Assembly: GCA_017651465.1 (NCBI GenBank)
Contig: JAGCCX010000045.1
Coordinates: 28,363 to 92,362, forward strand
DNA length: 64,000 bases
Reading direction: 5' to 3'
Origin: Bacteroidales bacterium
GTDB taxonomy: Bacteria; Bacteroidota; Bacteroidia; Bacteroidales; UBA932
Position numbers and translations under genes: made by a program. Within the stretch, counting starts at the first letter, position 1. Every line of letters starts with the position of its first letter. The notes under the pieces are model-generated. The model did no database searches, had not been told where the DNA came from, and worked only from the letters and a program-made list of their open reading frames with translations. Positions 1 through 64,000 of the stretch are shown piece by piece.

Positions 1-117
1 TATGAGCATACTTATAACCACGGCCAGCATTGCCCTGAACGAAAGGTAATGCATCAGTCCCATTCCGGGAAAGTGAACTCCGAGGCTTTGAAGCCAGTCT
101 ACAAAGTGGTAGAGCAT
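1..117 (-). CDS. mraY: MraY, phospho-N-acetylmuramoyl-pentapeptide transferase (N-terminal fragment)
   Basis: Only the first 39 codons are present; the gene runs off the left edge. The peptide starts MLYHFVDWLQSL and reaches a YLSFRAMLAVVISML stretch, which matches the start of MraY (short amphipathic segment, a Y-x-(T/S)-F-R-A signature, then the first membrane helix). MraY is the inner-membrane enzyme that moves phospho-MurNAc-pentapeptide to undecaprenyl phosphate to make lipid I. The start codon lies inside the 3' end of murE (19-base overlap), so translation is probably coupled. The position after murE is the usual division-cluster order. Confidence 0.9.
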   Translation of the reverse strand, partial: MLYHFVDWLQSLGVHFPGMGLMHYLSFRAMLAVVISMLI

Positions 118-1580
118 TGTGCGAAAATTTCCTTAACTATTTCTTTCTCGTCAAAATGACGCTTTTCTGTTCCTATTATCTGGTAGGTTTCGTGTCCCTT
201 GCCTGCAAGCAGCACGGTGCTGCCGTCGGGCGAGAGCATCAGGGCTGCCCTTATGGCCTCCTTGCGGTCGGCGATGAACACCGCCTTGGCAAGTCCGGCG
301 GGGCTGAAACCCGCGCGTATGTCTTTAAGTATGTCTTCGGTATTCTCCGTGCGGGAGTTGTCGGAGGTTACGAATATCTTGTCCGCCCACTTCTCGGCTA
401 CAGCCGCCATCTCCGGACGCTTGGTGCGGTCGCGGTCGCCTCCGCAGCCGAACAGGCATACGAGGGTCTTGGCGGGAGCCACGTCGCGGAGCGTCTTGAG
501 CACGTTCTCCATCGCATCGGGAGTGTGGGCGTAGTCGATCACCGCGCACAGTCCGCGGGGCCCGTGTATGGTCTCGAGGCGTCCGGGAGCGCTTTCGAGC
601 TGCGAAAGGGCTACGAGCACATCTTCCTTGGCTGCGCCCAGGGCAATTGCCGCCGAATATATAGCAAGCAGGTTGTAGGCGTTGTGCATACCTATGAGCC
701 TGGTCCATACCTCGGTGCCGTCGATGCGCAGCAGCATACCCTCGAAACTCTGCTCAAGTATGCGGCAGCTATGGTCGGCCGCGCTGCGGCAGGAGTAGCT
801 CACGCACTTTGCGGAGGTGTTCTGGAGCATCACTTCACCGTGCTTGTCGTCTATGTTGGTGATGGCGGTGGCCTCAGGGGAGAGACGGTCGAAGAAGAGC
901 TTCTTGCAGCGCAGGTACTCGGCGAAGGTGCCGTGGTAGTCGAGATGGTCGTGGGTCAGGTTGGAGAAGATTCCGACCTTGAATTCCAGACCTGTGACCC
1001 TTTCCTGCTCCACGCCTATGGAACTGACCTCCATAAAGCAGTATTCGCATCCTGCAGCCACCATACGGGTCAGCAGGGAATTGATGGTTATGGGGTCGGA
1101 GGTGGTGTTGGCGGTTTCGATTCTCTCGCTGCCTACGTAGTTGGCTATGGTGGAAAGCAGGCCGCACTCATATCCGAGGCTGCGGAACAAGCGGTACAGC
1201 AGGGTTACCGTGGTGGTCTTGCCGTTGGTGCCGGTGATGCCTACGAGCTTGATGGAACCGCTGGGGTGAGAGTAGAAGCTGTCGGCTGCGAGGGCAACCG
1301 CCTTGCGGCTATTGTCGGTAAACAGGTAGGTTACTCCCTCGGGGCGCTCGGGAATGACAGGCTGCCCCTCTGAGGCTCTCTCGAACATCACGGCCGTGGC
1401 GCCGCTCTCAATGGCTTTCCCGATGTAGGCCCTGCCGTCGGCTCCGCATCCGTTGACGGCTACGAACAGGCTGCCGGGCGTGACCTTGCGCGAATCGTTG
1501 GTCACGTCGGTTATGTCTTTGAGCAGCGAGCCCTGAATTTCCAGGATGCCGCAATTCTTTATGATGTCGCCCAGTTTCAT
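99..1580 (-). CDS. murE: MurE, UDP-N-acetylmuramoyl-tripeptide synthetase
   Basis: A 493-residue cytoplasmic Mur ligase that adds the third stem-peptide residue to UDP-MurNAc-L-Ala-D-Glu. The N-terminal UDP-binding domain is followed by the ATP-binding motif GTNGKT at residues 117-122, the central ligase domain, and a C-terminal domain with GCGGDRDRTKRPEM. The amino-acid selectivity motif, DNPR in meso-diaminopimelate ligases, reads DNSR here (407-410): the arginine is kept and the proline is replaced. Together with GKGHETYQ near the end this still favours a diaminopimelate-adding enzyme. The chosen ATG shares a 4-base ATGA overlap with the ftsI stop; a longer reading from 1610 has no homology in its extra 10 residues. 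Sits between ftsI and mraY. Confidence 0.95.
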   Translation of the reverse strand: MKLGDIIKNCGILEIQGSLLKDITDVTNDSRKVTPGSLFVAVNGCGADGRAYIGKAIESGATAVMFERASEGQPVIPERPEGVTYLFTDNSRKAVALAADSFYSHPSGSIKLVGITGTNGKTTTVTLLYRLFRSLGYECGLLSTIANYVGSERIETANTTSDPITINSLLTRMVAAGCEYCFMEVSSIGVEQERVTGLEFKVGIFSNLTHDHLDYHGTFAEYLRCKKLFFDRLSPEATAITNIDDKHGEVMLQNTSAKCVSYSCRSAADHSCRILEQSFEGMLLRIDGTEVWTRLIGMHNAYNLLAIYSAAIALGAAKEDVLVALSQLESAPGRLETIHGPRGLCAVIDYAHTPDAMENVLKTLRDVAPAKTLVCLFGCGGDRDRTKRPEMAAVAEKWADKIFVTSDNSRTENTEDILKDIRAGFSPAGLAKAVFIADRKEAIRAALMLSPDGSTVLLAGKGHETYQIIGTEKRHFDEKEIVKEIFAQCSTTL

Positions 1581-3457
1581 TTGCTCTCGCTTAATGTAGG
1601 TTGGAAACAAGGATCAATGCAATATATTCCGTTCACAAGGTTCTTGATGGCCCTGGCGGGTATGCCGCCGCCCTGGAACTGCTTGGACGTGGGTTTGCTG
1701 AACACGGTGCAGATCACGCTGTAGCGGGGATCGTCGGCGGGGAAGAAGCCCACGAACGTTCCCTGGTACTTGCGGCGCCCGAGTTCGTCGCGGTAGGAGC
1801 CTCCGCTGTAGGTTCCGAACGAGGTGCCGGTCTTGCCGGCAACCTGGCAGCGTGCGTCTTTCAGGCGGCGCGCCGTACCTTCTTCGGTAACGGCCTTGAG
1901 CGCCCGGGTAAGCGTGTCGGCCACGGCCCTGCTGCAGATGGTTGACATAAGTGCGGGCCCTCTCTTGTTCTTGACTACGCCGTTCAGCTCTATGTCTTCC
2001 ACCAGGTAGGGCTTCATCATCTTGCCTTTGTTGGCAATGGCGTTGTAGAAGCTCAGTACGTGCATCGGAGTTACCCTGATGCCGTATCCGTAACCCATAA
2101 CCGCAAGGTCGCTCGGACTCCAGTAGCGGTTCTTGTCTTTGGGCGACGGGACGATGGGAGAGGCAAGGCCGTCGAGGTCGAAGGCGAAAGCCTCGCCCAG
2201 CTTGAAGCTGTGAATGTTCTCCACGAAGCGCATAGGCTTTTTGCCGTAGTTGGATACCGCCAGCGTGCCGAAAACGTAGTTGGAAGATATCTTGAAGCCG
2301 TCGATGACGGAAATAGTATTGGTTTGGTGCAGCCTCTCGTGGTCGAGCATATGCACATCCTGCGGCACGCCCTTCGCCCCCTTTATGACACCGTGGTTGG
2401 TGGGGATGAGCTCCTCCAGGCTGGTGATGTATCCGTCGGAGAGTACCTGCATAAGGGTTACGGTCTTGAACACGCTGCCCGGCTCTATGGCCCTGCCTAT
2501 GGCCAGGTTGCTGACTTCTTCAAAGTCGGTCGAAGAGCCGTCGCGGTAGAGGTTGACCATAGCCCTGATGGCGCCGGTGCTGCTTTCCATCAGCACCAGG
2601 CAGGCGCCTTCGAGGTCGTCCTCGGCCGCAATCTCGTTGTACAGAGCGTTCCAGGCTATATCCTGGTAATCGATGTTGAGGGTGGTGCGTATGTCGCGTC
2701 CGTCAACCGGCAGGGTCTTGGTGCTGTCGTTGTCCAGCACGCGCCCGAAGTCGGTAACCTTGGTGTATTCCTTGCCCTCCTGGCCGTGGAGTACATAGTC
2801 GAACTTGCCTTCCAGGCCCACGTGAGTGTTGCCCACGTCGGAGCGGTTGTTCCTGACGAATCCTATGGTGCGCCGTGCGAGCTTGCCGTAAGGATAGATG
2901 CGTACGTTTTGCTGTTCGGCAATGAATCCGCCCTTGAAACGTCCTTCCTTGAAGAGCGGGAAGGCCGCCACGCGGTTGTACACGTTGCGGTCGACGGGCT
3001 TGCCGAACTTGAGATATTTCTTGCCGTTGGCGCGGCCGTTGCGAATGAGCTTCAGATACTCGTCGGCGCTCTTGTCGGGGAACACCTTGGCGAGTTCGAC
3101 GCTCAGATCGGCGGCTTTCTTCATCCACTCGGCTTCCTTGGCCGCACCTTCTTTGTCGTCTTTGGCGAATTCCTCGCGGCGTACGGTGCAGTCCATCGCT
3201 ATCTGGTAGGTGGGGCAGGACATAGCCAGCAGACGTCCCTGGCAGTCGATGATATTGCCCCGTACCGGCTCTATGAGGCGGGGCCGGCTGCCGGGCGTGA
3301 GGGCGCTCTGGATCTTGGGGTCGGGGTTGAAGAATATCTGGATGCCTACGATCTTGACGAACAAGAGGACCGAAGCCATCAGCAGCAGCACGTAGATCAC
3401 ATAGAGGATAACCCCTATGCGGTCGCGTTTTTTCTTGGTGTCGGTGTTGGCTTCCAT
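1577..3457 (-). CDS. ftsI: FtsI-like division transpeptidase (class B penicillin-binding protein)
   Basis: A 626-residue bitopic inner-membrane protein that cross-links septal peptidoglycan. One transmembrane helix lies near residues 13-38, then a dimerisation domain and the transpeptidase domain with all three active-site motifs: S-V-F-K at 328-331 (catalytic Ser328), S-S-N at 391-393, and K-T-G at 542-544. It ends about 85 residues after KTG, so no C-terminal PASTA domain is visible, although some Bacteroidetes homologues carry one. The ftsL-like gene lies 5 bases upstream and murE overlaps the stop by 4 bases. The division-cluster context favours FtsI over an elongation PBP2. Confidence 0.93.
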   Translation of the reverse strand: MEANTDTKKKRDRIGVILYVIYVLLLMASVLLFVKIVGIQIFFNPDPKIQSALTPGSRPRLIEPVRGNIIDCQGRLLAMSCPTYQIAMDCTVRREEFAKDDKEGAAKEAEWMKKAADLSVELAKVFPDKSADEYLKLIRNGRANGKKYLKFGKPVDRNVYNRVAAFPLFKEGRFKGGFIAEQQNVRIYPYGKLARRTIGFVRNNRSDVGNTHVGLEGKFDYVLHGQEGKEYTKVTDFGRVLDNDSTKTLPVDGRDIRTTLNIDYQDIAWNALYNEIAAEDDLEGACLVLMESSTGAIRAMVNLYRDGSSTDFEEVSNLAIGRAIEPGSVFKTVTLMQVLSDGYITSLEELIPTNHGVIKGAKGVPQDVHMLDHERLHQTNTISVIDGFKISSNYVFGTLAVSNYGKKPMRFVENIHSFKLGEAFAFDLDGLASPIVPSPKDKNRYWSPSDLAVMGYGYGIRVTPMHVLSFYNAIANKGKMMKPYLVEDIELNGVVKNKRGPALMSTICSRAVADTLTRALKAVTEEGTARRLKDARCQVAGKTGTSFGTYSGGSYRDELGRRKYQGTFVGFFPADDPRYSVICTVFSKPTSKQFQGGGIPARAIKNLVNGIYCIDPCFQPTLSESK

Positions 3458-3462
3458 TGTCT

Positions 3463-3813
3463 TTACTTTGTTAAACGTGTTGCAGGCTCCGCAGGCTCTG
3501 TAACCTTGGATCCCATTTGCTCCAGCATATCTCCCACCGTGGAGCGGCGGCTGAGTTTCACTACGTCAAATGTCTTCTGGGTGTGGACTATCTCCAGCTC
3601 CCGCAGAACGGCCTTGTTGCGCTCGACCTTGGTCATTGTGCCCTCAATCATAAGTGAGATCCAGATGACCATTGCGATAAGGAAGAAGGCATAGACGATA
3701 TGGATGAAGTAACGCCCTACGTTGAGGCGGAGCAGGAACTCGCCCTTCAGTATGGCGCGGAGGCTGTTGCGGAGCCCCTTGCCCAGATCTTGTATTTTCC
3801 AGGTCTTCTCCAT
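3463..3813 (-). CDS. FtsL-like small division protein
   Basis: A 116-residue protein with a basic N-terminal tail of about 35 residues, one hydrophobic helix (about residues 36-56, IHIVYAFFLIAMVIWISLMI) and a helical, coiled-coil-like outer part. This is the topology of FtsL, the bitopic septal protein that works with FtsB/FtsQ to activate FtsWI. It lies between rsmH and ftsI, exactly where ftsL sits in other division clusters, 1 base after rsmH and 5 bases before ftsI. Sequence conservation in this family is poor, so the call rests on topology and position. Confidence 0.75.
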   Translation of the reverse strand: MEKTWKIQDLGKGLRNSLRAILKGEFLLRLNVGRYFIHIVYAFFLIAMVIWISLMIEGTMTKVERNKAVLRELEIVHTQKTFDVVKLSRRSTVGDMLEQMGSKVTEPAEPATRLTK

Positions 3814-3814
3814 A

Positions 3815-4717
3815 TCAAATCTTTTCCGCTATCCTTAGCTTTGCGCTGCGTGCGCGCGTATTGCCTTCAATTTCCTCTTCCGAAGGCACGACGGGCTTGC
3901 GCTCCACGCTCTTCAAGGGCGCCGAAGGCCTGCCGTAAATATCCTTCTGCTCCACTCCGTCGGTTCGGCCGCTGCGGATGAAGTTCTTCACCATCCTGTC
4001 TTCCAGGGAATGGTAGGTGATGACGCACAGGCGTCCGCCCTTCTTGAGCGCACTGGCGGCTCCCGGGAGGAATTTCTCCAGCGAGCGCATCTCGTCGTTT
4101 ACTTCTATCCTCAAGGCCTGGTACACCTTGGCGAGGTACTTATGCTCCGCGAAAGAAGGCAGGGCTCCCGCAATGGCATTGCCGAGGTCGCCGGTGGAGA
4201 GGATCTGCGCCTTAGAGCGTGCGGAAACGATGAGCTGCGCAAGCTTGTGGGCGCCGTCCACCTCACCGTAGATTTTGAAGATCCTTTCCAATTCTTCTTG
4301 CGTATAAGAATTGACAATGTCAGCAGCGGTTTTATCGCCCTGCACATTCATTCGCATATCGAGGGGACCGTCAAAGCGGAAAGAGAAACCTCTTTCGGCC
4401 GTGTCGAACTGGTGGGAACTTACGCCAAGGTCGGCGATGACCCCGTCCAGTCCGGCGGGAGCCTCGATTAGAGCATAATTATGTATAAATCGGAAATTGT
4501 TGTGTATCAGCTTGAAACGCTTGTCCTCGGGAGCGTTGGCGAGGGCGTCCTCGTCGCGGTCGAATGCTATCAGGCGGCCCTTGGAGGAGAGCCGCTCAAG
4601 AATGGCACGGGAGTGACCGCCGCCTCCGAAGGTAGCGTCGGCGTAGATGCCGTCAGGGTTAAGAACCAGGGCGTCAACGCTTTGAAACAGTAATACCGGA
4701 TTGTGATACTCGCTCAT
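3815..4717 (-). CDS. rsmH: RsmH (MraW), 16S rRNA N4-methylcytosine-1402 methyltransferase
   Basis: A 300-residue S-adenosylmethionine-dependent methyltransferase that modifies C1402 of 16S rRNA. It starts MSEYHNPVLL, the family's conserved opening (YH.PVLL). It has the SAM-binding glycine motif DATFGGGGHSRAIL, then VIADLGVSSHQFDTAERGFS and ITYHSLEDRMVK, all family signatures. The frame stays open to 4810, but the extra 31 codons have no family match, overlap mraZ and are not used. It follows mraZ by 11 bases in the standard division-cluster order. Confidence 0.95.
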   Translation of the reverse strand: MSEYHNPVLLFQSVDALVLNPDGIYADATFGGGGHSRAILERLSSKGRLIAFDRDEDALANAPEDKRFKLIHNNFRFIHNYALIEAPAGLDGVIADLGVSSHQFDTAERGFSFRFDGPLDMRMNVQGDKTAADIVNSYTQEELERIFKIYGEVDGAHKLAQLIVSARSKAQILSTGDLGNAIAGALPSFAEHKYLAKVYQALRIEVNDEMRSLEKFLPGAASALKKGGRLCVITYHSLEDRMVKNFIRSGRTDGVEQKDIYGRPSAPLKSVERKPVVPSEEEIEGNTRARSAKLRIAEKI

Positions 4718-4728
4718 CGCCCCTGCTC

Positions 4729-5178
4729 CTATTTGCGGGAGAGGCTTCTGGCGATAGAGATGAAACTGTCGTTCGTGATGCGGGAGGACTCGAACTCCGC
4801 CTTTGCCCAAACTTCCAATTTAAAACCAACGCCGAAGAATACCACTTCCTTGGTAATACCTATTGCGTCAAGAAGTTCACGACAGATGGAGATACGTCCC
4901 AGTTTGGGATCCGGCTCGACAATGTCCACGTCACGCATGAATTCTCTCCAGAACGTGTCGTGGTCGGGGTTGAAGAAGTCCAGATCTTCTTTGATCTTTT
5001 CGGTCTGCCTGGTCCACTCTTCGAAAGTGTACATCTCCAGGCAGCGGGCATAGATACTTTTTTTGATTACAAACCTCATATCGCCACCCGACGGCATATC
5101 CTTCCTGATGGCGGCAGGGAGCACCAGGCGTCCCTTGTCGTCAACCCTGACAGGATATTTTCCGTAAAAAGTGACCAT
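4729..5178 (-). CDS. mraZ: MraZ, division-cluster transcriptional regulator
   Basis: A 149-residue AbrB-fold protein with two SpoVT/MraZ half-domains. The first holds the hallmark VDDKGRLVLPAAIRKDM and the second VEPDPKLGRISICRELLDAIG, matching the D-x-K-G-R and P-x-x-L-R signatures loosely in the second copy. MraZ binds repeats upstream of its own gene and represses the division cluster in the systems studied. The start MVTFYGKYPV is the usual family start; eight further codons up to 5202 are rejected. It is the first gene of the cluster. I could not make out clear MraZ-box repeats in the short upstream region. Confidence 0.93.
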   Translation of the reverse strand: MVTFYGKYPVRVDDKGRLVLPAAIRKDMPSGGDMRFVIKKSIYARCLEMYTFEEWTRQTEKIKEDLDFFNPDHDTFWREFMRDVDIVEPDPKLGRISICRELLDAIGITKEVVFFGVGFKLEVWAKAEFESSRITNDSFISIARSLSRK

Positions 5179-5199
5179 AATAATTCTTATACGCAGTCG

Positions 5200-5207
5200 C
5201 AAAGATA
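5200..5207 (-). promoter_or_regulatory. Candidate -7 box for the mraZ division operon
   Basis: Read on the minus strand this is TATCTTTG, matching the Bacteroidetes -7 consensus TAnnTTTG, 21 bases upstream of the mraZ start. I see no convincing TTG -33 element at the usual 19-21 base spacing, so it is a moderate prediction. Confidence 0.5.
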
Positions 5208-5272
5208 TAAAAAATTTTCCACTTTATTACATTTTGTTACAATTTTTTCCACAAAGTTATCAACAGGGCATA

Positions 5273-5308
5273 AAAAAAGCCCCGGCGCTTAAGTACCGGG
5301 GCTTTTTG
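5273..5308 (-). terminator. Rho-independent terminator after rpoN
   Basis: A perfect 7-base GC stem (5279-5285 with 5296-5302, GCCCCGG/CCGGGGC), extended by A-T pairs and followed on the minus strand by a T run. It begins 13 bases after the rpoN stop and separates the long rpoN-ending gene run from the mraZ operon. The flanks are A/T rich on both sides, but only the minus strand has a gene ending here. Confidence 0.85.
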
Positions 5309-5321
5309 ATGAGTAATAAAA

Positions 5322-6725
5322 TCAGATTTCCTTGCGCCAGCGGGCAAGAGGAATGCCTAACTGGCTGCGATATTTGGCTATGGTCCTGCGGGCTACGTTG
5401 TAGCCGCGGCGGGACATCTCCACTACAAGCTGCTCGTCGGTCAGGGGCTTTTTCTTGTCTTCCGAATCAACGCATTCCTGCAGCACCTTCTTGAGCTCTC
5501 GCGTCGAAACTTCCTCGCCCTCGCTGTTTTCCATTCCCTCGGAGAAGAAATATTTCAGGGGGAAAATGCCGAAATGAGTTTCGATGAACTTGCTGTTGAC
5601 AACGCGGCTGATGGTGGATATGTCAAAGCCGGTCTTCTCGGCTATGTCTTTGAGCACCATAGGCTTGAGGTTGCTCTCATCGCCGTCCAGAAAATAGTCG
5701 TGCTGGTAGTCGAGTATGGCGCGCATAGTCTTGCTGAGGGTGTTCTGCCTCTGTTTGAGCGCCTCCACGAACCACTTGGCCGAGTCGAGTTTCTGCTTGA
5801 CAAACGCCGCGGCCTCTTTCTGGGACTTCTCGGAGGAGCCTTTGGCGTCGATGAGCAGGTCGGCGTATTTCTTGTTGACCCTGATTTCCGGCACGTTGAA
5901 GCGTGGCATAGTGAAATCCAGCACGCCGTCGTGCTCGTCCAGTATGAAGTCGGGCACTATCTGCTGCGACTGGTCGTCGTAGGTGTCGTCGATCTGCCCG
6001 CCGGGCGAGGGATTGAGCTTGACTATCTTTGCGAACGCAGCCTTGAGCTGGTCTTCGGTTATGCCCAGGCGGGTGCAAATTTTCTGGAAATGCTTGTTGG
6101 AGAAGTCCTGGAAGCACTCGTCGATTATACGTATGGCGTTCTTGACTTCTTCGGTGGGGCGGAGCGAGCGCAGTTGCAGGAGCAGGCACTCCTGCAGGTT
6201 CCTGGCGCCTACGCCCACGGGTTCGAACTCCTGCACTACGTGGAGCATCTGCTCTACTTCTTCCGGGGAGGCATCGATGTTGGCCCTGAAAGCCAGGTCG
6301 TCGACGAGGGTGTCGATATCGCGGCGCAGGTAACCGTCGTCATCGAGGCTGCCGATGATGAAGGAGCCAATTTCCTGCTGGCGGGGGGTGAGGTTGCGGA
6401 AGCCAAGCTGCCGCTGGAGGCTCTGGGTGAAGCCTTCCTTGACGGAGAAGGTATTGTATTCGGGCCTTGGATCCTTGCCCCAGTTGTTGACTTTCAGGCG
6501 GTACGCAGGAATGTCACCGTCTTCTTTAATGGCGTCGATCGAGACGTCTTTGCTTTCCGACGGGCTGTCGGGGTCGGGCTCGTCGTCGAGCACAGGGTTG
6601 CTTTCCAGTTCGGCGCGCACCTTCTGTTCCAGTTCCTGGATGGGCATCTGGATGAGCTTGATGGTCTGGATCTGGAGAGGGGAGAGCCGCTGTTGCTGCT
6701 TGAGTTCGAGTCCTGTCTTTAACAT
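5322..6725 (-). CDS. rpoN: RpoN, RNA polymerase sigma-54 factor
   Basis: A 467-residue sigma-54. Region I at the N-terminus is glutamine- and leucine-rich (GLELKQQQRLSPLQIQTIKL), the activator-responsive part. Then come an acidic linker, the core-binding domain, a helix-turn-helix region (DIAEKTGFDISTISRVVNSK) and the RpoN box ARRTIAKYR at 445-453, which reads the -24 promoter element. Length and domain order are typical. The start overlaps the stop of the upstream SPOR gene (TGATG), so the two are co-translated. I recognise no enhancer-binding activator in this window. The gene is the last of a long minus-strand run and is followed by a strong terminator. Confidence 0.96.
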   Translation of the reverse strand: MLKTGLELKQQQRLSPLQIQTIKLIQMPIQELEQKVRAELESNPVLDDEPDPDSPSESKDVSIDAIKEDGDIPAYRLKVNNWGKDPRPEYNTFSVKEGFTQSLQRQLGFRNLTPRQQEIGSFIIGSLDDDGYLRRDIDTLVDDLAFRANIDASPEEVEQMLHVVQEFEPVGVGARNLQECLLLQLRSLRPTEEVKNAIRIIDECFQDFSNKHFQKICTRLGITEDQLKAAFAKIVKLNPSPGGQIDDTYDDQSQQIVPDFILDEHDGVLDFTMPRFNVPEIRVNKKYADLLIDAKGSSEKSQKEAAAFVKQKLDSAKWFVEALKQRQNTLSKTMRAILDYQHDYFLDGDESNLKPMVLKDIAEKTGFDISTISRVVNSKFIETHFGIFPLKYFFSEGMENSEGEEVSTRELKKVLQECVDSEDKKKPLTDEQLVVEMSRRGYNVARRTIAKYRSQLGIPLARWRKEI

Positions 6726-7162
6726 CAGTTCCTGACTATGAAAGCGGTTGGAAATTCTTGCTGGATGCTTTTCAGGGCATTTGCAGCGTCGGCCTTGGTG
6801 GCGTAATTGCCCACCGTGACCTTAAAGAAGGGGTTGGTGAACGAACGGGTCACCGATACTCCGGGATGGAGTGAACGGAAACGAGCGGCTGCAGCTTCGG
6901 AGGCTGCGCGGGCGTTCTGGCCGCTGTCGAAGAAGATGCGGATGCGGAAAGTCTGCTCACCCTGGCCGGAAGCGGCCTTGCGGGCGTTGCGGTCGATGTG
7001 AGCGGCCATTGCCGACCTCACTTCGGGACTCTGGTTGACAGTAACCTTGCCGGACATCATATCGAAGATGTCCGCGGTGGCTGTGCTGTCCTTGGCCACC
7101 TGCGCCGAGAGGCCCAGGCTCAGGAGGAGGAAGGAGAGCGTTAACAACAGTATCTTTTTCAT
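6725..7162 (-). CDS. Exported SPOR-domain protein
   Basis: 145 residues: a signal peptide (MKKILLLTLSFLLLSLGLSAQ, cleavage expected after LSAQ or nearby), a spacer of about 50 residues, and a C-terminal SPOR-type domain from about residue 70. The latter shows the family features FRIRIFFDSGQNARAA, FKVTVGNYATKADAANAL and a final FIVRN strand. SPOR domains bind glycan strands stripped of stem peptides, often at the septum. It overlaps the upstream lipoprotein gene by 4 bases and rpoN by 1. The domain is seen; a division role is inferred from the family. Confidence 0.85.
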   Translation of the reverse strand: MKKILLLTLSFLLLSLGLSAQVAKDSTATADIFDMMSGKVTVNQSPEVRSAMAAHIDRNARKAASGQGEQTFRIRIFFDSGQNARAASEAAAARFRSLHPGVSVTRSFTNPFFKVTVGNYATKADAANALKSIQQEFPTAFIVRN

Positions 7163-7635
7163 ATTCGGCCTATCAAATCCTTAACTTTAATGTCTTTATA
7201 TTCAAAATCCTTGCCCAGGCCGCCCTTGAGGGAGCCGCGGTAGGACAGGTCAATGGTTATCGGCTCCAGGTCGGGGTTCTGGAACAGTGTGAGCAGGGAG
7301 AAGGGGTTGAAAGCCTTGTCCAGTACACCGTGGAGGATCAGGGTGTAAACCTGCTCGCTGCGGGCCTCTACCTTCACGTCGTCGGCGGTAAGATAAAGGC
7401 AGGGCGCACCGTCCATCTTGACCGTGGCGCTGATGGCGGAGAGCGAAAACTGCACGGACGGATTGTCCACTCCAAGGTCGATGGTGGCGTCGAAGGCCGA
7501 AAGACCGCGGGGCGAGACGGAGGTTACCTCGTATGAGGTAATCTTTATGTCCTTGAGCGACTTGCCGCACGAGCAGAGGCACAGGGCCGCCGCCAGAAGC
7601 AAGGCTGCTATTTTTGCAATTTTCTTAATCATCAC
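7159..7635 (-). CDS. LEA type 2-like (WHy) lipoprotein
   Basis: 158 residues beginning MMIKKIAKIAALLLAAALCLCSCGKS, a lipoprotein signal with the likely lipidated Cys in LCSC. The mature part (ITSYEVTSVSPRG..., then D-L-G-V-D-N-P-S and repeated hydrophobic strands) resembles the LEA-2/WHy beta-sandwich found in small Bacteroidetes lipoproteins with an 'N-P' turn. No enzymatic motif is visible. A start at the second Met (7632) is equally possible. It overlaps the SPOR gene by 4 bases, so the two are likely made together at the envelope. Confidence 0.65.
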   Translation of the reverse strand: MMIKKIAKIAALLLAAALCLCSCGKSLKDIKITSYEVTSVSPRGLSAFDATIDLGVDNPSVQFSLSAISATVKMDGAPCLYLTADDVKVEARSEQVYTLILHGVLDKAFNPFSLLTLFQNPDLEPITIDLSYRGSLKGGLGKDFEYKDIKVKDLIGRI

Positions 7636-7655
7636 ACAAATATAAGCAAATAATC

Positions 7656-9071
7656 TTACTTTCCTGCTTTACGCATCACATAGTCGGCGCGGACCTTGTC
7701 CAGCAGTTTATCCGCTTTGGCATACCCGTCGGCGGGTTTGTTCCACAGCAGGGCGAGCAGTACGGCGCCGATGACACCCATAATGATGGCCGCGAGGTAA
7801 ACCCCGTTCCATCCCATATTGGGATTGTCGGCTATGGCTCCGAACACGGCTCCGGAAACTATGGGGCTGAGGTAGCACACTATACCCACGATGCCGTTGG
7901 CAGTGGCCGCCGCTCTCTTGGTGGCCTGGTTGGAAGCCGCTATGCCGAGCAGGGCCTGGGGGCCGTAGATGAAGAATGCCGACAGCACCAGCATAGCTAT
8001 GAACAGCCAGGGGATATCTTTTACCTGCCAGAACACGAAGAGGCAGATCACCGCCATTATGGTGCAGATGGCGCTGGTGCACTGGGCCTTGCTCTTGAAG
8101 AACTTGTCCGTGGCCCATCCGGCTACCAGCATACCCACTATTCCTCCCACAATCTCACACGCACCCACGATCGAAGCGGCAAGGGTAATGTCGAGCCCCT
8201 TGTCCTGAACGAGTATGGTGGATCCCCAGTCGAGTATGGTGAAACGGATTACATAGACAAAGAAGTCGGCGATGGCGATGATCCATATTATGGGGTTGCC
8301 GAAGGCCATTTTCTTGACGAACGCCTTGTAAGCGAGGCGGGTGAATTCGGGGTCTTCCTGCTCGGCGGGAGCCTCTTCCTGCTTATGGGCGTCCAAATCT
8401 TCGGGGTTGGGCAGGCCTACCGAAGCGGGGGTGTCCTTGAGTCCGAAGAAGATAAGGGCTGCGCCGAAGATGGCCAGGATGGCAGGAGCCCAGAAGCACC
8501 ACTGCCAGGCTGAATTGCCGAAGCGCCCCAGAATGGCTCCGATCATAAGTGCCAGCAGGCCGGCGCCGATAGAGTGGGAAGCGTTCCAGATCGACTGCTT
8601 GGTGGCCAGTTCGGAGGGCTTGATCCAGTGGGCCATAAGGCTGGAGCAGGGAGGATAGCCCATACCCTGCAGATAGCCGTTTATGAGCCACAACGACCCC
8701 AGTATGTACACGAAACCTATGGTGGCTTTGCCGGCGGGGTCTAGCACGTTGAAGAAACTGTTGACCGCGGGGATGAAACCTATGGCAATGTTTACGAGGG
8801 CCGAAAGAAGCAGACCCGTAGCCATCATACGCTTACGGCTGAAGCGGTCGGCCAGCATTCCGTTGACAAAGCGCGAAACCCCGTAAATCACTCCGTTGAG
8901 GGTCAGGAATATACCGAGCTGCGTCTTGCTGAGCCCGAGCTCCGCCTCCAGTGCCGGCATAGCAATGCTGAAATTCTTTCTGACAAAGTAGAACAGCGCG
9001 TAGCCTATGATGAGTATGATAAGGGTGCGCCACTGCCAGTAATTGTATTTTTTAACCGTCGCTTTGTCCAT
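7656..9071 (-). CDS. MFS transporter, organophosphate:phosphate antiporter (GlpT/UhpT) type
   Basis: 471 residues with about twelve membrane helices. The first section (YALFYFVRKNFSIAMPAL) and the cytoplasmic loop after helix 2 (NGMLADRFSRKRMMATGLL) match the OPA family, which imports glycerol-3-phosphate, hexose phosphates or related compounds in exchange for phosphate. NGYLQGMGYPPCSSLMAHW is also an OPA-like segment. A long charged loop in the middle (about residues 220-245, rich in E, D and P) links the two six-helix halves. Substrate cannot be told from sequence. It lies 8 bases after the NigD-like gene. Confidence 0.8.
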   Translation of the reverse strand: MDKATVKKYNYWQWRTLIILIIGYALFYFVRKNFSIAMPALEAELGLSKTQLGIFLTLNGVIYGVSRFVNGMLADRFSRKRMMATGLLLSALVNIAIGFIPAVNSFFNVLDPAGKATIGFVYILGSLWLINGYLQGMGYPPCSSLMAHWIKPSELATKQSIWNASHSIGAGLLALMIGAILGRFGNSAWQWCFWAPAILAIFGAALIFFGLKDTPASVGLPNPEDLDAHKQEEAPAEQEDPEFTRLAYKAFVKKMAFGNPIIWIIAIADFFVYVIRFTILDWGSTILVQDKGLDITLAASIVGACEIVGGIVGMLVAGWATDKFFKSKAQCTSAICTIMAVICLFVFWQVKDIPWLFIAMLVLSAFFIYGPQALLGIAASNQATKRAAATANGIVGIVCYLSPIVSGAVFGAIADNPNMGWNGVYLAAIIMGVIGAVLLALLWNKPADGYAKADKLLDKVRADYVMRKAGK

Positions 9072-9079
9072 AGGTCTAA

Positions 9080-9745
9080 CTATTTAAAGGAATGGGTTAT
9101 GACATTCACTTCTCCTTTCCACCGCCACTCCAGGGTGAGAACCGTCTTGTCTTTGTTCTCGGGCAGGTATTGCTCGATGGGGAAGGAGGAATAGAAAGTA
9201 TAGACGTTGCCGGAGAAGTCTTCGGCGTATTCGTCCACGATATCTTCTCCCGCATTGTGCATAAGGGCGAATTTGAGAGTGTCGCTGCTGGAGGGATACT
9301 CTTTGATGAGCAGGTCCACGGTGTGCTTCTTCTCGGGGTCGGCGAACAGGAAGGTGTTGACCATATTGATGCAGCCTCCCGAGAGCCAGGCGTCGTTCAC
9401 CTGCAGGGGAGAGGTGCCCAGGGAGTCGATCAGGTGCTGGTCGTTTCCCACCAAGGGCTCCTTGTAGAGCGGCACTTCGTAGTTGATGAGGCGGGCGGAA
9501 TAGGTGTTCTCGCCGTCTATCTTTTCGAGGACGTCGATAAGGACCATAAGGCGCTTGACCTCTCCCCATCCCTTTTCGTTCTGGAGATTGGTGAAATAGT
9601 ATAAGCGTCCGTCGTCGCCTTTGAGTGATCCGTCTTCCTGCAGATATCCCATAAGGGCGCTCCTGAACAGGTAGGGTTCGCTGTCCGGCGCGCAGGAGCA
9701 GAGGGCGGCTGCAACCACCGCCAAAAGTATAAACTTGATTCTCAT
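9080..9745 (-). CDS. NigD-like lipoprotein
   Basis: 221 residues with a lipoprotein signal (MRIKFILLAVVAAALCSCAPD; Cys about residue 18). The body follows the Bacteroidetes NigD-like layout: an N-terminal OB-like part with a strand reading RLYYFTNLQNEKGW and a C-terminal beta-sandwich with WLSGGCINMVNTFLFA and a final TLEWRWKG strand. NigD-like proteins were named from a bacteriocin-associated locus but are widespread and mostly of unknown role. There are no other bacteriocin genes here. It overlaps the Fur-family gene by 4 bases. Confidence 0.75.
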   Translation of the reverse strand: MRIKFILLAVVAAALCSCAPDSEPYLFRSALMGYLQEDGSLKGDDGRLYYFTNLQNEKGWGEVKRLMVLIDVLEKIDGENTYSARLINYEVPLYKEPLVGNDQHLIDSLGTSPLQVNDAWLSGGCINMVNTFLFADPEKKHTVDLLIKEYPSSSDTLKFALMHNAGEDIVDEYAEDFSGNVYTFYSSFPIEQYLPENKDKTVLTLEWRWKGEVNVITHSFK

Positions 9746-10191
9746 AACAATTTCTTTCTTGTAGGATGACAGATGATTTGTATTTCTATGTTGTCCATTT
9801 TATAGCCGCGGAAGCGCTTGCGCCTCAGTCCCGCCTCCACGAGCGGAATGAGGTCGAGGTCTCCCACGTCAAGGAATTCGTTGTTGCGGCTGTCGAAGAG
9901 GTGTACGTGCCGGCTCGGATCTACGTCGAAATACATCTTGTTGTTGGGGCTGTACCGGCGGGAGTAGATTCCGTTGTCGGCCAGCTCCGAAAGTATATTG
10001 TAGATGCTGACGGTACTTATTTTACATTCTTCTCCAATACGCTCCTGCACCATATCGGCACTGGCGTGAATCAGCTCGCACATTGCCCTGTGCACGGCCA
10101 GACGCTGCGGCGTAAGCTTGAGAGAGCGGCTCTTGAGCTGCCGGCGGAACGCTTCTTCGTCCCTGATCTTCTTTCGGGTAATGCGCGGCAT
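9742..10191 (-). CDS. Fur-family transcriptional regulator
   Basis: 149 residues. The N-terminal winged helix contains LKLTPQRLAVHRAM and the recognition region KISTVSIYNILSELADNG, both Fur signatures. The dimerisation half has a metal-site-like HVH at 95-97. The paired CxxC zinc motif of many Fur and PerR proteins is absent (only two scattered cysteines and one near the C-terminus). It could be a Fur, PerR or Zur-like sensor; the metal cannot be assigned. It lies 8 bases after recN and overlaps the next gene by 4 bases. Confidence 0.85.
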   Translation of the reverse strand: MPRITRKKIRDEEAFRRQLKSRSLKLTPQRLAVHRAMCELIHASADMVQERIGEECKISTVSIYNILSELADNGIYSRRYSPNNKMYFDVDPSRHVHLFDSRNNEFLDVGDLDLIPLVEAGLRRKRFRGYKMDNIEIQIICHPTRKKLL

Positions 10192-10199
10192 AGTGTTCG

Positions 10200-11816
10200 T
10201 CAGCTTTCTTGCATCAGTGACCTAGCGTTGGCTATGGCTTCTGCGGTTATGCTTTCGCCGCTCAGCAGGCGGGCGATTTCCATCACCCTGTCTTCTCCCT
10301 CAAGGAGATTGATTCCGGTGGTGCTCCGGCCGCTGGACGGGTTGAACTGCTTGCTTACCAGATAATGGGCGCTGCCCTTTGCCGCCACCTGCGGGAGGTG
10401 GGTGATGGAGAACACCTGCATAGTCAGGCCCATCTCGCAAATCATCTTGCCCATCTTGTCGGCCACGCTGCCGGAAACCCCGCTGTCGATCTCGTCGAAG
10501 ATAAGGGTGGGCATACCTTTGAACTTGGCCATCAGGGCCTTCAGGCTCAGCATAATGCGTGAAATTTCACCTCCGGAGGCGCACTTGGCCACATCGGCTT
10601 CCTTGCTTCCGTCCGCTGAGAACAGAAAACTCACCGAGTCGGTGCCGCAGGCGCTCGCCGGTGCGGGAAGTACTTGAATGCTGAACGAAGCCCTCTCCAG
10701 TTCAAGGAAGTGAAGATGCTCCTGAACTTCGTGGGCAAAGCGCGGCGCGGCCTCCTTGCGCGATTCACTCAAGACCCGGCAAACCGCCTCCCATTCTTTT
10801 TCAAGGCTGTCGATCCTGGCCTCGAGAGCGCTGCAGTTCTCTTCCAGCTCTTCGGTCCCGTTGAGTTCGGAGTTATAGCGGTCACGCACTTCCATCAGGC
10901 CCTCGATGTCGTTGCAGCTGTGCTTGTGCATCAGGCGGTAGAGCAAAGAAAGCCTTTGTTCGACCGCCTCCAGCCTCTCTCCCGAGCAGTCGATGAGTCC
11001 GGCGCTGCGTTCGACCTCGTCGAAAATGTCTTCCAGTTCGATGCGTGCCGATTCGATGCGCTCGCCCAGCTCGAGCATTCCGCTCATATACTTCGAGGCG
11101 TGCTCAAGGCTGCGGCGGGCGTCTTTCAGCGCCTCCGATACACCGGTCTGCGAGGGGGGATTGAAGCATCCGAGGGCGAAATAAAGCCTCTCGTGTATCT
11201 CCTCGGCATTTGCCAGGGAGCGCTGCTCTTCTTCGAGCTCGGCAAGTTCCCCCTCCTTGAGGGCGGCGGCTTGCAGCTCCTTGTACTGGGCCTCGTTGTA
11301 ATCCCTTTCCGCCTTGCTGCGGCGCAGCTGAGCGCGAACTTTTTCCAACTCGCTCCTGGCGGCTCCCAACTCTCTCCAGAGCCTGGAGCATTCCGCCCTT
11401 TGAGAATCCAGAAGGGCGTAGTGGTCGAGGAGCGAAAGCTGGAATGCCTTGTCGGTCAGAAGCAGGCTTCGGTGCTGGGAATGAATGTCGAAAAGGCTCT
11501 CGCTGAGCGCGGCGAGTTCGCCGGCCTGGGCGGGGCAGTCGTCGATGAAACTGCGCGAACGGCCGGTGGAATACAGCACGCGGCGTATGATCCGAAGCCC
11601 TTCGGGGGTGTCGAATTCTCCCTCCACAACGCAGCTCTCGGCCCCCTCGCTGATGAGCGAAGGATCGGCTTTGCCGCCGGAAAGGAGCCCCAGGGCACCT
11701 AGCAGCAGCGATTTTCCGGCACCGGTCTGGCCAGTAATAATCACAAGGCCCTCCGGAAACTGAATATCCAGAGAGTCTATGAGGATGTAATTACGTATGT
11801 GAAGGCTGCGCAGCAT
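10200..11816 (-). CDS. recN: RecN, DNA double-strand-break repair ATPase
   Basis: A 538-residue SMC-like protein: Walker A (GQTGAGKS, 29-36) in the N-terminal half-ATPase, a central coiled coil of about 250 residues rich in E, L, A and R, and a C-terminal half with the ABC signature region (CASGGEISRIMLSLKAL) and Walker B (IFDEIDSGVSG, starting at 439). RecN acts early in recombinational repair by tethering DNA ends. It follows the omega-like gene by 11 bases in the same run. Confidence 0.95.
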   Translation of the reverse strand: MLRSLHIRNYILIDSLDIQFPEGLVIITGQTGAGKSLLLGALGLLSGGKADPSLISEGAESCVVEGEFDTPEGLRIIRRVLYSTGRSRSFIDDCPAQAGELAALSESLFDIHSQHRSLLLTDKAFQLSLLDHYALLDSQRAECSRLWRELGAARSELEKVRAQLRRSKAERDYNEAQYKELQAAALKEGELAELEEEQRSLANAEEIHERLYFALGCFNPPSQTGVSEALKDARRSLEHASKYMSGMLELGERIESARIELEDIFDEVERSAGLIDCSGERLEAVEQRLSLLYRLMHKHSCNDIEGLMEVRDRYNSELNGTEELEENCSALEARIDSLEKEWEAVCRVLSESRKEAAPRFAHEVQEHLHFLELERASFSIQVLPAPASACGTDSVSFLFSADGSKEADVAKCASGGEISRIMLSLKALMAKFKGMPTLIFDEIDSGVSGSVADKMGKMICEMGLTMQVFSITHLPQVAAKGSAHYLVSKQFNPSSGRSTTGINLLEGEDRVMEIARLLSGESITAEAIANARSLMQES

Positions 11817-11827
11817 CGCAACGCAGC

Positions 11828-12151
11828 TTATTCCGCCTTGGCGTCGGATTTTGCAAAGCGGAACGACAGTTCGCCGTCCTCGAATTCGGAAATGGCTACC
11901 AGGCCGGGCTTGGGCTGGCGCTCAAAATATTTGGAGATCTCAATCTGCTCTTTGTTCTCGAAGGTCTCCTCCATAGTGTCACGCTCGTTGCGGAATTCCT
12001 CCAGACGCTTGTTGAGCTCTTTTTTCTCGGCAAGTGCAATCTGGTTCGCCCTCTGGGCAAGGATTACTGCAGTCTCATAAATATTGCCCGTAGGGGCGGC
12101 GAGGTCTTTGATGTCCCTCGTGATAGTGTTGTTGGGTACTTTGTTTTCCAT
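11828..12151 (-). CDS. RNA polymerase Rpb6/omega-like subunit
   Basis: 107 residues with NTITRDIKDLAAPTGNIYETAVILAQRANQIALAEKKELNKRLEEF, the Bacteroidetes version of the RpoZ/Rpb6 fold, which clamps the beta' subunit and stabilises core RNA polymerase. The C-terminal 40 residues are charged and lineage-specific. The gene lies between bamD and recN. I am confident of the family; whether it is the only omega in the genome cannot be seen. Confidence 0.82.
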   Translation of the reverse strand: MENKVPNNTITRDIKDLAAPTGNIYETAVILAQRANQIALAEKKELNKRLEEFRNERDTMEETFENKEQIEISKYFERQPKPGLVAISEFEDGELSFRFAKSDAKAE

Positions 12152-12184
12152 ACTTCTATTACGAAACCCTCAGGTGAGGTAGTT

Positions 12185-12979
12185 TCAATATTTTTCTTTC
12201 GCCTTTGTGTACAGTTTTTCGAGTTCCTTGCGCCTGTCGGTATCGGGGTACTCGCCCACGTAATTGAAATAGTCGTCGTAGAATACCAGGAAGCGCTCCT
12301 TTTGCTTGGCGGGCACGCTCAGGCTTGCGTATTTGTAGGAAGCCATAGCGGTGTAGTACAGGATGTCCTCGCGGTAACGGTTGTCCGCATCGTCCTTGAG
12401 AACGTTGCGCAGGGCCACCCTGGCCGCCAGGTAATCTTCCATCTTATAATAAAGGTAGGCGTTCTCATAGGCCTTGCGGTCGAGCCTCTCGTTGAGATTG
12501 TCGAGCATCTGGTAGCACACGTTGCGGTACTCGGAACTGGGATTGTTCATCAGGTACTCGCTGATGGCGGTGATGGTCTTGTAGGTGGGCGTCTGGTCCA
12601 GTTCGTAGCGGTAGGTGCCCCTGTAGAGGCAGTCGAGGTGCAGGAAGGCTGCCGACTCGGCGAAGGGACTCCTGGGGAAGTTGGTGATGAAACGCTCGAA
12701 GTTGGTCTCGGCGGTAAAGTAGTCCTTGGCCCTGTAGTTGCTCAGGCCCCAGTAGTACTGGACCGTGTCGTCCCTGCTGGTACCGTTGGTGATGATGGAG
12801 AGCGACTCGAACAGCTGGCTGGCCTTGGTAAACTTTCCCTGGTTGAAATAATCGAAGGCGGCGGCGTACTTGGCCTCGGTGTCATTGCCCTCGAGCAGGA
12901 TTTCGTATTGACTCTTGCAGGAAGAAAGGCACAGGGCGAGTGCGAGCGCTGCTATGGATAGACGGCGTAGTGATTTCAT
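12185..12979 (-). CDS. bamD: BamD, outer-membrane assembly lipoprotein
   Basis: 264 residues with a lipoprotein signal (ALALALCLSSCKSQYE, Cys about residue 21) followed by TPR-like helical repeats: AAAFDYFNQGKFTKASQLFE, YYWGLSNYRAKDYFTAETNFERFITNFPRSP, and later pairs. These match BamD/YfiO, the essential lipoprotein partner of BamA in barrel insertion. BamA itself is encoded 6 kb away on the other strand. The ATG overlaps the trxB stop by 4 bases. Confidence 0.9.
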   Translation of the reverse strand: MKSLRRLSIAALALALCLSSCKSQYEILLEGNDTEAKYAAAFDYFNQGKFTKASQLFESLSIITNGTSRDDTVQYYWGLSNYRAKDYFTAETNFERFITNFPRSPFAESAAFLHLDCLYRGTYRYELDQTPTYKTITAISEYLMNNPSSEYRNVCYQMLDNLNERLDRKAYENAYLYYKMEDYLAARVALRNVLKDDADNRYREDILYYTAMASYKYASLSVPAKQKERFLVFYDDYFNYVGEYPDTDRRKELEKLYTKAKEKY

Positions 12980-13896
12980 CGTTTCAAGAATTTTTCGGCG
13001 TCCAGGGCGGCGCGGCAGCCCGATGCTGCGGCGGTTATGGCCTGGCGGTAATGGGGATCCTGAACGTCTCCGGCGGCGAAAACGCCCTCGACGTTGGTGT
13101 GGCTGCTGCGACCGTCAGTGATGATGTATCCGGCTTCGTCGGTCTTGACCCAGGGGGCGAAGAGTTCCGACTGCGGATGATGCCCGATGGCAAGGAAGAA
13201 GCCGTCCACAGCGATGTCGAACACTTCTCCGTCCTTGCGCTCAAGGCGGGCTCCCGTCACTCCGGAAGAATCGCCGAGCACCTCGCGGGTGTTGCAGTTC
13301 CAGAGTATCTCGATATTGGGGGTGGACGCCACCCTCTCCTGCATCGCGGCCGAAGCGCGCAGGACGTCGCGGCGCACTATCATATACACTTTGCGGCAGA
13401 TGCCGGCAAGGTAGGTAGCCTCCTCGCAGGCGGTGTCGCCTCCACCCACTACGGCCACGTCTTTACGGCGGTAGAAGAATCCGTCGCAGGTGGCGCAGGC
13501 CGATACTCCAAGGCCCCTGAACTTCTGTTCGGAGGGGAGCCCGAGGTACTTGGCCGTGGCTCCGGTGGCTATGATGAGCGACTCGGCCTCGATCTGGGTG
13601 CTGCCGTCGATGGTAAGCTTGAACGGCCGCTCCGACAGGTCAACTGCGCTTACAGCACCGCTGCGCACATCGGCTCCAAGCCGCACCGCCTGGCTGCGGA
13701 TGTCGGCCATAAGGGCGTTGGCGTCAACTCCGGACGGAAATCCGGGGAAATTCTCAACTACAGTGGTGGTGGTAAGCTGTCCTCCGGGCTCGAGGCCTTC
13801 GTAAAGAACCGGGTTCAGGGCGGCACGGGCGGCGTAGATTGCTGCAGTATAACCAGCGGGGCCGCCTCCTATGATGAGGCATTTAACTTTTTCCAT
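12976..13896 (-). CDS. trxB: TrxB, thioredoxin reductase
   Basis: A 306-residue flavoenzyme that reduces thioredoxin with NADPH. It has the FAD-binding GGGPAG at 10-15, the redox motif CATC at 134-137, a second nucleotide-binding motif (VVGGGDTACEEA), and the C-terminal FAD motif GVFAAGDVQDPHYRQAITAAASG. Length and order are standard for the low-molecular-weight type. It sits 1 base after the LpoA-like gene and overlaps bamD. Confidence 0.96.
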   Translation of the reverse strand: MEKVKCLIIGGGPAGYTAAIYAARAALNPVLYEGLEPGGQLTTTTVVENFPGFPSGVDANALMADIRSQAVRLGADVRSGAVSAVDLSERPFKLTIDGSTQIEAESLIIATGATAKYLGLPSEQKFRGLGVSACATCDGFFYRRKDVAVVGGGDTACEEATYLAGICRKVYMIVRRDVLRASAAMQERVASTPNIEILWNCNTREVLGDSSGVTGARLERKDGEVFDIAVDGFFLAIGHHPQSELFAPWVKTDEAGYIITDGRSSHTNVEGVFAAGDVQDPHYRQAITAAASGCRAALDAEKFLKR

Positions 13897-13897
13897 T

Positions 13898-15070
13898 CTA
13901 ACGAACTAGGGTGATAGTATTGTTGGCGTTGTAGAGCAGACGGCGTACGGCGGTGTTGTTCTTTCCGCTCTCGTCGAACTTGAAATCCGTCTGCAGGCCG
14001 TTCCAAGTCTTGGATGCAATGGTCTCGGTGGTGAATTCGCCTTCCTCTTCGAGCAGGGTGCCGAAATAGTTCATAAGGTCGTAGCCCTGGTAAACCCATT
14101 GCCCGGGCTCGCCCTTGAACAGGCTCTTGTACTGCTGGGCGAAACGCTTTACTTTGGCATCGGAGGGATTGGCGTAATAAGTGGCTGCGATATGGGCCGA
14201 TGCGGCGTGGAGGCTCTCGACCTCGAGGTCGCTGATCGAACGTATGCGGGAAGTGCTGTAAACGGCGTTGCGGGTGCCCTTCAAGTTCATCAGCGCTATC
14301 TCGCGTACCGCGGCGCTGCAGAAGTCATCTTTCTCCGAGGCTACGACAAAGCGGCAGGTGCCTTTAACCGTACCCTCAAACGAAGTGGGAGTGGAGGAAA
14401 TGCTGTACGGAATGCCGGCCTCCGAAAGCTTGAGGGCAAGGCGCTTGGTCATCTCGCCGTCGCGCTCGTCCGCGCTCTGGAGCAATATCACGGCATCGCC
14501 TCCGCGCTTGTCGGAAGCAATCCAGCGCACAAGCTCGTCCACCTGGGCTTCCCAGCCCGAAGGAGCCTGCACGACGTTGTTGGCGGGGGTGAGCGAAGCC
14601 ACCTTGGGGTCGAGGGGCGATATGATGAGCTTGCCGCGGGCCCGGGGCAGCAGGCGCTGCACATCGTCGTAATTGACCGGGCCGATGATAAGGTCGCTCT
14701 GCTCGAGTTCGCTTATGCTGGGCATACCCACCGTGGAGTCGTAAACCGACAGTTCGATGGGCTTGTCGCTGGAGGAGAGACTGTTGGCAGCCATCAGAAC
14801 TCCGCTGTAGAAATCCAGGAAGTTGCTGTTGGGCGTACCGGTGCTCTTGAGAGGCAGGATGAGCGACACCTTGGCGGCGCGCACTTCTTCTCCTCCCTCT
14901 TCTTCCGTCACCACTTCGTCATCGCCTACTGGGATAAAGACATTGTCGGCGGCATTGACCCCCGAACTGTCTTTGGCGTGACGTCCGCCGGGGAACAGGT
15001 ACCATTGCGCCGAAGCTCCCGCAGGCAGAAGGAGCAGAAACACCAGAGAGGAAAGCAGATATCGTTTCAT
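13898..15070 (-). CDS. Exported LpoA-like periplasmic-binding-fold protein
   Basis: 390 residues with a signal peptide (MKRYLLSSLVFLLLLPAGASAQ). After an acidic linker, the body from about residue 65 reads like a type-1 periplasmic-binding fold: VSLILPLKSTGTPNSNFLDFYSGVLMAA, then DLIIGPVNYDDVQRLLP, and near the end FKGEPGQWVYQGYDLMNYFGTLL. This fold is shared by LpoA, the activator of PBP1A, and by ABC binding proteins; no permease or ATPase gene is nearby, which favours the former. Related Bacteroidetes proteins often carry LysM domains; none is seen here. Confidence 0.65.
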   Translation of the reverse strand: MKRYLLSSLVFLLLLPAGASAQWYLFPGGRHAKDSSGVNAADNVFIPVGDDEVVTEEEGGEEVRAAKVSLILPLKSTGTPNSNFLDFYSGVLMAANSLSSSDKPIELSVYDSTVGMPSISELEQSDLIIGPVNYDDVQRLLPRARGKLIISPLDPKVASLTPANNVVQAPSGWEAQVDELVRWIASDKRGGDAVILLQSADERDGEMTKRLALKLSEAGIPYSISSTPTSFEGTVKGTCRFVVASEKDDFCSAAVREIALMNLKGTRNAVYSTSRIRSISDLEVESLHAASAHIAATYYANPSDAKVKRFAQQYKSLFKGEPGQWVYQGYDLMNYFGTLLEEEGEFTTETIASKTWNGLQTDFKFDESGKNNTAVRRLLYNANNTITLVR

Positions 15071-16182
15071 AATGATTCGCTAAACTGAAGCAGTTCCTTG
15101 CAGAATCCGGACCAAGACAGACGGCGCTGCTCCTGGCGGATATGTTCGATGCAGTCTTCCCGCAGGGAAGGCTGGCTGAAAAAACGTAGAATTCCATCCC
15201 TTACGGCCTCCGGAGAGGGGCTGTCCACCACAATTCCGGTCCCCCGTCCCTCGACGGTCGCGCGGAGCGACCCGGTGTCGGTGACGATCATAGGGACCTC
15301 GAAATTGAGGGCGAGGGCGTTGACGCCGCTCTGCGTCGCGCTCCGGTAAGGGAGTACGGCGGCGTCGGCGGCGGAGAAAAACCACTTTACTTCGGAGTCG
15401 GGGATGTAGTTGTTGAAAAGGAATATCCTGTCGCGGGCGGGGCTGCCCTCGATGGCGCGGCTGTACTCGCCGAAGTCGCCGTAAGGCTCCCCGGCTATTA
15501 TGAGATTGTAGCTGTCGGGAAGCGAACCGAATGCGTCGATGAGGATGTCAAGCCCTTTGTAATGGCGAATAAGCCCGAAAAACAGGAGATTATGTCCTTT
15601 GCCCGGCAGCCCCAGGTGCTTTTCGGCCTCCGCCCGGTCGATCTTGCTCCCGAAGTGGGTGTACAGAGGGTGTGGGAGTACCTTGCAGGGCATAGAGGGC
15701 TTAAGTGAATGCAGGTCGGAGGCCACTTCGTCGCTCATACAGATGCATCCGTCCACTCCGCCGAGGAACCATTTGGTAAGCGGCTTGTCGAAGAAATGCT
15801 TCTCGTGAGGGATAATGTTGTCGGTGATAGCGAGCACCTTGCAACCGGCCTTACGGGCGACGCTGCCAAGCGAGGGGGCGAACCACGACATCCAGTAGCG
15901 CACTATCAGGAGGTCGGCGCCCCATTCGCGGACGGCCCTGGCGGCCTTTCCCCAGCTGAACGGGTTGACGGTACTCAGCACAGGCTGGGCGTCCACCTGC
16001 AAAGCACTGTCCCCCGGACTGACCCACTGGGTCTTTCCGGGGAACAGGAAAGCGGGATATTGAAGGGTGAAATTGAAAGCCTTGACCGTGCACTCCCTGC
16101 TCAGTCCGTCAAGAAGGCTTGCGTTGAACTGGGCTATTCCTCCTCTGAAAGGATAGAAAGTGGACAGGATGGCTATTTTCAA
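15067..16182 (-). CDS. GT4-type glycosyltransferase
   Basis: 371 residues with a GT-B fold. The N-terminal half starts MKIAILSTFYPFRGGIAQF, an acceptor-side glycine loop typical of GT4. The C-terminal half has LLFFGLIRHYKGLDILIDAF and a donor-site stretch SAADAAVLPYRSATQSGVNALAL, where the usual E-x7-E pair is less regular. It probably transfers a sugar to an envelope or lipid acceptor. Donor and acceptor are unknown. Overlaps the LpoA-like gene by 4 bases and follows the OmpH-like gene by 4. Confidence 0.8.
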   Translation of the reverse strand: MKIAILSTFYPFRGGIAQFNASLLDGLSRECTVKAFNFTLQYPAFLFPGKTQWVSPGDSALQVDAQPVLSTVNPFSWGKAARAVREWGADLLIVRYWMSWFAPSLGSVARKAGCKVLAITDNIIPHEKHFFDKPLTKWFLGGVDGCICMSDEVASDLHSLKPSMPCKVLPHPLYTHFGSKIDRAEAEKHLGLPGKGHNLLFFGLIRHYKGLDILIDAFGSLPDSYNLIIAGEPYGDFGEYSRAIEGSPARDRIFLFNNYIPDSEVKWFFSAADAAVLPYRSATQSGVNALALNFEVPMIVTDTGSLRATVEGRGTGIVVDSPSPEAVRDGILRFFSQPSLREDCIEHIRQEQRRLSWSGFCKELLQFSESL

Positions 16183-16186
16183 TTCT

Positions 16187-16804
16187 CTACTCTTTATTCT
16201 CGGCCTTGCTCTTGACGTAAGCGGCGTTGAGGCCCTCGAGCACGGCGTCGGTGATGTCCAGCGAAGGATCGGCGGTTACCACGGGAGCGGGCATAATGTC
16301 ACCCTGGGTGGTAAGGATCATAGCATAGCCCTTCTCGGCGTTGAACTCGTCGATGAAGGTCTTGATGGCGTCGGCGATCTGGTTCATCATAACCTGCTGC
16401 TCTTCAGCAATTTCCTGCTGCTTCTGGGCGGCATACTGCTGGAAGCTGTTCTGCTGTTCCTGGAGCTTCTTGTACTGGACTTCGGCCACCGACTGGGTGA
16501 GGAGACCTTTGTTGATCTTCTCCTGGAAAGCCTTGGTATCTTTCTCCAGCTTGGAGCCTCTGCGGTTAACCTCCTGGTTGATGCTGTTGATCTTGGTTTC
16601 GGCCACGCTGCGGAGGTCGTTGGCCATATCGTACTCGTCGAGCACCCTGTCAAGGTCGAAGTACACTATCGATCCGGCTACTGCCGTGGAATCGGCGGTT
16701 GACTTGGTGTTGTTACCGGGAGTGGTGTTGCAGCTGACAAATACAGAAGAAATAAGGGCGGCAGCCCCTGCTGTGGCAATGATGCCGAGGATGATTTTTT
16801 TCAT
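16187..16804 (-). CDS. OmpH/Skp-like lipoprotein
   Basis: 205 residues: N-terminal lipoprotein-like signal (MKKIILGIIATAGAAALISSVFVSCNTT, Cys about residue 25), a threonine/serine-rich linker, a strand starting AGSIVYFDLDRVLDEYDMAN, then a long helical coiled-coil region rich in Q and E. This is the Skp/OmpH layout of a periplasmic chaperone with helical tentacles. It differs from the second Skp-like protein at 21769 by being lipid-anchored, so it may act at a membrane rather than free in the periplasm. Confidence 0.78.
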   Translation of the reverse strand: MKKIILGIIATAGAAALISSVFVSCNTTPGNNTKSTADSTAVAGSIVYFDLDRVLDEYDMANDLRSVAETKINSINQEVNRRGSKLEKDTKAFQEKINKGLLTQSVAEVQYKKLQEQQNSFQQYAAQKQQEIAEEQQVMMNQIADAIKTFIDEFNAEKGYAMILTTQGDIMPAPVVTADPSLDITDAVLEGLNAAYVKSKAENKE

Positions 16805-16837
16805 TTTTATCGTTGTGTTTTCTTATGTTGCAAAATG

Positions 16838-16845
16838 CAAATTTA
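16838..16845 (-). promoter_or_regulatory. Candidate -7 box for the OmpH-like gene run
   Basis: TAAATTTG on the minus strand, 33 bases upstream of the ATG at 16804, between pdxJ and the OmpH-like gene. It matches TAnnTTTG. No clear -33 TTG is seen. It could start the transcript that runs down to rpoN. Confidence 0.45.
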
Positions 16846-16846
16846 A

Positions 16847-17566
16847 CTATTTTTTCCGAATCTCTGCCAGATATGCCCCGATAGTGCGCTCGAGTCCCAT
16901 ATACAGGGCGTCGCAAATGATGGCGTGACCTATCGAAACCTCGTCGGTCCAGGGAATTGTGTGGATAAAGTAGGACAGGTTATCGAGGTTGAGATCGTGC
17001 CCTGCATTAAGGCCCAGGGAGCATTCGCGAGCGGCTATGGCGGCCTTCAGATAGGGCTCCACAGCCTTTTCGGGATCGTTTTTGAACCCCTCGGCATAGG
17101 CTGCCGTGTACAGTTCCACACGGTCGGCGCCGCAAAGGGCCGCCCCCCTCACCATTTCGGGGTCGGGATCCACGAATATCGAAACCCTTATGCCTTCTTT
17201 CTTGAATTCACTGCACATCTCGCTCAGGAATCCGCGGTTCGACAGCGTATCCCATCCGGCGTTGGAAGTAATGGCGTCGGGAGCGTCGGGAACCAGGGTT
17301 ACCTGGTCGGGCTTGACCCGGCATACCAGGGCCTGGAATTCGGGTATGGGATTGCCTTCGATGTTGAACTCGGTCTTGATTAAAGGCCTGATATCCAGAA
17401 CGTCGGAGTAGCGGATATGACGCTGGTCGGGCCGTGGATGGACCGTGATGCCCTGTGCTCCGAAACGCTCGCAGTCAAGCGCCGCCTGGGTCACGTCGGG
17501 CATATTGCCTCCGCGGGCATTACGCAATGTGGCTATTTTGTTTATGTTTACACTCAGTCTTGTCAT
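16847..17566 (-). CDS. pdxJ: PdxJ, pyridoxine 5'-phosphate synthase
   Basis: 239 residues; condenses 1-deoxy-D-xylulose 5-phosphate with 3-amino-1-hydroxyacetone phosphate in de novo vitamin B6 synthesis. It starts [20 protein letters not shown], the family N-terminus, followed by the [14 protein letters not shown] phosphate-binding segment and, near the end, [18 protein letters not shown]. The Met three codons earlier (17575) is rejected because it would overlap the predicted -7 box. Divergent from nadK. Confidence 0.95.
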
Positions 17567-17572
17567 AGATTG

Positions 17573-17580
17573 CAAAAATA
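17573..17580 (-). promoter_or_regulatory. Candidate -7 box for pdxJ
   Basis: TATTTTTG on the minus strand ends 6 bases before the pdxJ ATG. With the usual short distance from -7 box to transcription start, the mRNA would have almost no leader. Confidence 0.5.
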
Positions 17581-17613
17581 TAAATTTATATCCTAAAAGT
17601 AGAAATAAAGTAC

Positions 17614-17621
17614 TAAATTTG
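17614..17621 (+). promoter_or_regulatory. Candidate -7 box for nadK
   Basis: TAAATTTG on the plus strand ends 9 bases before the nadK ATG at 17631, predicting a leader of only a few bases. It lies in the A/T-rich divergent region shared with pdxJ. Confidence 0.45.
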
Positions 17622-17630
17622 AAGCCTGAT

Positions 17631-18443
17631 ATGAAGTTTGCTTATTTTTTGAAGGACAAGAGTCTGGAACTTGACCCCCGGGTGCTCGGCCTGCTGGCCG
17701 ACCTGGGCGCGCAGGGTTTCGATGTCTATCCGGTCCGGAGCAGCGAAGACGTACGCGAGGGCACCGAAATGCTCTTGAGCTTCGGCGGAGACGGTACTTT
17801 CCTTTCGGCTGCGGCGCTTGCCCTGGAGGCGTCTGTTCCCATACTTGGAGTTAATTTCGGACGTCTCGGGTTCTTGTCGGAGAACAAGCCCGAGAGCGTT
17901 GCCGACGCTCTGGCCCGCAAAGATTATTCCATACAGCGCCGGGGGCTTGTAAAGGTTGACGGCCTGTGCGGAGGGGACGGTCCCCAGCTGGCCCTCAATG
18001 AGGTGTGCGTGCTCCGCGAGGGAGCCGCTATGCTCGGAGTGGATGTGGAAGTGGATTCCTTGCCTCTGCCCACTTACTGGGCCGACGGATTGCTGGTGGC
18101 CACCAGCTCCGGCTCCACTGCGTATTCGCTCAGTGCCGGGGGGCCTATCTGTCTTCCGGATTCCAGAGTGCTGATAATCACTCCGATAGCGCCTCACAAC
18201 CTGAATGTGCGTCCGCTCGTGGTGCCTGACAGCTCCGAGATCAGAATAAGCTTCCGCTCCAGGGATTCCCTGGTGCGGCTTACTGCCGACAATCGTAATT
18301 ACGACGTGCCTTCTTCGGCATCCCTGAGCCTGAGCGCCGTTCCCGGAGCTTTGCAGATGGTGGTGCTCGGCGGCTCCAATTTCATAGGAGCCCTCAAGGC
18401 CCGGCTCCTTTGGGGAGGGGACGTCAGAAATCAAAGTGAATAG
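17631..18443 (+). CDS. nadK: NadK, NAD kinase
   Basis: 270 residues; phosphorylates NAD to NADP. It has the catalytic GGDGT motif at 52-56, then [14 protein letters not shown], a region with [19 protein letters not shown], and a final section with [17 protein letters not shown], all NadK signatures. The frame stays open to 17445 upstream, but that part overlaps pdxJ and has no family match; [10 protein letters not shown] fits the usual start. It is followed 3 bases later by uppS. Confidence 0.95.
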
Positions 18444-18446
18444 TAT

Positions 18447-19127
18447 ATGGATGCTCCCCAGCTAGTTCCCGTACACGTAAGTTTCATAATGGACGGTAAC
18501 GGCCGTTGGGCCAAAGCGCGCGGGAAAGAGCGCATTTTCGGTCATTTTGAAGGTGTTGAAAGTGTAAGGGCCGTACTCGAGGCCAGTGTCGAATGGGGGA
18601 TCAAGTATGTGTCCTTCTTCGCCTTTTCCGAAGAAAACTGGGGCCGCCCCCAGGAGGAAGTGCTGGGCCTTATGTCGCTTATGATGCGCTCGATGAAAAA
18701 TGAGTTGCATTCTTTCCTTTCCAACGGAATACGTTTCAGGGTGCTCGGCAACCTTGAGCGCCTGAGCGACGAACTGCGTTCCGAGATCGCCCATATGGAG
18801 GAGGCCACCGCTTCCGGAGACAAGATGACTATGATTATCTTTATGAGCTACAGCGGCAAATGGGACCTTCGTCAGGCGGCCCGCCGGATGGCGGAGGAGG
18901 GCGGAGACGATATCGAACCGTATCTGGTTACAGCGGGCGTTCCCGACCCCGATTTGCTCATACGCACCTCCGGCGAGCAGCGTATCAGCAATTATATGCT
19001 CTGGCAGCTCGCCTACACGGAATTTGTATTTACTCCCACACTTTGGCCTGATTTTAGAAAGGAACAATATCTTGATGCGCTCCGGGAGTATGCTTCACGG
19101 GACAGACGTTTCGGAAAAGTCAAATAA
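18447..19127 (+). CDS. uppS: UppS, undecaprenyl diphosphate synthase (cis-prenyltransferase)
   Basis: 226 residues; elongates farnesyl diphosphate to the C55 carrier lipid precursor used for peptidoglycan. It has FIMDGNGRWAKARG (catalytic Asp16), the EGVESVRAVLEASVEWGIKYVSFFAFSEENW region, and the C-terminal PDPDLLIRTSGEQRISNYMLWQLAYTEF motif. The mid-region SYSGKWDLRQA replaces the more common NYGG-R-E-I form. Same operon as nadK; bamA follows with its own candidate promoter. Confidence 0.95.
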   Translation: MDAPQLVPVHVSFIMDGNGRWAKARGKERIFGHFEGVESVRAVLEASVEWGIKYVSFFAFSEENWGRPQEEVLGLMSLMMRSMKNELHSFLSNGIRFRVLGNLERLSDELRSEIAHMEEATASGDKMTMIIFMSYSGKWDLRQAARRMAEEGGDDIEPYLVTAGVPDPDLLIRTSGEQRISNYMLWQLAYTEFVFTPTLWPDFRKEQYLDALREYASRDRRFGKVK

Positions 19128-19132
19128 TTCCG

Positions 19133-19140
19133 TATATTTG
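19133..19140 (+). promoter_or_regulatory. Candidate -7 box for bamA
   Basis: TATATTTG, a full match to TAnnTTTG, in the short gap after uppS and 23 bases before the bamA ATG at 19164. Suggests that bamA-skp can be transcribed separately from nadK-uppS. Confidence 0.5.
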
Positions 19141-19163
19141 CGCATTTATCGGAAAGAGAAGAG

Positions 19164-21758
19164 ATGAGATACAAATATATTGTTGTCCTGATTTCGGTCC
19201 TGCTCTCCTGCCTGTCCCTCCGGGCGCAGGATAGCAAAGTGGAAATAGATTATAACCACCCCAAGAAGTATTTTGTGGGTGGCGTGTCGGTCGAGGGCAA
19301 CAGCTATTTCAGCGCGCAGCAGATCATTCAGCTTACAGGTCTCCAGAAAGGTATGGAAATCACCGTTCCCAGCGACGATGTGTCGGGAGTGGTGCGCAGG
19401 CTGTGGCTCCAGCGCTACTTTGAAGACGTATCGCTGGTCATCGACCGTTTAGGCGAAACGCCCGATTCGGCATATTTCAAAATAATCATCAAAGAACGCC
19501 CCAGGGTTTCGCGCTGGTCGTTCTCGGGTATCAAGAGCGGTGACAAGAAAGAGCTTCAGGAGCGCCTGAACCTGCGCCGTGGCGGTGAATTCTCCGAATA
19601 TGTCGAGAAGACCTCCGCCGATATCATCAAGCGTTACTACGCCGAAAAGGGCTTCCTGAACGCCAGCGTTACCGCCGAGACCCAGAAAGACACCGTGGTC
19701 AAGAACGCTATCCGCGTGAATTTCAACATCGACCGCGGGGAAAGGGTGAGAATCAAGGACATCAACTTCATAGGCAACGATCACGTCAAAGATTTCAAGC
19801 TTGCCCGCTCGATGAAGAAGACCAAGTCCAACAAGATATACAACTTCTTCAGCAGCAAGAAATTCAACGAGAAGGAGTACATCAACGACAAGAAAGCCGT
19901 GCTCTCCGCATTCAACGAGGCAGGCTACAGGGACGCCCGCCTGGTGCGCGACTCGGTGTACTACATCGAGCCCAAGCGCCTCGGTATCGACCTGGTGTTC
20001 GAAGAGGGCGACAAGTACTACTTCCGTGACATCACCTGGACCGGCAACTCGGTGTATCCTTCCGAGGTGCTCAATCAGGTGCTGCAGGTGCAGAAGGGCG
20101 ATGTGTACGACGTGGTGTCGATGGAAAAGCGCCTCAGGGGCGGCGGCAAGCAGACGGAGATGGACGTCTCCAAGCTCTACCGCGACAACGGTTACCTCTT
20201 CTTCAACATCACCCCCGTCGAGACCAACATCCAGAACGACTCCGTGGATGTTGAGTTGCGTATATCCGAAGGCAAGCAGGCGACCCTCAACAATATCATC
20301 ATCAACGGTAACGACCTTACCAACGAGAAAGTGGTGCGCCGGCAGGTTTTCACCCGTCCCGGCTACCTGTTCAGGCAGTCCGACTTCGAGCGCTCCATAC
20401 GTGAGATCGCTTCCCTCGGCCAGTTCGACCCCGAGGCGATTTCCGACCCCGCAAAGGGCTGGTCCATCATCCCGAACCAGCTCAACAACACTGTTGACAT
20501 TGTTTACAACGTGACCGAGAAGCCTTCCAGCCAGCTGGAGCTTTCCGGAGGCTGGGGCGCCGGCACCTTCGTGGCCACCGTGGGCGTAAGTTTCAACAAC
20601 TTCTCCACCAGCCGCTTCTTCGACAAGAGTGCCTGGAGGCCCGTGCCTCTCGGAGACGCGCAGAGCCTTGCTTTCCGTTTCCAGACCAACGGAAAATACT
20701 ATACCGCCCTGACTGCGAGTTTCGTGGAGCCCTGGCTCTTCGGCAAGAAACCTACTTCGCTCAACCTGTCGGGCTATTATACCCGTTACACCAATTCCAA
20801 CCTCTGGCTGGGCATTCTGGACAACAGCCGCCAGATGGAAGTATTCGGCGTATCGGCCTCGCTGGGTAACCGTCTCAAATGGCCTGACAACTACTTCGTG
20901 CTCTACAACGGACTCAGCTGGCAGACTTACAGGCTCAAGAACTGGGACGGCGGCTATTTTATCTTCGACAACGGCGTTTCGCACAATATCAGTTACACGA
21001 TTAACCTGATGCGTAACTCCACCGACCAGCAGATCTATCCCCGTTCGGGATCGGACTTCTCGCTGTCGCTCTCGCTCACGCCTCCTTTCTCGCTGTTCCG
21101 CAACTACGACCTCGATCCCAGCGGCAACAAGATCACCGAGCGTGACGGCCGTCCCATCGGCTGGAGGGACGTGCAGTACAACAACTGGTCGGTCTCTGAC
21201 CGCTACAAGTGGATCGAGTATCATAAATGGAAATTCTCAGCCGCAACATACACCAAGCTTATCGGCGACCTGGTGCTGATGACCCGCGCCCAATTCGGAT
21301 ATCTTGGTTTCTACAACCGTAACTGGGGATACTCTCCGTTCGAGGGATTCGTGGTCGGCGGCGACGGTATGTCCGGCTATTATTCGTACGGTACGGAAGT
21401 CATTGCTATGCGTGGTTACACCAACGGCAGTCTGACTCCGAACCTTCCTACCCAATATAACGCCAACCGCACCGCCTACGCGGGCAATGTGTACGACAAG
21501 TTCACCGTCGAGTTGCGTTATCCTGTTATCCTGCAGCCGTCTTCGACCATTTTCGTGCTGGGCTTCCTGGAAGGAGGCAACTGCTGGAGCGACATCAGGG
21601 ATTTCAATCCTTTCCAAATCAAGCGCAGCGCCGGTGTCGGTGTGCGTATCTTCCTGCCAATGATCGGATTGCTGGGTGTTGACTGGGGCTACGGCTTCGA
21701 CGCCAACGACAGCACCGGCGGCAGTCAATTCCATTTTGTTATCGGACAACAATTTTAA
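19164..21758 (+). CDS. bamA: BamA, outer-membrane protein assembly factor
   Basis: 864 residues: signal peptide (MRYKYIVVLISVLLSCLSLRAQ), five POTRA-type repeats over roughly residues 25-440 (FVGGVSVEGNSYFSAQQI, RWSFSGIKSG, RIKDINFIGNDHV, FRDITWTGNSVYPSE, LNNIIINGNDLTNEKVVRR), then a C-terminal 16-stranded barrel with a terminal FHFVIGQQF beta-signal. The loop-6 region shows AMRGYTNG, close to the VRGF/Y motif of the Omp85 family. It inserts outer-membrane barrels together with BamD (encoded at 12185). The skp gene follows 10 bases later. Confidence 0.96.
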   Translation: MRYKYIVVLISVLLSCLSLRAQDSKVEIDYNHPKKYFVGGVSVEGNSYFSAQQIIQLTGLQKGMEITVPSDDVSGVVRRLWLQRYFEDVSLVIDRLGETPDSAYFKIIIKERPRVSRWSFSGIKSGDKKELQERLNLRRGGEFSEYVEKTSADIIKRYYAEKGFLNASVTAETQKDTVVKNAIRVNFNIDRGERVRIKDINFIGNDHVKDFKLARSMKKTKSNKIYNFFSSKKFNEKEYINDKKAVLSAFNEAGYRDARLVRDSVYYIEPKRLGIDLVFEEGDKYYFRDITWTGNSVYPSEVLNQVLQVQKGDVYDVVSMEKRLRGGGKQTEMDVSKLYRDNGYLFFNITPVETNIQNDSVDVELRISEGKQATLNNIIINGNDLTNEKVVRRQVFTRPGYLFRQSDFERSIREIASLGQFDPEAISDPAKGWSIIPNQLNNTVDIVYNVTEKPSSQLELSGGWGAGTFVATVGVSFNNFSTSRFFDKSAWRPVPLGDAQSLAFRFQTNGKYYTALTASFVEPWLFGKKPTSLNLSGYYTRYTNSNLWLGILDNSRQMEVFGVSASLGNRLKWPDNYFVLYNGLSWQTYRLKNWDGGYFIFDNGVSHNISYTINLMRNSTDQQIYPRSGSDFSLSLSLTPPFSLFRNYDLDPSGNKITERDGRPIGWRDVQYNNWSVSDRYKWIEYHKWKFSAATYTKLIGDLVLMTRAQFGYLGFYNRNWGYSPFEGFVVGGDGMSGYYSYGTEVIAMRGYTNGSLTPNLPTQYNANRTAYAGNVYDKFTVELRYPVILQPSSTIFVLGFLEGGNCWSDIRDFNPFQIKRSAGVGVRIFLPMIGLLGVDWGYGFDANDSTGGSQFHFVIGQQF

Positions 21759-21768
21759 ATTTTTTGAT

Positions 21769-22332
21769 ATGAAAAAGATTCTTTTGGTTGCCGCATTGGC
21801 AATGATGAGCGCAGCAGCGTTCGCGCAGCAGAAGTTCGCATACGTTAACTTTACCGAATTGGTGCAGTTGATGCCCGAAGCGGACCAGGCCCGCGCCACT
21901 ATTGACGCTTCCACCAAGGAGGCAAGCGAGACTTATCAGGCAATGGCCGATGAGTTCAACACCAAATACCAGCAGTATCAGCAGAAGGCTTCCACCTGGA
22001 CCCAGGCTATCCGCGAGACCAAGGAGAAGGAGCTGACCGACATCCAGCAGCGTATCCAGGAGTTCAACCAGACCGTTCAGGCCGAGCTCCAGCAGCAACA
22101 GCAGCAGCTTATGGCTCCTCTGTACAAGAAGGCTCAGGATACTATCGAGAAGCTGGCCAAGGATGGCGGCTATGTGTTCGTGTTCGACCAGACCACGGCC
22201 CTTTACATCGACCCTGCCCAGGCGGACGATCTTACCGCCGCGGCACGCAAGGCCCTCAGCATCCCTGCCGACAGGACAATGGAGTCGCTTCAGAAAGAAC
22301 TCCAGGCCAAGGCTGAGCAGATGCAGCAATAA
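21769..22332 (+). CDS. Skp/OmpH periplasmic chaperone
   Basis: 187 residues: signal peptide MKKILLVAALAMMSAAAFAQ, a short strand segment (QKFAYVNFTELVQLMPEADQA), a long Gln/Glu-rich coiled coil (with a run of glutamines around AELQQQQQQL) and a return strand GGYVFVFDQTTALYIDPAQ. This is the Skp fold that carries unfolded outer-membrane proteins to BamA. The frame is open from 21676, but the earlier codons overlap bamA; the ATG at 21769 begins a good signal peptide. Its place directly after bamA supports the role. Confidence 0.9.
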   Translation: MKKILLVAALAMMSAAAFAQQKFAYVNFTELVQLMPEADQARATIDASTKEASETYQAMADEFNTKYQQYQQKASTWTQAIRETKEKELTDIQQRIQEFNQTVQAELQQQQQQLMAPLYKKAQDTIEKLAKDGGYVFVFDQTTALYIDPAQADDLTAAARKALSIPADRTMESLQKELQAKAEQMQQ

Positions 22333-22358
22333 GACCTAACCACACTTTAATAACACTT

Positions 22359-23702
22359 ATGAATACCAATGAAATTCTGGCCAAGCTCCGGGCCAAGTAT
22401 CCTGGGGAGAGTGAATATCTCCAGGCCGTTCAGGAGGTTTTGGAATCGGTGGAGGATGTCTATAACCAGCATCCCGAATTCGAGAAGGCAAAGATTGTCG
22501 AGAGAATGGTCGAACCGGACCGCATCTTTACGTTCCGCGTGACCTGGGTTGACGATCAGGGGGTAGTACAGACCAACACCGGCTACCGCGTGCAATTCAA
22601 CAGCGCCATCGGCCCCTACAAGGGCGGGCTCCGTTTCCACAGGGCGGTAACTCCTTCGATGCTCAAGTTCCTCGGCTTCGAGCAGACCTTCAAGAACGCC
22701 CTCACCACCCTTCCTATGGGAGGTGCCAAAGGTGGCTCCGATTTTGACCCGGTAGGGAAGAGCAACGACGAGATTATGCGCTTCTGCCAGGCCTTTATGC
22801 TTGAACTATGGCAGTGTATCGGTCCCGATCAGGATATTCCTGCGGGCGACGTGGGCGTAGGCGGCCGTGAGATAGGCTACCTGTACGGAATGTACAAGAA
22901 ACTCGCCCGCGAGTACAATACCGGTGTGCTTACCGGCAAGGGAGGCACCTGGGGAGGCAGTATCCTGCGTCCCGAGGCCACCGGATTCGGCGCCCTGTAC
23001 TTCACCCAGCACCTTCTCGAGAAGGCCGGGAAGGACATCCAGGGCAAGAAGATAGCCCTGTCCGGCTTCGGCAACGTAGCTTGGGGCGCAGCCACCAAGG
23101 CGGTTGAGCTCGGCGCCAAGGTTGTGGCCATTTCCGGTCCCGACGGCGTTTGCCACATCCCTGAAGGAATCACCAAGGAGATGATTGACTATATGCTCGT
23201 AATGCGTGCGTCCAACCGCAATATGGTCGAGGATATGGCTACCAAGTTCCCCGGCAAGGCATTCTTCACTGCCGGCAAGAAGGCTTGGAGCATTCCCGTG
23301 GACATCGCCCTGCCTTGCGCTTTCCAGAACGAGCTTTCCGAGGATGACGCCAAGGAACTCGCCGCCAACGGATGCTGGTGCTGCTGCGAGGTGTCCAATA
23401 TGGGATGCCAGCCCGGTGCCATACATTACTTCCAGAACAACGGTATCCTGTTCGCTCCCGGCAAGGCCGTCAATGCAGGCGGCGTGGCCACCTCCGGTCT
23501 GGAGATGACCCAGAATGCCGAGCATATCTCCTGGGATGCCAAGGAGGTTGACGACAAGCTTCATTTTATTATGAAGTCCATCCACGAGCAGTGCGTGAAG
23601 TTCGGCACCAGGCCGGACGGCAGCGTTGACTATGTCAAGGGTGCCAATATCGCAGGCTTTATGAAGGTCGCAACCGCTATGCTGGAGCAGGGCACAATTT
23701 AA
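22359..23702 (+). CDS. gdhA: GdhA, glutamate dehydrogenase
   Basis: 447 residues of the hexameric small-subunit type. It has KGGLRFHRAVTPSMLKFLGFEQTFKNALT and the catalytic PMGGAKGGSDFDP (Lys124), then GGREIGYLYGMYKKL and a Rossmann domain with ALSGFGNVAWGAATKAVELG. The A residue in the glycine motif and the S following G in ISGPDG are consistent with NADPH use, but cofactor choice is uncertain. It links 2-oxoglutarate and ammonia to glutamate. It ends at a strong hairpin. Confidence 0.94.
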   Translation: MNTNEILAKLRAKYPGESEYLQAVQEVLESVEDVYNQHPEFEKAKIVERMVEPDRIFTFRVTWVDDQGVVQTNTGYRVQFNSAIGPYKGGLRFHRAVTPSMLKFLGFEQTFKNALTTLPMGGAKGGSDFDPVGKSNDEIMRFCQAFMLELWQCIGPDQDIPAGDVGVGGREIGYLYGMYKKLAREYNTGVLTGKGGTWGGSILRPEATGFGALYFTQHLLEKAGKDIQGKKIALSGFGNVAWGAATKAVELGAKVVAISGPDGVCHIPEGITKEMIDYMLVMRASNRNMVEDMATKFPGKAFFTAGKKAWSIPVDIALPCAFQNELSEDDAKELAANGCWCCCEVSNMGCQPGAIHYFQNNGILFAPGKAVNAGGVATSGLEMTQNAEHISWDAKEVDDKLHFIMKSIHEQCVKFGTRPDGSVDYVKGANIAGFMKVATAMLEQGTI

Positions 23703-23720
23703 GTTTGACCCTTATATCTG

Positions 23721-23755
23721 AAAGTGGCGCGGATTCAGGTCCGCGCCACTTTTGT
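23721..23755. terminator. Bidirectional terminator between gdhA and the AGE-family gene
   Basis: A perfect 13-base inverted repeat, AAAGTGGCGCGGA (23721-23733) with TCCGCGCCACTTT (23740-23752), with a T-rich end on the plus strand. Two convergent genes end on either side, so it probably serves both. Confidence 0.85.
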
Positions 23756-24939
23756 TATAGTGAATCAGCAATTTCCTGCAGGGTGTTTCCGATTTGGTAA
23801 AGCCCGCGGGGGACGTGGAAGCAGCCCTTCCATTTGCCTCCCTTGAGGGGGAGCAGCACCTCGCCGCGGCGGTTCAGGTAGCCAAACCATTCGGGGTAAT
23901 CGGGATCTTTGAAATAGGTCCACAGATAGTCGTCAAGGCGAAGGAACCAGTCGAGGGCAAGTTGGTTGCCGGTGAGTTTATATCCCTTGATCATACAGAT
24001 TGCGGCCTCGAGATGCACCCACCAAAGTTTCTGGTCCCATTCCAGCTCCTGCGTGGGATGCCCAAGGCGGTCCATAAAGTAGAATATTCCGCCGTATTCT
24101 TTGTCCCAGCCGTATTCTATGACGCCCAGGGCAATCGACATACTCTTTTCGATGATTTCCGGGCGCTTGAGCCTTAATCCGAGGTTCATCATAAACCAAA
24201 GGGCCTCCAGGTCGTGCCCCGGATTGACTTTCCTCCCCTCGAAGCAGTCCAGCAGGGTTCCGTCGGGGGCAAGATTCTCCACCATCACTCCAATCGAGGG
24301 CTGGTAAAATACGTCGAACACTTCGTGGAGCGCCTCCTCGATGGTTTTGTCCAGCAGGGTCTTGTCGTCGATGATGGGTTCGATCTCCAGGGCCATATTG
24401 CATATAATCATCGGCAGGGCGAAGTCTTTCATCGGCCTGGTGCCGGGGTAGCCTTTGGACCATATTCCCTTAGGGTTGGAACGCCGCTCAAGGATACGCT
24501 GGAAGGTCTTGCGGGCCGCATCGGCCCAGCGCTGGTCGCCGGTAGCTACGGAGAGCTGGGCGAACGCCATACAGGCGAAGGTGTTGGAGAAGATATTGTA
24601 GGGCTGCACCAGCGGGGCGCCCTCGCGGTTGAGGGAGAAGTAAAAGTCAAAATTGCCGTTGTGGCCGTGCTTGAGCAGGAATTCACCTCCTTGGAGGGCG
24701 CATTCGAGCCAGCGGTGGTTTTTCTCTACCTTATTATAGAGCATCGCGAACATCCAGACTTCACGGCCCTGCAGCCACACGAACTTGTCGGTATCGAAGA
24801 CGCTGCCGTCCCTGTCAAGGCAGGTGAAGTAGCCGCCGTATTTAAGGTCCTGGGAATTGTCCAGCCAGAAGGGGAGGACGCCTGAATAAAGCTCATTGCG
24901 GTAGCGGGCCGCCATTGCGGAGAATTCTTGCTTGGTCAT
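23755..24939 (-). CDS. AGE-family sugar 2-epimerase (N-acylglucosamine 2-epimerase-like)
   Basis: 394 residues forming an (alpha/alpha) barrel. Family signatures are present: KFVWLQGREVWMFAMLYN, NPGHDLEALWFMM and the WWVHLEAAICMIKGY stretch with conserved His residues (in NPGHD and VHLEA) that act in base catalysis. AGE enzymes interconvert GlcNAc and ManNAc; relatives act on glucose/mannose or cellobiose ends. Cytoplasmic, as no signal peptide is visible. It is divergent from a sugar transporter gene, and the two may form one uptake/entry module. The precise substrate is not determinable. Confidence 0.85.
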   Translation of the reverse strand: MTKQEFSAMAARYRNELYSGVLPFWLDNSQDLKYGGYFTCLDRDGSVFDTDKFVWLQGREVWMFAMLYNKVEKNHRWLECALQGGEFLLKHGHNGNFDFYFSLNREGAPLVQPYNIFSNTFACMAFAQLSVATGDQRWADAARKTFQRILERRSNPKGIWSKGYPGTRPMKDFALPMIICNMALEIEPIIDDKTLLDKTIEEALHEVFDVFYQPSIGVMVENLAPDGTLLDCFEGRKVNPGHDLEALWFMMNLGLRLKRPEIIEKSMSIALGVIEYGWDKEYGGIFYFMDRLGHPTQELEWDQKLWWVHLEAAICMIKGYKLTGNQLALDWFLRLDDYLWTYFKDPDYPEWFGYLNRRGEVLLPLKGGKWKGCFHVPRGLYQIGNTLQEIADSL

Positions 24940-24946
24940 AGTAGTG

Positions 24947-24954
24947 CAAATTTA
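24947..24954 (-). promoter_or_regulatory. Candidate -7 box for the AGE-family gene
   Basis: TAAATTTG on the minus strand, ending 7 bases before the ATG at 24939; predicts a leader of about two bases. Confidence 0.5.
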
Positions 24955-24966
24955 ACAATTTATTGG

Positions 24967-24974
24967 TACATTTG
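24967..24974 (+). promoter_or_regulatory. Candidate -7 box for the sugar-porter gene
   Basis: TACATTTG on the plus strand, ending 5 bases before the ATG at 24980; predicts a leaderless or nearly leaderless mRNA. It is separated by only 12 bases from the opposing -7 box of the AGE-family gene. Confidence 0.5.
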
Positions 24975-24979
24975 TATCT

Positions 24980-26365
24980 ATGAGCAAGACTGTAAATATG
25001 GGATACGTCGTATTCCTTTGTGTGGTGGCCGCTTTGGGCGGCATTTTGTTCGGTTACGATACCGCTGTAATCTCCGGAACCACAAGCGTTGTCAAGGCCC
25101 AGTTCGGACTTTCTACCGGTCTGGAGGGCTGGTATGTGGGTTGCGCCCTGATAGGTTCCATAATCGGCGTGGCGCTTGCGGGTATGCTCAGCGACGGTAT
25201 GGGACGCAAAAAGACTATGTTCCTCTCGGCCCTGATGTTCAGTATCTCCGCCATAGGGTGCGCCGTGTGTTCCGACTTCGCCCAGCTGGTGGTGTTCCGT
25301 ATGATAGGCGGATTCGGAATCGGCGTGGTATCCATAGTGTCGCCTATCTATATCTCGGAAGTGGCCCCCGCCGAACGCAGGGGTACCCTGGTATCTTTAT
25401 ATCAGCTTGCCATAACCATAGGCTTCCTGCTGGCTTATCTTGCCAACTATCTGATACTCAAGGGGGCCGAGCTCGATTCGACCGATCCTGCCCTCTCATC
25501 CCGTATTATGAACAGCGAATATTGGAGGGGGATGCTTGGCAGCGAGACCATACCCGACCTGCTTTTCCTCGTGGTTATCTTCTTTATCCCCGAGAGTCCC
25601 CGCTGGCTTACGGTCAAGGGGCGCGATGGTAAAGCCCTGGGCATACTGCAGCGTATCTACGGTACGACCCAGGCGGCTTCGGAGCAGCTTGACGCTACCC
25701 GCGAGTCCATCGCAGGAGAGGTCAAGAGCGAGTGGCGCACCCTGCTTGAGCCGGGTATATTCAAGGCCGTGCTCATTGGTTCCGCCATTGCCATCCTGGG
25801 CCAGTTTATGGGAGTCAACGCCGTGCTTTATTACGGGCCCAAGATATTTATGGACGCCGGACTCAGCGGCGAAGGATCGCTGTTGAGCACCGTGCTCGTG
25901 GGCGTGGTGAATATGCTTACCACGGTGATCGCGCTGCTTATCATCGACAAGGTGGGGCGCAAGAAACTTGTCTGGTGGGGCGTGGGAGGTATGATAGCGT
26001 GCCTGATGATGATAGGGCTGTATTTCGCTCTGGGCAGCCTTCCTACGTGGTTCCTGCTTGTCTTTTTCCTGCTTTACGTGTTCTGCACCGCTATTTCTAT
26101 CAGCGCCGTGGTGTTCGTGCTGCTTAGCGAGATGTATCCCAACCGGGTCCGCGGCCTTGCTATGTCGGTGGCCGGACTCGCTCTCTGGGTGGGAACCTAT
26201 CTCATCGGCCAGCTCACCCCGTGGATGCTCGAGACCCTGACTCCCGCCGGCACATTCTTCCTCTTTGCCTTTATGTGCCTGCCTTACCTCTTCATTATGT
26301 GGAAATGGGTTCCCGAGACCACCGGTAAGAGCCTGGAGGAGATTGAGGCATACTGGAAGTCTTAA
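24980..26365 (+). CDS. MFS sugar-porter family transporter (XylE-like)
   Basis: 461 residues with about twelve membrane helices. Sugar-porter signatures are clear: GGILFGYDTAVISG in helix 1, GMLSDGMGRKKTMF after helix 2, PIYISEVAPAERRGTLVSLYQLAITIGFLLAY, PESPRWL before the central loop, GVNAVLYYGPKIF, and a final VPETTGKSLEEIE. These proteins import hexoses or pentoses, usually with protons. The divergent partner is an AGE-family epimerase, hinting at an amino- or neutral hexose. Confidence 0.9.
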   Translation: MSKTVNMGYVVFLCVVAALGGILFGYDTAVISGTTSVVKAQFGLSTGLEGWYVGCALIGSIIGVALAGMLSDGMGRKKTMFLSALMFSISAIGCAVCSDFAQLVVFRMIGGFGIGVVSIVSPIYISEVAPAERRGTLVSLYQLAITIGFLLAYLANYLILKGAELDSTDPALSSRIMNSEYWRGMLGSETIPDLLFLVVIFFIPESPRWLTVKGRDGKALGILQRIYGTTQAASEQLDATRESIAGEVKSEWRTLLEPGIFKAVLIGSAIAILGQFMGVNAVLYYGPKIFMDAGLSGEGSLLSTVLVGVVNMLTTVIALLIIDKVGRKKLVWWGVGGMIACLMMIGLYFALGSLPTWFLLVFFLLYVFCTAISISAVVFVLLSEMYPNRVRGLAMSVAGLALWVGTYLIGQLTPWMLETLTPAGTFFLFAFMCLPYLFIMWKWVPETTGKSLEEIEAYWKS

Positions 26366-26453
26366 TAACCAGGCAGATAGAATGAAGATTACTGCACCTG
26401 TTTTTTGTGTGTAAAAACTTAGGTGTAGTGTGGTGTTATTTGTAAATATTCAC

Positions 26454-26461
26454 TATATTTG
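26454..26461 (+). promoter_or_regulatory. Candidate -7 box for the 26504 small ORF and its lipoprotein
   Basis: TATATTTG, 42 bases upstream of the small ORF start, in the 138-base gap after the sugar porter. No good TTG at -33 spacing. Nothing else recognisable is in the gap. Confidence 0.45.
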
Positions 26462-26503
26462 CAAGGTTGCATAAAATCGAAGATTTTGTTCACACATAAC
26501 ATT

Positions 26504-26650
26504 ATGATTAAAAACATTAAAACACCTGTTTCCGGGGGCTATACCGCCCCCTGGAGCGAGCTTCTGGAGACTCTTCCGGAAGAGATTCTGTGCGTCAGCG
26601 GCGATGGTGAAATCGATCCCGTCACTGAAGAAAGCTGGGGAACTTTTTAA
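26504..26650 (+). CDS. Small ORF of the Y-x-A-P family, 48 residues
   Basis: A 48-codon ORF starting MIKNIK, with GGYTAP at residues 11-16, an ILCVSGDGE stretch around Cys30, an acidic C-terminal third and a final WGTF. There is no signal peptide or membrane segment. It resembles the ORFs at 56879, 59909 and 63064 in its MIK start, (G/A)-Y-x-A-P motif, (I/L)-C-x-S motif, acidic tail and aromatic end. It has one Cys instead of two (Trp17 stands in the region of the first). The stop is 12 bases before the ATG of the next gene, a fimbrillin-like lipoprotein. Function unknown; short ORFs of this look are common but uncharacterised in Bacteroidales as far as I recall. Confidence 0.72.
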   Translation: MIKNIKTPVSGGYTAPWSELLETLPEEILCVSGDGEIDPVTEESWGTF

Positions 26651-26662
26651 TTGACTGAGGTT

Positions 26663-29146
26663 ATGAAAAAAGTATTCCGTACTATCGTTGTGCTGGCTGT
26701 AGCAGCCGTCGCAATGTCCGCCTGCAAAAAAGAAATGCAGGAAGCCCCTGTTGCCACCGGCATCAAGGTCGATTTCGTAGCCCAAAGCCTGGACACCAAA
26801 ACTGAGTTCGGTACCGCTTCCGGAAGCACGATTCCCGTGCTCTGGCAGGCCGGCGACAAAGTCACGGTAATGGTTAATCCCAAAACTACCAAGAATGGAG
26901 CTTCTACTGAGGTAACACCTTCATCTGATTTTAAGAAGGCTACATTTGAAGGTACAATACCCGATGGCCTGGAGGCTCCGTATAATTTCTATGTATTGTC
27001 TCCTTCTTCTCAATGGGTATCGGCGGGAACGAATGGAACATACGGCGAGTATATCCAATTTACTATTCCCACGGTTCAGAACCCTGTTTCCGGCAATATC
27101 GATCCTGAAGCCCAGGTTGTTTTAGCCCGGTCGGAAGAGTATCCCGATGCTCCTACAAGCTCAATACCTCTGAGCTTCAAGCATATGGCCGCTTATGGCG
27201 TGCTCTCCTTAGCAAATCTGAACACGGCAGGAAAGACGATTGAAAACATTACTCTTGAATTCGGAAGCCTGGGAATTGCCGGTAGATACATATACAAAAC
27301 TGCTGAAAATGAGGTGATTATCAACAATCCTTCCTCTTCTATCATCCTGAATACCAGCGAAACCGAGAATATTCATTTCGCCATCGGTCCCGCTGATATT
27401 TCCGGGATAACGATGAAGGTCAGTGTGGGTGTGAGTGACGGTAGTTATGAGCAAGAGGTAACAGTTCCCTCAGGTAAAGAATTCAAGACCGGGGTGATTT
27501 CACATTTCACAGTTGATATGAGCGGCGCTTCCTTCGTGAAGGCTAAGAGCTATGCTCTCGTAACCGATCTGTCAACTCTTTCTGTCGGGGACAAGCTTAT
27601 CATTGCCACCGTTAAAGAAGATTTCAATGTTGATAATGTCAAGGGCAAGGCTGCGATGAGTACCACTCAGAACACCCACAACCGCCAGGCAGTTCAGATA
27701 ACGGAATTCATGCAGGAAGGGAAGATCTACAACCCCAGTTCTTTGGTTGATGTATTTACCCTCGAGGCCAGTTCAATCAACGGAACGTGGTTGCTCAAGA
27801 GTTCAAATGATACTTACCTCGGCCGAAATGATGCTTCCGGCAGGTCTGGTAGCAACGATTTGCACGAATACACCGATTTATCCGCCACTGAGACCCTTAA
27901 CTGCTGCAGTTGGACTATTTCTTCCGAAGATTCTCAGACTTCAGCCGTTACACTCAAGTCCAACGCAACTGTAACCGACAGGGTTTATATCCGTGCAAAC
28001 ATTTCCGGCACTACTTATATCTTCTCTTGCTACAAGTCAGGTCAGAATCCTGTATGTCTGTATCGTGAGGAAGTGAGTGATACTCCCGAGCCCGAAAAGG
28101 AACTCACCGTGGAGCGCGTATGGGGCCTTTATCCCGCTGATTATCCTGCAGGCATCGGCATAGCCGAAGGCAATAGGGATCGTGCAGCTGCAATGGATGA
28201 GGAGAATGTTTATGTTGTCGAGGCCAATGTTACAAATTACGGTATCAAGGCGGTCAGCATTGCTGATCCTACCAAGGTAAAGAACGTCAATGTAACGGGA
28301 GTCGACGGCGGAACATTCAAGACTGCCTGCGTTCGTACAATCTACAGCACCACTCTGAAGAAGCATGTACTGCTTGCCTGTAGTCTTGTTACCGGATCCG
28401 GCGAAGCCTTTAAGATTTACTCTTGGGAGAACGGCATTGACAATGCCCCTACCGTTCAACTGACTTGGAATGTCGGAAATAACCGCAGGTTCGGTGATTT
28501 CTTTACCGTTACCGGCACCTGGGAAGACGGGCATATCTGGCTGAGGAACAACCAGCCCGATATGGATCACGACTGCAACCTCACGGCACAGTTCCCTATC
28601 AAGAACGGTGTGGTTACCCAGCAATGGCCCAATGCTTTCCGCAACGGCTACGGCGGTTCCAAGGGAGCGGGTTCCATTTATTTCTATCAGCACGGCACTG
28701 CGCCTTGTGTGCTGATTACCGACGCTATAGGTATGTTCTTCAATATCAATGACACAGCCGGCGAGGAATGGGGCAACGGCGATGATGTGAGCGCGTGGAA
28801 AAACATCTTCGGCATCACTCCTTTTGAATTCAATGGCGAGAAGTACATTGCATATCTTAAGATGTACAATTTAGCACGTGGATGGCTTACCATCATAAAG
28901 GATGTAAACGGAACGGCCTCCGGCTTCAAGGATACTCTCATCAAGGGCAAAGAAGCCGAAAACATTGTCTTCCAGGGTGCGGTTCAGCTTAACAGCGACA
29001 CGCCTTCCACCGATACTACCGGCACCGGTCAGTACTCAAATTTCACTTCCGGCAGCTGTTCAGTCATTGAAAAGGAAGACTGCGTTTTGATTATGGGACA
29101 TCAGCAGAATGTGGGCCTCGCCCTCTTCAAGATGTATATGAAATAG
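26663..29146 (+). CDS. Fimbrillin-like lipoprotein with DUF4623-like C-terminal domain
   Basis: 827 residues. Lipoprotein signal with Cys21 (VAAVAMSACKKE). The N-terminal module (about 30-300) is fimbrillin-like: TKTEFGTASGSTIPVLWQAGDKVTVM, then FEGTIPDGL and a hydrophobic YNFYVLSPSS. A central all-beta part follows (about 310-490). The C-terminal 330 residues (from VERVWGLYPADYP to the final QQNVGLALFKMYMK) align by eye with the end of the DUF1735-like lipoprotein at 39949; I recall this region as DUF4623. Likely displayed on the cell surface; no enzymatic motif seen. An open reading four codons earlier uses TTG; the ATG at 26663 keeps the 12-base gap seen in sister cassettes. Confidence 0.75.
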   Translation: MKKVFRTIVVLAVAAVAMSACKKEMQEAPVATGIKVDFVAQSLDTKTEFGTASGSTIPVLWQAGDKVTVMVNPKTTKNGASTEVTPSSDFKKATFEGTIPDGLEAPYNFYVLSPSSQWVSAGTNGTYGEYIQFTIPTVQNPVSGNIDPEAQVVLARSEEYPDAPTSSIPLSFKHMAAYGVLSLANLNTAGKTIENITLEFGSLGIAGRYIYKTAENEVIINNPSSSIILNTSETENIHFAIGPADISGITMKVSVGVSDGSYEQEVTVPSGKEFKTGVISHFTVDMSGASFVKAKSYALVTDLSTLSVGDKLIIATVKEDFNVDNVKGKAAMSTTQNTHNRQAVQITEFMQEGKIYNPSSLVDVFTLEASSINGTWLLKSSNDTYLGRNDASGRSGSNDLHEYTDLSATETLNCCSWTISSEDSQTSAVTLKSNATVTDRVYIRANISGTTYIFSCYKSGQNPVCLYREEVSDTPEPEKELTVERVWGLYPADYPAGIGIAEGNRDRAAAMDEENVYVVEANVTNYGIKAVSIADPTKVKNVNVTGVDGGTFKTACVRTIYSTTLKKHVLLACSLVTGSGEAFKIYSWENGIDNAPTVQLTWNVGNNRRFGDFFTVTGTWEDGHIWLRNNQPDMDHDCNLTAQFPIKNGVVTQQWPNAFRNGYGGSKGAGSIYFYQHGTAPCVLITDAIGMFFNINDTAGEEWGNGDDVSAWKNIFGITPFEFNGEKYIAYLKMYNLARGWLTIIKDVNGTASGFKDTLIKGKEAENIVFQGAVQLNSDTPSTDTTGTGQYSNFTSGSCSVIEKEDCVLIMGHQQNVGLALFKMYMK

Positions 29147-29170
29147 TTCCCTCCAACTATCCGACACATT

Positions 29171-29200
29171 TCAGGCCGCCTTCCGGGGCGGCCTGATTTG
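29171..29200 (+). terminator. Rho-independent terminator
   Basis: A perfect 10-base stem TCAGGCCGCC (29171-29180) with GGCGGCCTGA (29187-29196), then TTTG and TTT on the plus strand. It lies between convergent genes. The minus-strand side lacks a T run, so it mainly ends the 26663 transcript. Confidence 0.8.
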
Positions 29201-29201
29201 T

Positions 29202-31610
29202 TTATCTCAGGAAGAATCCTACCGTTGATTTAACTGCGCGGGAGTTGGAAGTCAATTCGCCGCTCCCTTTAACCTGCATCTGGGTGGAGCCACCACCGTC
29301 GAGGTTCATTGCGTAATCGCATCCGATGCCTTTCATCACCCGGGCCATTTGGGTCTGCGTTATGTTGCTTGTGACTACCACGAGGTAAACCTTTGCCGTG
29401 GAGGAATTGTAGCCGATTGCGGTCCTGGGCCGTGAAGAGCCGTAGATATTGCCGGAAGTGGTTTCCCAAAGCTCGTAATTGGTGTAATAGACACCTGTCT
29501 TGATTTTGTCTTCACTCACGCAGACCTTGCCGCCGTAAAGCAGCATAGGACCGGTGGAAAGTGCCTCAGAGGGGCTCCACGCCCTTGCCGGGCCGGGGCC
29601 GGAACTTGAAGAGGCCTGCGGATAAACTGCGGTTCCGGCAGGGATGGGACGGTCGAAGAAGTATGGCGTACCGTTCACCAGCGAGCACCAGTAGGCGCCG
29701 GGAGTCCCGGAAGCATCTACTCCAAGGATTGCGCGGGTAACGGGCTGCCAGGTAGTATAGCTGTTGCCGTACCCGCTGCAGGCGGAAATACCGTCGTCGG
29801 AAGAGTTGTTATACCGGAGATTTCCGCCGGTGTAGGCCAGACCTATGTTGCCCTGGCCTCCGAAAATCTGTCCGTTGATGAGTACAAGGGCACCGCTGCT
29901 GCTTAGCTGCGAGGCCATAGATATGGCGCTGGTAGTGCCCATCTTGGCATTGTTCACCCCGAGCTTGATGCCCGAAGAAGCGGAGCAAACAGCCTCTGCA
30001 GCGTACCCGTTATAAGAGCCTCCCGCCTTGAAACTGTACAGCGAAATGCCGCTGGCTGGAGACTGCAGCGCAGTCCTGCTGATAGAATAAGCTTCCGGCT
30101 GGCTGCCCAGGGTAAGGGTCTGGACGGGACTGTAAACGTAATTGCCGGCGGAATTGTCGAAGCAATACGCTCTCACGTAGCAAGTTTCTCCTATGCGCAG
30201 GCAGGCGTTTGGCACGCACTGCGAAAGAGACACCGTTCCGGTACTGTTGATCACCGGCCCGGGCAGTTTGCCCTCAGCTCCAGCCGACCCGCAGGTGGGG
30301 GAGGGGTTGCTGTAACTGAACACTAGTCCGTGTTCGGCACCGGTGGACGACAGGCCGCTGATCTTGTAGTTGACAATGAAATTGTAGTAGTTGGCGGCGG
30401 AACTCTCGACCGATACGTTCATATTGCTCACTGCGGCGTTTATGGTCACGTCTTCGAGCCAGGTGGTAGGGGAATCGCCGTATCCGGTCTCGCCATTACA
30501 CGCAGCACTCACGCCAAGGTCGTATGTCTTTCCGGTGGTGAGTCCCGAGAAGGTATAAGAATACTGACCGTACTGGCCTGAACCTGTGTTCTGCGATCCG
30601 ACCAGTTCTCCGGCTCCGGTCGATGCGGCGTCACGAAGGTAGAACTTGTAGGTGTCGCGCTTGCCTGAGGAGCAAGAGAAAGTAATCGAGGCCGAGGTGG
30701 GCGAAGCTTGTCCTCCGGAAGAAATAACGGGAGCGATGAGCTCGGTGCCGCTCTCGCTTTGGGGCCTGTCGTTTATGACCCCCCAGTCCTTGTCGGCCAG
30801 GATGATGTTTGCATTCCGCTTTATTTCAATACCTTTAGTGGAGGTGTAGCGGTTGTACATCTGGTCGGTATAGTATGTAAGGATGAACCCCTCCGAATAA
30901 TTGCCGGGGTACACTACGGCGTAGAATCGTTTGCCCCTGCTCTTCTGCGGGATGGTTACATCCACAAAATTCTTTGATGACGTTGAGGGGTGTACGGTGG
31001 GACTGCCGTCGTTGTAGTTTATAGTTGCCGGGCCGGTCATTGCAACTGTCCCGTCGCGGCTTTCGATACGGACGCGTGTAACCCAGTCGCCAGGGGCAAG
31101 AAAGGAGATCAGCGCCCCGGCGTTTTTGAAGTGAAGGATGTTATTGGCGTCCGCCGCCTGGGTATCGACGCGCGCCACCGAGAGATTGGCCGCCGGGTCG
31201 TAGCTGCCTGCGACACCTGTCTGGACGCTGGGCAGGGCAGCGAGCATCGTGCCGGAAGTGGAGACCAGCCGGGCGTCATCGGAAGCAGGGTACAGGGCAT
31301 AGTAATAACCGTTTGACGTTTCGTGGGACAGTCCGGTAAAGCTGGCCACGGTGCCGTCTTTTTCGGTTGAAGCTACGTTGAAGGTGGTCCCGGCCTGCCC
31401 GGTGGCGGCGAAAATGCTTACGGCATCGGAACTGCTCCAGTGTATGCTGTAGTCGGGGCCCAGAGTGGTCCTGGTGGCGCCGGAGGCCTCCTGCAGGCCC
31501 GTGAAAGTCATCTCTACGAGCTCTCCTGAAGAGCGCTCAAAGATTTCAGGATTCTGCGGAGTACAAGCGCAGACTCCGATTACCAGGAATAACAAGCGAT
31601 TGAATTTCAT
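29202..31610 (-). CDS. Fimbrillin-like lipoprotein with NAGPA-like phosphodiester glycosidase domain
   Basis: 802 residues. Lipoprotein signal MKFNRLLFLVIGVCACTPQ. The N-terminal module resembles the other cassette lipoproteins: TRTTLGPDYSIHWSSSDAVSIF, FTGL, YYYALYPAS. Middle: two fibronectin-III-like stretches (about 290-500). C-terminus: a phosphodiester glycosidase domain (NAGPA/DUF2233 type) with SGALVLINGQIF, RTAIGYNSSTAKVYLVVV and NLDGGGST beginning at 769, which holds the family's DGG-S-T core. Such domains cleave GlcNAc-1-phospho-sugar type bonds in the animal enzyme; the bacterial substrate is unknown. Last gene of the operon; a 49-codon ORF ends 12 bases upstream. Surface or periplasmic, lipid-anchored. 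Confidence 0.8.
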   Translation of the reverse strand: MKFNRLLFLVIGVCACTPQNPEIFERSSGELVEMTFTGLQEASGATRTTLGPDYSIHWSSSDAVSIFAATGQAGTTFNVASTEKDGTVASFTGLSHETSNGYYYALYPASDDARLVSTSGTMLAALPSVQTGVAGSYDPAANLSVARVDTQAADANNILHFKNAGALISFLAPGDWVTRVRIESRDGTVAMTGPATINYNDGSPTVHPSTSSKNFVDVTIPQKSRGKRFYAVVYPGNYSEGFILTYYTDQMYNRYTSTKGIEIKRNANIILADKDWGVINDRPQSESGTELIAPVISSGGQASPTSASITFSCSSGKRDTYKFYLRDAASTGAGELVGSQNTGSGQYGQYSYTFSGLTTGKTYDLGVSAACNGETGYGDSPTTWLEDVTINAAVSNMNVSVESSAANYYNFIVNYKISGLSSTGAEHGLVFSYSNPSPTCGSAGAEGKLPGPVINSTGTVSLSQCVPNACLRIGETCYVRAYCFDNSAGNYVYSPVQTLTLGSQPEAYSISRTALQSPASGISLYSFKAGGSYNGYAAEAVCSASSGIKLGVNNAKMGTTSAISMASQLSSSGALVLINGQIFGGQGNIGLAYTGGNLRYNNSSDDGISACSGYGNSYTTWQPVTRAILGVDASGTPGAYWCSLVNGTPYFFDRPIPAGTAVYPQASSSSGPGPARAWSPSEALSTGPMLLYGGKVCVSEDKIKTGVYYTNYELWETTSGNIYGSSRPRTAIGYNSSTAKVYLVVVTSNITQTQMARVMKGIGCDYAMNLDGGGSTQMQVKGSGELTSNSRAVKSTVGFFLR

Positions 31611-31622
31611 AGCAAAGTCCTC

Positions 31623-31772
31623 CTAAAAACCATCGTATTCTGTAGGGTCGTCGTACGTCTCGCCTGTGGGGCTTTGCGTAATCAAGAATCCGCACTCAAA
31701 GGTGCAGAGGCAGGCGTCGGGCGCCTGGTAGCAAGCAGCAGAGGTATCTGAATTCAAGTGCGGGTTTTTCAT
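31623..31772 (-). CDS. Small ORF of the Y-x-A-P family, 49 residues
   Basis: A 49-codon ORF starting MKNPHL, with CYQAPDAC at residues 14-21, further cysteines at 23 and 27, SPTG at 34-37 and an end DDPTEYDGF. Five cysteines in total, more than in its relatives. Y-x-A-P-x-(x)-C and S-P-x-G-x-T match the ORF at 56879, and the aromatic end matches the ORF at 26504. It fills an otherwise empty 188-base space between the regulator gene and the NAGPA-like lipoprotein, and its stop is exactly 12 bases before the lipoprotein ATG, with a purine-rich GAGGA just after the stop that could serve as ribosome-binding site for the next gene. No signal peptide. Confidence 0.68.
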   Translation of the reverse strand: MKNPHLNSDTSAACYQAPDACLCTFECGFLITQSPTGETYDDPTEYDGF

Positions 31773-31798
31773 ATCCTGGGTATCGAATATCCTTGCGT

Positions 31799-32824
31799 TC
31801 AAAAGGTGTTGCGATGAATCATCCTAAAGGTGCAGTGAATCTTTCGGGGCTGGCGGGAGAGTATCATTTCGGCGGCGAGCTGCCCCATAAGGCGGAAGTC
31901 CGTGGATACGGTGGTAAGCCCTCCGAGTATGAGTTCGTTCATATCGTACTCATTGTAAGAAATGATCTTTACATCGCTCCCTATTTGCAGTCCGGCTTTG
32001 CCGATGTTCTGCGCCAGCGTCACCAGGCCGGCGTCAAGCTGGGAATTCAGCACCAGGAATATATCTCCTTGGGCTACCGTTTCGGGCGCGGAAGTCAAAA
32101 ACTCGGCAGGGATGCCCCTCTCGCGGGCGAAGCGCTCGACACCGCGCCGTATGCACTCGCCGTACAGCGAAGAAGGAAGGGTGATGACACGCAGGCGCGA
32201 AGCCCTCCCGTAGTCTTTCCATCCTTCCGTGAGGCCGTAGTAGATATCATTTTCAAAGTCTTGATATACAGCGCTGTAGTTGCCGTTGATGCCGGGTTGG
32301 AGACGGTCCAGCATTATTAATTTACGGTTGGGTATCCGGTTCAGCTGCTTGACTGCTTTCTCCTGGGTCGCTTCGTCGAGAGGGAAGTGAGGGGTAACAA
32401 CGTAGTAATCGAAATTGTCCAAGTTGTTGTTGAGATAGAATTCGAGCAACTCCACGCTCTGGTTGTGGTTGACTATGGTTATGTCGGCCTCGTTTCCAAG
32501 ATGCTGGGCGAAAGCGTTGAAAAGTATCTGTTTATATACCGAATATTTGTCGAAAATGACGAGCACCTGCGGCCTGGTGCTGCCGTTTACATCGGCGGCG
32601 AAAAAGCCCTTGCCCTGTTTGGGCACAATTATACCCTTGTCGGTCAAGATCTTGTATGCCTTCTTGACCGTCTCCCGCGATATGCCGGACGAATCGGCCA
32701 GGTCGTTCATTGACGGGAGCTGCTCCCCGGCGGAAAGGCTTCCGTCGTGGAAGGCGCGTTCGACCTTGGATACCAATTGTTTGTAAATGGGCTCTTTGCT
32801 TGATTGGTCTACGTTAATTCGCAT
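31799..32824 (-). CDS. GntR-family regulator with LacI-type sugar-sensing domain
   Basis: 341 residues. Residues 1-75 are a GntR winged helix (EPIYKQLVSKVERAFHDGSLSAGEQLPSMNDLADSSGISRETVKKAYKILTDKGIIVPKQGKGFF). The remainder is a periplasmic-binding-like sensor with PQVLVIFDKYSVYKQIL, NRKLIMLDRLQPG, DIFLVLNSQLDAGLVTLAQ and DVKIISYNEYDMNELI. This hybrid, common in Bacteroidetes sugar loci, replaces the UTRA or FCD domain of classic GntR proteins. It lies inside the operon, 8 bases after the GH20 gene, so it probably senses a breakdown product of the locus's glycan and controls the operon. No outer-membrane signalling sigma factor is present. Confidence 0.87.
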   Translation of the reverse strand: MRINVDQSSKEPIYKQLVSKVERAFHDGSLSAGEQLPSMNDLADSSGISRETVKKAYKILTDKGIIVPKQGKGFFAADVNGSTRPQVLVIFDKYSVYKQILFNAFAQHLGNEADITIVNHNQSVELLEFYLNNNLDNFDYYVVTPHFPLDEATQEKAVKQLNRIPNRKLIMLDRLQPGINGNYSAVYQDFENDIYYGLTEGWKDYGRASRLRVITLPSSLYGECIRRGVERFARERGIPAEFLTSAPETVAQGDIFLVLNSQLDAGLVTLAQNIGKAGLQIGSDVKIISYNEYDMNELILGGLTTVSTDFRLMGQLAAEMILSRQPRKIHCTFRMIHRNTF

Positions 32825-32832
32825 ATTCTTTG

Positions 32833-34344
32833 TTATTCGTCGTCAACAATGATGGGAACTCCTTCAGGGGGGAAGCGCTGCATTCCGGAGCGTGCAAGGT
32901 CGGACTCGTTGTCCATATCGAAAGTCTTGTATCCTAGCGCTCTGAATGAATCGAGCAGCCTGCGCGCCCTCTTTCGGAATGCTTTGTATTCCTTGCGCCC
33001 GGCGGGGCTCCAGGCTGTCTCGGCCAGAGCGAAGAGCCTGGGGTAAAGCATATACTCGGCGTGCTCCGGAGTTGGTATGTACTCGCACCAGAGGTTGGCC
33101 TGCAGGCCTCGCACAAGGGCGGGATCCATTCCGTCGGCCACGGGCTCGTAGCCATAGGTGAACCGTAGCGATACCAACTCCCCGCAGGCAGCCGGTTCCT
33201 TGCGTATAAGGTCTTGATAGTAATTGTAATAGCAGTGAGTGTTGGGGGACATCACAACTTCTCTGCCGGCCTTGGAAGCATTGACTCCTCCGGCCGTGCC
33301 TCTCCAGCTCTGGATTACTGCGTCGGGAGATACTCCGGTCTCGAGTATCTCGTCCCATCCGATTATCCGTCGGCCGTGCCGGCGGACAAAGTCTTCGATG
33401 CGCCTGATCAGGTAGCCCTGGAGCTGCTTTACATCGGTATAGCCTTCACGGGCCATTCGGGCGCGGCATTTGGGACAGTCGTGCCAGGTGGTCATAGTGG
33501 CCTCGTCCCCGCCGATATGGATAAAAGGCGAGGGAAATATGTCCATCACCTCCGTCAATACTCCCTCAAGCAGGGTGAAAGTTTCTTCCGACCCAGGGCA
33601 CAGGTCCCAGGCGCCCCTGCAGCTTAGCCCTGATGAAGTAGTGCAGAGCACTTCGGGATAGGCGTATCCAACCTCCATACTGTGACCGGGCATCTCGATT
33701 TCAGGAATGACGGTTATGTAGCGCTGGGCTGCATATTCTACTATTTCCTTGAGTTCGGCCTTGGAGTAACAGCCTCCGGTGGCCTCCGGGGAGCCCTGGG
33801 TGGAGAACTTATATCCTCCCTTCTCCCAGGCAAAGTAGTCCCAGCCTATGCGCCAGGCGGTTTTGGCGGTAAGGTCGGGGTAGCTGTCGATCTGGATGCG
33901 CCAGCCTGCCGAGTCGTCGAGGTGCAGATGGAGCACGTTGAGCTTCAGCAGGGCCATTGCATCTATTTGCTTCTTGATGAACTCGACTCCTTTGAAGCTG
34001 CGGCTCTCGTCGAGCATAAGCCCCCGGTGCTTGAACCGGGGCCAGTCGGTGATGGTACAGCAGGGCAGGGGCGTACCCTCCAGGCGCATCTGCTCGAGGC
34101 TCTTGCGTGCGCGGAACTCGCCTTCGGGCGTTAGGGCTTCGATAACTATGCGTCCGGGTTTAACCGTAAGCCTGTAGGCTTCCTGCTGCTGAAAGGGCTC
34201 CAGGGCGGCCACGGTACGTTTAAAAGCACATTTGTTGAGCTTTACGCATATCTTGTCCCGTGTGCACACCCCTTGGGCGGGAGTGTACTCTGCCGGAATG
34301 GGAATTATCTGCAGCAGCAGGCAGGATAGGAGGAGGGCTATCAT
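32833..34344 (-). CDS. GH20 beta-N-acetylhexosaminidase
   Basis: 503 residues. A short hydrophobic N-terminus (MIALLLSCLLLQIIPIPAEYTP) suggests export, either by signal peptide or lipid anchoring at Cys8. A small GH20b domain precedes the TIM barrel, which has RGLMLDESRSFKGVEFIKKQIDAMALLKLNVLHLHLDDSAGWR and the catalytic pair Asp280-Glu281 in HIGGDEA. The downstream WDEILETG and a Trp-rich C-terminal part complete the sugar pocket. These enzymes remove terminal GlcNAc or GalNAc by substrate-assisted catalysis. It overlaps the preceding 1357-residue gene by 4 bases. Confidence 0.93.
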   Translation of the reverse strand: MIALLLSCLLLQIIPIPAEYTPAQGVCTRDKICVKLNKCAFKRTVAALEPFQQQEAYRLTVKPGRIVIEALTPEGEFRARKSLEQMRLEGTPLPCCTITDWPRFKHRGLMLDESRSFKGVEFIKKQIDAMALLKLNVLHLHLDDSAGWRIQIDSYPDLTAKTAWRIGWDYFAWEKGGYKFSTQGSPEATGGCYSKAELKEIVEYAAQRYITVIPEIEMPGHSMEVGYAYPEVLCTTSSGLSCRGAWDLCPGSEETFTLLEGVLTEVMDIFPSPFIHIGGDEATMTTWHDCPKCRARMAREGYTDVKQLQGYLIRRIEDFVRRHGRRIIGWDEILETGVSPDAVIQSWRGTAGGVNASKAGREVVMSPNTHCYYNYYQDLIRKEPAACGELVSLRFTYGYEPVADGMDPALVRGLQANLWCEYIPTPEHAEYMLYPRLFALAETAWSPAGRKEYKAFRKRARRLLDSFRALGYKTFDMDNESDLARSGMQRFPPEGVPIIVDDE

Positions 34345-37300
34345 ATCTCGGAGCTGCGTTTAAAGAAGCCCAGGGTAGTCATCACTGGACGTGAGCCTCC
34401 GGTGGAGTCGTTGAGGTGCCGGCCGGCCGCCCACATCCCTGTAGATCCTCCTCCGTCGAGATTTATGGCGCCGGTGCATCCAAGGCCCTTCATTATGCGG
34501 GCCATCTCGATGGTGGTGGCTCCTGACGATGAGGGGATGCGCCCGTCCACCACGCACAGAATCACTTTTCCGTCGGGGGTACAGCCCACGGCGGAGCGGT
34601 CGTGCCGCTGGTCGACGCCGAAAATATCGTCCGCCCATAACTCGTAGTTGGTCTTCCACCAGCCCTGCTCCGTGCGCTCAAGTGAGATGGGGCACTTTCC
34701 GTCTTTCAGGAGCACGGGGCCGCAAGTAACGGCGTTAAGTGGCTTCCAGGCCGCCGGTTTGCCGCCGGCAGGGGAGTCGTAGAGCTCTATGCTGCCCCAT
34801 TCGGGAGTAAACGACCAGTAAACTCCCGGAAGGCCGTCTTTGTCAACCCCGAACAAGGCCCGGCGCACCGGGTGGACCTGGCCGTCGGGTCCGGGATAAT
34901 CACGGTCGAGGTATGTCGAATCGGGAGCGACCCTCCAGGGAGTCTGCACTCCGTCGCACACAGCAAATCCTATGGGAAGTGCGAGGCGGGGGCTGAATAT
35001 GCCGCCGTTTATCAGTACCAGGCAGGATTCGTTTTCGGAAGCCTGCTCATCGATGCTCATCAGGCGTCCGTCGCCGGGGTATAGCACCTTGAATTCAAAT
35101 TCGGAGCTGCAGTCGGCTATGGCATACCAGGCCTGGATGGGACGTCCGTCGCAGGTGTCGGAGCAGGAATAGACCTTTATCCCTTCGGGCAGGACCAGCC
35201 CGGTCTCACTGGTCCAGTGGAGGCGGACAGCGTCTTGCTTGTGCTGCTTTTCGAACACCAGTACCACTAGTTCGTTGGTGCGGAGCGTCACCTTGCTCCC
35301 CCTGACCCTGGGATTGCCTATGACGGCGTTTTCCTTAAGGATGTATCCGGGGGCGGAGATGCTGCCGCGTGCAGTCTTGGGACCGGTATTGGTGACGACT
35401 ACCGCCAGGCGGTCGCCCGCGGTGTAGCTCCTTGCGGTCAGTGCGGGATTACTGCAGCTGAAGCCGTCGGTTGCGGTGTAGCGCCCTTCGAGCAGAAGGT
35501 CGGGGAAACGGTGGCGGATGGCGTTGACCTTGGAGAGATATGCCTGATATACAGGGGTTTCGTCTATGAGCCCACGGCAGCGGAATACTTCAATATCGTT
35601 CCTCAGCCCTTTGAGGAGGGTGTTGTTGACCCGGCGGGGCACGTCGTTGTCGTCGCGTACGCAGCGGTCGCTCCAAACCACCTCGGGGAAAGTGTAACGG
35701 AACCACTCGGGGAAGCTTTCGGGCAGGGCTGTGAATTCTACGATATGGACAAAGTCGCAATAGCGGCTGGTGCAGTCTGAAAGCCATTCCGTGCCCAGCG
35801 CAAAATCCGGATTGCGGGCCTTGATGTGGTCGCGTATCTCCTGCAGGGCCTCCGATTTGTACCGTCCAGTAAAAATGTCCTGTATGGGGAATTCACCCGA
35901 AATGTCCCAGTTGGGGAACTCTTCGGCCACTCCCAGCTGGTCGTAGAACACGGCGTCGGAGCCATACTCCATAGCCCGGTCGGCCCAGGCTATAAGCTGG
36001 TCGCGCCAGGCCCTTTTGGACATATCGGCTATCACGAAGGTGCGGGAATCATAATAGCCCAGGGTCGTACCTTCGCCGGTGAATTTATAATGCTCGGTGA
36101 ACTCGCGTCCGGTGTTGTCGTGATTGGATACTTTTTCTCCCTCTCCGGAGAGGTAGTAATCGCTTTCTACATCTATCAGGCGCCCGTTGTAGTAAAGCAG
36201 CAGCCGGCCTCCCCGCGCCCGGTAGTCGGCTATGGCCTTCTTCCACGCGGGGTCGCCCCCCTGGGAGTCATCGACCGTATAATTTGGATATCCGTTATCC
36301 ATACCCTCTTTCCACCATCCGAACGCAAGCACGGCATTGCAGCCCACGCTCTCACCCACGTCGGCGATGCGGCCGGGCAGGTCGGTGAAACGCCGGAGGT
36401 ATTCGCCGTACTGGTGCTTGAAGATGATGCGCTGCCATCCTGTCATATCCTGCACCCAGCGGGGAACGGGGCCGTGCTGCCACCAGGTATCGGCCCAGCG
36501 GCGGTAAATGCGGGAGGTCGCGGTCCAGTCGCCGCGGTAGGGGATTATGACCGAAGAGTCGTTGGTCCAGGCATTGCCGCAGGTGACGTTGGGGTAGCGG
36601 TAGAATCCGGCCTCGAGGTGCTTGAAGTCGGAAGTGGTGTGGCCGATGGTACCGGTATCGGGATAGGCACGCAGCCCGTGCCAGGTCTGCTGCAGGCTAT
36701 AGTCGTGACTGCCGAAGTAAAGGCCGTCCTTGTCGCCGATGAATGCAAAGCAGTTGGATGCGGCGTTACGCGGATACTGCAGGTCATACTGGCGGAACTT
36801 TTGCGCCGGAGTCATATAGAGGGCGCGGGTATCGACGTTGGCAATCTTTTGAACCGGATTGTCGAAAACCTGACCTCCGGTGTGGGTGGTGAGAAGTTTG
36901 TAGTCCTCAGGCAGCTGCAAGTCTCCCAGCAGCGGGTACTGCAGTTCCCTGATGATGGTGTGGGGCTCGTCGTTCTCAACCCGCGAAGCGAAACGCACCA
37001 GGGTTCCTTCTGTCCATATCTTGAGGTACAGATTGAACTTCTTCCCGCCCAGGCCGCGGTAATTCAGCCAAACGGTGTCGGCCTTGTGCAGCACTTCGGG
37101 CTGGGCGTCAAGGGCGCTAATCTCAATTTCCTTACGGTCGGCAGTGTTGTAGTACAAACGCCACAGGGGATACCCTCCGGCGTAGTTGCGTCCCTGGAAG
37201 GAGAGTTTTTGCAGCCGTCCCATCGCGTCTATTTCCAGCTCAGTGCGCTGGCGCTCCCCTCTGTTTTCGAGCACAAAGGCGCAGATGTCGTTGTAGAGCG

Positions 37301-38414
37301 CGCGGTCCTGGGGAAGAGGGGACGATGCGAGCTGGGTAAGGGCGTTGGATCCGGAATAGAGGGCTATAGACTTGCTGCCCAGGAAGCCCGCGTCTTTGAA
37401 TTCCTGTATGTAATGGCGCACTCTGTTCTGCAGGGCGGGTACGTCGCTCCCCGTAAACACCGGAGAACCGCTGCCGTCGGGGCCTTTGACTCCATCGGTC
37501 ATTTGTGCGGCTACGGCGCTGAACTCGAATTCCAGCTCCATTCCGCTCATTCCGGCCTGCTTTATGGCATCGATTGTCTTGTGGAAGGGGTGACGGCCTT
37601 CCTTGCCCAGATCCCAGTACCAGTTGGGCTGCATCCAGGCCTGGTCGAAGCCAAGTTCTTTCCAGTATTTGTAGCCCGGAGCCAGGTGATAAGGAATCCA
37701 GTAGAGCCCCTGGGCAGATTGATGGCAGTATTCCGCTACGGCGGGAATCACGGTCTCCCAATTCTTGTGCTTGCTGTTGACATCTACGTCGTAGGGCAGG
37801 TGAATGTCCTCGGAAGTTATGTAGAAGCCGGCCAGGGTCAAGTATTTGCACCCCAGGGCGGCAAAGCGGCTGCGGGCCTGGTCGATATACCAATTGTACG
37901 CCTTGATGCGGTTCTGTACGTCGGCAAAGTCAAGTCCGTCTCCCCAATAAACGGTGGAGGACTGCTTGTCGGCAAAATGCTCGAACATTATGGCATCGGG
38001 AATACCTATCACCACGCTGCGCTTCTTGGAGGGCGCTCCTATGCGCTCAGCTACTTTTGCGCAGGCACGCTCCAACTCCCCGACGCAGCCGTCCTGGCCA
38101 AGCCAGAGATCGAGCTGGTACTCCCACGCCTGCTTGTCGGCGGAAGTGCCGCCAGGCGACAAAGAAAGGTTCTTGCCGTGAACCACGTCGTAACCCTCCA
38201 GAAACAGGAAGGCCTCGAATAGCCACTGTTCGCTCCCGTCGGGCGCCTGCCAGCTCACGTGGGGGGCAAAACGATCGGCATTCCAATGACGGGGAGTCCG
38301 GTGCCAGTAGCCCACCAGATCAAGGTCTTTGAACTGCGGCCCGGGGGCGGGAGATGCATAGCCTGAGAGCGTGAGCGTCAGGCAAGCGGCAATTAGTATT
38401 CCTTTCAGCTTCAT
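34341..38414 (-). CDS. Giant three-part glycan-active protein: DUF4855-like, TIM-barrel-like (DUF6259-like), NAGPA-like
   Basis: 1357 residues with a signal peptide (MKLKGILIAACLTLTLSGYASP). Residues about 25-390 form a DUF4855-like domain, alignable by eye with the next gene upstream: WLFEAFLFLEGYD, DAIMFEHFADKQSSTVYWG and GLYWIPYHLAPGYKYWKELGFDQAWMQPNWYWD. Residues about 390-1060 hold a beta-rich part, then a barrel-like part with MTGWQRIIFKHQYGEYL, GWWKEGMDNGYPNY, GGRLLLYYNGRLID, DAVFYDQLG and ALGTEWLSD, which I recall as DUF6259, probably glycosidase-like. Residues about 1150-1357 are a NAGPA-like domain with INGGIFSP and NLDGGGST starting at 1318. The order is visible; the chemistry is inferred. 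4-base overlaps on both sides. Confidence 0.75.
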   Translation of the reverse strand: MKLKGILIAACLTLTLSGYASPAPGPQFKDLDLVGYWHRTPRHWNADRFAPHVSWQAPDGSEQWLFEAFLFLEGYDVVHGKNLSLSPGGTSADKQAWEYQLDLWLGQDGCVGELERACAKVAERIGAPSKKRSVVIGIPDAIMFEHFADKQSSTVYWGDGLDFADVQNRIKAYNWYIDQARSRFAALGCKYLTLAGFYITSEDIHLPYDVDVNSKHKNWETVIPAVAEYCHQSAQGLYWIPYHLAPGYKYWKELGFDQAWMQPNWYWDLGKEGRHPFHKTIDAIKQAGMSGMELEFEFSAVAAQMTDGVKGPDGSGSPVFTGSDVPALQNRVRHYIQEFKDAGFLGSKSIALYSGSNALTQLASSPLPQDRALYNDICAFVLENRGERQRTELEIDAMGRLQKLSFQGRNYAGGYPLWRLYYNTADRKEIEISALDAQPEVLHKADTVWLNYRGLGGKKFNLYLKIWTEGTLVRFASRVENDEPHTIIRELQYPLLGDLQLPEDYKLLTTHTGGQVFDNPVQKIANVDTRALYMTPAQKFRQYDLQYPRNAASNCFAFIGDKDGLYFGSHDYSLQQTWHGLRAYPDTGTIGHTTSDFKHLEAGFYRYPNVTCGNAWTNDSSVIIPYRGDWTATSRIYRRWADTWWQHGPVPRWVQDMTGWQRIIFKHQYGEYLRRFTDLPGRIADVGESVGCNAVLAFGWWKEGMDNGYPNYTVDDSQGGDPAWKKAIADYRARGGRLLLYYNGRLIDVESDYYLSGEGEKVSNHDNTGREFTEHYKFTGEGTTLGYYDSRTFVIADMSKRAWRDQLIAWADRAMEYGSDAVFYDQLGVAEEFPNWDISGEFPIQDIFTGRYKSEALQEIRDHIKARNPDFALGTEWLSDCTSRYCDFVHIVEFTALPESFPEWFRYTFPEVVWSDRCVRDDNDVPRRVNNTLLKGLRNDIEVFRCRGLIDETPVYQAYLSKVNAIRHRFPDLLLEGRYTATDGFSCSNPALTARSYTAGDRLAVVVTNTGPKTARGSISAPGYILKENAVIGNPRVRGSKVTLRTNELVVLVFEKQHKQDAVRLHWTSETGLVLPEGIKVYSCSDTCDGRPIQAWYAIADCSSEFEFKVLYPGDGRLMSIDEQASENESCLVLINGGIFSPRLALPIGFAVCDGVQTPWRVAPDSTYLDRDYPGPDGQVHPVRRALFGVDKDGLPGVYWSFTPEWGSIELYDSPAGGKPAAWKPLNAVTCGPVLLKDGKCPISLERTEQGWWKTNYELWADDIFGVDQRHDRSAVGCTPDGKVILCVVDGRIPSSSGATTIEMARIMKGLGCTGAINLDGGGSTGMWAAGRHLNDSTGGSRPVMTTLGFFKRSSEI

Positions 38415-39952
38415 TTCTTTAAGGGAGAATCACAAATATAGTGACAAAGTTCGAGAAACATAGCCCTGTCGCCCGAATCCGAGGAAGTTGCAAGCTGGTG
38501 CATAGCGTCGGTGCCGGAATAAACGGCAAGGGGCTGCTGCCCGTAAAGGCCGCTGTCTTTGTAGGCGCTCAGATATTCACGTACTCTTTCGCGCAGCAGG
38601 GGCACGTCTTTCAGGTAGAAAGTCGGACGGCCCGCTCCGTCGGGCGCAGCCCGTCCGTCTTGCATCACTGCTGCCACGAGCGAGTATTCGAATTCCAGTT
38701 CCATACCCATCTTGTATTTCTGTATGGCTTCGACGGTTTTGCTCATAGGGTGCTCCGTGCTTCCGTTGTCCCAGTAACGGTTGGGTTGCATAAACGCGGC
38801 GTCAAACCCGAGTTCCTTCCAGACTTTGTAGCCCGGGGCCAGATGATAGGGAATCCACCACAGGCCCTCGTTGCAGGAGTGGGCGTACGAGGATACATAA
38901 GGCACCAGCTGCTCCCAGCGCTTCGACTGCCAGTTCCAGGTATCGGCGCTATCGAAGGTCTGTGAGCACTGGCGGAAGAAGTCGGGCGAAAGCGGAAGCT
39001 CCTCGGAGAGAATATAGAAGCCTACTAGCTCCAGATGCTTGAATTGAAGGGCGTTGAACCTCGCCCTGCAACGGTTCATATACCAGCGGTATACCGCCAT
39101 CTGGTCTTCGGCACGGGAAAAATCAAGCTGCCTTCCGTCCAGTTCCCCCCAGTAGGTGGTGGAAGACTGCTTGTTGTCGAAGTACTGGTACATTATCGGG
39201 TCCGGAAGACTCATCACCACGTACCGCGGCCGGGGCGGGGTGCCAATAAGGGAAGCGGCATCGGATACCGCCTCATCGAGCTTCAGCAAAGCTCCATTCT
39301 CGCCGAGCCAGGTATCCAGAAGGTCTTCCCACGACTCTTTGCCTGCCGACTGCCGGCCGTTTGTGATGCTGTAGCTAAGGCCCCTCTTGCCGTCATACCC
39401 GTCGATGCAAAGGAAGGCATCGAACAGCCAGTGAGGGACATTCGCCTCGTCGGTGAAGTACACGTGCGAGGCAAAGCGCTCCTTTGTCCAGGCGGGCGGG
39501 TTGCTGTTATGCTGCCCCAGGGTTACGAGGGATATGTCGGCAAACCGTGGAATGGCCGCGCGGCCCTTTTCCCAGGGATACATCTGAGAAGGACCGGGAA
39601 CGGTATGGAAATCAAGGCTTTGCTCCTTTCCTTGTTCGCCCCCGGGGCCTATGCCCTGGACACGGAGGCGGTACTCCGTATCGGGTTCCAGACCGCTGAG
39701 CTCGATGCTGAGGTCCACCGACCCCAGCGAAGCGGTTTCGATGCTGGAAGTGAATTCCGGCTGGTCGGAAGTGCCGGCACCATACCGTACGCTGGCGGCC
39801 TGGATGGTCTTGAGGGCGAAGGAAGCGCGGGTCGCTTCAACTTCCCGTACCTCCACCCTGACTGCCGGTTCATACACTTTACCGTGCTCCTGGTTCACGC
39901 AGGAAGCGAATCCCAGAAGCACGGAAATGAGTATGAAGGCACGGCGCATCAA
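38411..39952 (-). CDS. DUF4855-like lipoprotein with an Fn3-like N-terminus
   Basis: 513 residues. Lipoprotein signal with Cys (LLGFASCVNQE). Residues about 30-120 are fibronectin-III-like (SVDLSIELSGLEPDTEYRLRVQG). The rest is DUF4855-like: WLFDAFLCIDGYDG, DPIMYQYFDNKQSSTTYWGEL, VGFYILSEELPL, EGLWWIPYHLAPGYKVWKELGFDAAFMQPNRYW and MGMELEFEY. These match the N-terminal third of the following 1357-residue gene segment by segment, so the two are tandem paralogues. Conserved acids (in SEEL and ELEFE) suggest a barrel-type glycosidase, but no activity is established to my knowledge. It overlaps its neighbours by 4 bases at each end. Confidence 0.72.
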   Translation of the reverse strand: MMRRAFILISVLLGFASCVNQEHGKVYEPAVRVEVREVEATRASFALKTIQAASVRYGAGTSDQPEFTSSIETASLGSVDLSIELSGLEPDTEYRLRVQGIGPGGEQGKEQSLDFHTVPGPSQMYPWEKGRAAIPRFADISLVTLGQHNSNPPAWTKERFASHVYFTDEANVPHWLFDAFLCIDGYDGKRGLSYSITNGRQSAGKESWEDLLDTWLGENGALLKLDEAVSDAASLIGTPPRPRYVVMSLPDPIMYQYFDNKQSSTTYWGELDGRQLDFSRAEDQMAVYRWYMNRCRARFNALQFKHLELVGFYILSEELPLSPDFFRQCSQTFDSADTWNWQSKRWEQLVPYVSSYAHSCNEGLWWIPYHLAPGYKVWKELGFDAAFMQPNRYWDNGSTEHPMSKTVEAIQKYKMGMELEFEYSLVAAVMQDGRAAPDGAGRPTFYLKDVPLLRERVREYLSAYKDSGLYGQQPLAVYSGTDAMHQLATSSDSGDRAMFLELCHYICDSPLKK

Positions 39953-41946
39953 TAAATGTAAGTGAGTTTGAACAGCGACAAGCCGACGTTCTGCTTGACA
40001 ACGGCCAGGTAAGCGTCTTCGCCGACTATGCGCAGATCAAGATCCATACCACTGTTGCCGGAGCCCAAAGGCGAAGGAGCGTCGGAGATCTTGTCCTGTT
40101 CGGTGTCGTTCTGGATGGCTGCCTGGTAAACTACGTTGCGCTCCAGGATTATGTCTTTCCAGCTTTGCTCCTTGCTGCCCTCGATGATGAAGACTCGTCC
40201 GGCGGTAGAACCCATCTGCCTGGTGAAGGCCACATAGCGCTTGTTGCCGAGTTCGAAGTAGCGGAAAGCGGAGTCGGCGTAACCTTCGCCCAGCTCGGTG
40301 AGTATGGGCTCGTTGTCGGCGCCTTCAAGCTTGAACAGGTCTTTGGAGGCCGTGGTCAGCCAGGCATTGTCGCCTCCGCGGAGGGAGCAGACACCGTTGT
40401 TGATATCCTCGGGGAAGGGGAAGTAGGCACCTGCACCCGGGAGGTTGGGAGCAACCACGCGTCCCACCAGGTACAGGCTCGTAAGTTTGCCGTACAGCTT
40501 GAAGGTTACGGTGCCCTGGGCGGAGTTGAAGTCCTTGTAGAACAGCATTCCTTCCTGGAAGGTCCCCCAGGTGGTGAAGGTGTCGCCCAGACGCCTGCTT
40601 GCCCAGGTCTGCATAGCCATCGGTGTAGGATTCTGGTCTATGCCCTTGTCGTAAACGTAGAGCGTAGGGTCGCCCTCGTTCATACTGGACACTATGAGCA
40701 GATCCTTGCCTCCGTTGATTGCAGGGTCGGTGTTTTTCATTATGCGGGGGCAGCTCAGGCAGAACACGCCCGCGTCGGAAACCGTCTCAACCGGCAGCAG
40801 CCTGTAGTTGCGGGGATCCTTGATGCTGATGGCCCACAGGTGCTTGGTCTTGTTGGTTTCGGCGATGTAGATGTAATTGTCGTCGATGGCCACGTTACGG
40901 TCGGAGCCGGCTGTGAATCCGTCGATGAAGCTGCTCCACGGCGCCGAAGTATCTGAGAAGTATCCCCACTCGCGGACTACCGAGAGGCCGGCCTCCAGAT
41001 AGGTGATGCTCACATAGGTCACGAGGTTGCCGTACGATAATCCCTTGAGGTCGAACGCGCCGCCTTTGCGGGTGGCGGACAGGGCTCCGGTATCTATGGT
41101 GATGGGTATCAGGTAATTAGGGAAAGGCTGGAGCTTGCCCCCCGACAGCAGGACGGACTTGTCGATTTCGATCTTGAAAGTTGCCGATTCCCCGGATTCG
41201 GGTATGGTTACGGTGGGAGTCAGGATCTTCACCAGTCCCTCGGGAGCGGCCACAAAAGGCTCGTCAAGCCCGACGTTGGCCTGCTCAATGAGGCTGTTGT
41301 CGATCCTGACGGGGAAAGATAACCCTATGTCTTTGATGAAATGGTCCATATTGACGTCGAGGATGACGACCTCCTTGAGCTCGGGCATAACGTTATCAGC
41401 ATCGGGCTCCACCTGTTTGTGGTTGATGACGCGGCCTATGTTCTTCTGCCCTATGCTCACGGACGAACGCAGGAAAGTAATCAGCAGATAATTCTTGTCC
41501 GGATTGACTTCCAGGTCCGAAGAAGATATGGCCACGGGAAGCACGTAAGCAACGTCGTCGGAGAGAACCTCGATAACCTTCAGGGGATCCCACGAAATGG
41601 TGACGTTCTTGACTATGTCTTTCTCGCCGAAGCTCAAGCTGCTGTTGTCAAGCGCGAAGAGCCCCTGCGGCAGGGCCTTGTACTCGGTGCCATAAGTCTT
41701 GTTGTAGCTGTCGACGGCGGCCGAAGCGCCGGAGGAGTTAAGAGACACATCCACACTCGCGGCCGTGGTGCCCTTGCCGTTCTTGGCGACGCCGAAGGTG
41801 AATGACCCGGCGTGCACCGATGCCTGGAGAAGGGATTCGCCGGCAGTGATACAGAAGGAGTCGGGAACCATAAAGTTCTCCCTGTCGTCGGGAATGCATC
41901 CGGCCAGCAAGGCCAGGGAGCAGGCGATTATAGTTAACTTTTTCAT
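39949..41946 (-). CDS. SusE-position lipoprotein: DUF1735-like plus DUF4623-like
   Basis: 665 residues. Lipoprotein signal MKKLTIIACSLALLAGCIPD (Cys17). Residues about 20-170 resemble DUF1735, a surface beta-sandwich: GVAKNGKGTTAASVDVSL, then YKALPQGLFALDNSSLSFGEKD and YVLPVAISSSDLEVNPDKNYLLI. A second sandwich follows to about 310. The last 340 residues (from VVREWGYFSDTSAPW) are a DUF4623-like, probably propeller-like, domain shared with the protein at 26663: AISIKDP, GIDQNPTP, ASRRLGDTFTTWGTF and a QNVGLSLFKLTYIY end. It directly follows susD and so takes the SusE/F place as a likely surface glycan-binding protein. Confidence 0.72.
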   Translation of the reverse strand: MKKLTIIACSLALLAGCIPDDRENFMVPDSFCITAGESLLQASVHAGSFTFGVAKNGKGTTAASVDVSLNSSGASAAVDSYNKTYGTEYKALPQGLFALDNSSLSFGEKDIVKNVTISWDPLKVIEVLSDDVAYVLPVAISSSDLEVNPDKNYLLITFLRSSVSIGQKNIGRVINHKQVEPDADNVMPELKEVVILDVNMDHFIKDIGLSFPVRIDNSLIEQANVGLDEPFVAAPEGLVKILTPTVTIPESGESATFKIEIDKSVLLSGGKLQPFPNYLIPITIDTGALSATRKGGAFDLKGLSYGNLVTYVSITYLEAGLSVVREWGYFSDTSAPWSSFIDGFTAGSDRNVAIDDNYIYIAETNKTKHLWAISIKDPRNYRLLPVETVSDAGVFCLSCPRIMKNTDPAINGGKDLLIVSSMNEGDPTLYVYDKGIDQNPTPMAMQTWASRRLGDTFTTWGTFQEGMLFYKDFNSAQGTVTFKLYGKLTSLYLVGRVVAPNLPGAGAYFPFPEDINNGVCSLRGGDNAWLTTASKDLFKLEGADNEPILTELGEGYADSAFRYFELGNKRYVAFTRQMGSTAGRVFIIEGSKEQSWKDIILERNVVYQAAIQNDTEQDKISDAPSPLGSGNSGMDLDLRIVGEDAYLAVVKQNVGLSLFKLTYIY

Positions 41947-41947
41947 A

Positions 41948-43987
41948 TTACCAGCCGGGGTTTTGAGTGAAATTGGTCATTTCTGCAATCTGGTTGGAAC
42001 TGAAGGGGAAGAGGTAGTCTTTGGTGGTGAACTTGGAACGTCCGCCCATATAGTCGTCGCTGACTCTCTGGTAAGACTCCTCGTAGCTGGTGGCTTTAAC
42101 GTGGAGGGTCCAGTTCTCCGCGTTGTACTCTTCTTCCGCCGTCATCCAGCGGTTGCAGTCGTAGTGACGCTGGCCCTCGAAGCACATTTCCACCATCTTC
42201 TCGTGGAGGATGAACCAGCGCAGCCATTCTTGGCCGGTGCGGGTTACTCCCGCTATGGTAGTAGTAGCCTGCGCGTTCTCGAAATCAATCTCGGGATAGG
42301 CCTCGCGTATGCCTTTGAGGCCGCTTCTTTCGCGTATGAGGTCGAGGTAGCGTATGGCCTCGGCGGCGTTGCGCTGAGGCATCTCGTTGCAGGCTTCGGC
42401 GTAGTTGAAGTATATCTCGGCAAGCCTGAATGCAGGGTAAACGTAGCGGATGGAGTTATAGTCGCTGGCTACGTGCAGGGGGTTGTTGGCCTTGTAGAGC
42501 CTGCGCCAGGAATAGCCTACGCGGTTTACCTGGCCCTCGCTCATCCATTTCACGGTGGCCTCGTCGGAATTGTAGCAAGTGAACAGCATCGCGGGACCTG
42601 CGTGAGTGGTCTCGGAAGGCCACCAGTAACCGTTGGGAACCAGGCAGGCATAGTAGCGGGGGTCGCGCCCTATGGTGCTGTTGTGGGCCTTGATGGGCTT
42701 AGCCCACGAAGGATACTTGCCGTCTTTGTACAGGTCGAAGTCGAGAGGCTGATTCCAGCCCTCGGTGAAGCCTTCGCTCTTGTATCCCGAAGCGGGGTCG
42801 ATAATAGGCCTGGAATAATCCAGCAGGCCGTTGCTCTTGGAGTATCCCAGCACCGGGTAGCGTCCGCTCTCCCACATAGGGTAGGCATCGACGAGCTTAA
42901 GCGAGGGGGTGAGCAGCGAATAACCTTCGAGCGATATGATACGGGGTGCGGCAAAGCCTATCTGTACGCCCACCGAACCCAGATATCCGTCGTCCTGGCT
43001 GCGGTACCACCATCCCCAGATAGTCTCGGGATTGGTCTCCCAGCTTTGGAACCAAACGTTCTGCCACGATGCCTGGGCGTTCTGGAAGTCGTCGCGAGAC
43101 TTGTTCTGGTCGGTTGTGAGTCCATAGATTCCCAGGTCGATGACGGCCTTTGCCGCCTTGGCGGCCTCGGTCCATTTTTCCGCGTCGTAGGCAGGGAATA
43201 TCTTCTCGCCCTTGTTGTTGGTGAAGGAGTCGTAGATTCCGGTTCCGTTCTGGCCGTTGTACAGCGGCGAGGCGGCGTACTGCCTGACCCTCGAGAGTAT
43301 GGCCATCGCAGCGCCCTTGTTGAGGCGTCCCATATTGGAGGTGAGGGGCTGCTGGATGTCGGCGAGCGAAAGGGGAAGGACCTCTATTGCCCGTTGGAGC
43401 TCTCCCGTAATGAATTCGAGGTTCTGCTCCAGGGTGTTGCGGTCGATGGTCTCGGGATTGATGTTCATATCCGAAGGCTGGTCGCCCCAGATGACCACCG
43501 GACCGTACTGGCGGAGCAGGATGAAGTAGTAGTATGCCCTCAGGGCCCTTGCTTCGGCCTTCATCACGGTACGCAGGGCCTTTTCGCTCTCGGATGCGGT
43601 GTCGAGGTCGACGTTCTCGATGAAGGTGGTGCACTGGTTGATGGCAATGTAGTACTTGCTCCAACTGTTGCCTATGGTGACTTTGCCGAGGTTATACACG
43701 GATGAATAATCTCCGCGCCGCACATAGTACCAGTAGGTTTCGTACTGGGAGGAGCCCATCAGCATCTCGTCCGAGCGGCCCACTGTGCCGCCTTCGTCTT
43801 CCCTGATGCGCTCGTCCATCGGAATGTATGAATAGAGGTGGGCAAGATAGCGCCTGGTAGCGGCTATACGGCCCATCGAATCGTCCAGCGTGGGCTGGTC
43901 TTTGAGATTGATGTCGAAGTAAGACTCGCACGAGACTGCCGAGAGTCCCAAAGCAATGGATGCCAGAGCTAATAGTATCTTTTTCAT
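41948..43987 (-). CDS. SusD-like surface glycan-binding lipoprotein
   Basis: 679 residues from the chosen Met (MKKILLALASIALGLSAVSCES; lipidated Cys about residue 20). TPR-like helices of the SusD/RagB fold are visible: WSKYYIAINQCTTFIENV, KAEARALRAYYYFILLRQYGPVVIWGD, then LNKGAAMAILSRVRQYAASPLYNG and, near the C-terminus, VYPAFRLAEIYFNYAEACNEMPQRN and WFILHEKMVEMCFEGQRHYDCNRW. SusD sits on its SusC partner as a lid that captures glycan. It follows susC by 11 bases. A Met two codons earlier (43993) is also possible. Confidence 0.93.
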   Translation of the reverse strand: MKKILLALASIALGLSAVSCESYFDINLKDQPTLDDSMGRIAATRRYLAHLYSYIPMDERIREDEGGTVGRSDEMLMGSSQYETYWYYVRRGDYSSVYNLGKVTIGNSWSKYYIAINQCTTFIENVDLDTASESEKALRTVMKAEARALRAYYYFILLRQYGPVVIWGDQPSDMNINPETIDRNTLEQNLEFITGELQRAIEVLPLSLADIQQPLTSNMGRLNKGAAMAILSRVRQYAASPLYNGQNGTGIYDSFTNNKGEKIFPAYDAEKWTEAAKAAKAVIDLGIYGLTTDQNKSRDDFQNAQASWQNVWFQSWETNPETIWGWWYRSQDDGYLGSVGVQIGFAAPRIISLEGYSLLTPSLKLVDAYPMWESGRYPVLGYSKSNGLLDYSRPIIDPASGYKSEGFTEGWNQPLDFDLYKDGKYPSWAKPIKAHNSTIGRDPRYYACLVPNGYWWPSETTHAGPAMLFTCYNSDEATVKWMSEGQVNRVGYSWRRLYKANNPLHVASDYNSIRYVYPAFRLAEIYFNYAEACNEMPQRNAAEAIRYLDLIRERSGLKGIREAYPEIDFENAQATTTIAGVTRTGQEWLRWFILHEKMVEMCFEGQRHYDCNRWMTAEEEYNAENWTLHVKATSYEESYQRVSDDYMGGRSKFTTKDYLFPFSSNQIAEMTNFTQNPGW

Positions 43988-43998
43988 ATCCAAAGCCT

Positions 43999-46900
43999 TT
44001 AGAAGTTAATGTTGAATCCCACGCTTACATTCTTGGTGAGCGGGTACACATTACCGTAGGAAGAACTGAGTTCGGGATCCCACAGCTTGAACTTGGAGAA
44101 TGTGAGCAGGTTCACGCCTTGCACGAATACCCTTATGGCCGAAATGTTGAGCGGCTTGAGAACCTTCTTGGGGATGGTATATCCTATTTCGGCGTTCTTC
44201 AGGCGCAGGAAGCTCATATCTTTCTGCCAATAGGTGGACGGTACCTGGTTGTTGGAAGGAACCGCAAGGGCGAAGCGCGGATAGGGGGCGGAGGAGTCGT
44301 GGTTTACCGACCAGCTGTTGAGGGCTACGTCGGCGAATATCTGGCCCTGGACCAGGGCGTTGGACGCTGCGCCTCCGTAGAGGTTGTTGCCGCCTATGAT
44401 ACGGGTGACGTTGGACACGCCGCTGAAGAATACCGATGCGTCGAAGCCCTTGTAGTTGAGGCTGAGGCCGAATCCGTAATTGATTTCGGGCATTGTGGTG
44501 TATCCTATAGCCACGTAGTCCTGTGCGTCGATCTGGCTGTCGCCGTTGATGTCGCGGTACTTGATGTCGCCCGGACGTACGGCTCCGAAAGTCTGTATCG
44601 GCCAGGTGTCTATCTCCTCCTGGCTCTCGAAAAGTCCTTCTGCTATAAGTCCGCGCTGCTGTCCGCTGGCAAAGCCGGCGGTGTTCATATACGGCCACAC
44701 CTGGCTTGGCTTGTCGTCGTATAGGATGCGGTTGCGGCAGAATGTGAAGTTGGCCCGCCCGCTCACCATCAGGCCGCCGGCAAAGCTGTGGTCGGCCTGG
44801 AGCGACATATCGAAGCCCTGGTTAAGCATACGCCCGATATTGACGTACTGCTGCACGTTTACGCCCACTACGCTGGGCAGCGATTCACGCCTGATGAAGA
44901 TGCCGTCGCGGTTGTCGCGGAAGTAATCGAACTGGAACTTGAGGGCGTCGTTGAAGAAATTGACCTCCACGCCGGCGTTACGCTTGGTGATGGTCTCCCA
45001 TTCGATGGCGGGGTTGCCTATCTCGCCGGTGGAAATACCGCTCACGTATCCCGGGGAACGCGATCCCCAGGAGAATCCGTTGGCGCTGGTATTCATAGTG
45101 GTATTGTAGCCGAAGCGGCGGCTTCCGCCTATCTGGTCGCTTCCGACCTTGCCTATCGATACTTTCAACTTGAGCAGCGAGACGGTGTTCTTGATGGGGT
45201 CCCAGAACTTCTCGTTGGAAATGATCCAGCCCAGAGCTCCGGAGGGGAAGAAACCGAAACGGTGGCCGGGCGAGAAGTTCTCGCTACCGTTGTAGCCGAA
45301 GTTGAATTCCGCGAAGTAACGGTCGGCGTAAGAATAGGTGGCGCGCCCCGCGATACCCAGGCTCTTGTAAGGGAAACTGTCCCAGTAGCTTCCGGGCGAG
45401 GTGTTGGCGCGCTCCCTCAGATAGTACATAAACATTCCGCTGACACGGTGGAGGGAATTGAAGGTGCGCTCATACAGGGCGGACGCCTCGAGGTTGAGCA
45501 CCGTCTGTCCTGAGTTTCCGGCAGCGGACAAGGTTATGTATCCCTCCGGGTTGTTCTGCGCCTGGTAGATGAGGTTGCCCTCGGCGTCCCTTCCTTCGGT
45601 GTAGAAGAGACGGGGAATGATGGTGCAGTTGGCGGTGGAGGTGTTGCGCGCATCCCAGGACACCTGGATCTTGGCCTTGAGGCCCTCGGTAATGATTTCC
45701 GAGAAGTCCTGGGTCAGGGCCACCGTGGACTGGGCGTTGTTGGTGTTGCTGGTCCTGTAACCCTGGTTGTTGATCATATTGTAAGGGTTTGAACCCACGC
45801 GCGGATTGGAGAAGGTTCCGTCACTGAAGATGGTGGGGAATCCGATGGGCGTGTTCTGCAGGGTGTAGGAGTAAATGTCGCCCAGACCGCCGCCCGGCTG
45901 GTTCTTCATAGTGAACTGGGTAGAGAGGTCCATTCCCAGGGTGGTGCTCGGCGTAATGTCGATGTCCACGTTGGTGCGGAAGTTGAACCTGCGGAAGTTC
46001 ATCTGCGAGTTGTAGCGGTCGTTGCTGGCCACGTTGAAGATACCGTCTTCGAAATAATAGGAACCTCCGGCGTAATAGCGGACGTGCTTGGTACCGCCGG
46101 TGACGTTCACGTTGATGGTGCTCGTCATAGCCCTGTCCTTGAAGATGGTCTTGATCCAGTCGACGTTGGGGAACAGGTCGGGATCGGCGCCCGAAAGGTA
46201 CATCTGCCTGGCGTAGTCGTCGATCGCAGGGTCGTCGCCGTTCTCGAGGTAAAGGGTGTTGAGATAATCGATGAACTGCCCGGCATCGGCCATCTTGGGC
46301 AGTTGGGTGGGAGCCGTAAAGCCTCCCTGCATCTTTACGTTGACTTTGGGCTTTGATTCGCTACCTCGCCGGGTGGTGATAAGCACGATACCGTTACCGC
46401 CACGCACGCCGTAGAGAGCCGTTGCGGTTGCGTCCTTGAGTATGGAAAACGAAGCAATGTCCTCTACGTCAACCATATCCATAGAACGCTCCACGCCGTC
46501 CACGAGGATGAGGGGAGTCATTGCCTTGTTGTCGCCGAAGGTGTTTACACCCCTGATCCAGAACTCTGCGCTGGCTCCCGGCTCGCCGGTTCGCTGCATT
46601 GCAACTATACCGGCAAGTTTGCCGGCAAGGCCCGTGGACAACTGGCCGATGGGAGCCTGTAGCTGCCCTGCGTCGATGGTGGTGATGGAACCGATGACCG
46701 ACGCTTTCTTCTGGGTACCGTAAGCCACCTTCACCACGCCTTCGAGCTCGTTCGCCTGCGGCACCAATTTGATAATCAGCTCAGTTTGATCGGCTACCGT
46801 GACTTCTTCATCGGCATAGCCGAGGAAAGAAACCAGCAGTACGTCGCCTTTCTTGGCTTTGATGGAAAAGCGGCCGTCGAGATCGGTCATAGCGCCTCCC

Positions 46901-47061
46901 GTTCCGCCTTTGAACTGGACGTATGCCCCGGGGACCCCGAGGTCGGTCTCGTCCAGAACCCTACCGCTTATCTCCCTGGTCTGTGCCGGCAAGGGGATGG
47001 AAAGTCCCAGGCCGGCAAGCGCGAGGAGCGCGGTTATGCTGAGTCGTTTCAAGAATACCAT
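43999..47061 (-). CDS. SusC-like TonB-dependent outer-membrane transporter
   Basis: 1020 residues: signal peptide, a CarboxypepD_reg-like domain (ISGRVLDETDLGVPGAYVQFKG, with GRFSIKAKKGDVLLVSFLGYAD), a TonB box region near VVKVAYGTQKKASVIGS, a plug with LAGKLAGIVAMQRTGEPG, WIRGVNTFGDNKAMTPLILVDGVE and ILKDATATALYGVRGGNGIVLITTRRG, and a large barrel ending NVSVGFNINF. It imports oligosaccharides through the outer membrane with SusD. It sits after the ROK gene (11 bases), with the sugar-metabolism genes upstream rather than downstream, which is unusual for such loci. Confidence 0.95.
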   Translation of the reverse strand: MVFLKRLSITALLALAGLGLSIPLPAQTREISGRVLDETDLGVPGAYVQFKGGTGGAMTDLDGRFSIKAKKGDVLLVSFLGYADEEVTVADQTELIIKLVPQANELEGVVKVAYGTQKKASVIGSITTIDAGQLQAPIGQLSTGLAGKLAGIVAMQRTGEPGASAEFWIRGVNTFGDNKAMTPLILVDGVERSMDMVDVEDIASFSILKDATATALYGVRGGNGIVLITTRRGSESKPKVNVKMQGGFTAPTQLPKMADAGQFIDYLNTLYLENGDDPAIDDYARQMYLSGADPDLFPNVDWIKTIFKDRAMTSTINVNVTGGTKHVRYYAGGSYYFEDGIFNVASNDRYNSQMNFRRFNFRTNVDIDITPSTTLGMDLSTQFTMKNQPGGGLGDIYSYTLQNTPIGFPTIFSDGTFSNPRVGSNPYNMINNQGYRTSNTNNAQSTVALTQDFSEIITEGLKAKIQVSWDARNTSTANCTIIPRLFYTEGRDAEGNLIYQAQNNPEGYITLSAAGNSGQTVLNLEASALYERTFNSLHRVSGMFMYYLRERANTSPGSYWDSFPYKSLGIAGRATYSYADRYFAEFNFGYNGSENFSPGHRFGFFPSGALGWIISNEKFWDPIKNTVSLLKLKVSIGKVGSDQIGGSRRFGYNTTMNTSANGFSWGSRSPGYVSGISTGEIGNPAIEWETITKRNAGVEVNFFNDALKFQFDYFRDNRDGIFIRRESLPSVVGVNVQQYVNIGRMLNQGFDMSLQADHSFAGGLMVSGRANFTFCRNRILYDDKPSQVWPYMNTAGFASGQQRGLIAEGLFESQEEIDTWPIQTFGAVRPGDIKYRDINGDSQIDAQDYVAIGYTTMPEINYGFGLSLNYKGFDASVFFSGVSNVTRIIGGNNLYGGAASNALVQGQIFADVALNSWSVNHDSSAPYPRFALAVPSNNQVPSTYWQKDMSFLRLKNAEIGYTIPKKVLKPLNISAIRVFVQGVNLLTFSKFKLWDPELSSSYGNVYPLTKNVSVGFNINF

Positions 47062-47072
47062 ATAAGGTTTTA

Positions 47073-47879
47073 TTAATTTGTTTCTTTAAATAAGCTGGCC
47101 AGGCCCTCGAAAACGGCGCCTTCGGGCGAGCGCTCTATGAGCAGGGCTCCCAGAGCATCGCGCAGGGGCTTTTCGAAGAGGCTCAGGGATGCTGAAATCT
47201 GCCCGCCGAAAAGAAGGATGTCAATGCCGGTCTCGCGCACTATGGGTGCGAGAGCCTCGGCAAGGCAGGAGCCCAGGAGCTCATAGGTCTTCAATGCCAG
47301 CTCCTCGCCTTGATAGGCCCTCATCGCTATGTCTTTGGCGCTGAGTTCGGCCTCTCCTCCGAGCCGGGCATATGCAGCGGTGATTCCGCGCGCCGACACC
47401 GCATCTTCCAGGATGCCGTCTTTATAGGGCAGGTCCCAGAGCCCGCGGGCAGGGGAGCCGTCGGGCCCGAACTGGACCTTTCCCTTTATGGCTATGGAGA
47501 AGCCCAGGCCGGTGCCCAGCGTGATCAAGGCGGCATTTGCGTCCTTGAGAGCGAGCATTTCTATGCAGCCGAGCAGCGGAGCGTTCACGTCGTGCAGGTA
47601 CTTTACCGGAATACTGTCGGGAATTCCGGCGAGGCTGGCGAAATTCTGCCCGTACACGGCGGCAAACTTGTGGCGCATAAGGAACACGCCCTGGGTGTAG
47701 TCGAACGGCCCTGGAATGGCAACCCCGATTCCGCGGACTCCTTCAAGGGGGCCGACGCTTTGTTGGAGAGCTGCGGCTATCTGCTCCGCGCTCCCCGAGG
47801 AGGGCATAGCGACCTGACGCCCGTCCCGGCACTTGACGAATGTACCTCCGACGTCAAGCAGGATCGTTTTCGAATCCAT
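47073..47879 (-). CDS. ROK-family sugar kinase-like protein
   Basis: 268 residues with an actin-like ATPase fold: phosphate-1 motif LLDVGGTFVK near the N-terminus, GIGVAIPGPFDYTQG and the phosphate-2 region ALITLGTGLGFSIAIKGKV. The cysteine zinc motif (C-x-C-G-x-x-G-C-x-E) common in ROK hexokinases and repressors is missing, and there is no DNA-binding N-terminus, so it is a kinase candidate rather than a repressor. Rather short. Its start overlaps the end of the phosphomannose-isomerase-like gene by 26 bases. It could phosphorylate the sugar released by the locus. Confidence 0.8.
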   Translation of the reverse strand: MDSKTILLDVGGTFVKCRDGRQVAMPSSGSAEQIAAALQQSVGPLEGVRGIGVAIPGPFDYTQGVFLMRHKFAAVYGQNFASLAGIPDSIPVKYLHDVNAPLLGCIEMLALKDANAALITLGTGLGFSIAIKGKVQFGPDGSPARGLWDLPYKDGILEDAVSARGITAAYARLGGEAELSAKDIAMRAYQGEELALKTYELLGSCLAEALAPIVRETGIDILLFGGQISASLSLFEKPLRDALGALLIERSPEGAVFEGLASLFKETN

Positions 47880-49725
47880 CTCTCAAACAGGTTTTGTGTA
47901 CTCTGATGGGCTCTTTGCCCAGATTCTCTATAACATATTTACCCATCGATGCAGGGACGCAGGCGATCTCCATAAAGTCGAGATCGAAGTAGCGCTCGGG
48001 ATGCTCGACGCTCCTTATGCGTACGTGCTCTCCGTCAACGAGGGTAAGCACGTGGAACTTCTGGCCGCAGGTATCCTGCTGGCACTGCTTTTCGAACTCG
48101 AGGCGGCGCAGCGAAATGTACATCTGGGGATTCTCTCCGAGGATATATTCCTGCCAGCCCTCTCCCTCGCAGTCGAGACGGGGCTTCTGCACTATGTAAT
48201 CTTTGCTCGCAGGGTCGTGGATGACGGAGGTACGGCGCTCCTGGTTGACGTTTATCTCGCCCAGGCGGGTGTGGATGGGCCTTTGCTTGCCGTCAAAGTC
48301 AAGACGCAGGTAGTCGTACATCTTGTAGGTGTAGGAGCCGATTGTGAGCGATCCGATTTCGAGTATGACCTGATTGCGTCCCGAGGAGTGGATGGTTCCG
48401 GCGGGGAGCATTACCTGCAGGCCCGGCCGTGACTCCTCGTAGCTGACATATTTCATATAGTCGCAGGGCCTGTGCTCAGTGTCGGCCGCCTCGATCTCCT
48501 TGAAGAAGGCGGGAATGTCGGCGTCGTCGCGGAAGCCTATGAAGGTCTTGGCCTCGTGGCCGGTGACAACCACGTAGTAGCTTTCGTCCTGACGCCCGAA
48601 CTCGTTGTAATTCTGTACGTTGTACTCTCCGCCGGAGTGGCACTGGATGCTCATGTTGCCGGTAGAGTGGTAGCTGTCGTCCCAGTTGAAACGTATGGGG
48701 AAGTAGCCCTTGTACTTGTTTACGCACTTCTGCCCCATAAGGCTCACGCCCTCTTTGTGGACGAACGAGCAGTAGTTGATGTCCAGCAGTTCTTCTCCGG
48801 CTTTGACCAGTACGCTCACTTCCATAGGAATGAAGTCGAACACCCAGGCGGCGTTGCGCATTTTTTCGGGCAGGTGGCGCTTTTCTTTCATATAAGTGCC
48901 ACCCCATACGCCCTCGAGGTAGCAAGGCTTGGCCCTGAAGGGGTATTTTACAAGTTGGGCGCATATATCGGAGAAGGCGCTGAAGGGCATCATCTGCAGG
49001 TTGGCGCGGTCGTTGTCGAGGAAGTACCAGTCCAGGGCGTCCTGGGCGAACAGCTCCTTGCGCAGCTGCACTGCATTCTCGAAGTCGCAGTAGTAGCAGC
49101 GGCGTATGGTGCGGTTGATAATGCCCGTGTACTTCTTGCCCAGGTTGGCGTATTCTCCCGCGCGTATGCGCAGCATACTGCACATAGGAGTAACGTCAAA
49201 ATAGCACTTGACATCGTACAGGTCCCTGAAATCTCCTGCAAGCGAGCCATATCCGTACACGGCTACGATCTTGCCGGGAGCCTTGCGGGCGGGGAGTTCC
49301 TTTTTGAATACTTCGGCCTTGGCCTGGTCGGTAAGGCCGAAATAACCGCCGTGGTACACCTTGCCGTAAAGGAGGGTGGGGTCAACCTTGGTGTCCCAGA
49401 TCAGCAGGGGGTCGATGATGGCGTCGATCTGCTCGCCGCTCTTGAGGGTGGAGGCGTCGAAGTCAACGGCTTCGAGCTTGAATCCTGCCAGTTCGCACTC
49501 GCGCGCGATAAGGCTTATAAATAGGTCCCATTTGGCTGTGGTGTAGCCGTCGAAAGCCACTATTACGCCTTCCTTCCTTACGGCCTCGGCAATGGCGGCG
49601 ACGAACTTCTTGGCCACATTGGGCGTGCCGTCGGCGACGATGGACTGGACAGTATTGCTTGATAATTCCGGCCTGTTCACGGGTTTGGGGTCGTGATAGG
49701 GGAAGGGGTTGTACATAAAACTCAT
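47854..49725 (-). CDS. Class I mannose-6-phosphate-isomerase-like protein with an extra N-terminal domain
   Basis: 623 residues. The C-terminal two thirds look like the cupin core of Bacteroidetes class I phosphomannose isomerases: GVWGGTYMKEKRHLP, then SIQCHSGGEYNVQNYNEFGRQDESYYV (Gln and His of the Q-x-H metal site), and VMLPAGTIHSSGRNQVILEIGS with a further likely His ligand. The first 230 residues are unlike standard ManA and carry a uridine-kinase-like flavour (VRKEGVIVAFDGYTTAKWDLFISLI), though a true P-loop is not seen. Probably a sugar or sugar-phosphate isomerase of the locus. It follows the FucI-like gene by 6 bases. Confidence 0.7.
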   Translation of the reverse strand: MSFMYNPFPYHDPKPVNRPELSSNTVQSIVADGTPNVAKKFVAAIAEAVRKEGVIVAFDGYTTAKWDLFISLIARECELAGFKLEAVDFDASTLKSGEQIDAIIDPLLIWDTKVDPTLLYGKVYHGGYFGLTDQAKAEVFKKELPARKAPGKIVAVYGYGSLAGDFRDLYDVKCYFDVTPMCSMLRIRAGEYANLGKKYTGIINRTIRRCYYCDFENAVQLRKELFAQDALDWYFLDNDRANLQMMPFSAFSDICAQLVKYPFRAKPCYLEGVWGGTYMKEKRHLPEKMRNAAWVFDFIPMEVSVLVKAGEELLDINYCSFVHKEGVSLMGQKCVNKYKGYFPIRFNWDDSYHSTGNMSIQCHSGGEYNVQNYNEFGRQDESYYVVVTGHEAKTFIGFRDDADIPAFFKEIEAADTEHRPCDYMKYVSYEESRPGLQVMLPAGTIHSSGRNQVILEIGSLTIGSYTYKMYDYLRLDFDGKQRPIHTRLGEINVNQERRTSVIHDPASKDYIVQKPRLDCEGEGWQEYILGENPQMYISLRRLEFEKQCQQDTCGQKFHVLTLVDGEHVRIRSVEHPERYFDLDFMEIACVPASMGKYVIENLGKEPIRVHKTCLRDGFENDPA

Positions 49726-49731
49726 AGCTGC

Positions 49732-51195
49732 TTATCTGATATCGTAAAACTCAAATCCCATAATTTCTGCAAAAGCCTCGAGCTGCGGCCTCCAGTCTCC
49801 GTCCACCACGGCGAAATGCTGGGTGGTGCCTATGTTGAGAACCCTTTCGAAGAGCTCCTTGACGGGCACTACCGGCTTGAAGATGGTGTGGGTGTATGTG
49901 GCGAGCAGGTGCTTGATCTTGCTCTGCGGAGTGTCTTTGGCGTCGAGGCTCTCGGCCATAAAGGTCACTAGTTTGTAGCGCCCGTCCTCCTCGTAGAGGC
50001 CGGCGACGGTTTACATACCGGGGCTGATACGGTACCAGGCGAACGGGGCTCCGGCGTACTTCCAGCTGGTTTTGGCAAAGCGTACGTCTCTGGAAATGAT
50101 GACGTTGTCCTGCCACTCCGGGTCGTTGTGGTCGTTGGGACCGGCGTGTCCTCCGGCGAAGGTGCCGAAATCGTCTTCGATATGGAAAGGTTCGATGAAG
50201 TTCACGTTTTTGCCGCTGATGAGCTTGAGCACATAGGTGGCGAGGCCGGCGCCTATGTCGGCTTCGGGCACCAGCACGCTCACATTGTCGTTGAACCACT
50301 GGGGATAGAAGCCTGCGCGGCACCCGGCGGTGCGGAAGGTGGCCTGGTCGATGTCGTTATAGACATAGCAGTCGATGTCGTTCTTCTCCGCCATTTTTTG
50401 TATAGCGAGGGTGGCCTTTACGCATCCGATGAACTTGTCGTACTCCACATCGGGCATCATCTTGTAGCTGGCGGTAAGCTTGGCGGCGTACGCGTTGACT
50501 TCCTCGTCGGAGAGGGCTTCGATCTCGGCGCCGTAGTCGCTGTAAGGCAGGTAATGGATCTCCGGGCCAATTTTGGTAAAGAGGTCGTAGTTGTCGATAT
50601 ACGTGCTCCACATCGCCTCGTTCATATTGGCCATCAGGCCCAGGTTGGAGTTGCGCAGTATGCTGCGCACCCTGGCTGCAGATGCGAAGACCTTGAGCTT
50701 TTCGGTAATCTGCCCGCGGGTTCCCATAACCGTGCGGACCCCCTTCCTGGGGACGCGTTTGATGCTTCCCGACGCCTCCAGCGAGCCTACAAGCGTACCG
50801 GCGCACAGATAATCCACGAAGTCGTCCTCGTCCAGCGAGGTCTCGAAACTCATACGGGGTTTGGCTACGTTGGCAAAGAATATCGGGACGTCGGGGCAGT
50901 CGCGCAGGAACCTTATCCAGGCAAAATCCTCGCTCCACGACAGGAATTCGGCATAGATGAAATCGACTTTGGCATTGTAGAAGAGATCCATCGCCTTCAT
51001 AGCGTCTTCTCTTTCGTAAACAATGCCGGGGTCAACCAGTTCGAGGAATTCCATCGAGGCTTTGATGTCTTCAGTCGCTTTTAGTTTGCGCTCGTGATAA
51101 GTGCCGCGTTTGGGACCGTTGAGGTTCTTGAAACGGGGAGACGCGAGCAGGAGCAGTCCCGCCCGCGGTTTGCGGAGTTTTTGATTGGCTTGCAT
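49732..51195 (-). pseudogene. L-fucose/L-arabinose isomerase-like gene interrupted by an in-frame stop
   Basis: The reading frame from 51195 codes for 394 residues, then meets TAA at 50011-50013. The same frame continues without a break for another 92 codons to a stop at 49732. The full length, about 487 residues, is right for the FucI/AraA family, and the part after the stop (TVAGLYEEDGRYKLVTF, then ATYTHTIFKPVVPV and TTQHFAVVDGDW) looks like the family's C-terminal domain. The N-terminal section includes GTRGQITEKLKVFASAA and GLMANMNEAMW. The break could be a real nonsense mutation, a population variant, a base-calling error or two interacting chains. Overlaps the MFS gene by 1 base. Sugar unknown. 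Confidence 0.75.
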
Positions 51196-52445
51196 TATAT
51201 AGAATGAATTTTATTGTAGTCTTTTTCGTAGTGCTTGCGGCTCACCCAGAGGCACGCGAGGCCGCAAAGCAGCCAAATCGCCCCCAGGATGGGGAAGGTG
51301 GCGTTGAGGCTGCCGGTGGCTTCTTTGATGAGGGCCAGGATGTAGGGCGCGGTTGCGCCCACTGCAAAACCGGTCATTATCATAGCGCTCGAGCAAGAAG
51401 CGTGAAGATGATCGGGGGTGACATCGTACAGGGCGGCGTAGATGTTGGAGTCGAAGAAGGCCCTGAAGAAGCCCCATCCGGCAAAGCAGAGGTAGAGCAG
51501 CCAGATGTTCCCCACGGTGCCCATAAACGGCAGGAAGAGGGCGCCGAGTATGAGGCCTGCGCCCTGGATGATCATACGCTTGCGGGGGCTCCTGGCGGCG
51601 AGCTTGTCGGACAGGGTGCCGGAGAGCAATACTCCCACGAATGCGGCGACGTAGGTCCACAGCATAGAGTGAAGGCCCGCCTGGGCGCCGGTCTGGCCGA
51701 AGTTCTCCTGCAGGAAGGTGGGAACCCAGGTCATATAACCCGTGATTACGAAGATGAAACCGCAGAATCCTATGGTGACCATAAGGGCGGTAGGGGTGGT
51801 GAAGACCGTCTTGAATCCGTCCCAGATGGAGACTTTACGGCTTGTGGCAGCTTGCTGTGCCGGGGGCAGCTCCCGCGGGGCGTCCTTGAGCCGGAGGGCC
51901 ATAACCAGGGCCCAGATAACTCCGGCGCCGCCGAAAATGTAGAAGGCGTATTGCCAGCCAAGATGGTCTCCGATGTAACCGGCGAGCCAGCCTGCCAGGA
52001 TGACTCCCACGTAGTAGGATGTCTGGTGGATTGACATAGCCCGGGCGCGGGTGTCGGTATGATACTGGCCGAGCAGGGAATAGTTGGCCGGCCCGAAGAA
52101 AGCCTCCCCGCCTCCGGTGGCTACCGAGCGGGTGAGGATGAGCAGGAACACACCGTTGGCAAGCCCGGTGAACATAGTGGCGACACTCCAGAACAGTATG
52201 CTGAGGGTGCAGACCCATTTGCGGCTGAAACGATCTCCCACCCAGCCGCCGATGGGAACCATTATTGCGTAGAAAAGATTGAAGAAAACAGCGATGAGGC
52301 TGACGGAAGTGTCGGTCAGCGACAGGCTGTCTCGGATAAGCGGAAGGACTGAATTGAAAACCTGGCGGTCTCCTTGGTTAAGCAGGTAAGCGACCCACAA
52401 AAGGGCAAGGACTTCCCATTTATACCATTTACTAGATGCTTTCAT
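51195..52445 (-). CDS. MFS transporter (anion:cation symporter / hexuronate-type)
   Basis: 416 residues with about twelve membrane helices. After the first helix, LLNQGDRQVFNSVLPLI resembles the N-terminal signature of sugar-acid and related MFS carriers, and GGWVGDRFSRKWV is the MFS loop 2-3 motif. It is the first gene of the long operon and probably imports the mono- or disaccharide released in the periplasm. The frame extends 9 codons upstream to 52472, but that Met would lie inside the predicted -7 box, so MKASSKWYKW is chosen. Confidence 0.82.
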   Translation of the reverse strand: MKASSKWYKWEVLALLWVAYLLNQGDRQVFNSVLPLIRDSLSLTDTSVSLIAVFFNLFYAIMVPIGGWVGDRFSRKWVCTLSILFWSVATMFTGLANGVFLLILTRSVATGGGEAFFGPANYSLLGQYHTDTRARAMSIHQTSYYVGVILAGWLAGYIGDHLGWQYAFYIFGGAGVIWALVMALRLKDAPRELPPAQQAATSRKVSIWDGFKTVFTTPTALMVTIGFCGFIFVITGYMTWVPTFLQENFGQTGAQAGLHSMLWTYVAAFVGVLLSGTLSDKLAARSPRKRMIIQGAGLILGALFLPFMGTVGNIWLLYLCFAGWGFFRAFFDSNIYAALYDVTPDHLHASCSSAMIMTGFAVGATAPYILALIKEATGSLNATFPILGAIWLLCGLACLWVSRKHYEKDYNKIHSI

Positions 52446-52469
52446 TTTTATCTGTGGTGTACTGTGGTA

Positions 52470-52500
52470 CAAATTTATGACAAAAAATTGGATTCCACAA
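52470..52500 (-). promoter_or_regulatory. Promoter of the 23-kb sugar-utilisation operon
   Basis: On the minus strand: TTG at 52498-52500 and TAAATTTG at 52470-52477 with a 20-base spacer, matching the Bacteroidetes -33/-7 pattern. The leader to the ATG at 52445 would be about 18 bases. Confidence 0.65.
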
Positions 52501-52519
52501 TAATAATTTATTATTTTTG
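52488..52519 (+). promoter_or_regulatory. Promoter of the mutarotase-like and GH127 genes
   Basis: On the plus strand: TTG at 52488-52490 and TATTTTTG at 52512-52519 with a 21-base spacer. The ATG at 52538 follows 18 bases later. Its -33 element lies inside the spacer of the opposing promoter, so the two overlap and may be co-regulated. Confidence 0.65.
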
Positions 52520-52537
52520 CAGCACTAACTGCACTTT

Positions 52538-53389
52538 ATGAAAAGTATCCGAAAAGCTGGGCTGGTTTTAACTCTCCACGAACCTCTGGACGGGTTCTAC
52601 AAGGGTACCCGCTTCGACAGGGGAGGGGTGTTCGACTCCCTGGAATTCAATGGTTTGCAAATGTGCGGACGCTGGTTCGTCAGCTATGACCCCCTCGCGC
52701 ACGACGCGGTGTGCGGCCCTGCCGAGGAGTTCTCCCCGATAGGCTATGACAAGGCCCTCCCGGGCGGTATTTTCATCAAGCCCGGCGTGGGGCTGCTCCG
52801 GCGGGAGGACTCTTCCCCTTACGACCGCTTCCATCTTTACGAGATAGCCGATCCCGGGAGCTGGAATCTGCTGCAAGGCGATGACTATGTGCTTTTTGAG
52901 CACGTCCTGGACGGAGTCTATACCTACCGCAAGCAGATATCGCTGCTGAGCGGGGACAGTTTTCAGATTTCACATTTTATGCAAGCCGCAGGCGAGCCTT
53001 TGTGCGGCGAGGTTTACAATCATAATTTCTGGACCTTCGGCCGTATGCAAACGGGCCCTTCCCGCAAGCTTGACTTTCCCTTCACTCCCGACGGTCACTG
53101 GCGCTCGGCGTATGACAGCGTGGCCCTGTCGGAGAACGGGATACGTTTCAGCCGTCCTTTAAGCGAAGGAGAATCGGTTTATATGGGGGATATCCACAGC
53201 AAGGGACAAGAGGGTATGCCTTACCGGATAAGCCTTAGTGAAGGGCCTCTGAGGGTGGATATCCGGGGAGACGTGCCGGTTGTGCGCACTGTTTTCTGGG
53301 CCAATCACCGCGTTGCGTGCCCCGAGCCCTACAATGAGTTCCGTACCCCTTGCCGCTGGACTATAACTTACAAGATTTATGAGAAATAG
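52538..53389 (+). CDS. Galactose-mutarotase-like protein
   Basis: 283 residues, no signal peptide. The YKGTRFDRGGVFDSLEFNGLQMCG and SYDPLAHDAVCGPAEEFSPIGYDKA segments, with conserved His and Glu, resemble a Bacteroidetes group of aldose-1-epimerase-fold proteins; a later VYNHNFWTFG and a beta-rich end fit the supersandwich. A role in sugar anomer interconversion is inferred from the fold only. Its 3' end overlaps the GH127 gene by 11 bases, so the two are co-expressed, and both face the large operon from a shared promoter region. Confidence 0.65.
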   Translation: MKSIRKAGLVLTLHEPLDGFYKGTRFDRGGVFDSLEFNGLQMCGRWFVSYDPLAHDAVCGPAEEFSPIGYDKALPGGIFIKPGVGLLRREDSSPYDRFHLYEIADPGSWNLLQGDDYVLFEHVLDGVYTYRKQISLLSGDSFQISHFMQAAGEPLCGEVYNHNFWTFGRMQTGPSRKLDFPFTPDGHWRSAYDSVALSENGIRFSRPLSEGESVYMGDIHSKGQEGMPYRISLSEGPLRVDIRGDVPVVRTVFWANHRVACPEPYNEFRTPCRWTITYKIYEK

Positions 53390-55355
53390 AATACTGTTTT
53401 CGATTTTGTTGCTCTTTTGCGGGCTTTCCGCCGGGGCGCAGGTGTTCAACAGGCCTCCCCTGAGCGGCGGAGACTACGCCGCCCTCCCTCTCGGGGCCGT
53501 CAAGCCGGAGGGCTGGCTCAAAGACCAGCTGCAGCGCCAGGCCGCCGGGGCGACCGGCCATCTTGACGATCTGTATCCCGAGGTGGTAGGGGAGAACAAT
53601 GCCTGGATAGGCGGTGACGGAGATACCTGGGAGAGGGGCCCGTACTGGATAGACGGCTTGCTGCCGCTGGCCTATATCCTTGACGACAAAGCCCTGATAG
53701 CCAAGGCTTCACGCTGGGCGGAGGCGATGATAAACTCGGCTACGGACGAGGGCTATTTCGGCAATGCTACCGATCATCCTTATATCGAGGGTCTGCAGAG
53801 AGGGAAGTCGCACGACTGGTGGCCCAAGATGGTGGCACTGAAGATTCTGCAACAGTATTACGACGCCACCTCCGACCCCCGCGTGCTCAAGGTCCTGGAT
53901 GGATATTTCCGTTATCAGCTCAAGACCCTTCCTTCCACGCCCCTTGGCCACTGGTCGCACTGGGCACGGTGGAGGGCGGCCGACAATCTGGGCGTGATAT
54001 ACTGGCTCTACAATATCAGCGGAGAAGGGTATCTGCTTGATTTGGCCGAACTTATTCATTCTCAGGCGGAGGACTTCTCCTCTATGTTCCATTCGGGCGG
54101 GGTCTTCTTCAAGCAGAATTCCATCCATTGCGTCAACCTTGCCCAGGGCTTCAAGACTCCGGTCGTGTGGTGGCAGCAGTCGCACGCCGGGTTTGACCTG
54201 GATGCTCCGGGAGCTGCACTTGACTTTATACGCAACACTATAGGCTTTCCCACCGGTCTGTGGGCTGGTGACGAGCTGCTTCATTACGGCGACCCGGTTC
54301 GTGGCTCCGAGCTTTGCACCGCCGTTGAAATGATGTACTCCCTTGAGGAGATGATGCGCATAACCGGCGATGTGCGCTGGGCCGATTTGCTCGAAAGAAT
54401 TGCCTTCAATGCCCTTCCCACGCAGGCTACCGATTCTTACGACGCCCATCAGTACTATCAGCAAGTCAATCAGATAGCCTGCACCAGGCAGACCCGTAGC
54501 TTCGTAACCGAACACTACGGTACGGACAATGTCTTCGGCCTGCTGAACGGCTATCCCTGCTGCGCCTGCAATATGCACCAAGGCTGGCCCAAATTCACCC
54601 GCAACCTTTGGTATGCTACCCGGGACGGCGGCCTCGCTGCCTTCTCCTACTCGCCCTGCAGCGTGACGGCCAAGATAGGGGGAGCGAGGGTCACCATTGT
54701 CGAAGATACTTTCTATCCTTTTTCGGACGAAGTTAAACTTAAGCTGTCGGTGAAGGGCCGATGTAGCGTCCGCTTTCCGCTGGAACTCCGTATCCCTTCG
54801 TGGTGCACTGGGGCAAGCGTCAAGGTGAAAGGGGAGGAGAGACAGGTGGCCGGCGGCTCTTTGCTGCGGCTCGAGCAAGCCTGGAAGAACGGGGACGAGA
54901 TTGTTCTGCATCTTCCTATGAGTATCTCCACGTCGCGCTGGTTCGACGGGGCGACCGTTGTAGAAAGGGGGCCTCTGGTGTATGCCCTCCGCCTCGAAGA
55001 AAAATGGACGCGAAAAGAGTTCGAAGGAGCTGACAGGCAGCAGTACGGCCCTTATTATTACGAGGTTACAAGCTCATCGCCCTGGAACTACGCCCTGCGC
55101 GCTTCGGATATGACAATTGAGTTCCTGCGTGAACGGCCATATTCGGGCGATTATCCCTGGAACGTTGACAATGCGCCCGTTACGCTCAGGGCCAAGGCTG
55201 TCCGGCTCCCCGAGTGGAAGGAGTATAACGGCTCTGCAGGCCAGATAGCGTATTTTACCGAAGATGGCTGCGATACTGATCAGGAAGAGTGGATAGAACT
55301 GATTCCGTACGGCTGCACTACGCTGCGCATCGCCGAATTCCCGACCCGGAGATAG
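53379..55355 (+). CDS. GH127-family glycosidase (beta-L-arabinofuranosidase-like)
   Basis: 658 residues: signal peptide MRNRILFSILLLFCGLSAGAQ, an (alpha/alpha)6 barrel and C-terminal beta-sandwiches. The metal/catalytic cysteine site is clear: SELC (Glu311, Cys313) and the PCCACN cluster (Cys394, Cys395), matching the zinc-bound cysteine nucleophile arrangement known in the family. Members cleave beta-L-arabinofuranosides, and related families act on other deoxy or aceric sugars, so the substrate is not certain. Exported. It ends just before the terminator shared with rpsU. Confidence 0.87.
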   Translation: MRNRILFSILLLFCGLSAGAQVFNRPPLSGGDYAALPLGAVKPEGWLKDQLQRQAAGATGHLDDLYPEVVGENNAWIGGDGDTWERGPYWIDGLLPLAYILDDKALIAKASRWAEAMINSATDEGYFGNATDHPYIEGLQRGKSHDWWPKMVALKILQQYYDATSDPRVLKVLDGYFRYQLKTLPSTPLGHWSHWARWRAADNLGVIYWLYNISGEGYLLDLAELIHSQAEDFSSMFHSGGVFFKQNSIHCVNLAQGFKTPVVWWQQSHAGFDLDAPGAALDFIRNTIGFPTGLWAGDELLHYGDPVRGSELCTAVEMMYSLEEMMRITGDVRWADLLERIAFNALPTQATDSYDAHQYYQQVNQIACTRQTRSFVTEHYGTDNVFGLLNGYPCCACNMHQGWPKFTRNLWYATRDGGLAAFSYSPCSVTAKIGGARVTIVEDTFYPFSDEVKLKLSVKGRCSVRFPLELRIPSWCTGASVKVKGEERQVAGGSLLRLEQAWKNGDEIVLHLPMSISTSRWFDGATVVERGPLVYALRLEEKWTRKEFEGADRQQYGPYYYEVTSSSPWNYALRASDMTIEFLRERPYSGDYPWNVDNAPVTLRAKAVRLPEWKEYNGSAGQIAYFTEDGCDTDQEEWIELIPYGCTTLRIAEFPTRR

Positions 55356-55360
55356 GAACA

Positions 55361-55387
55361 AAAAAAAGAGCCGTGCGGCTCTTTTTT
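55361..55387. terminator. Bidirectional terminator between the GH127 gene and rpsU
   Basis: GAGCC (55368-55372) pairs with GGCTC (55377-55381) around a GTGC loop, extended on both sides by A-T pairs (A7 and T6). A T run is present on both strands. It overlaps the rpsU stop codon. Confidence 0.85.
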
Positions 55388-55580
55388 ATTGCTCTTCCTG
55401 AAGACGGAGGTGCTGGACGTAGATCGCTTTCTGCTTTGCGATACGCTTTTTCACTGAAGGCTTCTCGAAGTTCTTGCGGGCGCGCATCTCGCGCACGGCG
55501 CCAGTCTTCTCGAACTTACGCTTGAATTTCTTAAGAGCGCGCTCGATATTTTCGCCTTCTTTTACCGGTACTATGATCAT
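55386..55580 (-). CDS. rpsU: 30S ribosomal protein bS21
   Basis: 64 residues, MIIVPVKEGENIERALKKFKRKFEKTG, then a basic end KPSVKKRIAKQK. This is the standard bS21 layout (short strand, then two basic helices). bS21 sits near the anti-Shine-Dalgarno end of 16S rRNA; in Bacteroidetes it is among the proteins thought to occlude that region. Single-gene unit with a candidate promoter at 55613-55620. Confidence 0.95.
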   Translation of the reverse strand: MIIVPVKEGENIERALKKFKRKFEKTGAVREMRARKNFEKPSVKKRIAKQKAIYVQHLRLQEEQ

Positions 55581-55612
55581 TCTTTTATCACCCCCTTTTT
55601 CATTTTGGACGG

Positions 55613-55620
55613 CAAAGATA
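55613..55620 (-). promoter_or_regulatory. Candidate -7 box for rpsU
   Basis: TATCTTTG on the minus strand, 32 bases upstream of the rpsU ATG; no clear -33 element. Confidence 0.5.
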
Positions 55621-55632
55621 AAATATTTTTTT

Positions 55633-55640
55633 TATATTTG
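55633..55640 (+). promoter_or_regulatory. Candidate -7 box for the PHP-domain gene
   Basis: TATATTTG on the plus strand, 7 bases before an in-frame ATG at 55648 and 22 bases before the ATG at 55663. Only 12 bases separate it from the opposing rpsU -7 box. Confidence 0.5.
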
Positions 55641-55662
55641 TAGTCTAATGACACTAAAAAAA

Positions 55663-56859
55663 ATGAAAAGATTACTTGTTGTTGTCATTCTGACCCTTTT
55701 TGCATTCGGCTTAAATGCCACCGTGCCACATCGCTCGAGCATTCCGGATATCCCCGGATACATCACTCTCAAAGGCGATTTCCACATCCACACCAACTTC
55801 AGCGACGCCCAGGTCTGGCCCGTCACACGTGTTGACGAGGCCGATTTCGACGGTCTTGATTTCATCTCCATCACCGACCATCTCGACACCCATCACCAGC
55901 ATATGGCCAAGGACTGGGGCGCCAACGTCAACCGCAACACCTCTTACGAAATAGCTGCCCAGGCTGCCAAGAAGTACGGCATAATGGTTATTCACGGCGC
56001 CGAACTTACGCGCGGCACCCGCATCTTCCCCGGGCACTTCAATACCCATTTCATTTCGGACGCCGAGGCCATCTGCGCGGCGGCCGAGGCTTCTGACGGC
56101 AAATTCGGCTCCGACGAAGTAAAGAAGGAAGAGACCGCCATCTTGTCCGGCCTTGCCGAGGCCAGGAAGCAGGGGGCGTTCGTTACCTGGAACCATCCCG
56201 ACTGGGAGCAGCAGGCCCCCAACGAAACAAAATGGTGGCCCATCCACACCGAACTCCTGAACAAGGGGCTTATCCAGGGCATAGAGATTTATAACAGTTT
56301 CTCAGGCTTTGACCCCGAGGCCTTCCACTGGGCTATGGAAAAAGACCTGGCCATAACCACCGGTACCGATGCCCACAAGCCTATGTTCCAGTGGGTCGAT
56401 TACGAGAAGGGCGAGTACCGCCCTATGACCCTGGTGTTTGCCAAAGAACGCTCTCTCAAGGGTCTTCGCGAGGCTGTTGACGCCCGTCGTACCGTGGCTT
56501 TCGCGGACGGCTGCATTTACGGTAAAGAAGAATTCATCAAGCCTCTTCTCGATGCCTGCATCAGCATCAGTGGCGTCAAGTTCTCGGAGAAGAAAATGAC
56601 CGTCACGGTCAAGAACCTCAGCACCATTCCGGTGTGCCTCTCCAAGGCCCCGGGCAGCGAGATGGTGGTTTACAGCCGCCTGGTTCGTCTCAACGAGGGT
56701 GAGGAGATAAGTTTCACGGTCAACGGCATCGACAGCCGCAAACCCTGGAACGTTTATGATTTTGACATTAACTTCTATGTGACCAATTGGTTCACCGACA
56801 CCGACACTCCTCTCAAGTTGTCGTATCACGTAAGTGTGCCCGCCAAGTATCGCAAGTAA
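55663..56859 (+). CDS. Exported PHP-domain metallo-phosphoesterase-like protein
   Basis: 398 residues: signal peptide MKRLLVVVILTLFAFGLNA, then a PHP domain with the metal-binding pattern intact: GDFHIHTNFSDA, ISITDHLD, HGAELT, TWNHPD and TGTDAHKP. From about residue 290 a beta-sandwich (VKFSEKKMTVTVKNLSTIPVC) completes it. PHP enzymes hydrolyse phosphoesters with two or three metals; this one would act in the periplasm on an unknown substrate. An alternative start (MTLKKMKRL) at 55648 would make the mRNA leaderless. The next small ORF starts 19 bases after the stop, so they may be one transcript. Confidence 0.82.
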   Translation: MKRLLVVVILTLFAFGLNATVPHRSSIPDIPGYITLKGDFHIHTNFSDAQVWPVTRVDEADFDGLDFISITDHLDTHHQHMAKDWGANVNRNTSYEIAAQAAKKYGIMVIHGAELTRGTRIFPGHFNTHFISDAEAICAAAEASDGKFGSDEVKKEETAILSGLAEARKQGAFVTWNHPDWEQQAPNETKWWPIHTELLNKGLIQGIEIYNSFSGFDPEAFHWAMEKDLAITTGTDAHKPMFQWVDYEKGEYRPMTLVFAKERSLKGLREAVDARRTVAFADGCIYGKEEFIKPLLDACISISGVKFSEKKMTVTVKNLSTIPVCLSKAPGSEMVVYSRLVRLNEGEEISFTVNGIDSRKPWNVYDFDINFYVTNWFTDTDTPLKLSYHVSVPAKYRK

Positions 56860-56878
56860 CCATCAATCATAACAAACA

Positions 56879-57016
56879 ATGATCAAAAAATTAGTTCCGG
56901 GAGCTTACGTAGCTCCAGAATGTGATTTTGCAGAGGACTTCCCCCAGGGAATGATCTGTGAAAGTCCGGAAGGTATCACCGAGGATTTTGGTACCATTGA
57001 AGATTTTTCCTGGTAA
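56879..57016 (+). CDS. Small ORF of the Y-x-A-P family, 45 residues
   Basis: 45 codons starting MIKKLVPGAYVAPEC. Conserved with the ORFs at 59909 and 63064, which have the identical length: MI-x-K at 1-4, G8, Y10, A12-P13, C15, C27, S29, E35-D36-F37, F43 and W45 (last residue). The second half is strongly acidic. No signal peptide, no membrane segment. It starts 19 bases after the PHP-domain gene, and its stop is 12 bases before the ATG used for the next lipoprotein. Function unknown. Confidence 0.78.
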   Translation: MIKKLVPGAYVAPECDFAEDFPQGMICESPEGITEDFGTIEDFSW

Positions 57017-57028
57017 ATGAAGAGCCTT

Positions 57029-59839
57029 ATGAAAACAAAGTATTTTGCTTTAGCGGCGCTTGCATTTGCCGCGCTTGTCTCTTGTAACAAAGAGATTGCA
57101 CCTGTTGAACAGATTCCCGAGCCTTCCGTGCGCGATGGATATGTTCAGATTACTCTTTCCGCCGGTATCGACAACTCCACCAAGGCCGTACTTGACGGCA
57201 GCAAGGTAGTATGGGCTGTCGGTGAGGAGGTCGCCGTTTATCCCGGCGAGGCCACCACGGCAGAAAAGTTCACTGTTTCTAGTGTCGACGGAAGCAACGT
57301 CACCATTTCAGGATCGGTGCCTGAAGGTACCACCAGCCTGATTGCCGTGTATCCGTTTGATAATGCGATCAGTCGTGACGGCAGTTCGGTGAAATACAGA
57401 ATTCCCGACTCTCAGAACATTCCTGATGGCGGGACTATCGACCCTGTGGCGATGTCTTCCGCTGCGGTTTACACCGACTTGACCCAAACGGCACAGTTCA
57501 AAAACCTTTTCGCCCTCGTAGCGTTCAATGTGGGTAAAGCGAGCGATCTCAATATAGCCGGACTGATTGCCAATGACAACAAAGTCGCCGTTTCCGGTAA
57601 TGTTCATGCAGCCCTCTCCGCTGAGGCCGATCCCGTTATCACCGCTCCTGACGGAGAAGGATCGAACGGCGTTGAAGTGTTTGCCGAATCGGCTTTCACT
57701 CCCGATCAGACATACTATGCAGTTGTAGCCCCTTGTTCCGTTACCGGATTTACTGTGGGTGTGGGTAACGATAGTAAACAAGGTTCTGTTGCAACCGATA
57801 AGTCATTTGCCCTTGAGCGCAATAAAGGCCTTGACTTTGGCGACATCGCATCCAAGGTGGCAATGAAGTACAGCAAAATACACAATGCTGCCGAGCTTCA
57901 GGAATTCCTTGAAACTGCAGACACTTACCTCGAGAGCGACGAGGTGGCTCTTGCCAACGACATTGACCTGACAGGTGTTACGCTTACCGCCGCGGAATCC
58001 TGGGCCGGTACCTTTGACGGCGGCAGCTTCAAATTGAAGAACTGGACTTCGGCCGGCGTGCCTTTGTTTACAACCAGCCTGGGCACCGTTAAAGACTTCA
58101 CCGTCGACAGTTCGTGCAAACTCTCCTTCCCCAGTGAAGTCAGTGGTGCAATTGCATTTGTAGTGGCCAATAACAAAGGCACTGTGTCCGGTATCACCAA
58201 CAATGCCGACATTACCAGTACCGTGGATTTCAAAGGCGGACGTGTAGCCGTTATCGTAGGCGAGTGCAACGCTACTGACCTCGGCCACGGCATCACCGTG
58301 GAGAATTGTGTCAATAACGGTAACATAACGTTCAATACCGAGGCAAATCTCGGCGGTACACAGTATGTGGGTACCGTGGTCGGTTCTATGGGCAATTCCA
58401 CCGAGAATGTTCTGAAGGACTGCACCAACAATGGTAAACTCACTATCAACTGTACCGGCACCAACACTAAGAATTTCTACATCGGCGGCGTTGCGGGCGG
58501 AACCACGAATGGAAGCCAGAACATCAACGTCAAGAACACCGGAGACGTAACATTCTCCTGCGCAGGCCACGAAGCCGCTCTCTGCCTTGCCGGTATTTCC
58601 AGCTACACCACCGGATGCCTTACCAACTGCGAGAATACCGGAAAGATAACATTTACTTCCGGCGCCTCGCTCAAGGCAACCTTCGTTTCCGGCATTGCCG
58701 GTTATTTTGCCAGCAATACGATGTCCGGCTGCACCAACCGCGGCGACATTACCGTGACCGCCGCCCGTATCAACGGACGCAATGGCATCGGTGATATCAA
58801 CAGCAAGACTTATAATGGAACCAATGCCATAACTGCAGGTCTTACCGTTGGCGGCCTTGTGTCGGCTACCGGCAGGAATCCTGTATTCGAGAACAGCAAT
58901 AACTATGGCAAGGTCAGCCTTACTCTTAACAATCCGAGCAATGCTGACGGTACCCATACTGCAGCCCGTCCTTCTGTCGGCGGCCTCGTGGGTGACTGCG
59001 CCGGTCCAATGACCTCCTGCAACAACTATGGCGATGTGAAAGTAAGGCTCGGAAACGGCACCTCTTTCGTCCCCAAGAATGCAGGTTATACCTTCTACAT
59101 TGGCGGTATCGTGGGTTCGGGATACAACTTCAGCGGCGCAACTACCTCTGAAGGTACGGATACGAACAAACTTAACAACTTCTCTCTTACCAATTGCAAC
59201 AACAGCGGCAATCTTAATTACGAATCGGATAACAACCACACAACCAACAATGCCATCGGCGGCATCTGCGGTTGGCCGGGATCGGAGAACAAGACTACGC
59301 CTTACACTGCCACTAACTGCAGCAACTCCGGAAACGTAACCTTCAAGGGTGCCGGAGTCAGGATCCGCGCCGGCGGTGTGCACGGAGGTACCGGACGTAT
59401 GGTCGGATGTTCCAATATCGGAACGATTACAGTCGAGTCAGCTGAAGCAGGCTCTGTGGCAGGCAGCGTGGCTGCATTCCACAGCCAGGCCCACACATTC
59501 TCCAATTGCACGGCTGGCGGCAAGGTGGAGAACAAAGGCACCATCACAGCAATAGGCGGCCTCGTGGGCAACCTTGGCAACGTAGCATTCACCGGTATGG
59601 ACGGATGCTCGGTCAATTGTGCGCTCGTAGGCGGCCCTGAGGGTTGTACCGGTTTCGTTGTAGGTAAGTTCAACGGCACCTCCAATGCGATTACTCTCGG
59701 CTCCGAAGAAGATCCTATCGAGGTCCAGGGTACTGTTGACGGCACTGCTGTCAACGCCGAGACTGTTGCTGCGTATATATACGGCACCACCGGTTACGAA
59801 CCGGCCTCGCACATAGTGTACTACTCCTTCGGCGGCTAG
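57029..59839 (+). CDS. Fimbrillin-like lipoprotein with GLUG-like repeats
   Basis: 936 residues. Lipoprotein signal with Cys19 (AALAFAALVSCNKE). N-terminal module about 25-270: AVLDGSKVVWAVGEEVAVYPG, SVDGSNVTISGSVPEG, IAVYPFDNA. A DNDIDLTG-like bridge (ALANDIDLTGVTL, FDGGSFKLKNWTS) then leads to about 550 residues of short repeats of the type C-x-N-x-G-x-I, with GG-x-(V/A)-G turns (NCVNNGNITF, DCTNNGKLTI, GCTNRGDITV, NCNNSGNLNY, NCSNSGNVTF). These suggest a right-handed beta-helix stalk on the cell surface. Asn, Gly and Thr rich. The start at 57029 keeps the 12-base spacing; 57017 (abutting the small ORF stop) is also possible. Confidence 0.75.
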   Translation: MKTKYFALAALAFAALVSCNKEIAPVEQIPEPSVRDGYVQITLSAGIDNSTKAVLDGSKVVWAVGEEVAVYPGEATTAEKFTVSSVDGSNVTISGSVPEGTTSLIAVYPFDNAISRDGSSVKYRIPDSQNIPDGGTIDPVAMSSAAVYTDLTQTAQFKNLFALVAFNVGKASDLNIAGLIANDNKVAVSGNVHAALSAEADPVITAPDGEGSNGVEVFAESAFTPDQTYYAVVAPCSVTGFTVGVGNDSKQGSVATDKSFALERNKGLDFGDIASKVAMKYSKIHNAAELQEFLETADTYLESDEVALANDIDLTGVTLTAAESWAGTFDGGSFKLKNWTSAGVPLFTTSLGTVKDFTVDSSCKLSFPSEVSGAIAFVVANNKGTVSGITNNADITSTVDFKGGRVAVIVGECNATDLGHGITVENCVNNGNITFNTEANLGGTQYVGTVVGSMGNSTENVLKDCTNNGKLTINCTGTNTKNFYIGGVAGGTTNGSQNINVKNTGDVTFSCAGHEAALCLAGISSYTTGCLTNCENTGKITFTSGASLKATFVSGIAGYFASNTMSGCTNRGDITVTAARINGRNGIGDINSKTYNGTNAITAGLTVGGLVSATGRNPVFENSNNYGKVSLTLNNPSNADGTHTAARPSVGGLVGDCAGPMTSCNNYGDVKVRLGNGTSFVPKNAGYTFYIGGIVGSGYNFSGATTSEGTDTNKLNNFSLTNCNNSGNLNYESDNNHTTNNAIGGICGWPGSENKTTPYTATNCSNSGNVTFKGAGVRIRAGGVHGGTGRMVGCSNIGTITVESAEAGSVAGSVAAFHSQAHTFSNCTAGGKVENKGTITAIGGLVGNLGNVAFTGMDGCSVNCALVGGPEGCTGFVVGKFNGTSNAITLGSEEDPIEVQGTVDGTAVNAETVAAYIYGTTGYEPASHIVYYSFGG

Positions 59840-59872
59840 CCTAACAGCATCCTTAACGGGTGCCTTTACCGA

Positions 59873-59880
59873 TATTTTTG
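59873..59880 (+). promoter_or_regulatory. Weak candidate -7 box before the 59909 small ORF
   Basis: TATTTTTG in the 69-base gap between cassettes, 28 bases before the ORF. No -33 TTG. An imperfect hairpin (GCATCC...GGGTGC) precedes it and may partly terminate the upstream transcript. Confidence 0.3.
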
Positions 59881-59908
59881 AAAAACTAACTGAGACAAAA
59901 TTTAGATT

Positions 59909-60046
59909 ATGATAACTAAAGCATTAAACGGAGGCTACTTAGCTCCTTTTTGTGAAGTGGAAGAAGACACCACCGAGGGTGTCATCTGTGCAAGTCAAGA
60001 TGCCGTAATCGAGGATTTCGAAGACGGTGGAGAGTTTAACTGGTAA
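59909..60046 (+). CDS. Small ORF of the Y-x-A-P family, 45 residues
   Basis: 45 codons: MITKALNGGYLAPFC at the start, Cys15 and Cys27 (VICAS), IEDF at 34-37 and an EFNW end. Same length and same positions of all invariant residues as the ORFs at 56879 and 63064. Only about half of the other positions agree, so the shared residues are under constraint rather than a recent copy. Stop is 12 bases before the ATG of the following lipoprotein. Confidence 0.78.
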   Translation: MITKALNGGYLAPFCEVEEDTTEGVICASQDAVIEDFEDGGEFNW

Positions 60047-60058
60047 ACGCTGGAGACT

Positions 60059-62914
60059 ATGAAAAAGTTTTTTGTTTTTGCAGCGTTTGCCCTGGCCGCT
60101 GCTGTTTCCTGTACCAAGGAAATTGCACCCCAGCAAGAGTCCCAGGCCGTACCTGCCGGATTCAAGGAGTTGACCCTCAGGGCGGTTTGTGATGTGGAAT
60201 CCAAGGCATCCCTCGACGGAGTCAAAGTCGTGTGGGAAGTTGGCGAAGAAGTCGCCGTATATGCCGACGATGCTTCAAAGGCCCAAAAGTTTATCGTCGT
60301 CGCCGTGGACGGCAGTTCCGTAGTAATTAGCGGAACGGTTCCCGAGGGCGCCGCATCTTTTACGGCCGTCTATCCTTATGCAGCCGCCAAGGGCAACAAC
60401 TCTGGCGACGTTACCGTTTCGGTGAGCGGCGAGCAGAATGTGGGAGCCTCCGTCCTGGACAGTGAGGCTCTCGCTTCCGTCGCTTACTTCGAGAGCGCCG
60501 AGGCTCAAGGGAAATTCTGCAACGCAGTGGCCCTGCTTAAGTTTACCGTCGGCGTGGACGGTGTCAAGAAGGTTAAGTTCTCTCCTGACAACTCCGGTAA
60601 ACTCTCCGGAAACGAGCTGGTTTCCAAAGATGGCGAGAACCTCGTGATCGATGCCGGCAAACTGAAAGGGGAGTCCGTCGTGGTGAGCTGCGAGGGCGGT
60701 TTTGCAAAGAACACCCCTTATTACGCGGCTGTAATCCCCAGTGCGTACGACGGCTTCTACGCCAGTTGCTACACTCCTGACGGAATCAAGCTCCGCATCA
60801 GTGCAAACACCGGCACCTTCGCCCGAAATGCCATTGTTGATATGGGCAATGTTTCCGACGGCGCCCCTATGGTGGACGGTATTCGCAATGCCGAAGACCT
60901 TACCACCTTCCTCGACAATGCCTCCAGGTACGAAGAGACGGATGTGGTTAAGGTTTTGAACGATATCGACCTTACCGATGTCGTCATCTCCCAGGCCCTT
61001 TCTTTCAAGGGAACGCTTGACGGCCAGAACTACAGCTTCAAGAACTGGACTTCCGACGGCCACAGCTCGCTTATCCGCGCCTTGTGGGGCAAGATTGTCA
61101 ACCTGAAGATAGACCAGAGCTGCAACTTCAGCCTGCAGAACACCTATTCTTGCTACATCTGCGACACTGTCAAGTACACCGGCTCCCTTGAAGGCATCGT
61201 CAATAATGCCACGGCGCAGAAGTTTACCGACCAAATCTCCGGCCTGCATTTCGGATATCTTTGCCGTATCTCCTACGGACAGATGAAGGATTGTATCAAC
61301 AACGGAGATATCAACATCGATATTCCTGCAGCCACCGGCAATATCTGGGTAGGCGGCCTGGCGGCTTTCTTCAATTCCGGCACTGCCGACCGCGAGAAAG
61401 CCGGGCTCCCTATCGAGGGCGTGGTCAACTGCAAGAATACGGGTGATATCGATATTCAGATCGAGGGCACCTCAAAGCATATCTACCTGGGTGGAGTCGT
61501 CGGAGGAACAACTGCCGCCGCATATGCATCAAAGAGCAATCGCGGAGTTCTTGACGGGTGCGTCAACGAGGGATCTATCAGCTACAAGATTTCCACCAAC
61601 GGAGATGGCACTTACGCCAATGTCGGCGGAGTGACCGGTTTTGTGTTCGGAAGCATAAAGAACTGCACCAACCGTGGTGCGGTGTCTTACGAGAATGCTT
61701 ATGACGATGTCAATACTACCCGCCCTGCTGTGGGTGGCGTGGCTGCCTGCGTGTTGTATTCCGTCGAGGGCTGCAAGAACTATGGCGATGTGAGCATTAC
61801 CGGAACCTTCGGCGCCGCCGGTTCCCTGGCCCAGGGTGCCGGAATCCATACCAATCCTTCCTTCGGCGGCGTTGTCGGCCAGGCCGGCTGCAATACCAAT
61901 GCCGATGCCGACGAAGCCGGTGCTTACTTCAAGGACTGCGAGAATCACGGAAAGCTGGTCGCAAAGATCAATATGAAGGACACCAACAAGACCAACAATT
62001 TCGCCGGCGGAGTGGTAGGCTTTACCTGCGCTCCCGTCAGCGGCTGTCTGAACGACGGCGCAGTGGATGTGGTAACCAAGAGTTATTCTCCTTATGTGGC
62101 AGGCGTCGTGGGCAAGCTTTTCAATTCTGCGGAGGATTGTACTAATAAGGGCAATGTCGTGCTGGACGTGGTCCTGACTTCCGCCTCTGAGGCCAACCGC
62201 TCCTTAAGCAACAGTTTTGCCGGTGGCGTGGTAGGAGACCAGAATCAGGCCGGATTCTTGCTCAAGGGCCTTGTGAACACAGGTAATGTTGAGATGAAGG
62301 GCGGCTTCGGTTCAGTCCTTCGCTATACTGCAGGATGTGTGGGACGCTGCAACGCAAAGCTCAGTGAGATTTCCGGATGTACTAATTCGGGTTCCATCAA
62401 GGCTGCCACTTCGGCCGCCAACCGCGTAGGCGGAATAGGTGGAATGTTGAATACACTTGTCTTGAAAGACTGCCATAATACGGGTAATATCGAGGCGGTT
62501 ATGAATGACGCTCAGGCATCATCCGGCGGCTTCTCGGGATTCATTACCTGCGGTGGCGAGGGTATCGAGGTGTCCGGCAACTCTACTGCCGGCACTGTAT
62601 CCGCTTCCGGCGCACAGGGCTATTCCGCACTCTTCTGCGGCGGTATCGGCAACACCAGCCAGACCTGGGACGATTGCACCGTGGCCGGCTCTCTTACCGC
62701 TGCCGAGACTATCGGTGCCGGATATTTGCTGGGCGGTACTATAAACATCAAAGATAATTCCTCCTATGTCACCAATGTAGGAACCGTCAAGCCTTTCAAG
62801 ATTGCAAATGATGCCTCAATTAACGGTGTCACCATCTCGGCGGGAGATATCCCCGACAAGATGGCCGGTTACATCAATCCTGTTTATACAATTAACTGGA
62901 ATGTAGAGTTGTAG
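60059..62914 (+). CDS. Fimbrillin-like lipoprotein with GLUG-like repeats
   Basis: 951 residues. Lipoprotein signal with Cys18 (AAFALAAAVSCTKE). N-terminal module: ASLDGVKVVWEVGEEVAVYAD, AVDGSSVVISGTVPEG and an AVYPYAAA strand, closely related to the cassette before and after. Then KVLNDIDLTDVVI and a GLUG-like repeat region: DCINNGDINIDI, NCKNTGDIDIQI, GCVNEGSISYKI, NCTNRGAVSYEN, GCKNYGDVSIT, GCTNSGSIKAAT, DCHNTGNIEA, each near a GG-(V/I)-x-G turn. Ends in TINWNVEL. Predicted surface beta-helix protein; the ligand is unknown. Followed by a strong terminator. Confidence 0.75.
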   Translation: MKKFFVFAAFALAAAVSCTKEIAPQQESQAVPAGFKELTLRAVCDVESKASLDGVKVVWEVGEEVAVYADDASKAQKFIVVAVDGSSVVISGTVPEGAASFTAVYPYAAAKGNNSGDVTVSVSGEQNVGASVLDSEALASVAYFESAEAQGKFCNAVALLKFTVGVDGVKKVKFSPDNSGKLSGNELVSKDGENLVIDAGKLKGESVVVSCEGGFAKNTPYYAAVIPSAYDGFYASCYTPDGIKLRISANTGTFARNAIVDMGNVSDGAPMVDGIRNAEDLTTFLDNASRYEETDVVKVLNDIDLTDVVISQALSFKGTLDGQNYSFKNWTSDGHSSLIRALWGKIVNLKIDQSCNFSLQNTYSCYICDTVKYTGSLEGIVNNATAQKFTDQISGLHFGYLCRISYGQMKDCINNGDINIDIPAATGNIWVGGLAAFFNSGTADREKAGLPIEGVVNCKNTGDIDIQIEGTSKHIYLGGVVGGTTAAAYASKSNRGVLDGCVNEGSISYKISTNGDGTYANVGGVTGFVFGSIKNCTNRGAVSYENAYDDVNTTRPAVGGVAACVLYSVEGCKNYGDVSITGTFGAAGSLAQGAGIHTNPSFGGVVGQAGCNTNADADEAGAYFKDCENHGKLVAKINMKDTNKTNNFAGGVVGFTCAPVSGCLNDGAVDVVTKSYSPYVAGVVGKLFNSAEDCTNKGNVVLDVVLTSASEANRSLSNSFAGGVVGDQNQAGFLLKGLVNTGNVEMKGGFGSVLRYTAGCVGRCNAKLSEISGCTNSGSIKAATSAANRVGGIGGMLNTLVLKDCHNTGNIEAVMNDAQASSGGFSGFITCGGEGIEVSGNSTAGTVSASGAQGYSALFCGGIGNTSQTWDDCTVAGSLTAAETIGAGYLLGGTINIKDNSSYVTNVGTVKPFKIANDASINGVTISAGDIPDKMAGYINPVYTINWNVEL

Positions 62915-62939
62915 CTCATAGCTGTCAGATATCCATTTT

Positions 62940-62992
62940 CGGGAGGATAATTTGATGCCGGCAGGCAAATAATTATCCTCCCGATTTTTTTT
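62940..62992 (+). terminator. Rho-independent terminator after the second GLUG-like gene
   Basis: A perfect 13-base stem CGGGAGGATAATT (62940-62952) with AATTATCCTCCCG (62971-62983), then eight T residues. The T run overlaps the -33 element of the next promoter, so one cassette ends and the next begins in the same short span. Confidence 0.88.
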
Positions 62993-63019
62993 GTACTTGT
63001 TCAATTTTTTTTAATTTTG
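62990..63019 (+). promoter_or_regulatory. Promoter of the third cassette
   Basis: TTTG at 62990-62993 and TAATTTTG at 63012-63019 with an 18-base spacer, close to the Bacteroidetes pattern. The small ORF starts 45 bases after the -7 box. The leader carries no other obvious feature. Confidence 0.6.
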
Positions 63020-63063
63020 CAAATTGGCGAATACGATTTAACATCATTATTAACCATATCATT

Positions 63064-63201
63064 ATGATCAAAAAACCTTTGTTCGGAGCATACGCTGCTC
63101 CGGTATGTGAAACGGTAGAGAAGAGTCTCGCAGAGCTTCTGTGTGAAAGTCCCGATGCCAGTACCGAGGATTTCACCGAGCAAGAGTCTTTCGACTGGTA
63201 A
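63064..63201 (+). CDS. Small ORF of the Y-x-A-P family, 45 residues
   Basis: 45 codons: MIKKPLFGAYAAPVC, Cys15 and Cys27 (LLCESPD), TEDF at 34-37 and SFDW at the end. It has its own promoter here, so it is the first gene of its transcript. The stop is 13 bases before the ATG of the next lipoprotein, one more than in its sisters. Function unknown. Confidence 0.8.
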   Translation: MIKKPLFGAYAAPVCETVEKSLAELLCESPDASTEDFTEQESFDW

Positions 63202-63214
63202 AATGAGAGTTGCT

Positions 63215-64000
63215 ATGAAGAAGTATTTTGTCTTTGCAGCACTCTTGCTTGCTGCCGCAGTTTCCTGCACCAGGGAACTTGCTACCGAGGAGATCGTAGG
63301 GCCCAGGAAGGGCTACGTACAGATTACTCTTTCCGCTAATTGCGATGTAGATTCAAAGGCTGTGCTCGACGGCAAGAAGGTCGTGTGGAGCGTTGGCGAA
63401 GAAGTGGCCGTATTCCCCGGCGGAACCGGAAGCGCTGAGAAGTTCAGTGTCAAAGCTGTTGACGGCTCCTCCGTTACCATCACCGGTTCAGTGCCCGAAG
63501 GAAGTACCACTTTTGTGGCCGCTTATCCTTTCAAGAATGCCGTATCGTGCTCCAACAACGTGGTAACGATGAAAATCGGCGACCAGACTATTTCCGGCAC
63601 TGCAACGGTCGATCCTGACGCCCTTTCATCTGTGGCCTATTTCGAGAGCTTGGCATCTAAGCCGACATTCTACAACACTGTGTCGCTTGTTTCTTTCCAG
63701 GTGGCCCAGGAAGGCTTTACCAAGGTGACTTTCGCTCCCCTTACCGGATCGTTCGGCGGCACCGTGCAAGTGACTGCTTCTGCAAGTGCAGCCCCTGAAG
63801 TTGCTTTCCCTGCAACCCCTGCTGCAACTCCTGCCGTAGGCGTGGCGGTGTCATGCGCGGAAGGCTTTGCGGTAGGAACCACCTACTATGCTGCAGTTGC
63901 TCCCGGCCAGTTCAGCGGCCTCAATGTAACATCGGTTAAAGATGGCAAATCTGCCCAGAAGGTCAGTGAAAACGGTGCTACCATCGCCCGCGGCGCCATC
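63215..64000 (+). CDS. Fimbrillin-like lipoprotein (cut by the window end)
   Basis: 262 codons present, open at the right edge. Lipoprotein signal MKKYFVFAALLLAAAVSCTRE (Cys18). N-terminal module almost superimposable on the two upstream cassettes: AVLDGKKVVWSVGEEVAVFPG, AVDGSSVTITGSVPEGSTTF, AAYPFKNA and SSVAYFES. By analogy a GLUG-like repeat region may follow outside the window, but that is not visible. Confidence 0.78.
   Translation, partial: MKKYFVFAALLLAAAVSCTRELATEEIVGPRKGYVQITLSANCDVDSKAVLDGKKVVWSVGEEVAVFPGGTGSAEKFSVKAVDGSSVTITGSVPEGSTTFVAAYPFKNAVSCSNNVVTMKIGDQTISGTATVDPDALSSVAYFESLASKPTFYNTVSLVSFQVAQEGFTKVTFAPLTGSFGGTVQVTASASAAPEVAFPATPAATPAVGVAVSCAEGFAVGTTYYAAVAPGQFSGLNVTSVKDGKSAQKVSENGATIARGAI

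Follow-up and report, generated by a model that had tools for sequence, protein, structure and literature searches.

Small ORFs beside genes of fimbrillin-like lipoproteins in Bacteroidales are probable precursors of LPP-like RiPPs

Genomes of Bacteroidales contain a family of small coding ORFs that are paired with genes of fimbrillin-like lipoproteins or other secreted proteins. We consider it likely (probability about 0.8) that these ORFs are RiPP-type precursors of a system similar to that of the linear polyphosphorylated peptides (LPPs) of Bacillota, a RiPP family described by Popov et al. 2026 (PMC13381572), and that the mature peptide acts together with the lipoprotein. Dozens of dispersed precursors are probably matured by one shared enzyme set that is encoded elsewhere in the genome.

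The starting point was a stretch of 64 kb from a gut bacterium, called the window here, with five small ORFs of 45-49 aa, all present as the earlier note gave them. Small ORF 1 (48 aa, 26504..26650, plus strand) consists of a predicted leader (26504-26590) and a predicted core that starts from C-V-S (26591-26647). It precedes a lipoprotein gene (26663..29146, plus strand) with a fimbrillin-like (PF13149-type) N-terminal module. Small ORF 2 (49 aa, 31623..31772) is on the minus strand, with a predicted leader at 31680-31772 and a predicted core beginning with T-Q-S at 31626-31679; its partner (29202..31610, minus strand) joins the N-terminal module to a C-terminal NAGPA domain (PF09992). The other three pairs are on the plus strand, and each of their small ORFs encodes 45 aa. 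Small ORF 3 (56879..57016; predicted leader 56879-56956, predicted core C-E-S... 56957-57013) precedes the module lipoprotein at 57029..59839. Small ORF 4 (59909..60046; predicted leader 59909-59986, predicted core C-A-S... 59987-60043) precedes the one at 60059..62914. Small ORF 5 (63064..63201; predicted leader 63064-63141, predicted core C-E-S... 63142-63198) precedes a module lipoprotein that begins at 63215 and continues past the window end at 64000.

All five ORFs match the family profile. The features reported for them earlier were found again: Y-x-A-P in 5/5, an aromatic last residue (F/F/W/W/W) and spacings to the lipoprotein ATG of 12, 12, 12, 12, and 13 nt. For the partner of ORF 3 an in-frame earlier ATG at 57017 is possible and would give a spacing of 0 nt. 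Signal peptides are absent from the small ORFs, as judged by eye. The N-terminal module is indeed common to all five partners and resembles Mfa_like_1 (PF13149); the module alignment (A6) includes 31 of the 34 modules, and 5/31 modules match the Pfam family at E <= 1, with the best value of 9.6e-10. Among the labels given previously to the C-terminal parts, NAGPA was confirmed by Pfam (1.4e-19), and no Pfam match was obtained for “DUF4623-like” and “GLUG-like”. SusD-like and other lipoproteins had been described as having no small ORF, in agreement with which the contig of the window yields only the five profile matches.

The profile search proposed in the earlier note was performed against the 2.5-Mb draft genome with a profile (A1) built from the five window ORFs alone. 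It resulted in 20 matches. Each of the 15 outside the window is followed, at a distance of -4 to +20 nt, by the gene of a lipoprotein that has the T-K/R...W-x-x-G-D module. A second profile round gave 34 matches in the same genome, 34/34 directly before a module lipoprotein. Seven more copies, located by motif rather than by profile, are upstream of other module lipoproteins, which brings the number of copies to about 41. Small ORF and lipoprotein are separated by about -23 to +25 nt, the value being set by the start that is chosen, and overlaps occur. Seen from the module side, 41 of the 69 module matches in this genome (E <= 1.2e-8; two of the 69 share one frame) have a small ORF, and about 15 of the remaining 28 are located directly behind a same-strand gene. 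For 15 small ORFs scanned against Pfam and NCBIfam there was no credible match (one chance match, 0.044), and none of the papers listed in searches of the open PMC literature reports the family, as judged by titles and abstract openings.

The small ORFs are coding. Codon-level selection, which the earlier note had named as the test of its own claim, was observed with dN/dS of 0.24 (16 pairs). In a comparison of frames (11 pairs) dN/dS is 0.20 in frame, while the off-frame values are 1.25 and 1.67; this constraint specific to the reading frame rules out chance or a DNA-level repeat as the origin of the family. Its conserved core motif is Y-x-x-P-x(12)-[IL]-[CA]-x-S at fixed spacing, with a variable acidic tail behind. 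The distance from Y to S is +19 in 54 of the 60 members and +20 in three of the 60; 6/60 rows were left out of alignment A4, and alignment A5 consists of 46 hand-picked sequences. The predicted acidic cores of the 34 members from the source genome are 17-29 aa long. In some members the Cys of C-x-S is replaced by Ala or another residue, and in some of those found beside the enzyme locus described below (e.g., L379) the Ser at the motif position is missing. Lipoprotein similarity is tracked by core similarity, not by leader similarity; the core-module correlation is weak (r 0.14-0.25).

Among relatives, a signal-peptide-type ORF was found within 60 nt of 89 of the 95 small-ORF matches examined. 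For the genus of the source genome there is strong support for the suggestion that the small ORF goes with the module whatever the cargo (34/34 matches in that genome, and the matches in relatives just given). This is no absolute rule, since in genus g109 and in genome G043 the small ORF is paired with a secreted protein of a different type. Twelve of the 15 examined g109 members lie 11-97 nt after a surface protein gene, and for the same 12 there is no ORF of at least 90 aa starting within 60 nt downstream. Both members in G043 also follow a surface protein gene, as does one member each in G360 and G418. The g109 neighbours may carry T9SS sorting domains, judging from an alignment of 10 C-termini; a T9SS sorting-domain match for them was not found in Pfam and NCBIfam.

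Genomes with the family carry one locus that encodes a putative HprK-like kinase, a SipW-like peptidase, a stand-alone PqqD-type RRE, and an MsbA-like exporter, plus an NTP_transf_5 protein. The RRE of the source genome is a single stand-alone copy outside the window (G000:C3:7398-7667), and the profile search detected no precursor near the locus in this genome. PqqD/RRE (PF05402, above the cut-off) occurs once in each of 10 of the 11 family genomes tested, its gene being adjoined by HprK-like, signal-peptidase-like and ABC genes; PqqD alone is widespread (242/393 Bacteroidales). Compared with the PDB, the RRE profile gave the lasso RRE TfuB1 as the best match (3e-5) and also matched the LPP protein LppB (9x8z) at 0.016. 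Four of the five invariant RRE residues align with N33, Y60, V67, and D70 of LppB, the residues that touch the leader YxxP.

For the peptidase of L300 the best model is the archaeal-type signal peptidase I (TIGR02228, 6.6e-6, below the model cut-off); two peptidases were scanned, and the copy from the source genome had no model match. Among PDB entries, SPase IB (2.7e-4) and SEC11A (7.8e-4) are matched by the profile of this peptidase family, and the catalytic Ser and His are invariant in 8/8 sequences. The kinase has an invariant P-loop, SGTGKSTHS, in alignment A7. Its model scores are all far under the cut-offs (HprK_rel_A 3.8e-5 to 0.011, ScmC 4.3e-7 at best), and what it matches in the PDB is PEP carboxykinase and the P-loops of ABC proteins, with HPr kinase absent. 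Because the HprK assignment is based on the P-loop and on sub-cut-off scores, we set our confidence in the LPP-like reading slightly lower. The exporter matches ABC_membrane (1.2e-30) and ABC_tran (2.2e-24), and the MsbA model is the second best of 194, below its cut-off. NTP_transf_5 (PF14907) is present in 11 of the 12 family genomes, inside the locus in some of them and on a different contig from the locus in the source genome.

The locus and the small ORFs occur in the same genomes. Among 393 sampled Bacteroidales the kinase was found in 36, namely in 16 of the 17 genomes with small-ORF matches (E <= 0.003) vs 20 of the 376 without (p 1e-17). After exclusion of the six genomes that supply profile rows, the proportions are 10/11 vs 20/376 (p 2e-11). 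At this threshold 20 of the 36 kinase-bearing genomes have no small ORF. In the culturable commensal Paraprevotella xylaniphila YIT 11841 (L404) the kinase, peptidase, and RRE genes are present, and no small ORF was seen next to them. Within the genus the contrast does not discriminate (14/17 genomes with small-ORF matches, 5/8 without). G300, which is 89% complete, has six small-ORF matches, yet the RRE, kinase, and NTase were not found in it.

In other genomes the locus, the precursor, and the lipoprotein are physically united. A search of 80 kinase loci gave 10 small-ORF matches (E <= 0.05) and zero in reversed DNA; nine of the 10 are at most 4.5 kb from the kinase, and in eight of the 10 a lipoprotein follows. 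A small ORF with a lipoprotein is found at the kinase locus in G352 too. With G352 counted, the module profile recognises 8/9 of these locus-side lipoproteins with E values of at most 5.7e-10, the one without a match being that of L395. These eight have no Mfa_like_1 match in Pfam and are linked to the module via its profile. Eight sampled genomes have a small ORF and a module lipoprotein in or beside the locus. The precursor lies inside the cluster in L376, L379, L381, L382, L384, L395, L396, L400, and G352.

Since LPP has been studied biochemically, the following maturation can be proposed from homology to it. The leader, i.e., the first 26-31 or so residues of the window ORFs, would be bound at Y-x-x-P by the single stand-alone RRE and cut off directly before [CA]-x-S by the SipW-like signal-peptidase homologue. 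The invariant Ser at core position 3 would then be phosphorylated by the HprK-like kinase, and the NTP_transf_5 enzyme may decorate the peptide. The short acidic core would be exported by the MsbA-like ABC protein. We had considered Ser as the -1 residue of the cut and dropped this variant, since LppS cuts before A-Q-S according to the LPP report (PMC13381572). At the surface the mature peptide would act on, or be displayed with, the neighbouring lipoprotein. A bolder version is tentative: one locus would mature dozens of dispersed, partner-specific phosphopeptides for genome-wide display, and each acidic peptide would bind or join its own surface protein, fimbrillin-like or other secreted, which would require it as a second subunit or as a cap.

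The peptides may instead be ordinary secreted LPP-type RiPPs, bacteriocins or signals, matured in the same way, with the lipoprotein merely a receptor or an immunity protein. The RRE, peptidase, kinase, and ABC evidence applies here equally, and so do the variable cores and the precursor-lipoprotein pairing with weak core-module covariation. However, about 41 precursors in one genome would be unusual for bacteriocin systems, as would partners whose C-terminal parts are large and unrelated (such as NAGPA), and we give this explanation less than an even chance. Lasso peptide precursors are brought to mind by the YxxP leader, by the PqqD-type RRE (in lasso systems, RRE B1) and by TfuB1 as its best PDB match. 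They are extremely unlikely, with the leader peptidase B2 (PF13471) in 0/12 family genomes, no cyclase noticed among the listed genes of the locus, and a leader-to-core spacing exceeding that of lasso leaders.

Two further explanations involve no maturation. A cytoplasmic assembly or targeting cofactor of the lipoprotein, neither processed nor exported, would agree with the apparent lack of a signal peptide and with the strict linkage to genes for surface proteins; it is unlikely, as it leaves unexplained both the association with the RRE locus and the YxxP-to-Ser architecture, which resembles that of LPP precursors. A cis-acting leader ORF, whose translation controls or couples that of the lipoprotein while the peptide itself is inert, would account for the short and at times overlapping spacing and for one ORF per lipoprotein, and conservation in frame would suit an arrest peptide too. 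Against it, the gene order is flipped in g109, G043, one G360 and one G418 member, the family co-occurs with and is physically joined to the RRE locus, and Rfam has no match in the window, which also rules out a known RNA element. The “translational control ORF” of the earlier note is disfavoured because the small ORF follows the surface protein gene in g109 and G043, and we regard the cis-acting leader as very unlikely. The “secreted peptide” came closest among the three roles guessed there; the resemblance of the ORFs to leader-plus-core precursors and the LPP-type locus had been missed.

If the family is LPP-like, systems of this kind extend from Bacillota to Bacteroidales, and the kinase/peptidase/RRE locus of 36/393 sampled Bacteroidales obtains proposed substrates. 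The strict pairing of precursor and surface-protein genes is a clue to LPP function, suggesting action at the cell surface, and the family offers many natural precursor-partner pairs.

Prochlorosin-type systems, in which few enzymes serve many variable precursors in trans, resemble the arrangement proposed here; they differ in enzyme class and are not known to be linked to surface lipoprotein genes. The N-terminal module of the partner lipoproteins is that of Mfa/FimA-type fimbrillins (PF13149), which are not known to have a small partner ORF; unlike those fimbrillins, the module is followed here by unrelated cargo parts. Paeninodin-type lasso peptides share a YxxP/WxxP leader, a discrete RRE, an HprK-like kinase (putative here), an NTP transferase, and an ABC exporter with the system described here, which has a signal-peptidase-like enzyme in place of B2 (0/12 genomes) and no cyclase noticed at the locus.

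The closest resemblance is to LPP. As the LPP report (PMC13381572) describes, its clusters encode the same set, provided that the HprK assignment in Bacteroidales is right: an HprK-like kinase, a SipW-like peptidase, a discrete RRE (LppB, matched by the Bacteroidales RRE profile), an NTP transferase, and an MsbA-like exporter. The precursors likewise have a conserved YxxP...S N-terminal part and a variable C-terminus. The Bacteroidales family lacks the HQ and FET positions that belong to the motif in Bacillota, the Y-to-S distance is +18 in LPP vs +19 here, and the core starts with A-Q-S vs [CA]-x-S (PMC13381572). The core is 45 aa long in the studied LppA, in contrast to the short acidic cores of 17-29 aa in the source genome. 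The same text calls LPP restricted to Bacillota, whereas the small-ORF family belongs to Bacteroidota, and it gives 1-3 precursors per cluster vs about 41 dispersed in this genome (PMC13381572). Unlike those of LPP, the precursors described here are linked either to a lipoprotein of the fimbrillin-like kind or to some other secreted protein.

The earlier note placed five small ORFs of 45-49 residues in the window (starts 26504, 31772 on the minus strand, 56879, 59909 and 63064). Reading of the window sequence confirmed all five, as well as the gaps of 12, 12, 12, 12 and 13 nt to the lipoprotein genes downstream. A profile built from these five ORFs alone had 20 matches in the 2.5-Mb draft genome, and the 15 matches outside the window all directly precede a lipoprotein with the fimbrillin-like N-terminal module, in agreement with the proposed tie between small ORF and module. 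A second profile, built from the 20 matches, found 34 in the same genome; each of the 14 new ones directly precedes a module lipoprotein (two of these partners fail the lipobox pattern, and a lipobox is visible by eye). The module belongs to the Mfa_like_1/fimbrillin type: of 31 members scanned, 5 match it at E <= 1, and the lowest E-value is 9.6e-10. Its profile had 85 matches in the genome, 69 of them with E up to 1.2e-8; among the 69, a small ORF was detected by profile for 34 and by motif for 7 more. Upstream of four module lipoproteins without a small ORF (L254, L257, L265, L271), the product of the preceding gene has an acidic, W-bearing tail end (e.g., DSTDWD, GSIWED) that resembles the small-ORF tails. 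Between lipoprotein 4 and small ORF 5 of the window, the segment 62939-62992 looks by eye like a terminator, with an inverted repeat (cgggaggataat...attatcctcccg) and then a T run.

The small ORFs are genuine coding sequences. Codon-level purifying selection, whose absence in homologues would have refuted the earlier proposal, is present: dN/dS is 0.24 over 16 pairs of close counterparts. In 11 gap-free pairs, dN/dS is 0.20 in frame against 1.25 and 1.67 out of frame, and differences at codon positions 1, 2 and 3 number 49, 35 and 122. The common core is approximately Y-x-[AS]-P-x-x-E-[VL]-[VLI]-E-[LV]-x-x-[EG]-G-[VIL]-[IL]-[CA]-x-S. Its Y, P and S hardly vary, and of 60 sequences 54 have a Y-to-S distance of +19 and 3 one of +20. 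The tail after Ser is short, acidic and variable, often with W or F near its end.

Over the 34 pairs of the genome, similarity of the core is weakly correlated with module similarity in the expected direction (Mantel r 0.25, p 0.001, or 0.20, p 0.004 when two tandem copies are left out), and similarity of the leader is not (r -0.09, p 0.95). With shuffle-corrected scores for the core after Ser, r is 0.18 (p 0.002); it is 0.14 (p 0.012) without the two tandem copies and 0.18 (p 0.007) once further close pairs are excluded. A chimeric small ORF in a relative (L158, G023:C15) shares its last 16 residues with window ORF 4 (59909) behind a diverged leader, which suggests recombination near the leader/core border; no lipoprotein lies within 60 nt of it.

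The host genus is probably Candidatus Cryptobacteroides, judging by named relatives of the kinase described below. At E <= 0.01, 16 of 24 genomes of this genus have small-ORF matches; the same profile had none in 16 genomes from other families. A signal-peptide-type ORF lies within 60 nt at 27 of 28 loci examined (L060 and L073 being exact duplicates within a single genome, and L078 the exception) and for 62 of 67 further matches, of which 54 fit the lipobox pattern. The five matches without such an ORF at that distance comprise the leading members of three tandem pairs, the chimera, and L211, where the module frame begins 156 nt downstream. At the three tandem loci (L164, L174, L184) two small ORFs precede a single lipoprotein, and in L164 and L174 the first overlaps the end of a 425-aa lipoprotein upstream. 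At one locus (L056, G004:C70) the small ORF precedes a thioredoxin-like lipoprotein, presumably of the Omp28 type, instead of a fimbrillin-module one.

A wider profile had matches at E <= 0.003 in 17 of 393 Bacteroidales genomes. In genus g111 (G228, G302) all five fetched small ORFs lie upstream of lipoproteins. In genus g109 (G131, G300) 12 of 15 lie 11-97 nt downstream of a large protein gene; a signal peptide was seen by eye in the four large proteins with a fetched N-terminus. Ten aligned C-termini of these proteins have in common the pattern Y-x-L-x-G...G-x-x-I-x-x-G, which we take to be a T9SS-type sorting domain; library models (Pfam, NCBIfam) gave no match to such a domain in the g109 proteins. 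Twelve further matches of the wider profile were inspected for gene order, and they agree with this picture. Lipoproteins lie downstream in G223, G041 (one of two), G331 and G079, and the members in G043, G360 and G418 lie downstream of a protein gene. The second G041 match is at a contig end, and G226 and G332 fit neither arrangement within 60 nt.

Since Y-x-x-P resembles RRE-bound RiPP leaders, we searched for PqqD, which is single-copy in 10 of 11 tested genomes with small ORFs. By itself PqqD is widespread: 242 of 393 Bacteroidales genomes have it, including 16 of the 17 with small ORFs and 226 of the other 376. The decisive clue is its surroundings: an HprK-like kinase, a signal-peptidase-like protein, the RRE and an ABC exporter form one block (G000:C3:6056-9304 in the host genome). 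The kinase was used as a marker of this particular locus, on the same 393-genome sample. It is found in 36 genomes: 16 of the 17 with small ORFs and 20 of the remaining 376 (p 1e-17). If the six genomes that contributed rows to the profile are excluded, the proportions are 10 of 11 against 20 of 376 (p 2e-11). By family label the contrast is 9 of 9 as opposed to 7 of about 107, where the number of labels is read off from the highest one seen. Within the host genus it is non-discriminating (14 of 17 with small-ORF matches against 5 of 8 without). Of 12 small-ORF genomes, 11 have NTP_transf_5 (NTase) and none has the lasso B2 peptidase; RRE, kinase and NTase were not found in G300, which is 89% complete. 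Near another PqqD gene (L331, G051) lies a different YxxP small ORF of 53 aa, perhaps a separate RiPP family.

A kinase scan of named genome contigs kept 80 loci among at least 541 relatives, together with flanks of up to 10 kb. A small-ORF profile from dispersed members found 10 ORFs there at E <= 0.05, and 0 on the reversed DNA of the same loci. The distance to the kinase gene is at most 4.5 kb for nine of them and 9.5 kb for L360. In L376, L379, L381, L382, L384, L395, L396, L400 and G352 the small ORF has a locus gene on one side and a lipoprotein gene on the other. A profile identifies this locus gene as the NTase in six; in L376 its size and likeness point to the NTase, and in L395 it is the ABC gene. 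Eight of these nine lipoproteins match the module profile at 5.7e-10 or better, and that of L395 has no match to it. Machinery, precursor and fimbrillin-like lipoprotein thus adjoin at these loci, and the precursor-lipoprotein pair would have multiplied and dispersed in the genus of the window. At L374 a 662-aa secreted protein directly follows a small ORF beside the HprK-like gene; behind its signal peptide it looks ubiquitin-like by eye (MQLFV...LEDGKTLSDYNIQ).

Most likely, the small ORFs are dispersed Bacteroidales precursors similar to those of linear polyphosphorylated peptides (LPP), paired with surface lipoproteins. By homology, their peptides would be bound, cut, phosphorylated and exported; gene linkage suggests a function at the surface. 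The HprK-like kinase is the weakest assignment of the locus. In all eight peptidase sequences compared, the Ser and His of the dyad are conserved without exception. The RRE profile gave 0.016 against the structure of LppB (9x8z) and 3e-5 against TfuB1. Four of five invariant RRE residues, derived from nine RREs (two partial) with a chain-numbering offset of 18 set by hand, align with LppB N33, Y60, V67 and D70. In LppB these residues form the walls of the Tyr pocket and hold the Pro kink in place (PMC13381572). LPP is described as a RiPP family found in Bacillota, of unknown role, with the precursor motif YxxPxVLxHQxIxFETxxS, cleavage after FET and polyphosphorylation of S3 of A-Q-S (PMC13381572). 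Its gene set there comprises the SpI/SipW-like LppS, discrete RRE LppB, HprK-like LppK, NTP transferase LppN and MsbA-like LppD (PMC13381572). The Bacteroidales locus corresponds in gene set to LPP, provisionally as regards the kinase, and the [CA]-x-S of the small ORFs agrees with the A-Q-S of LPP precursors.
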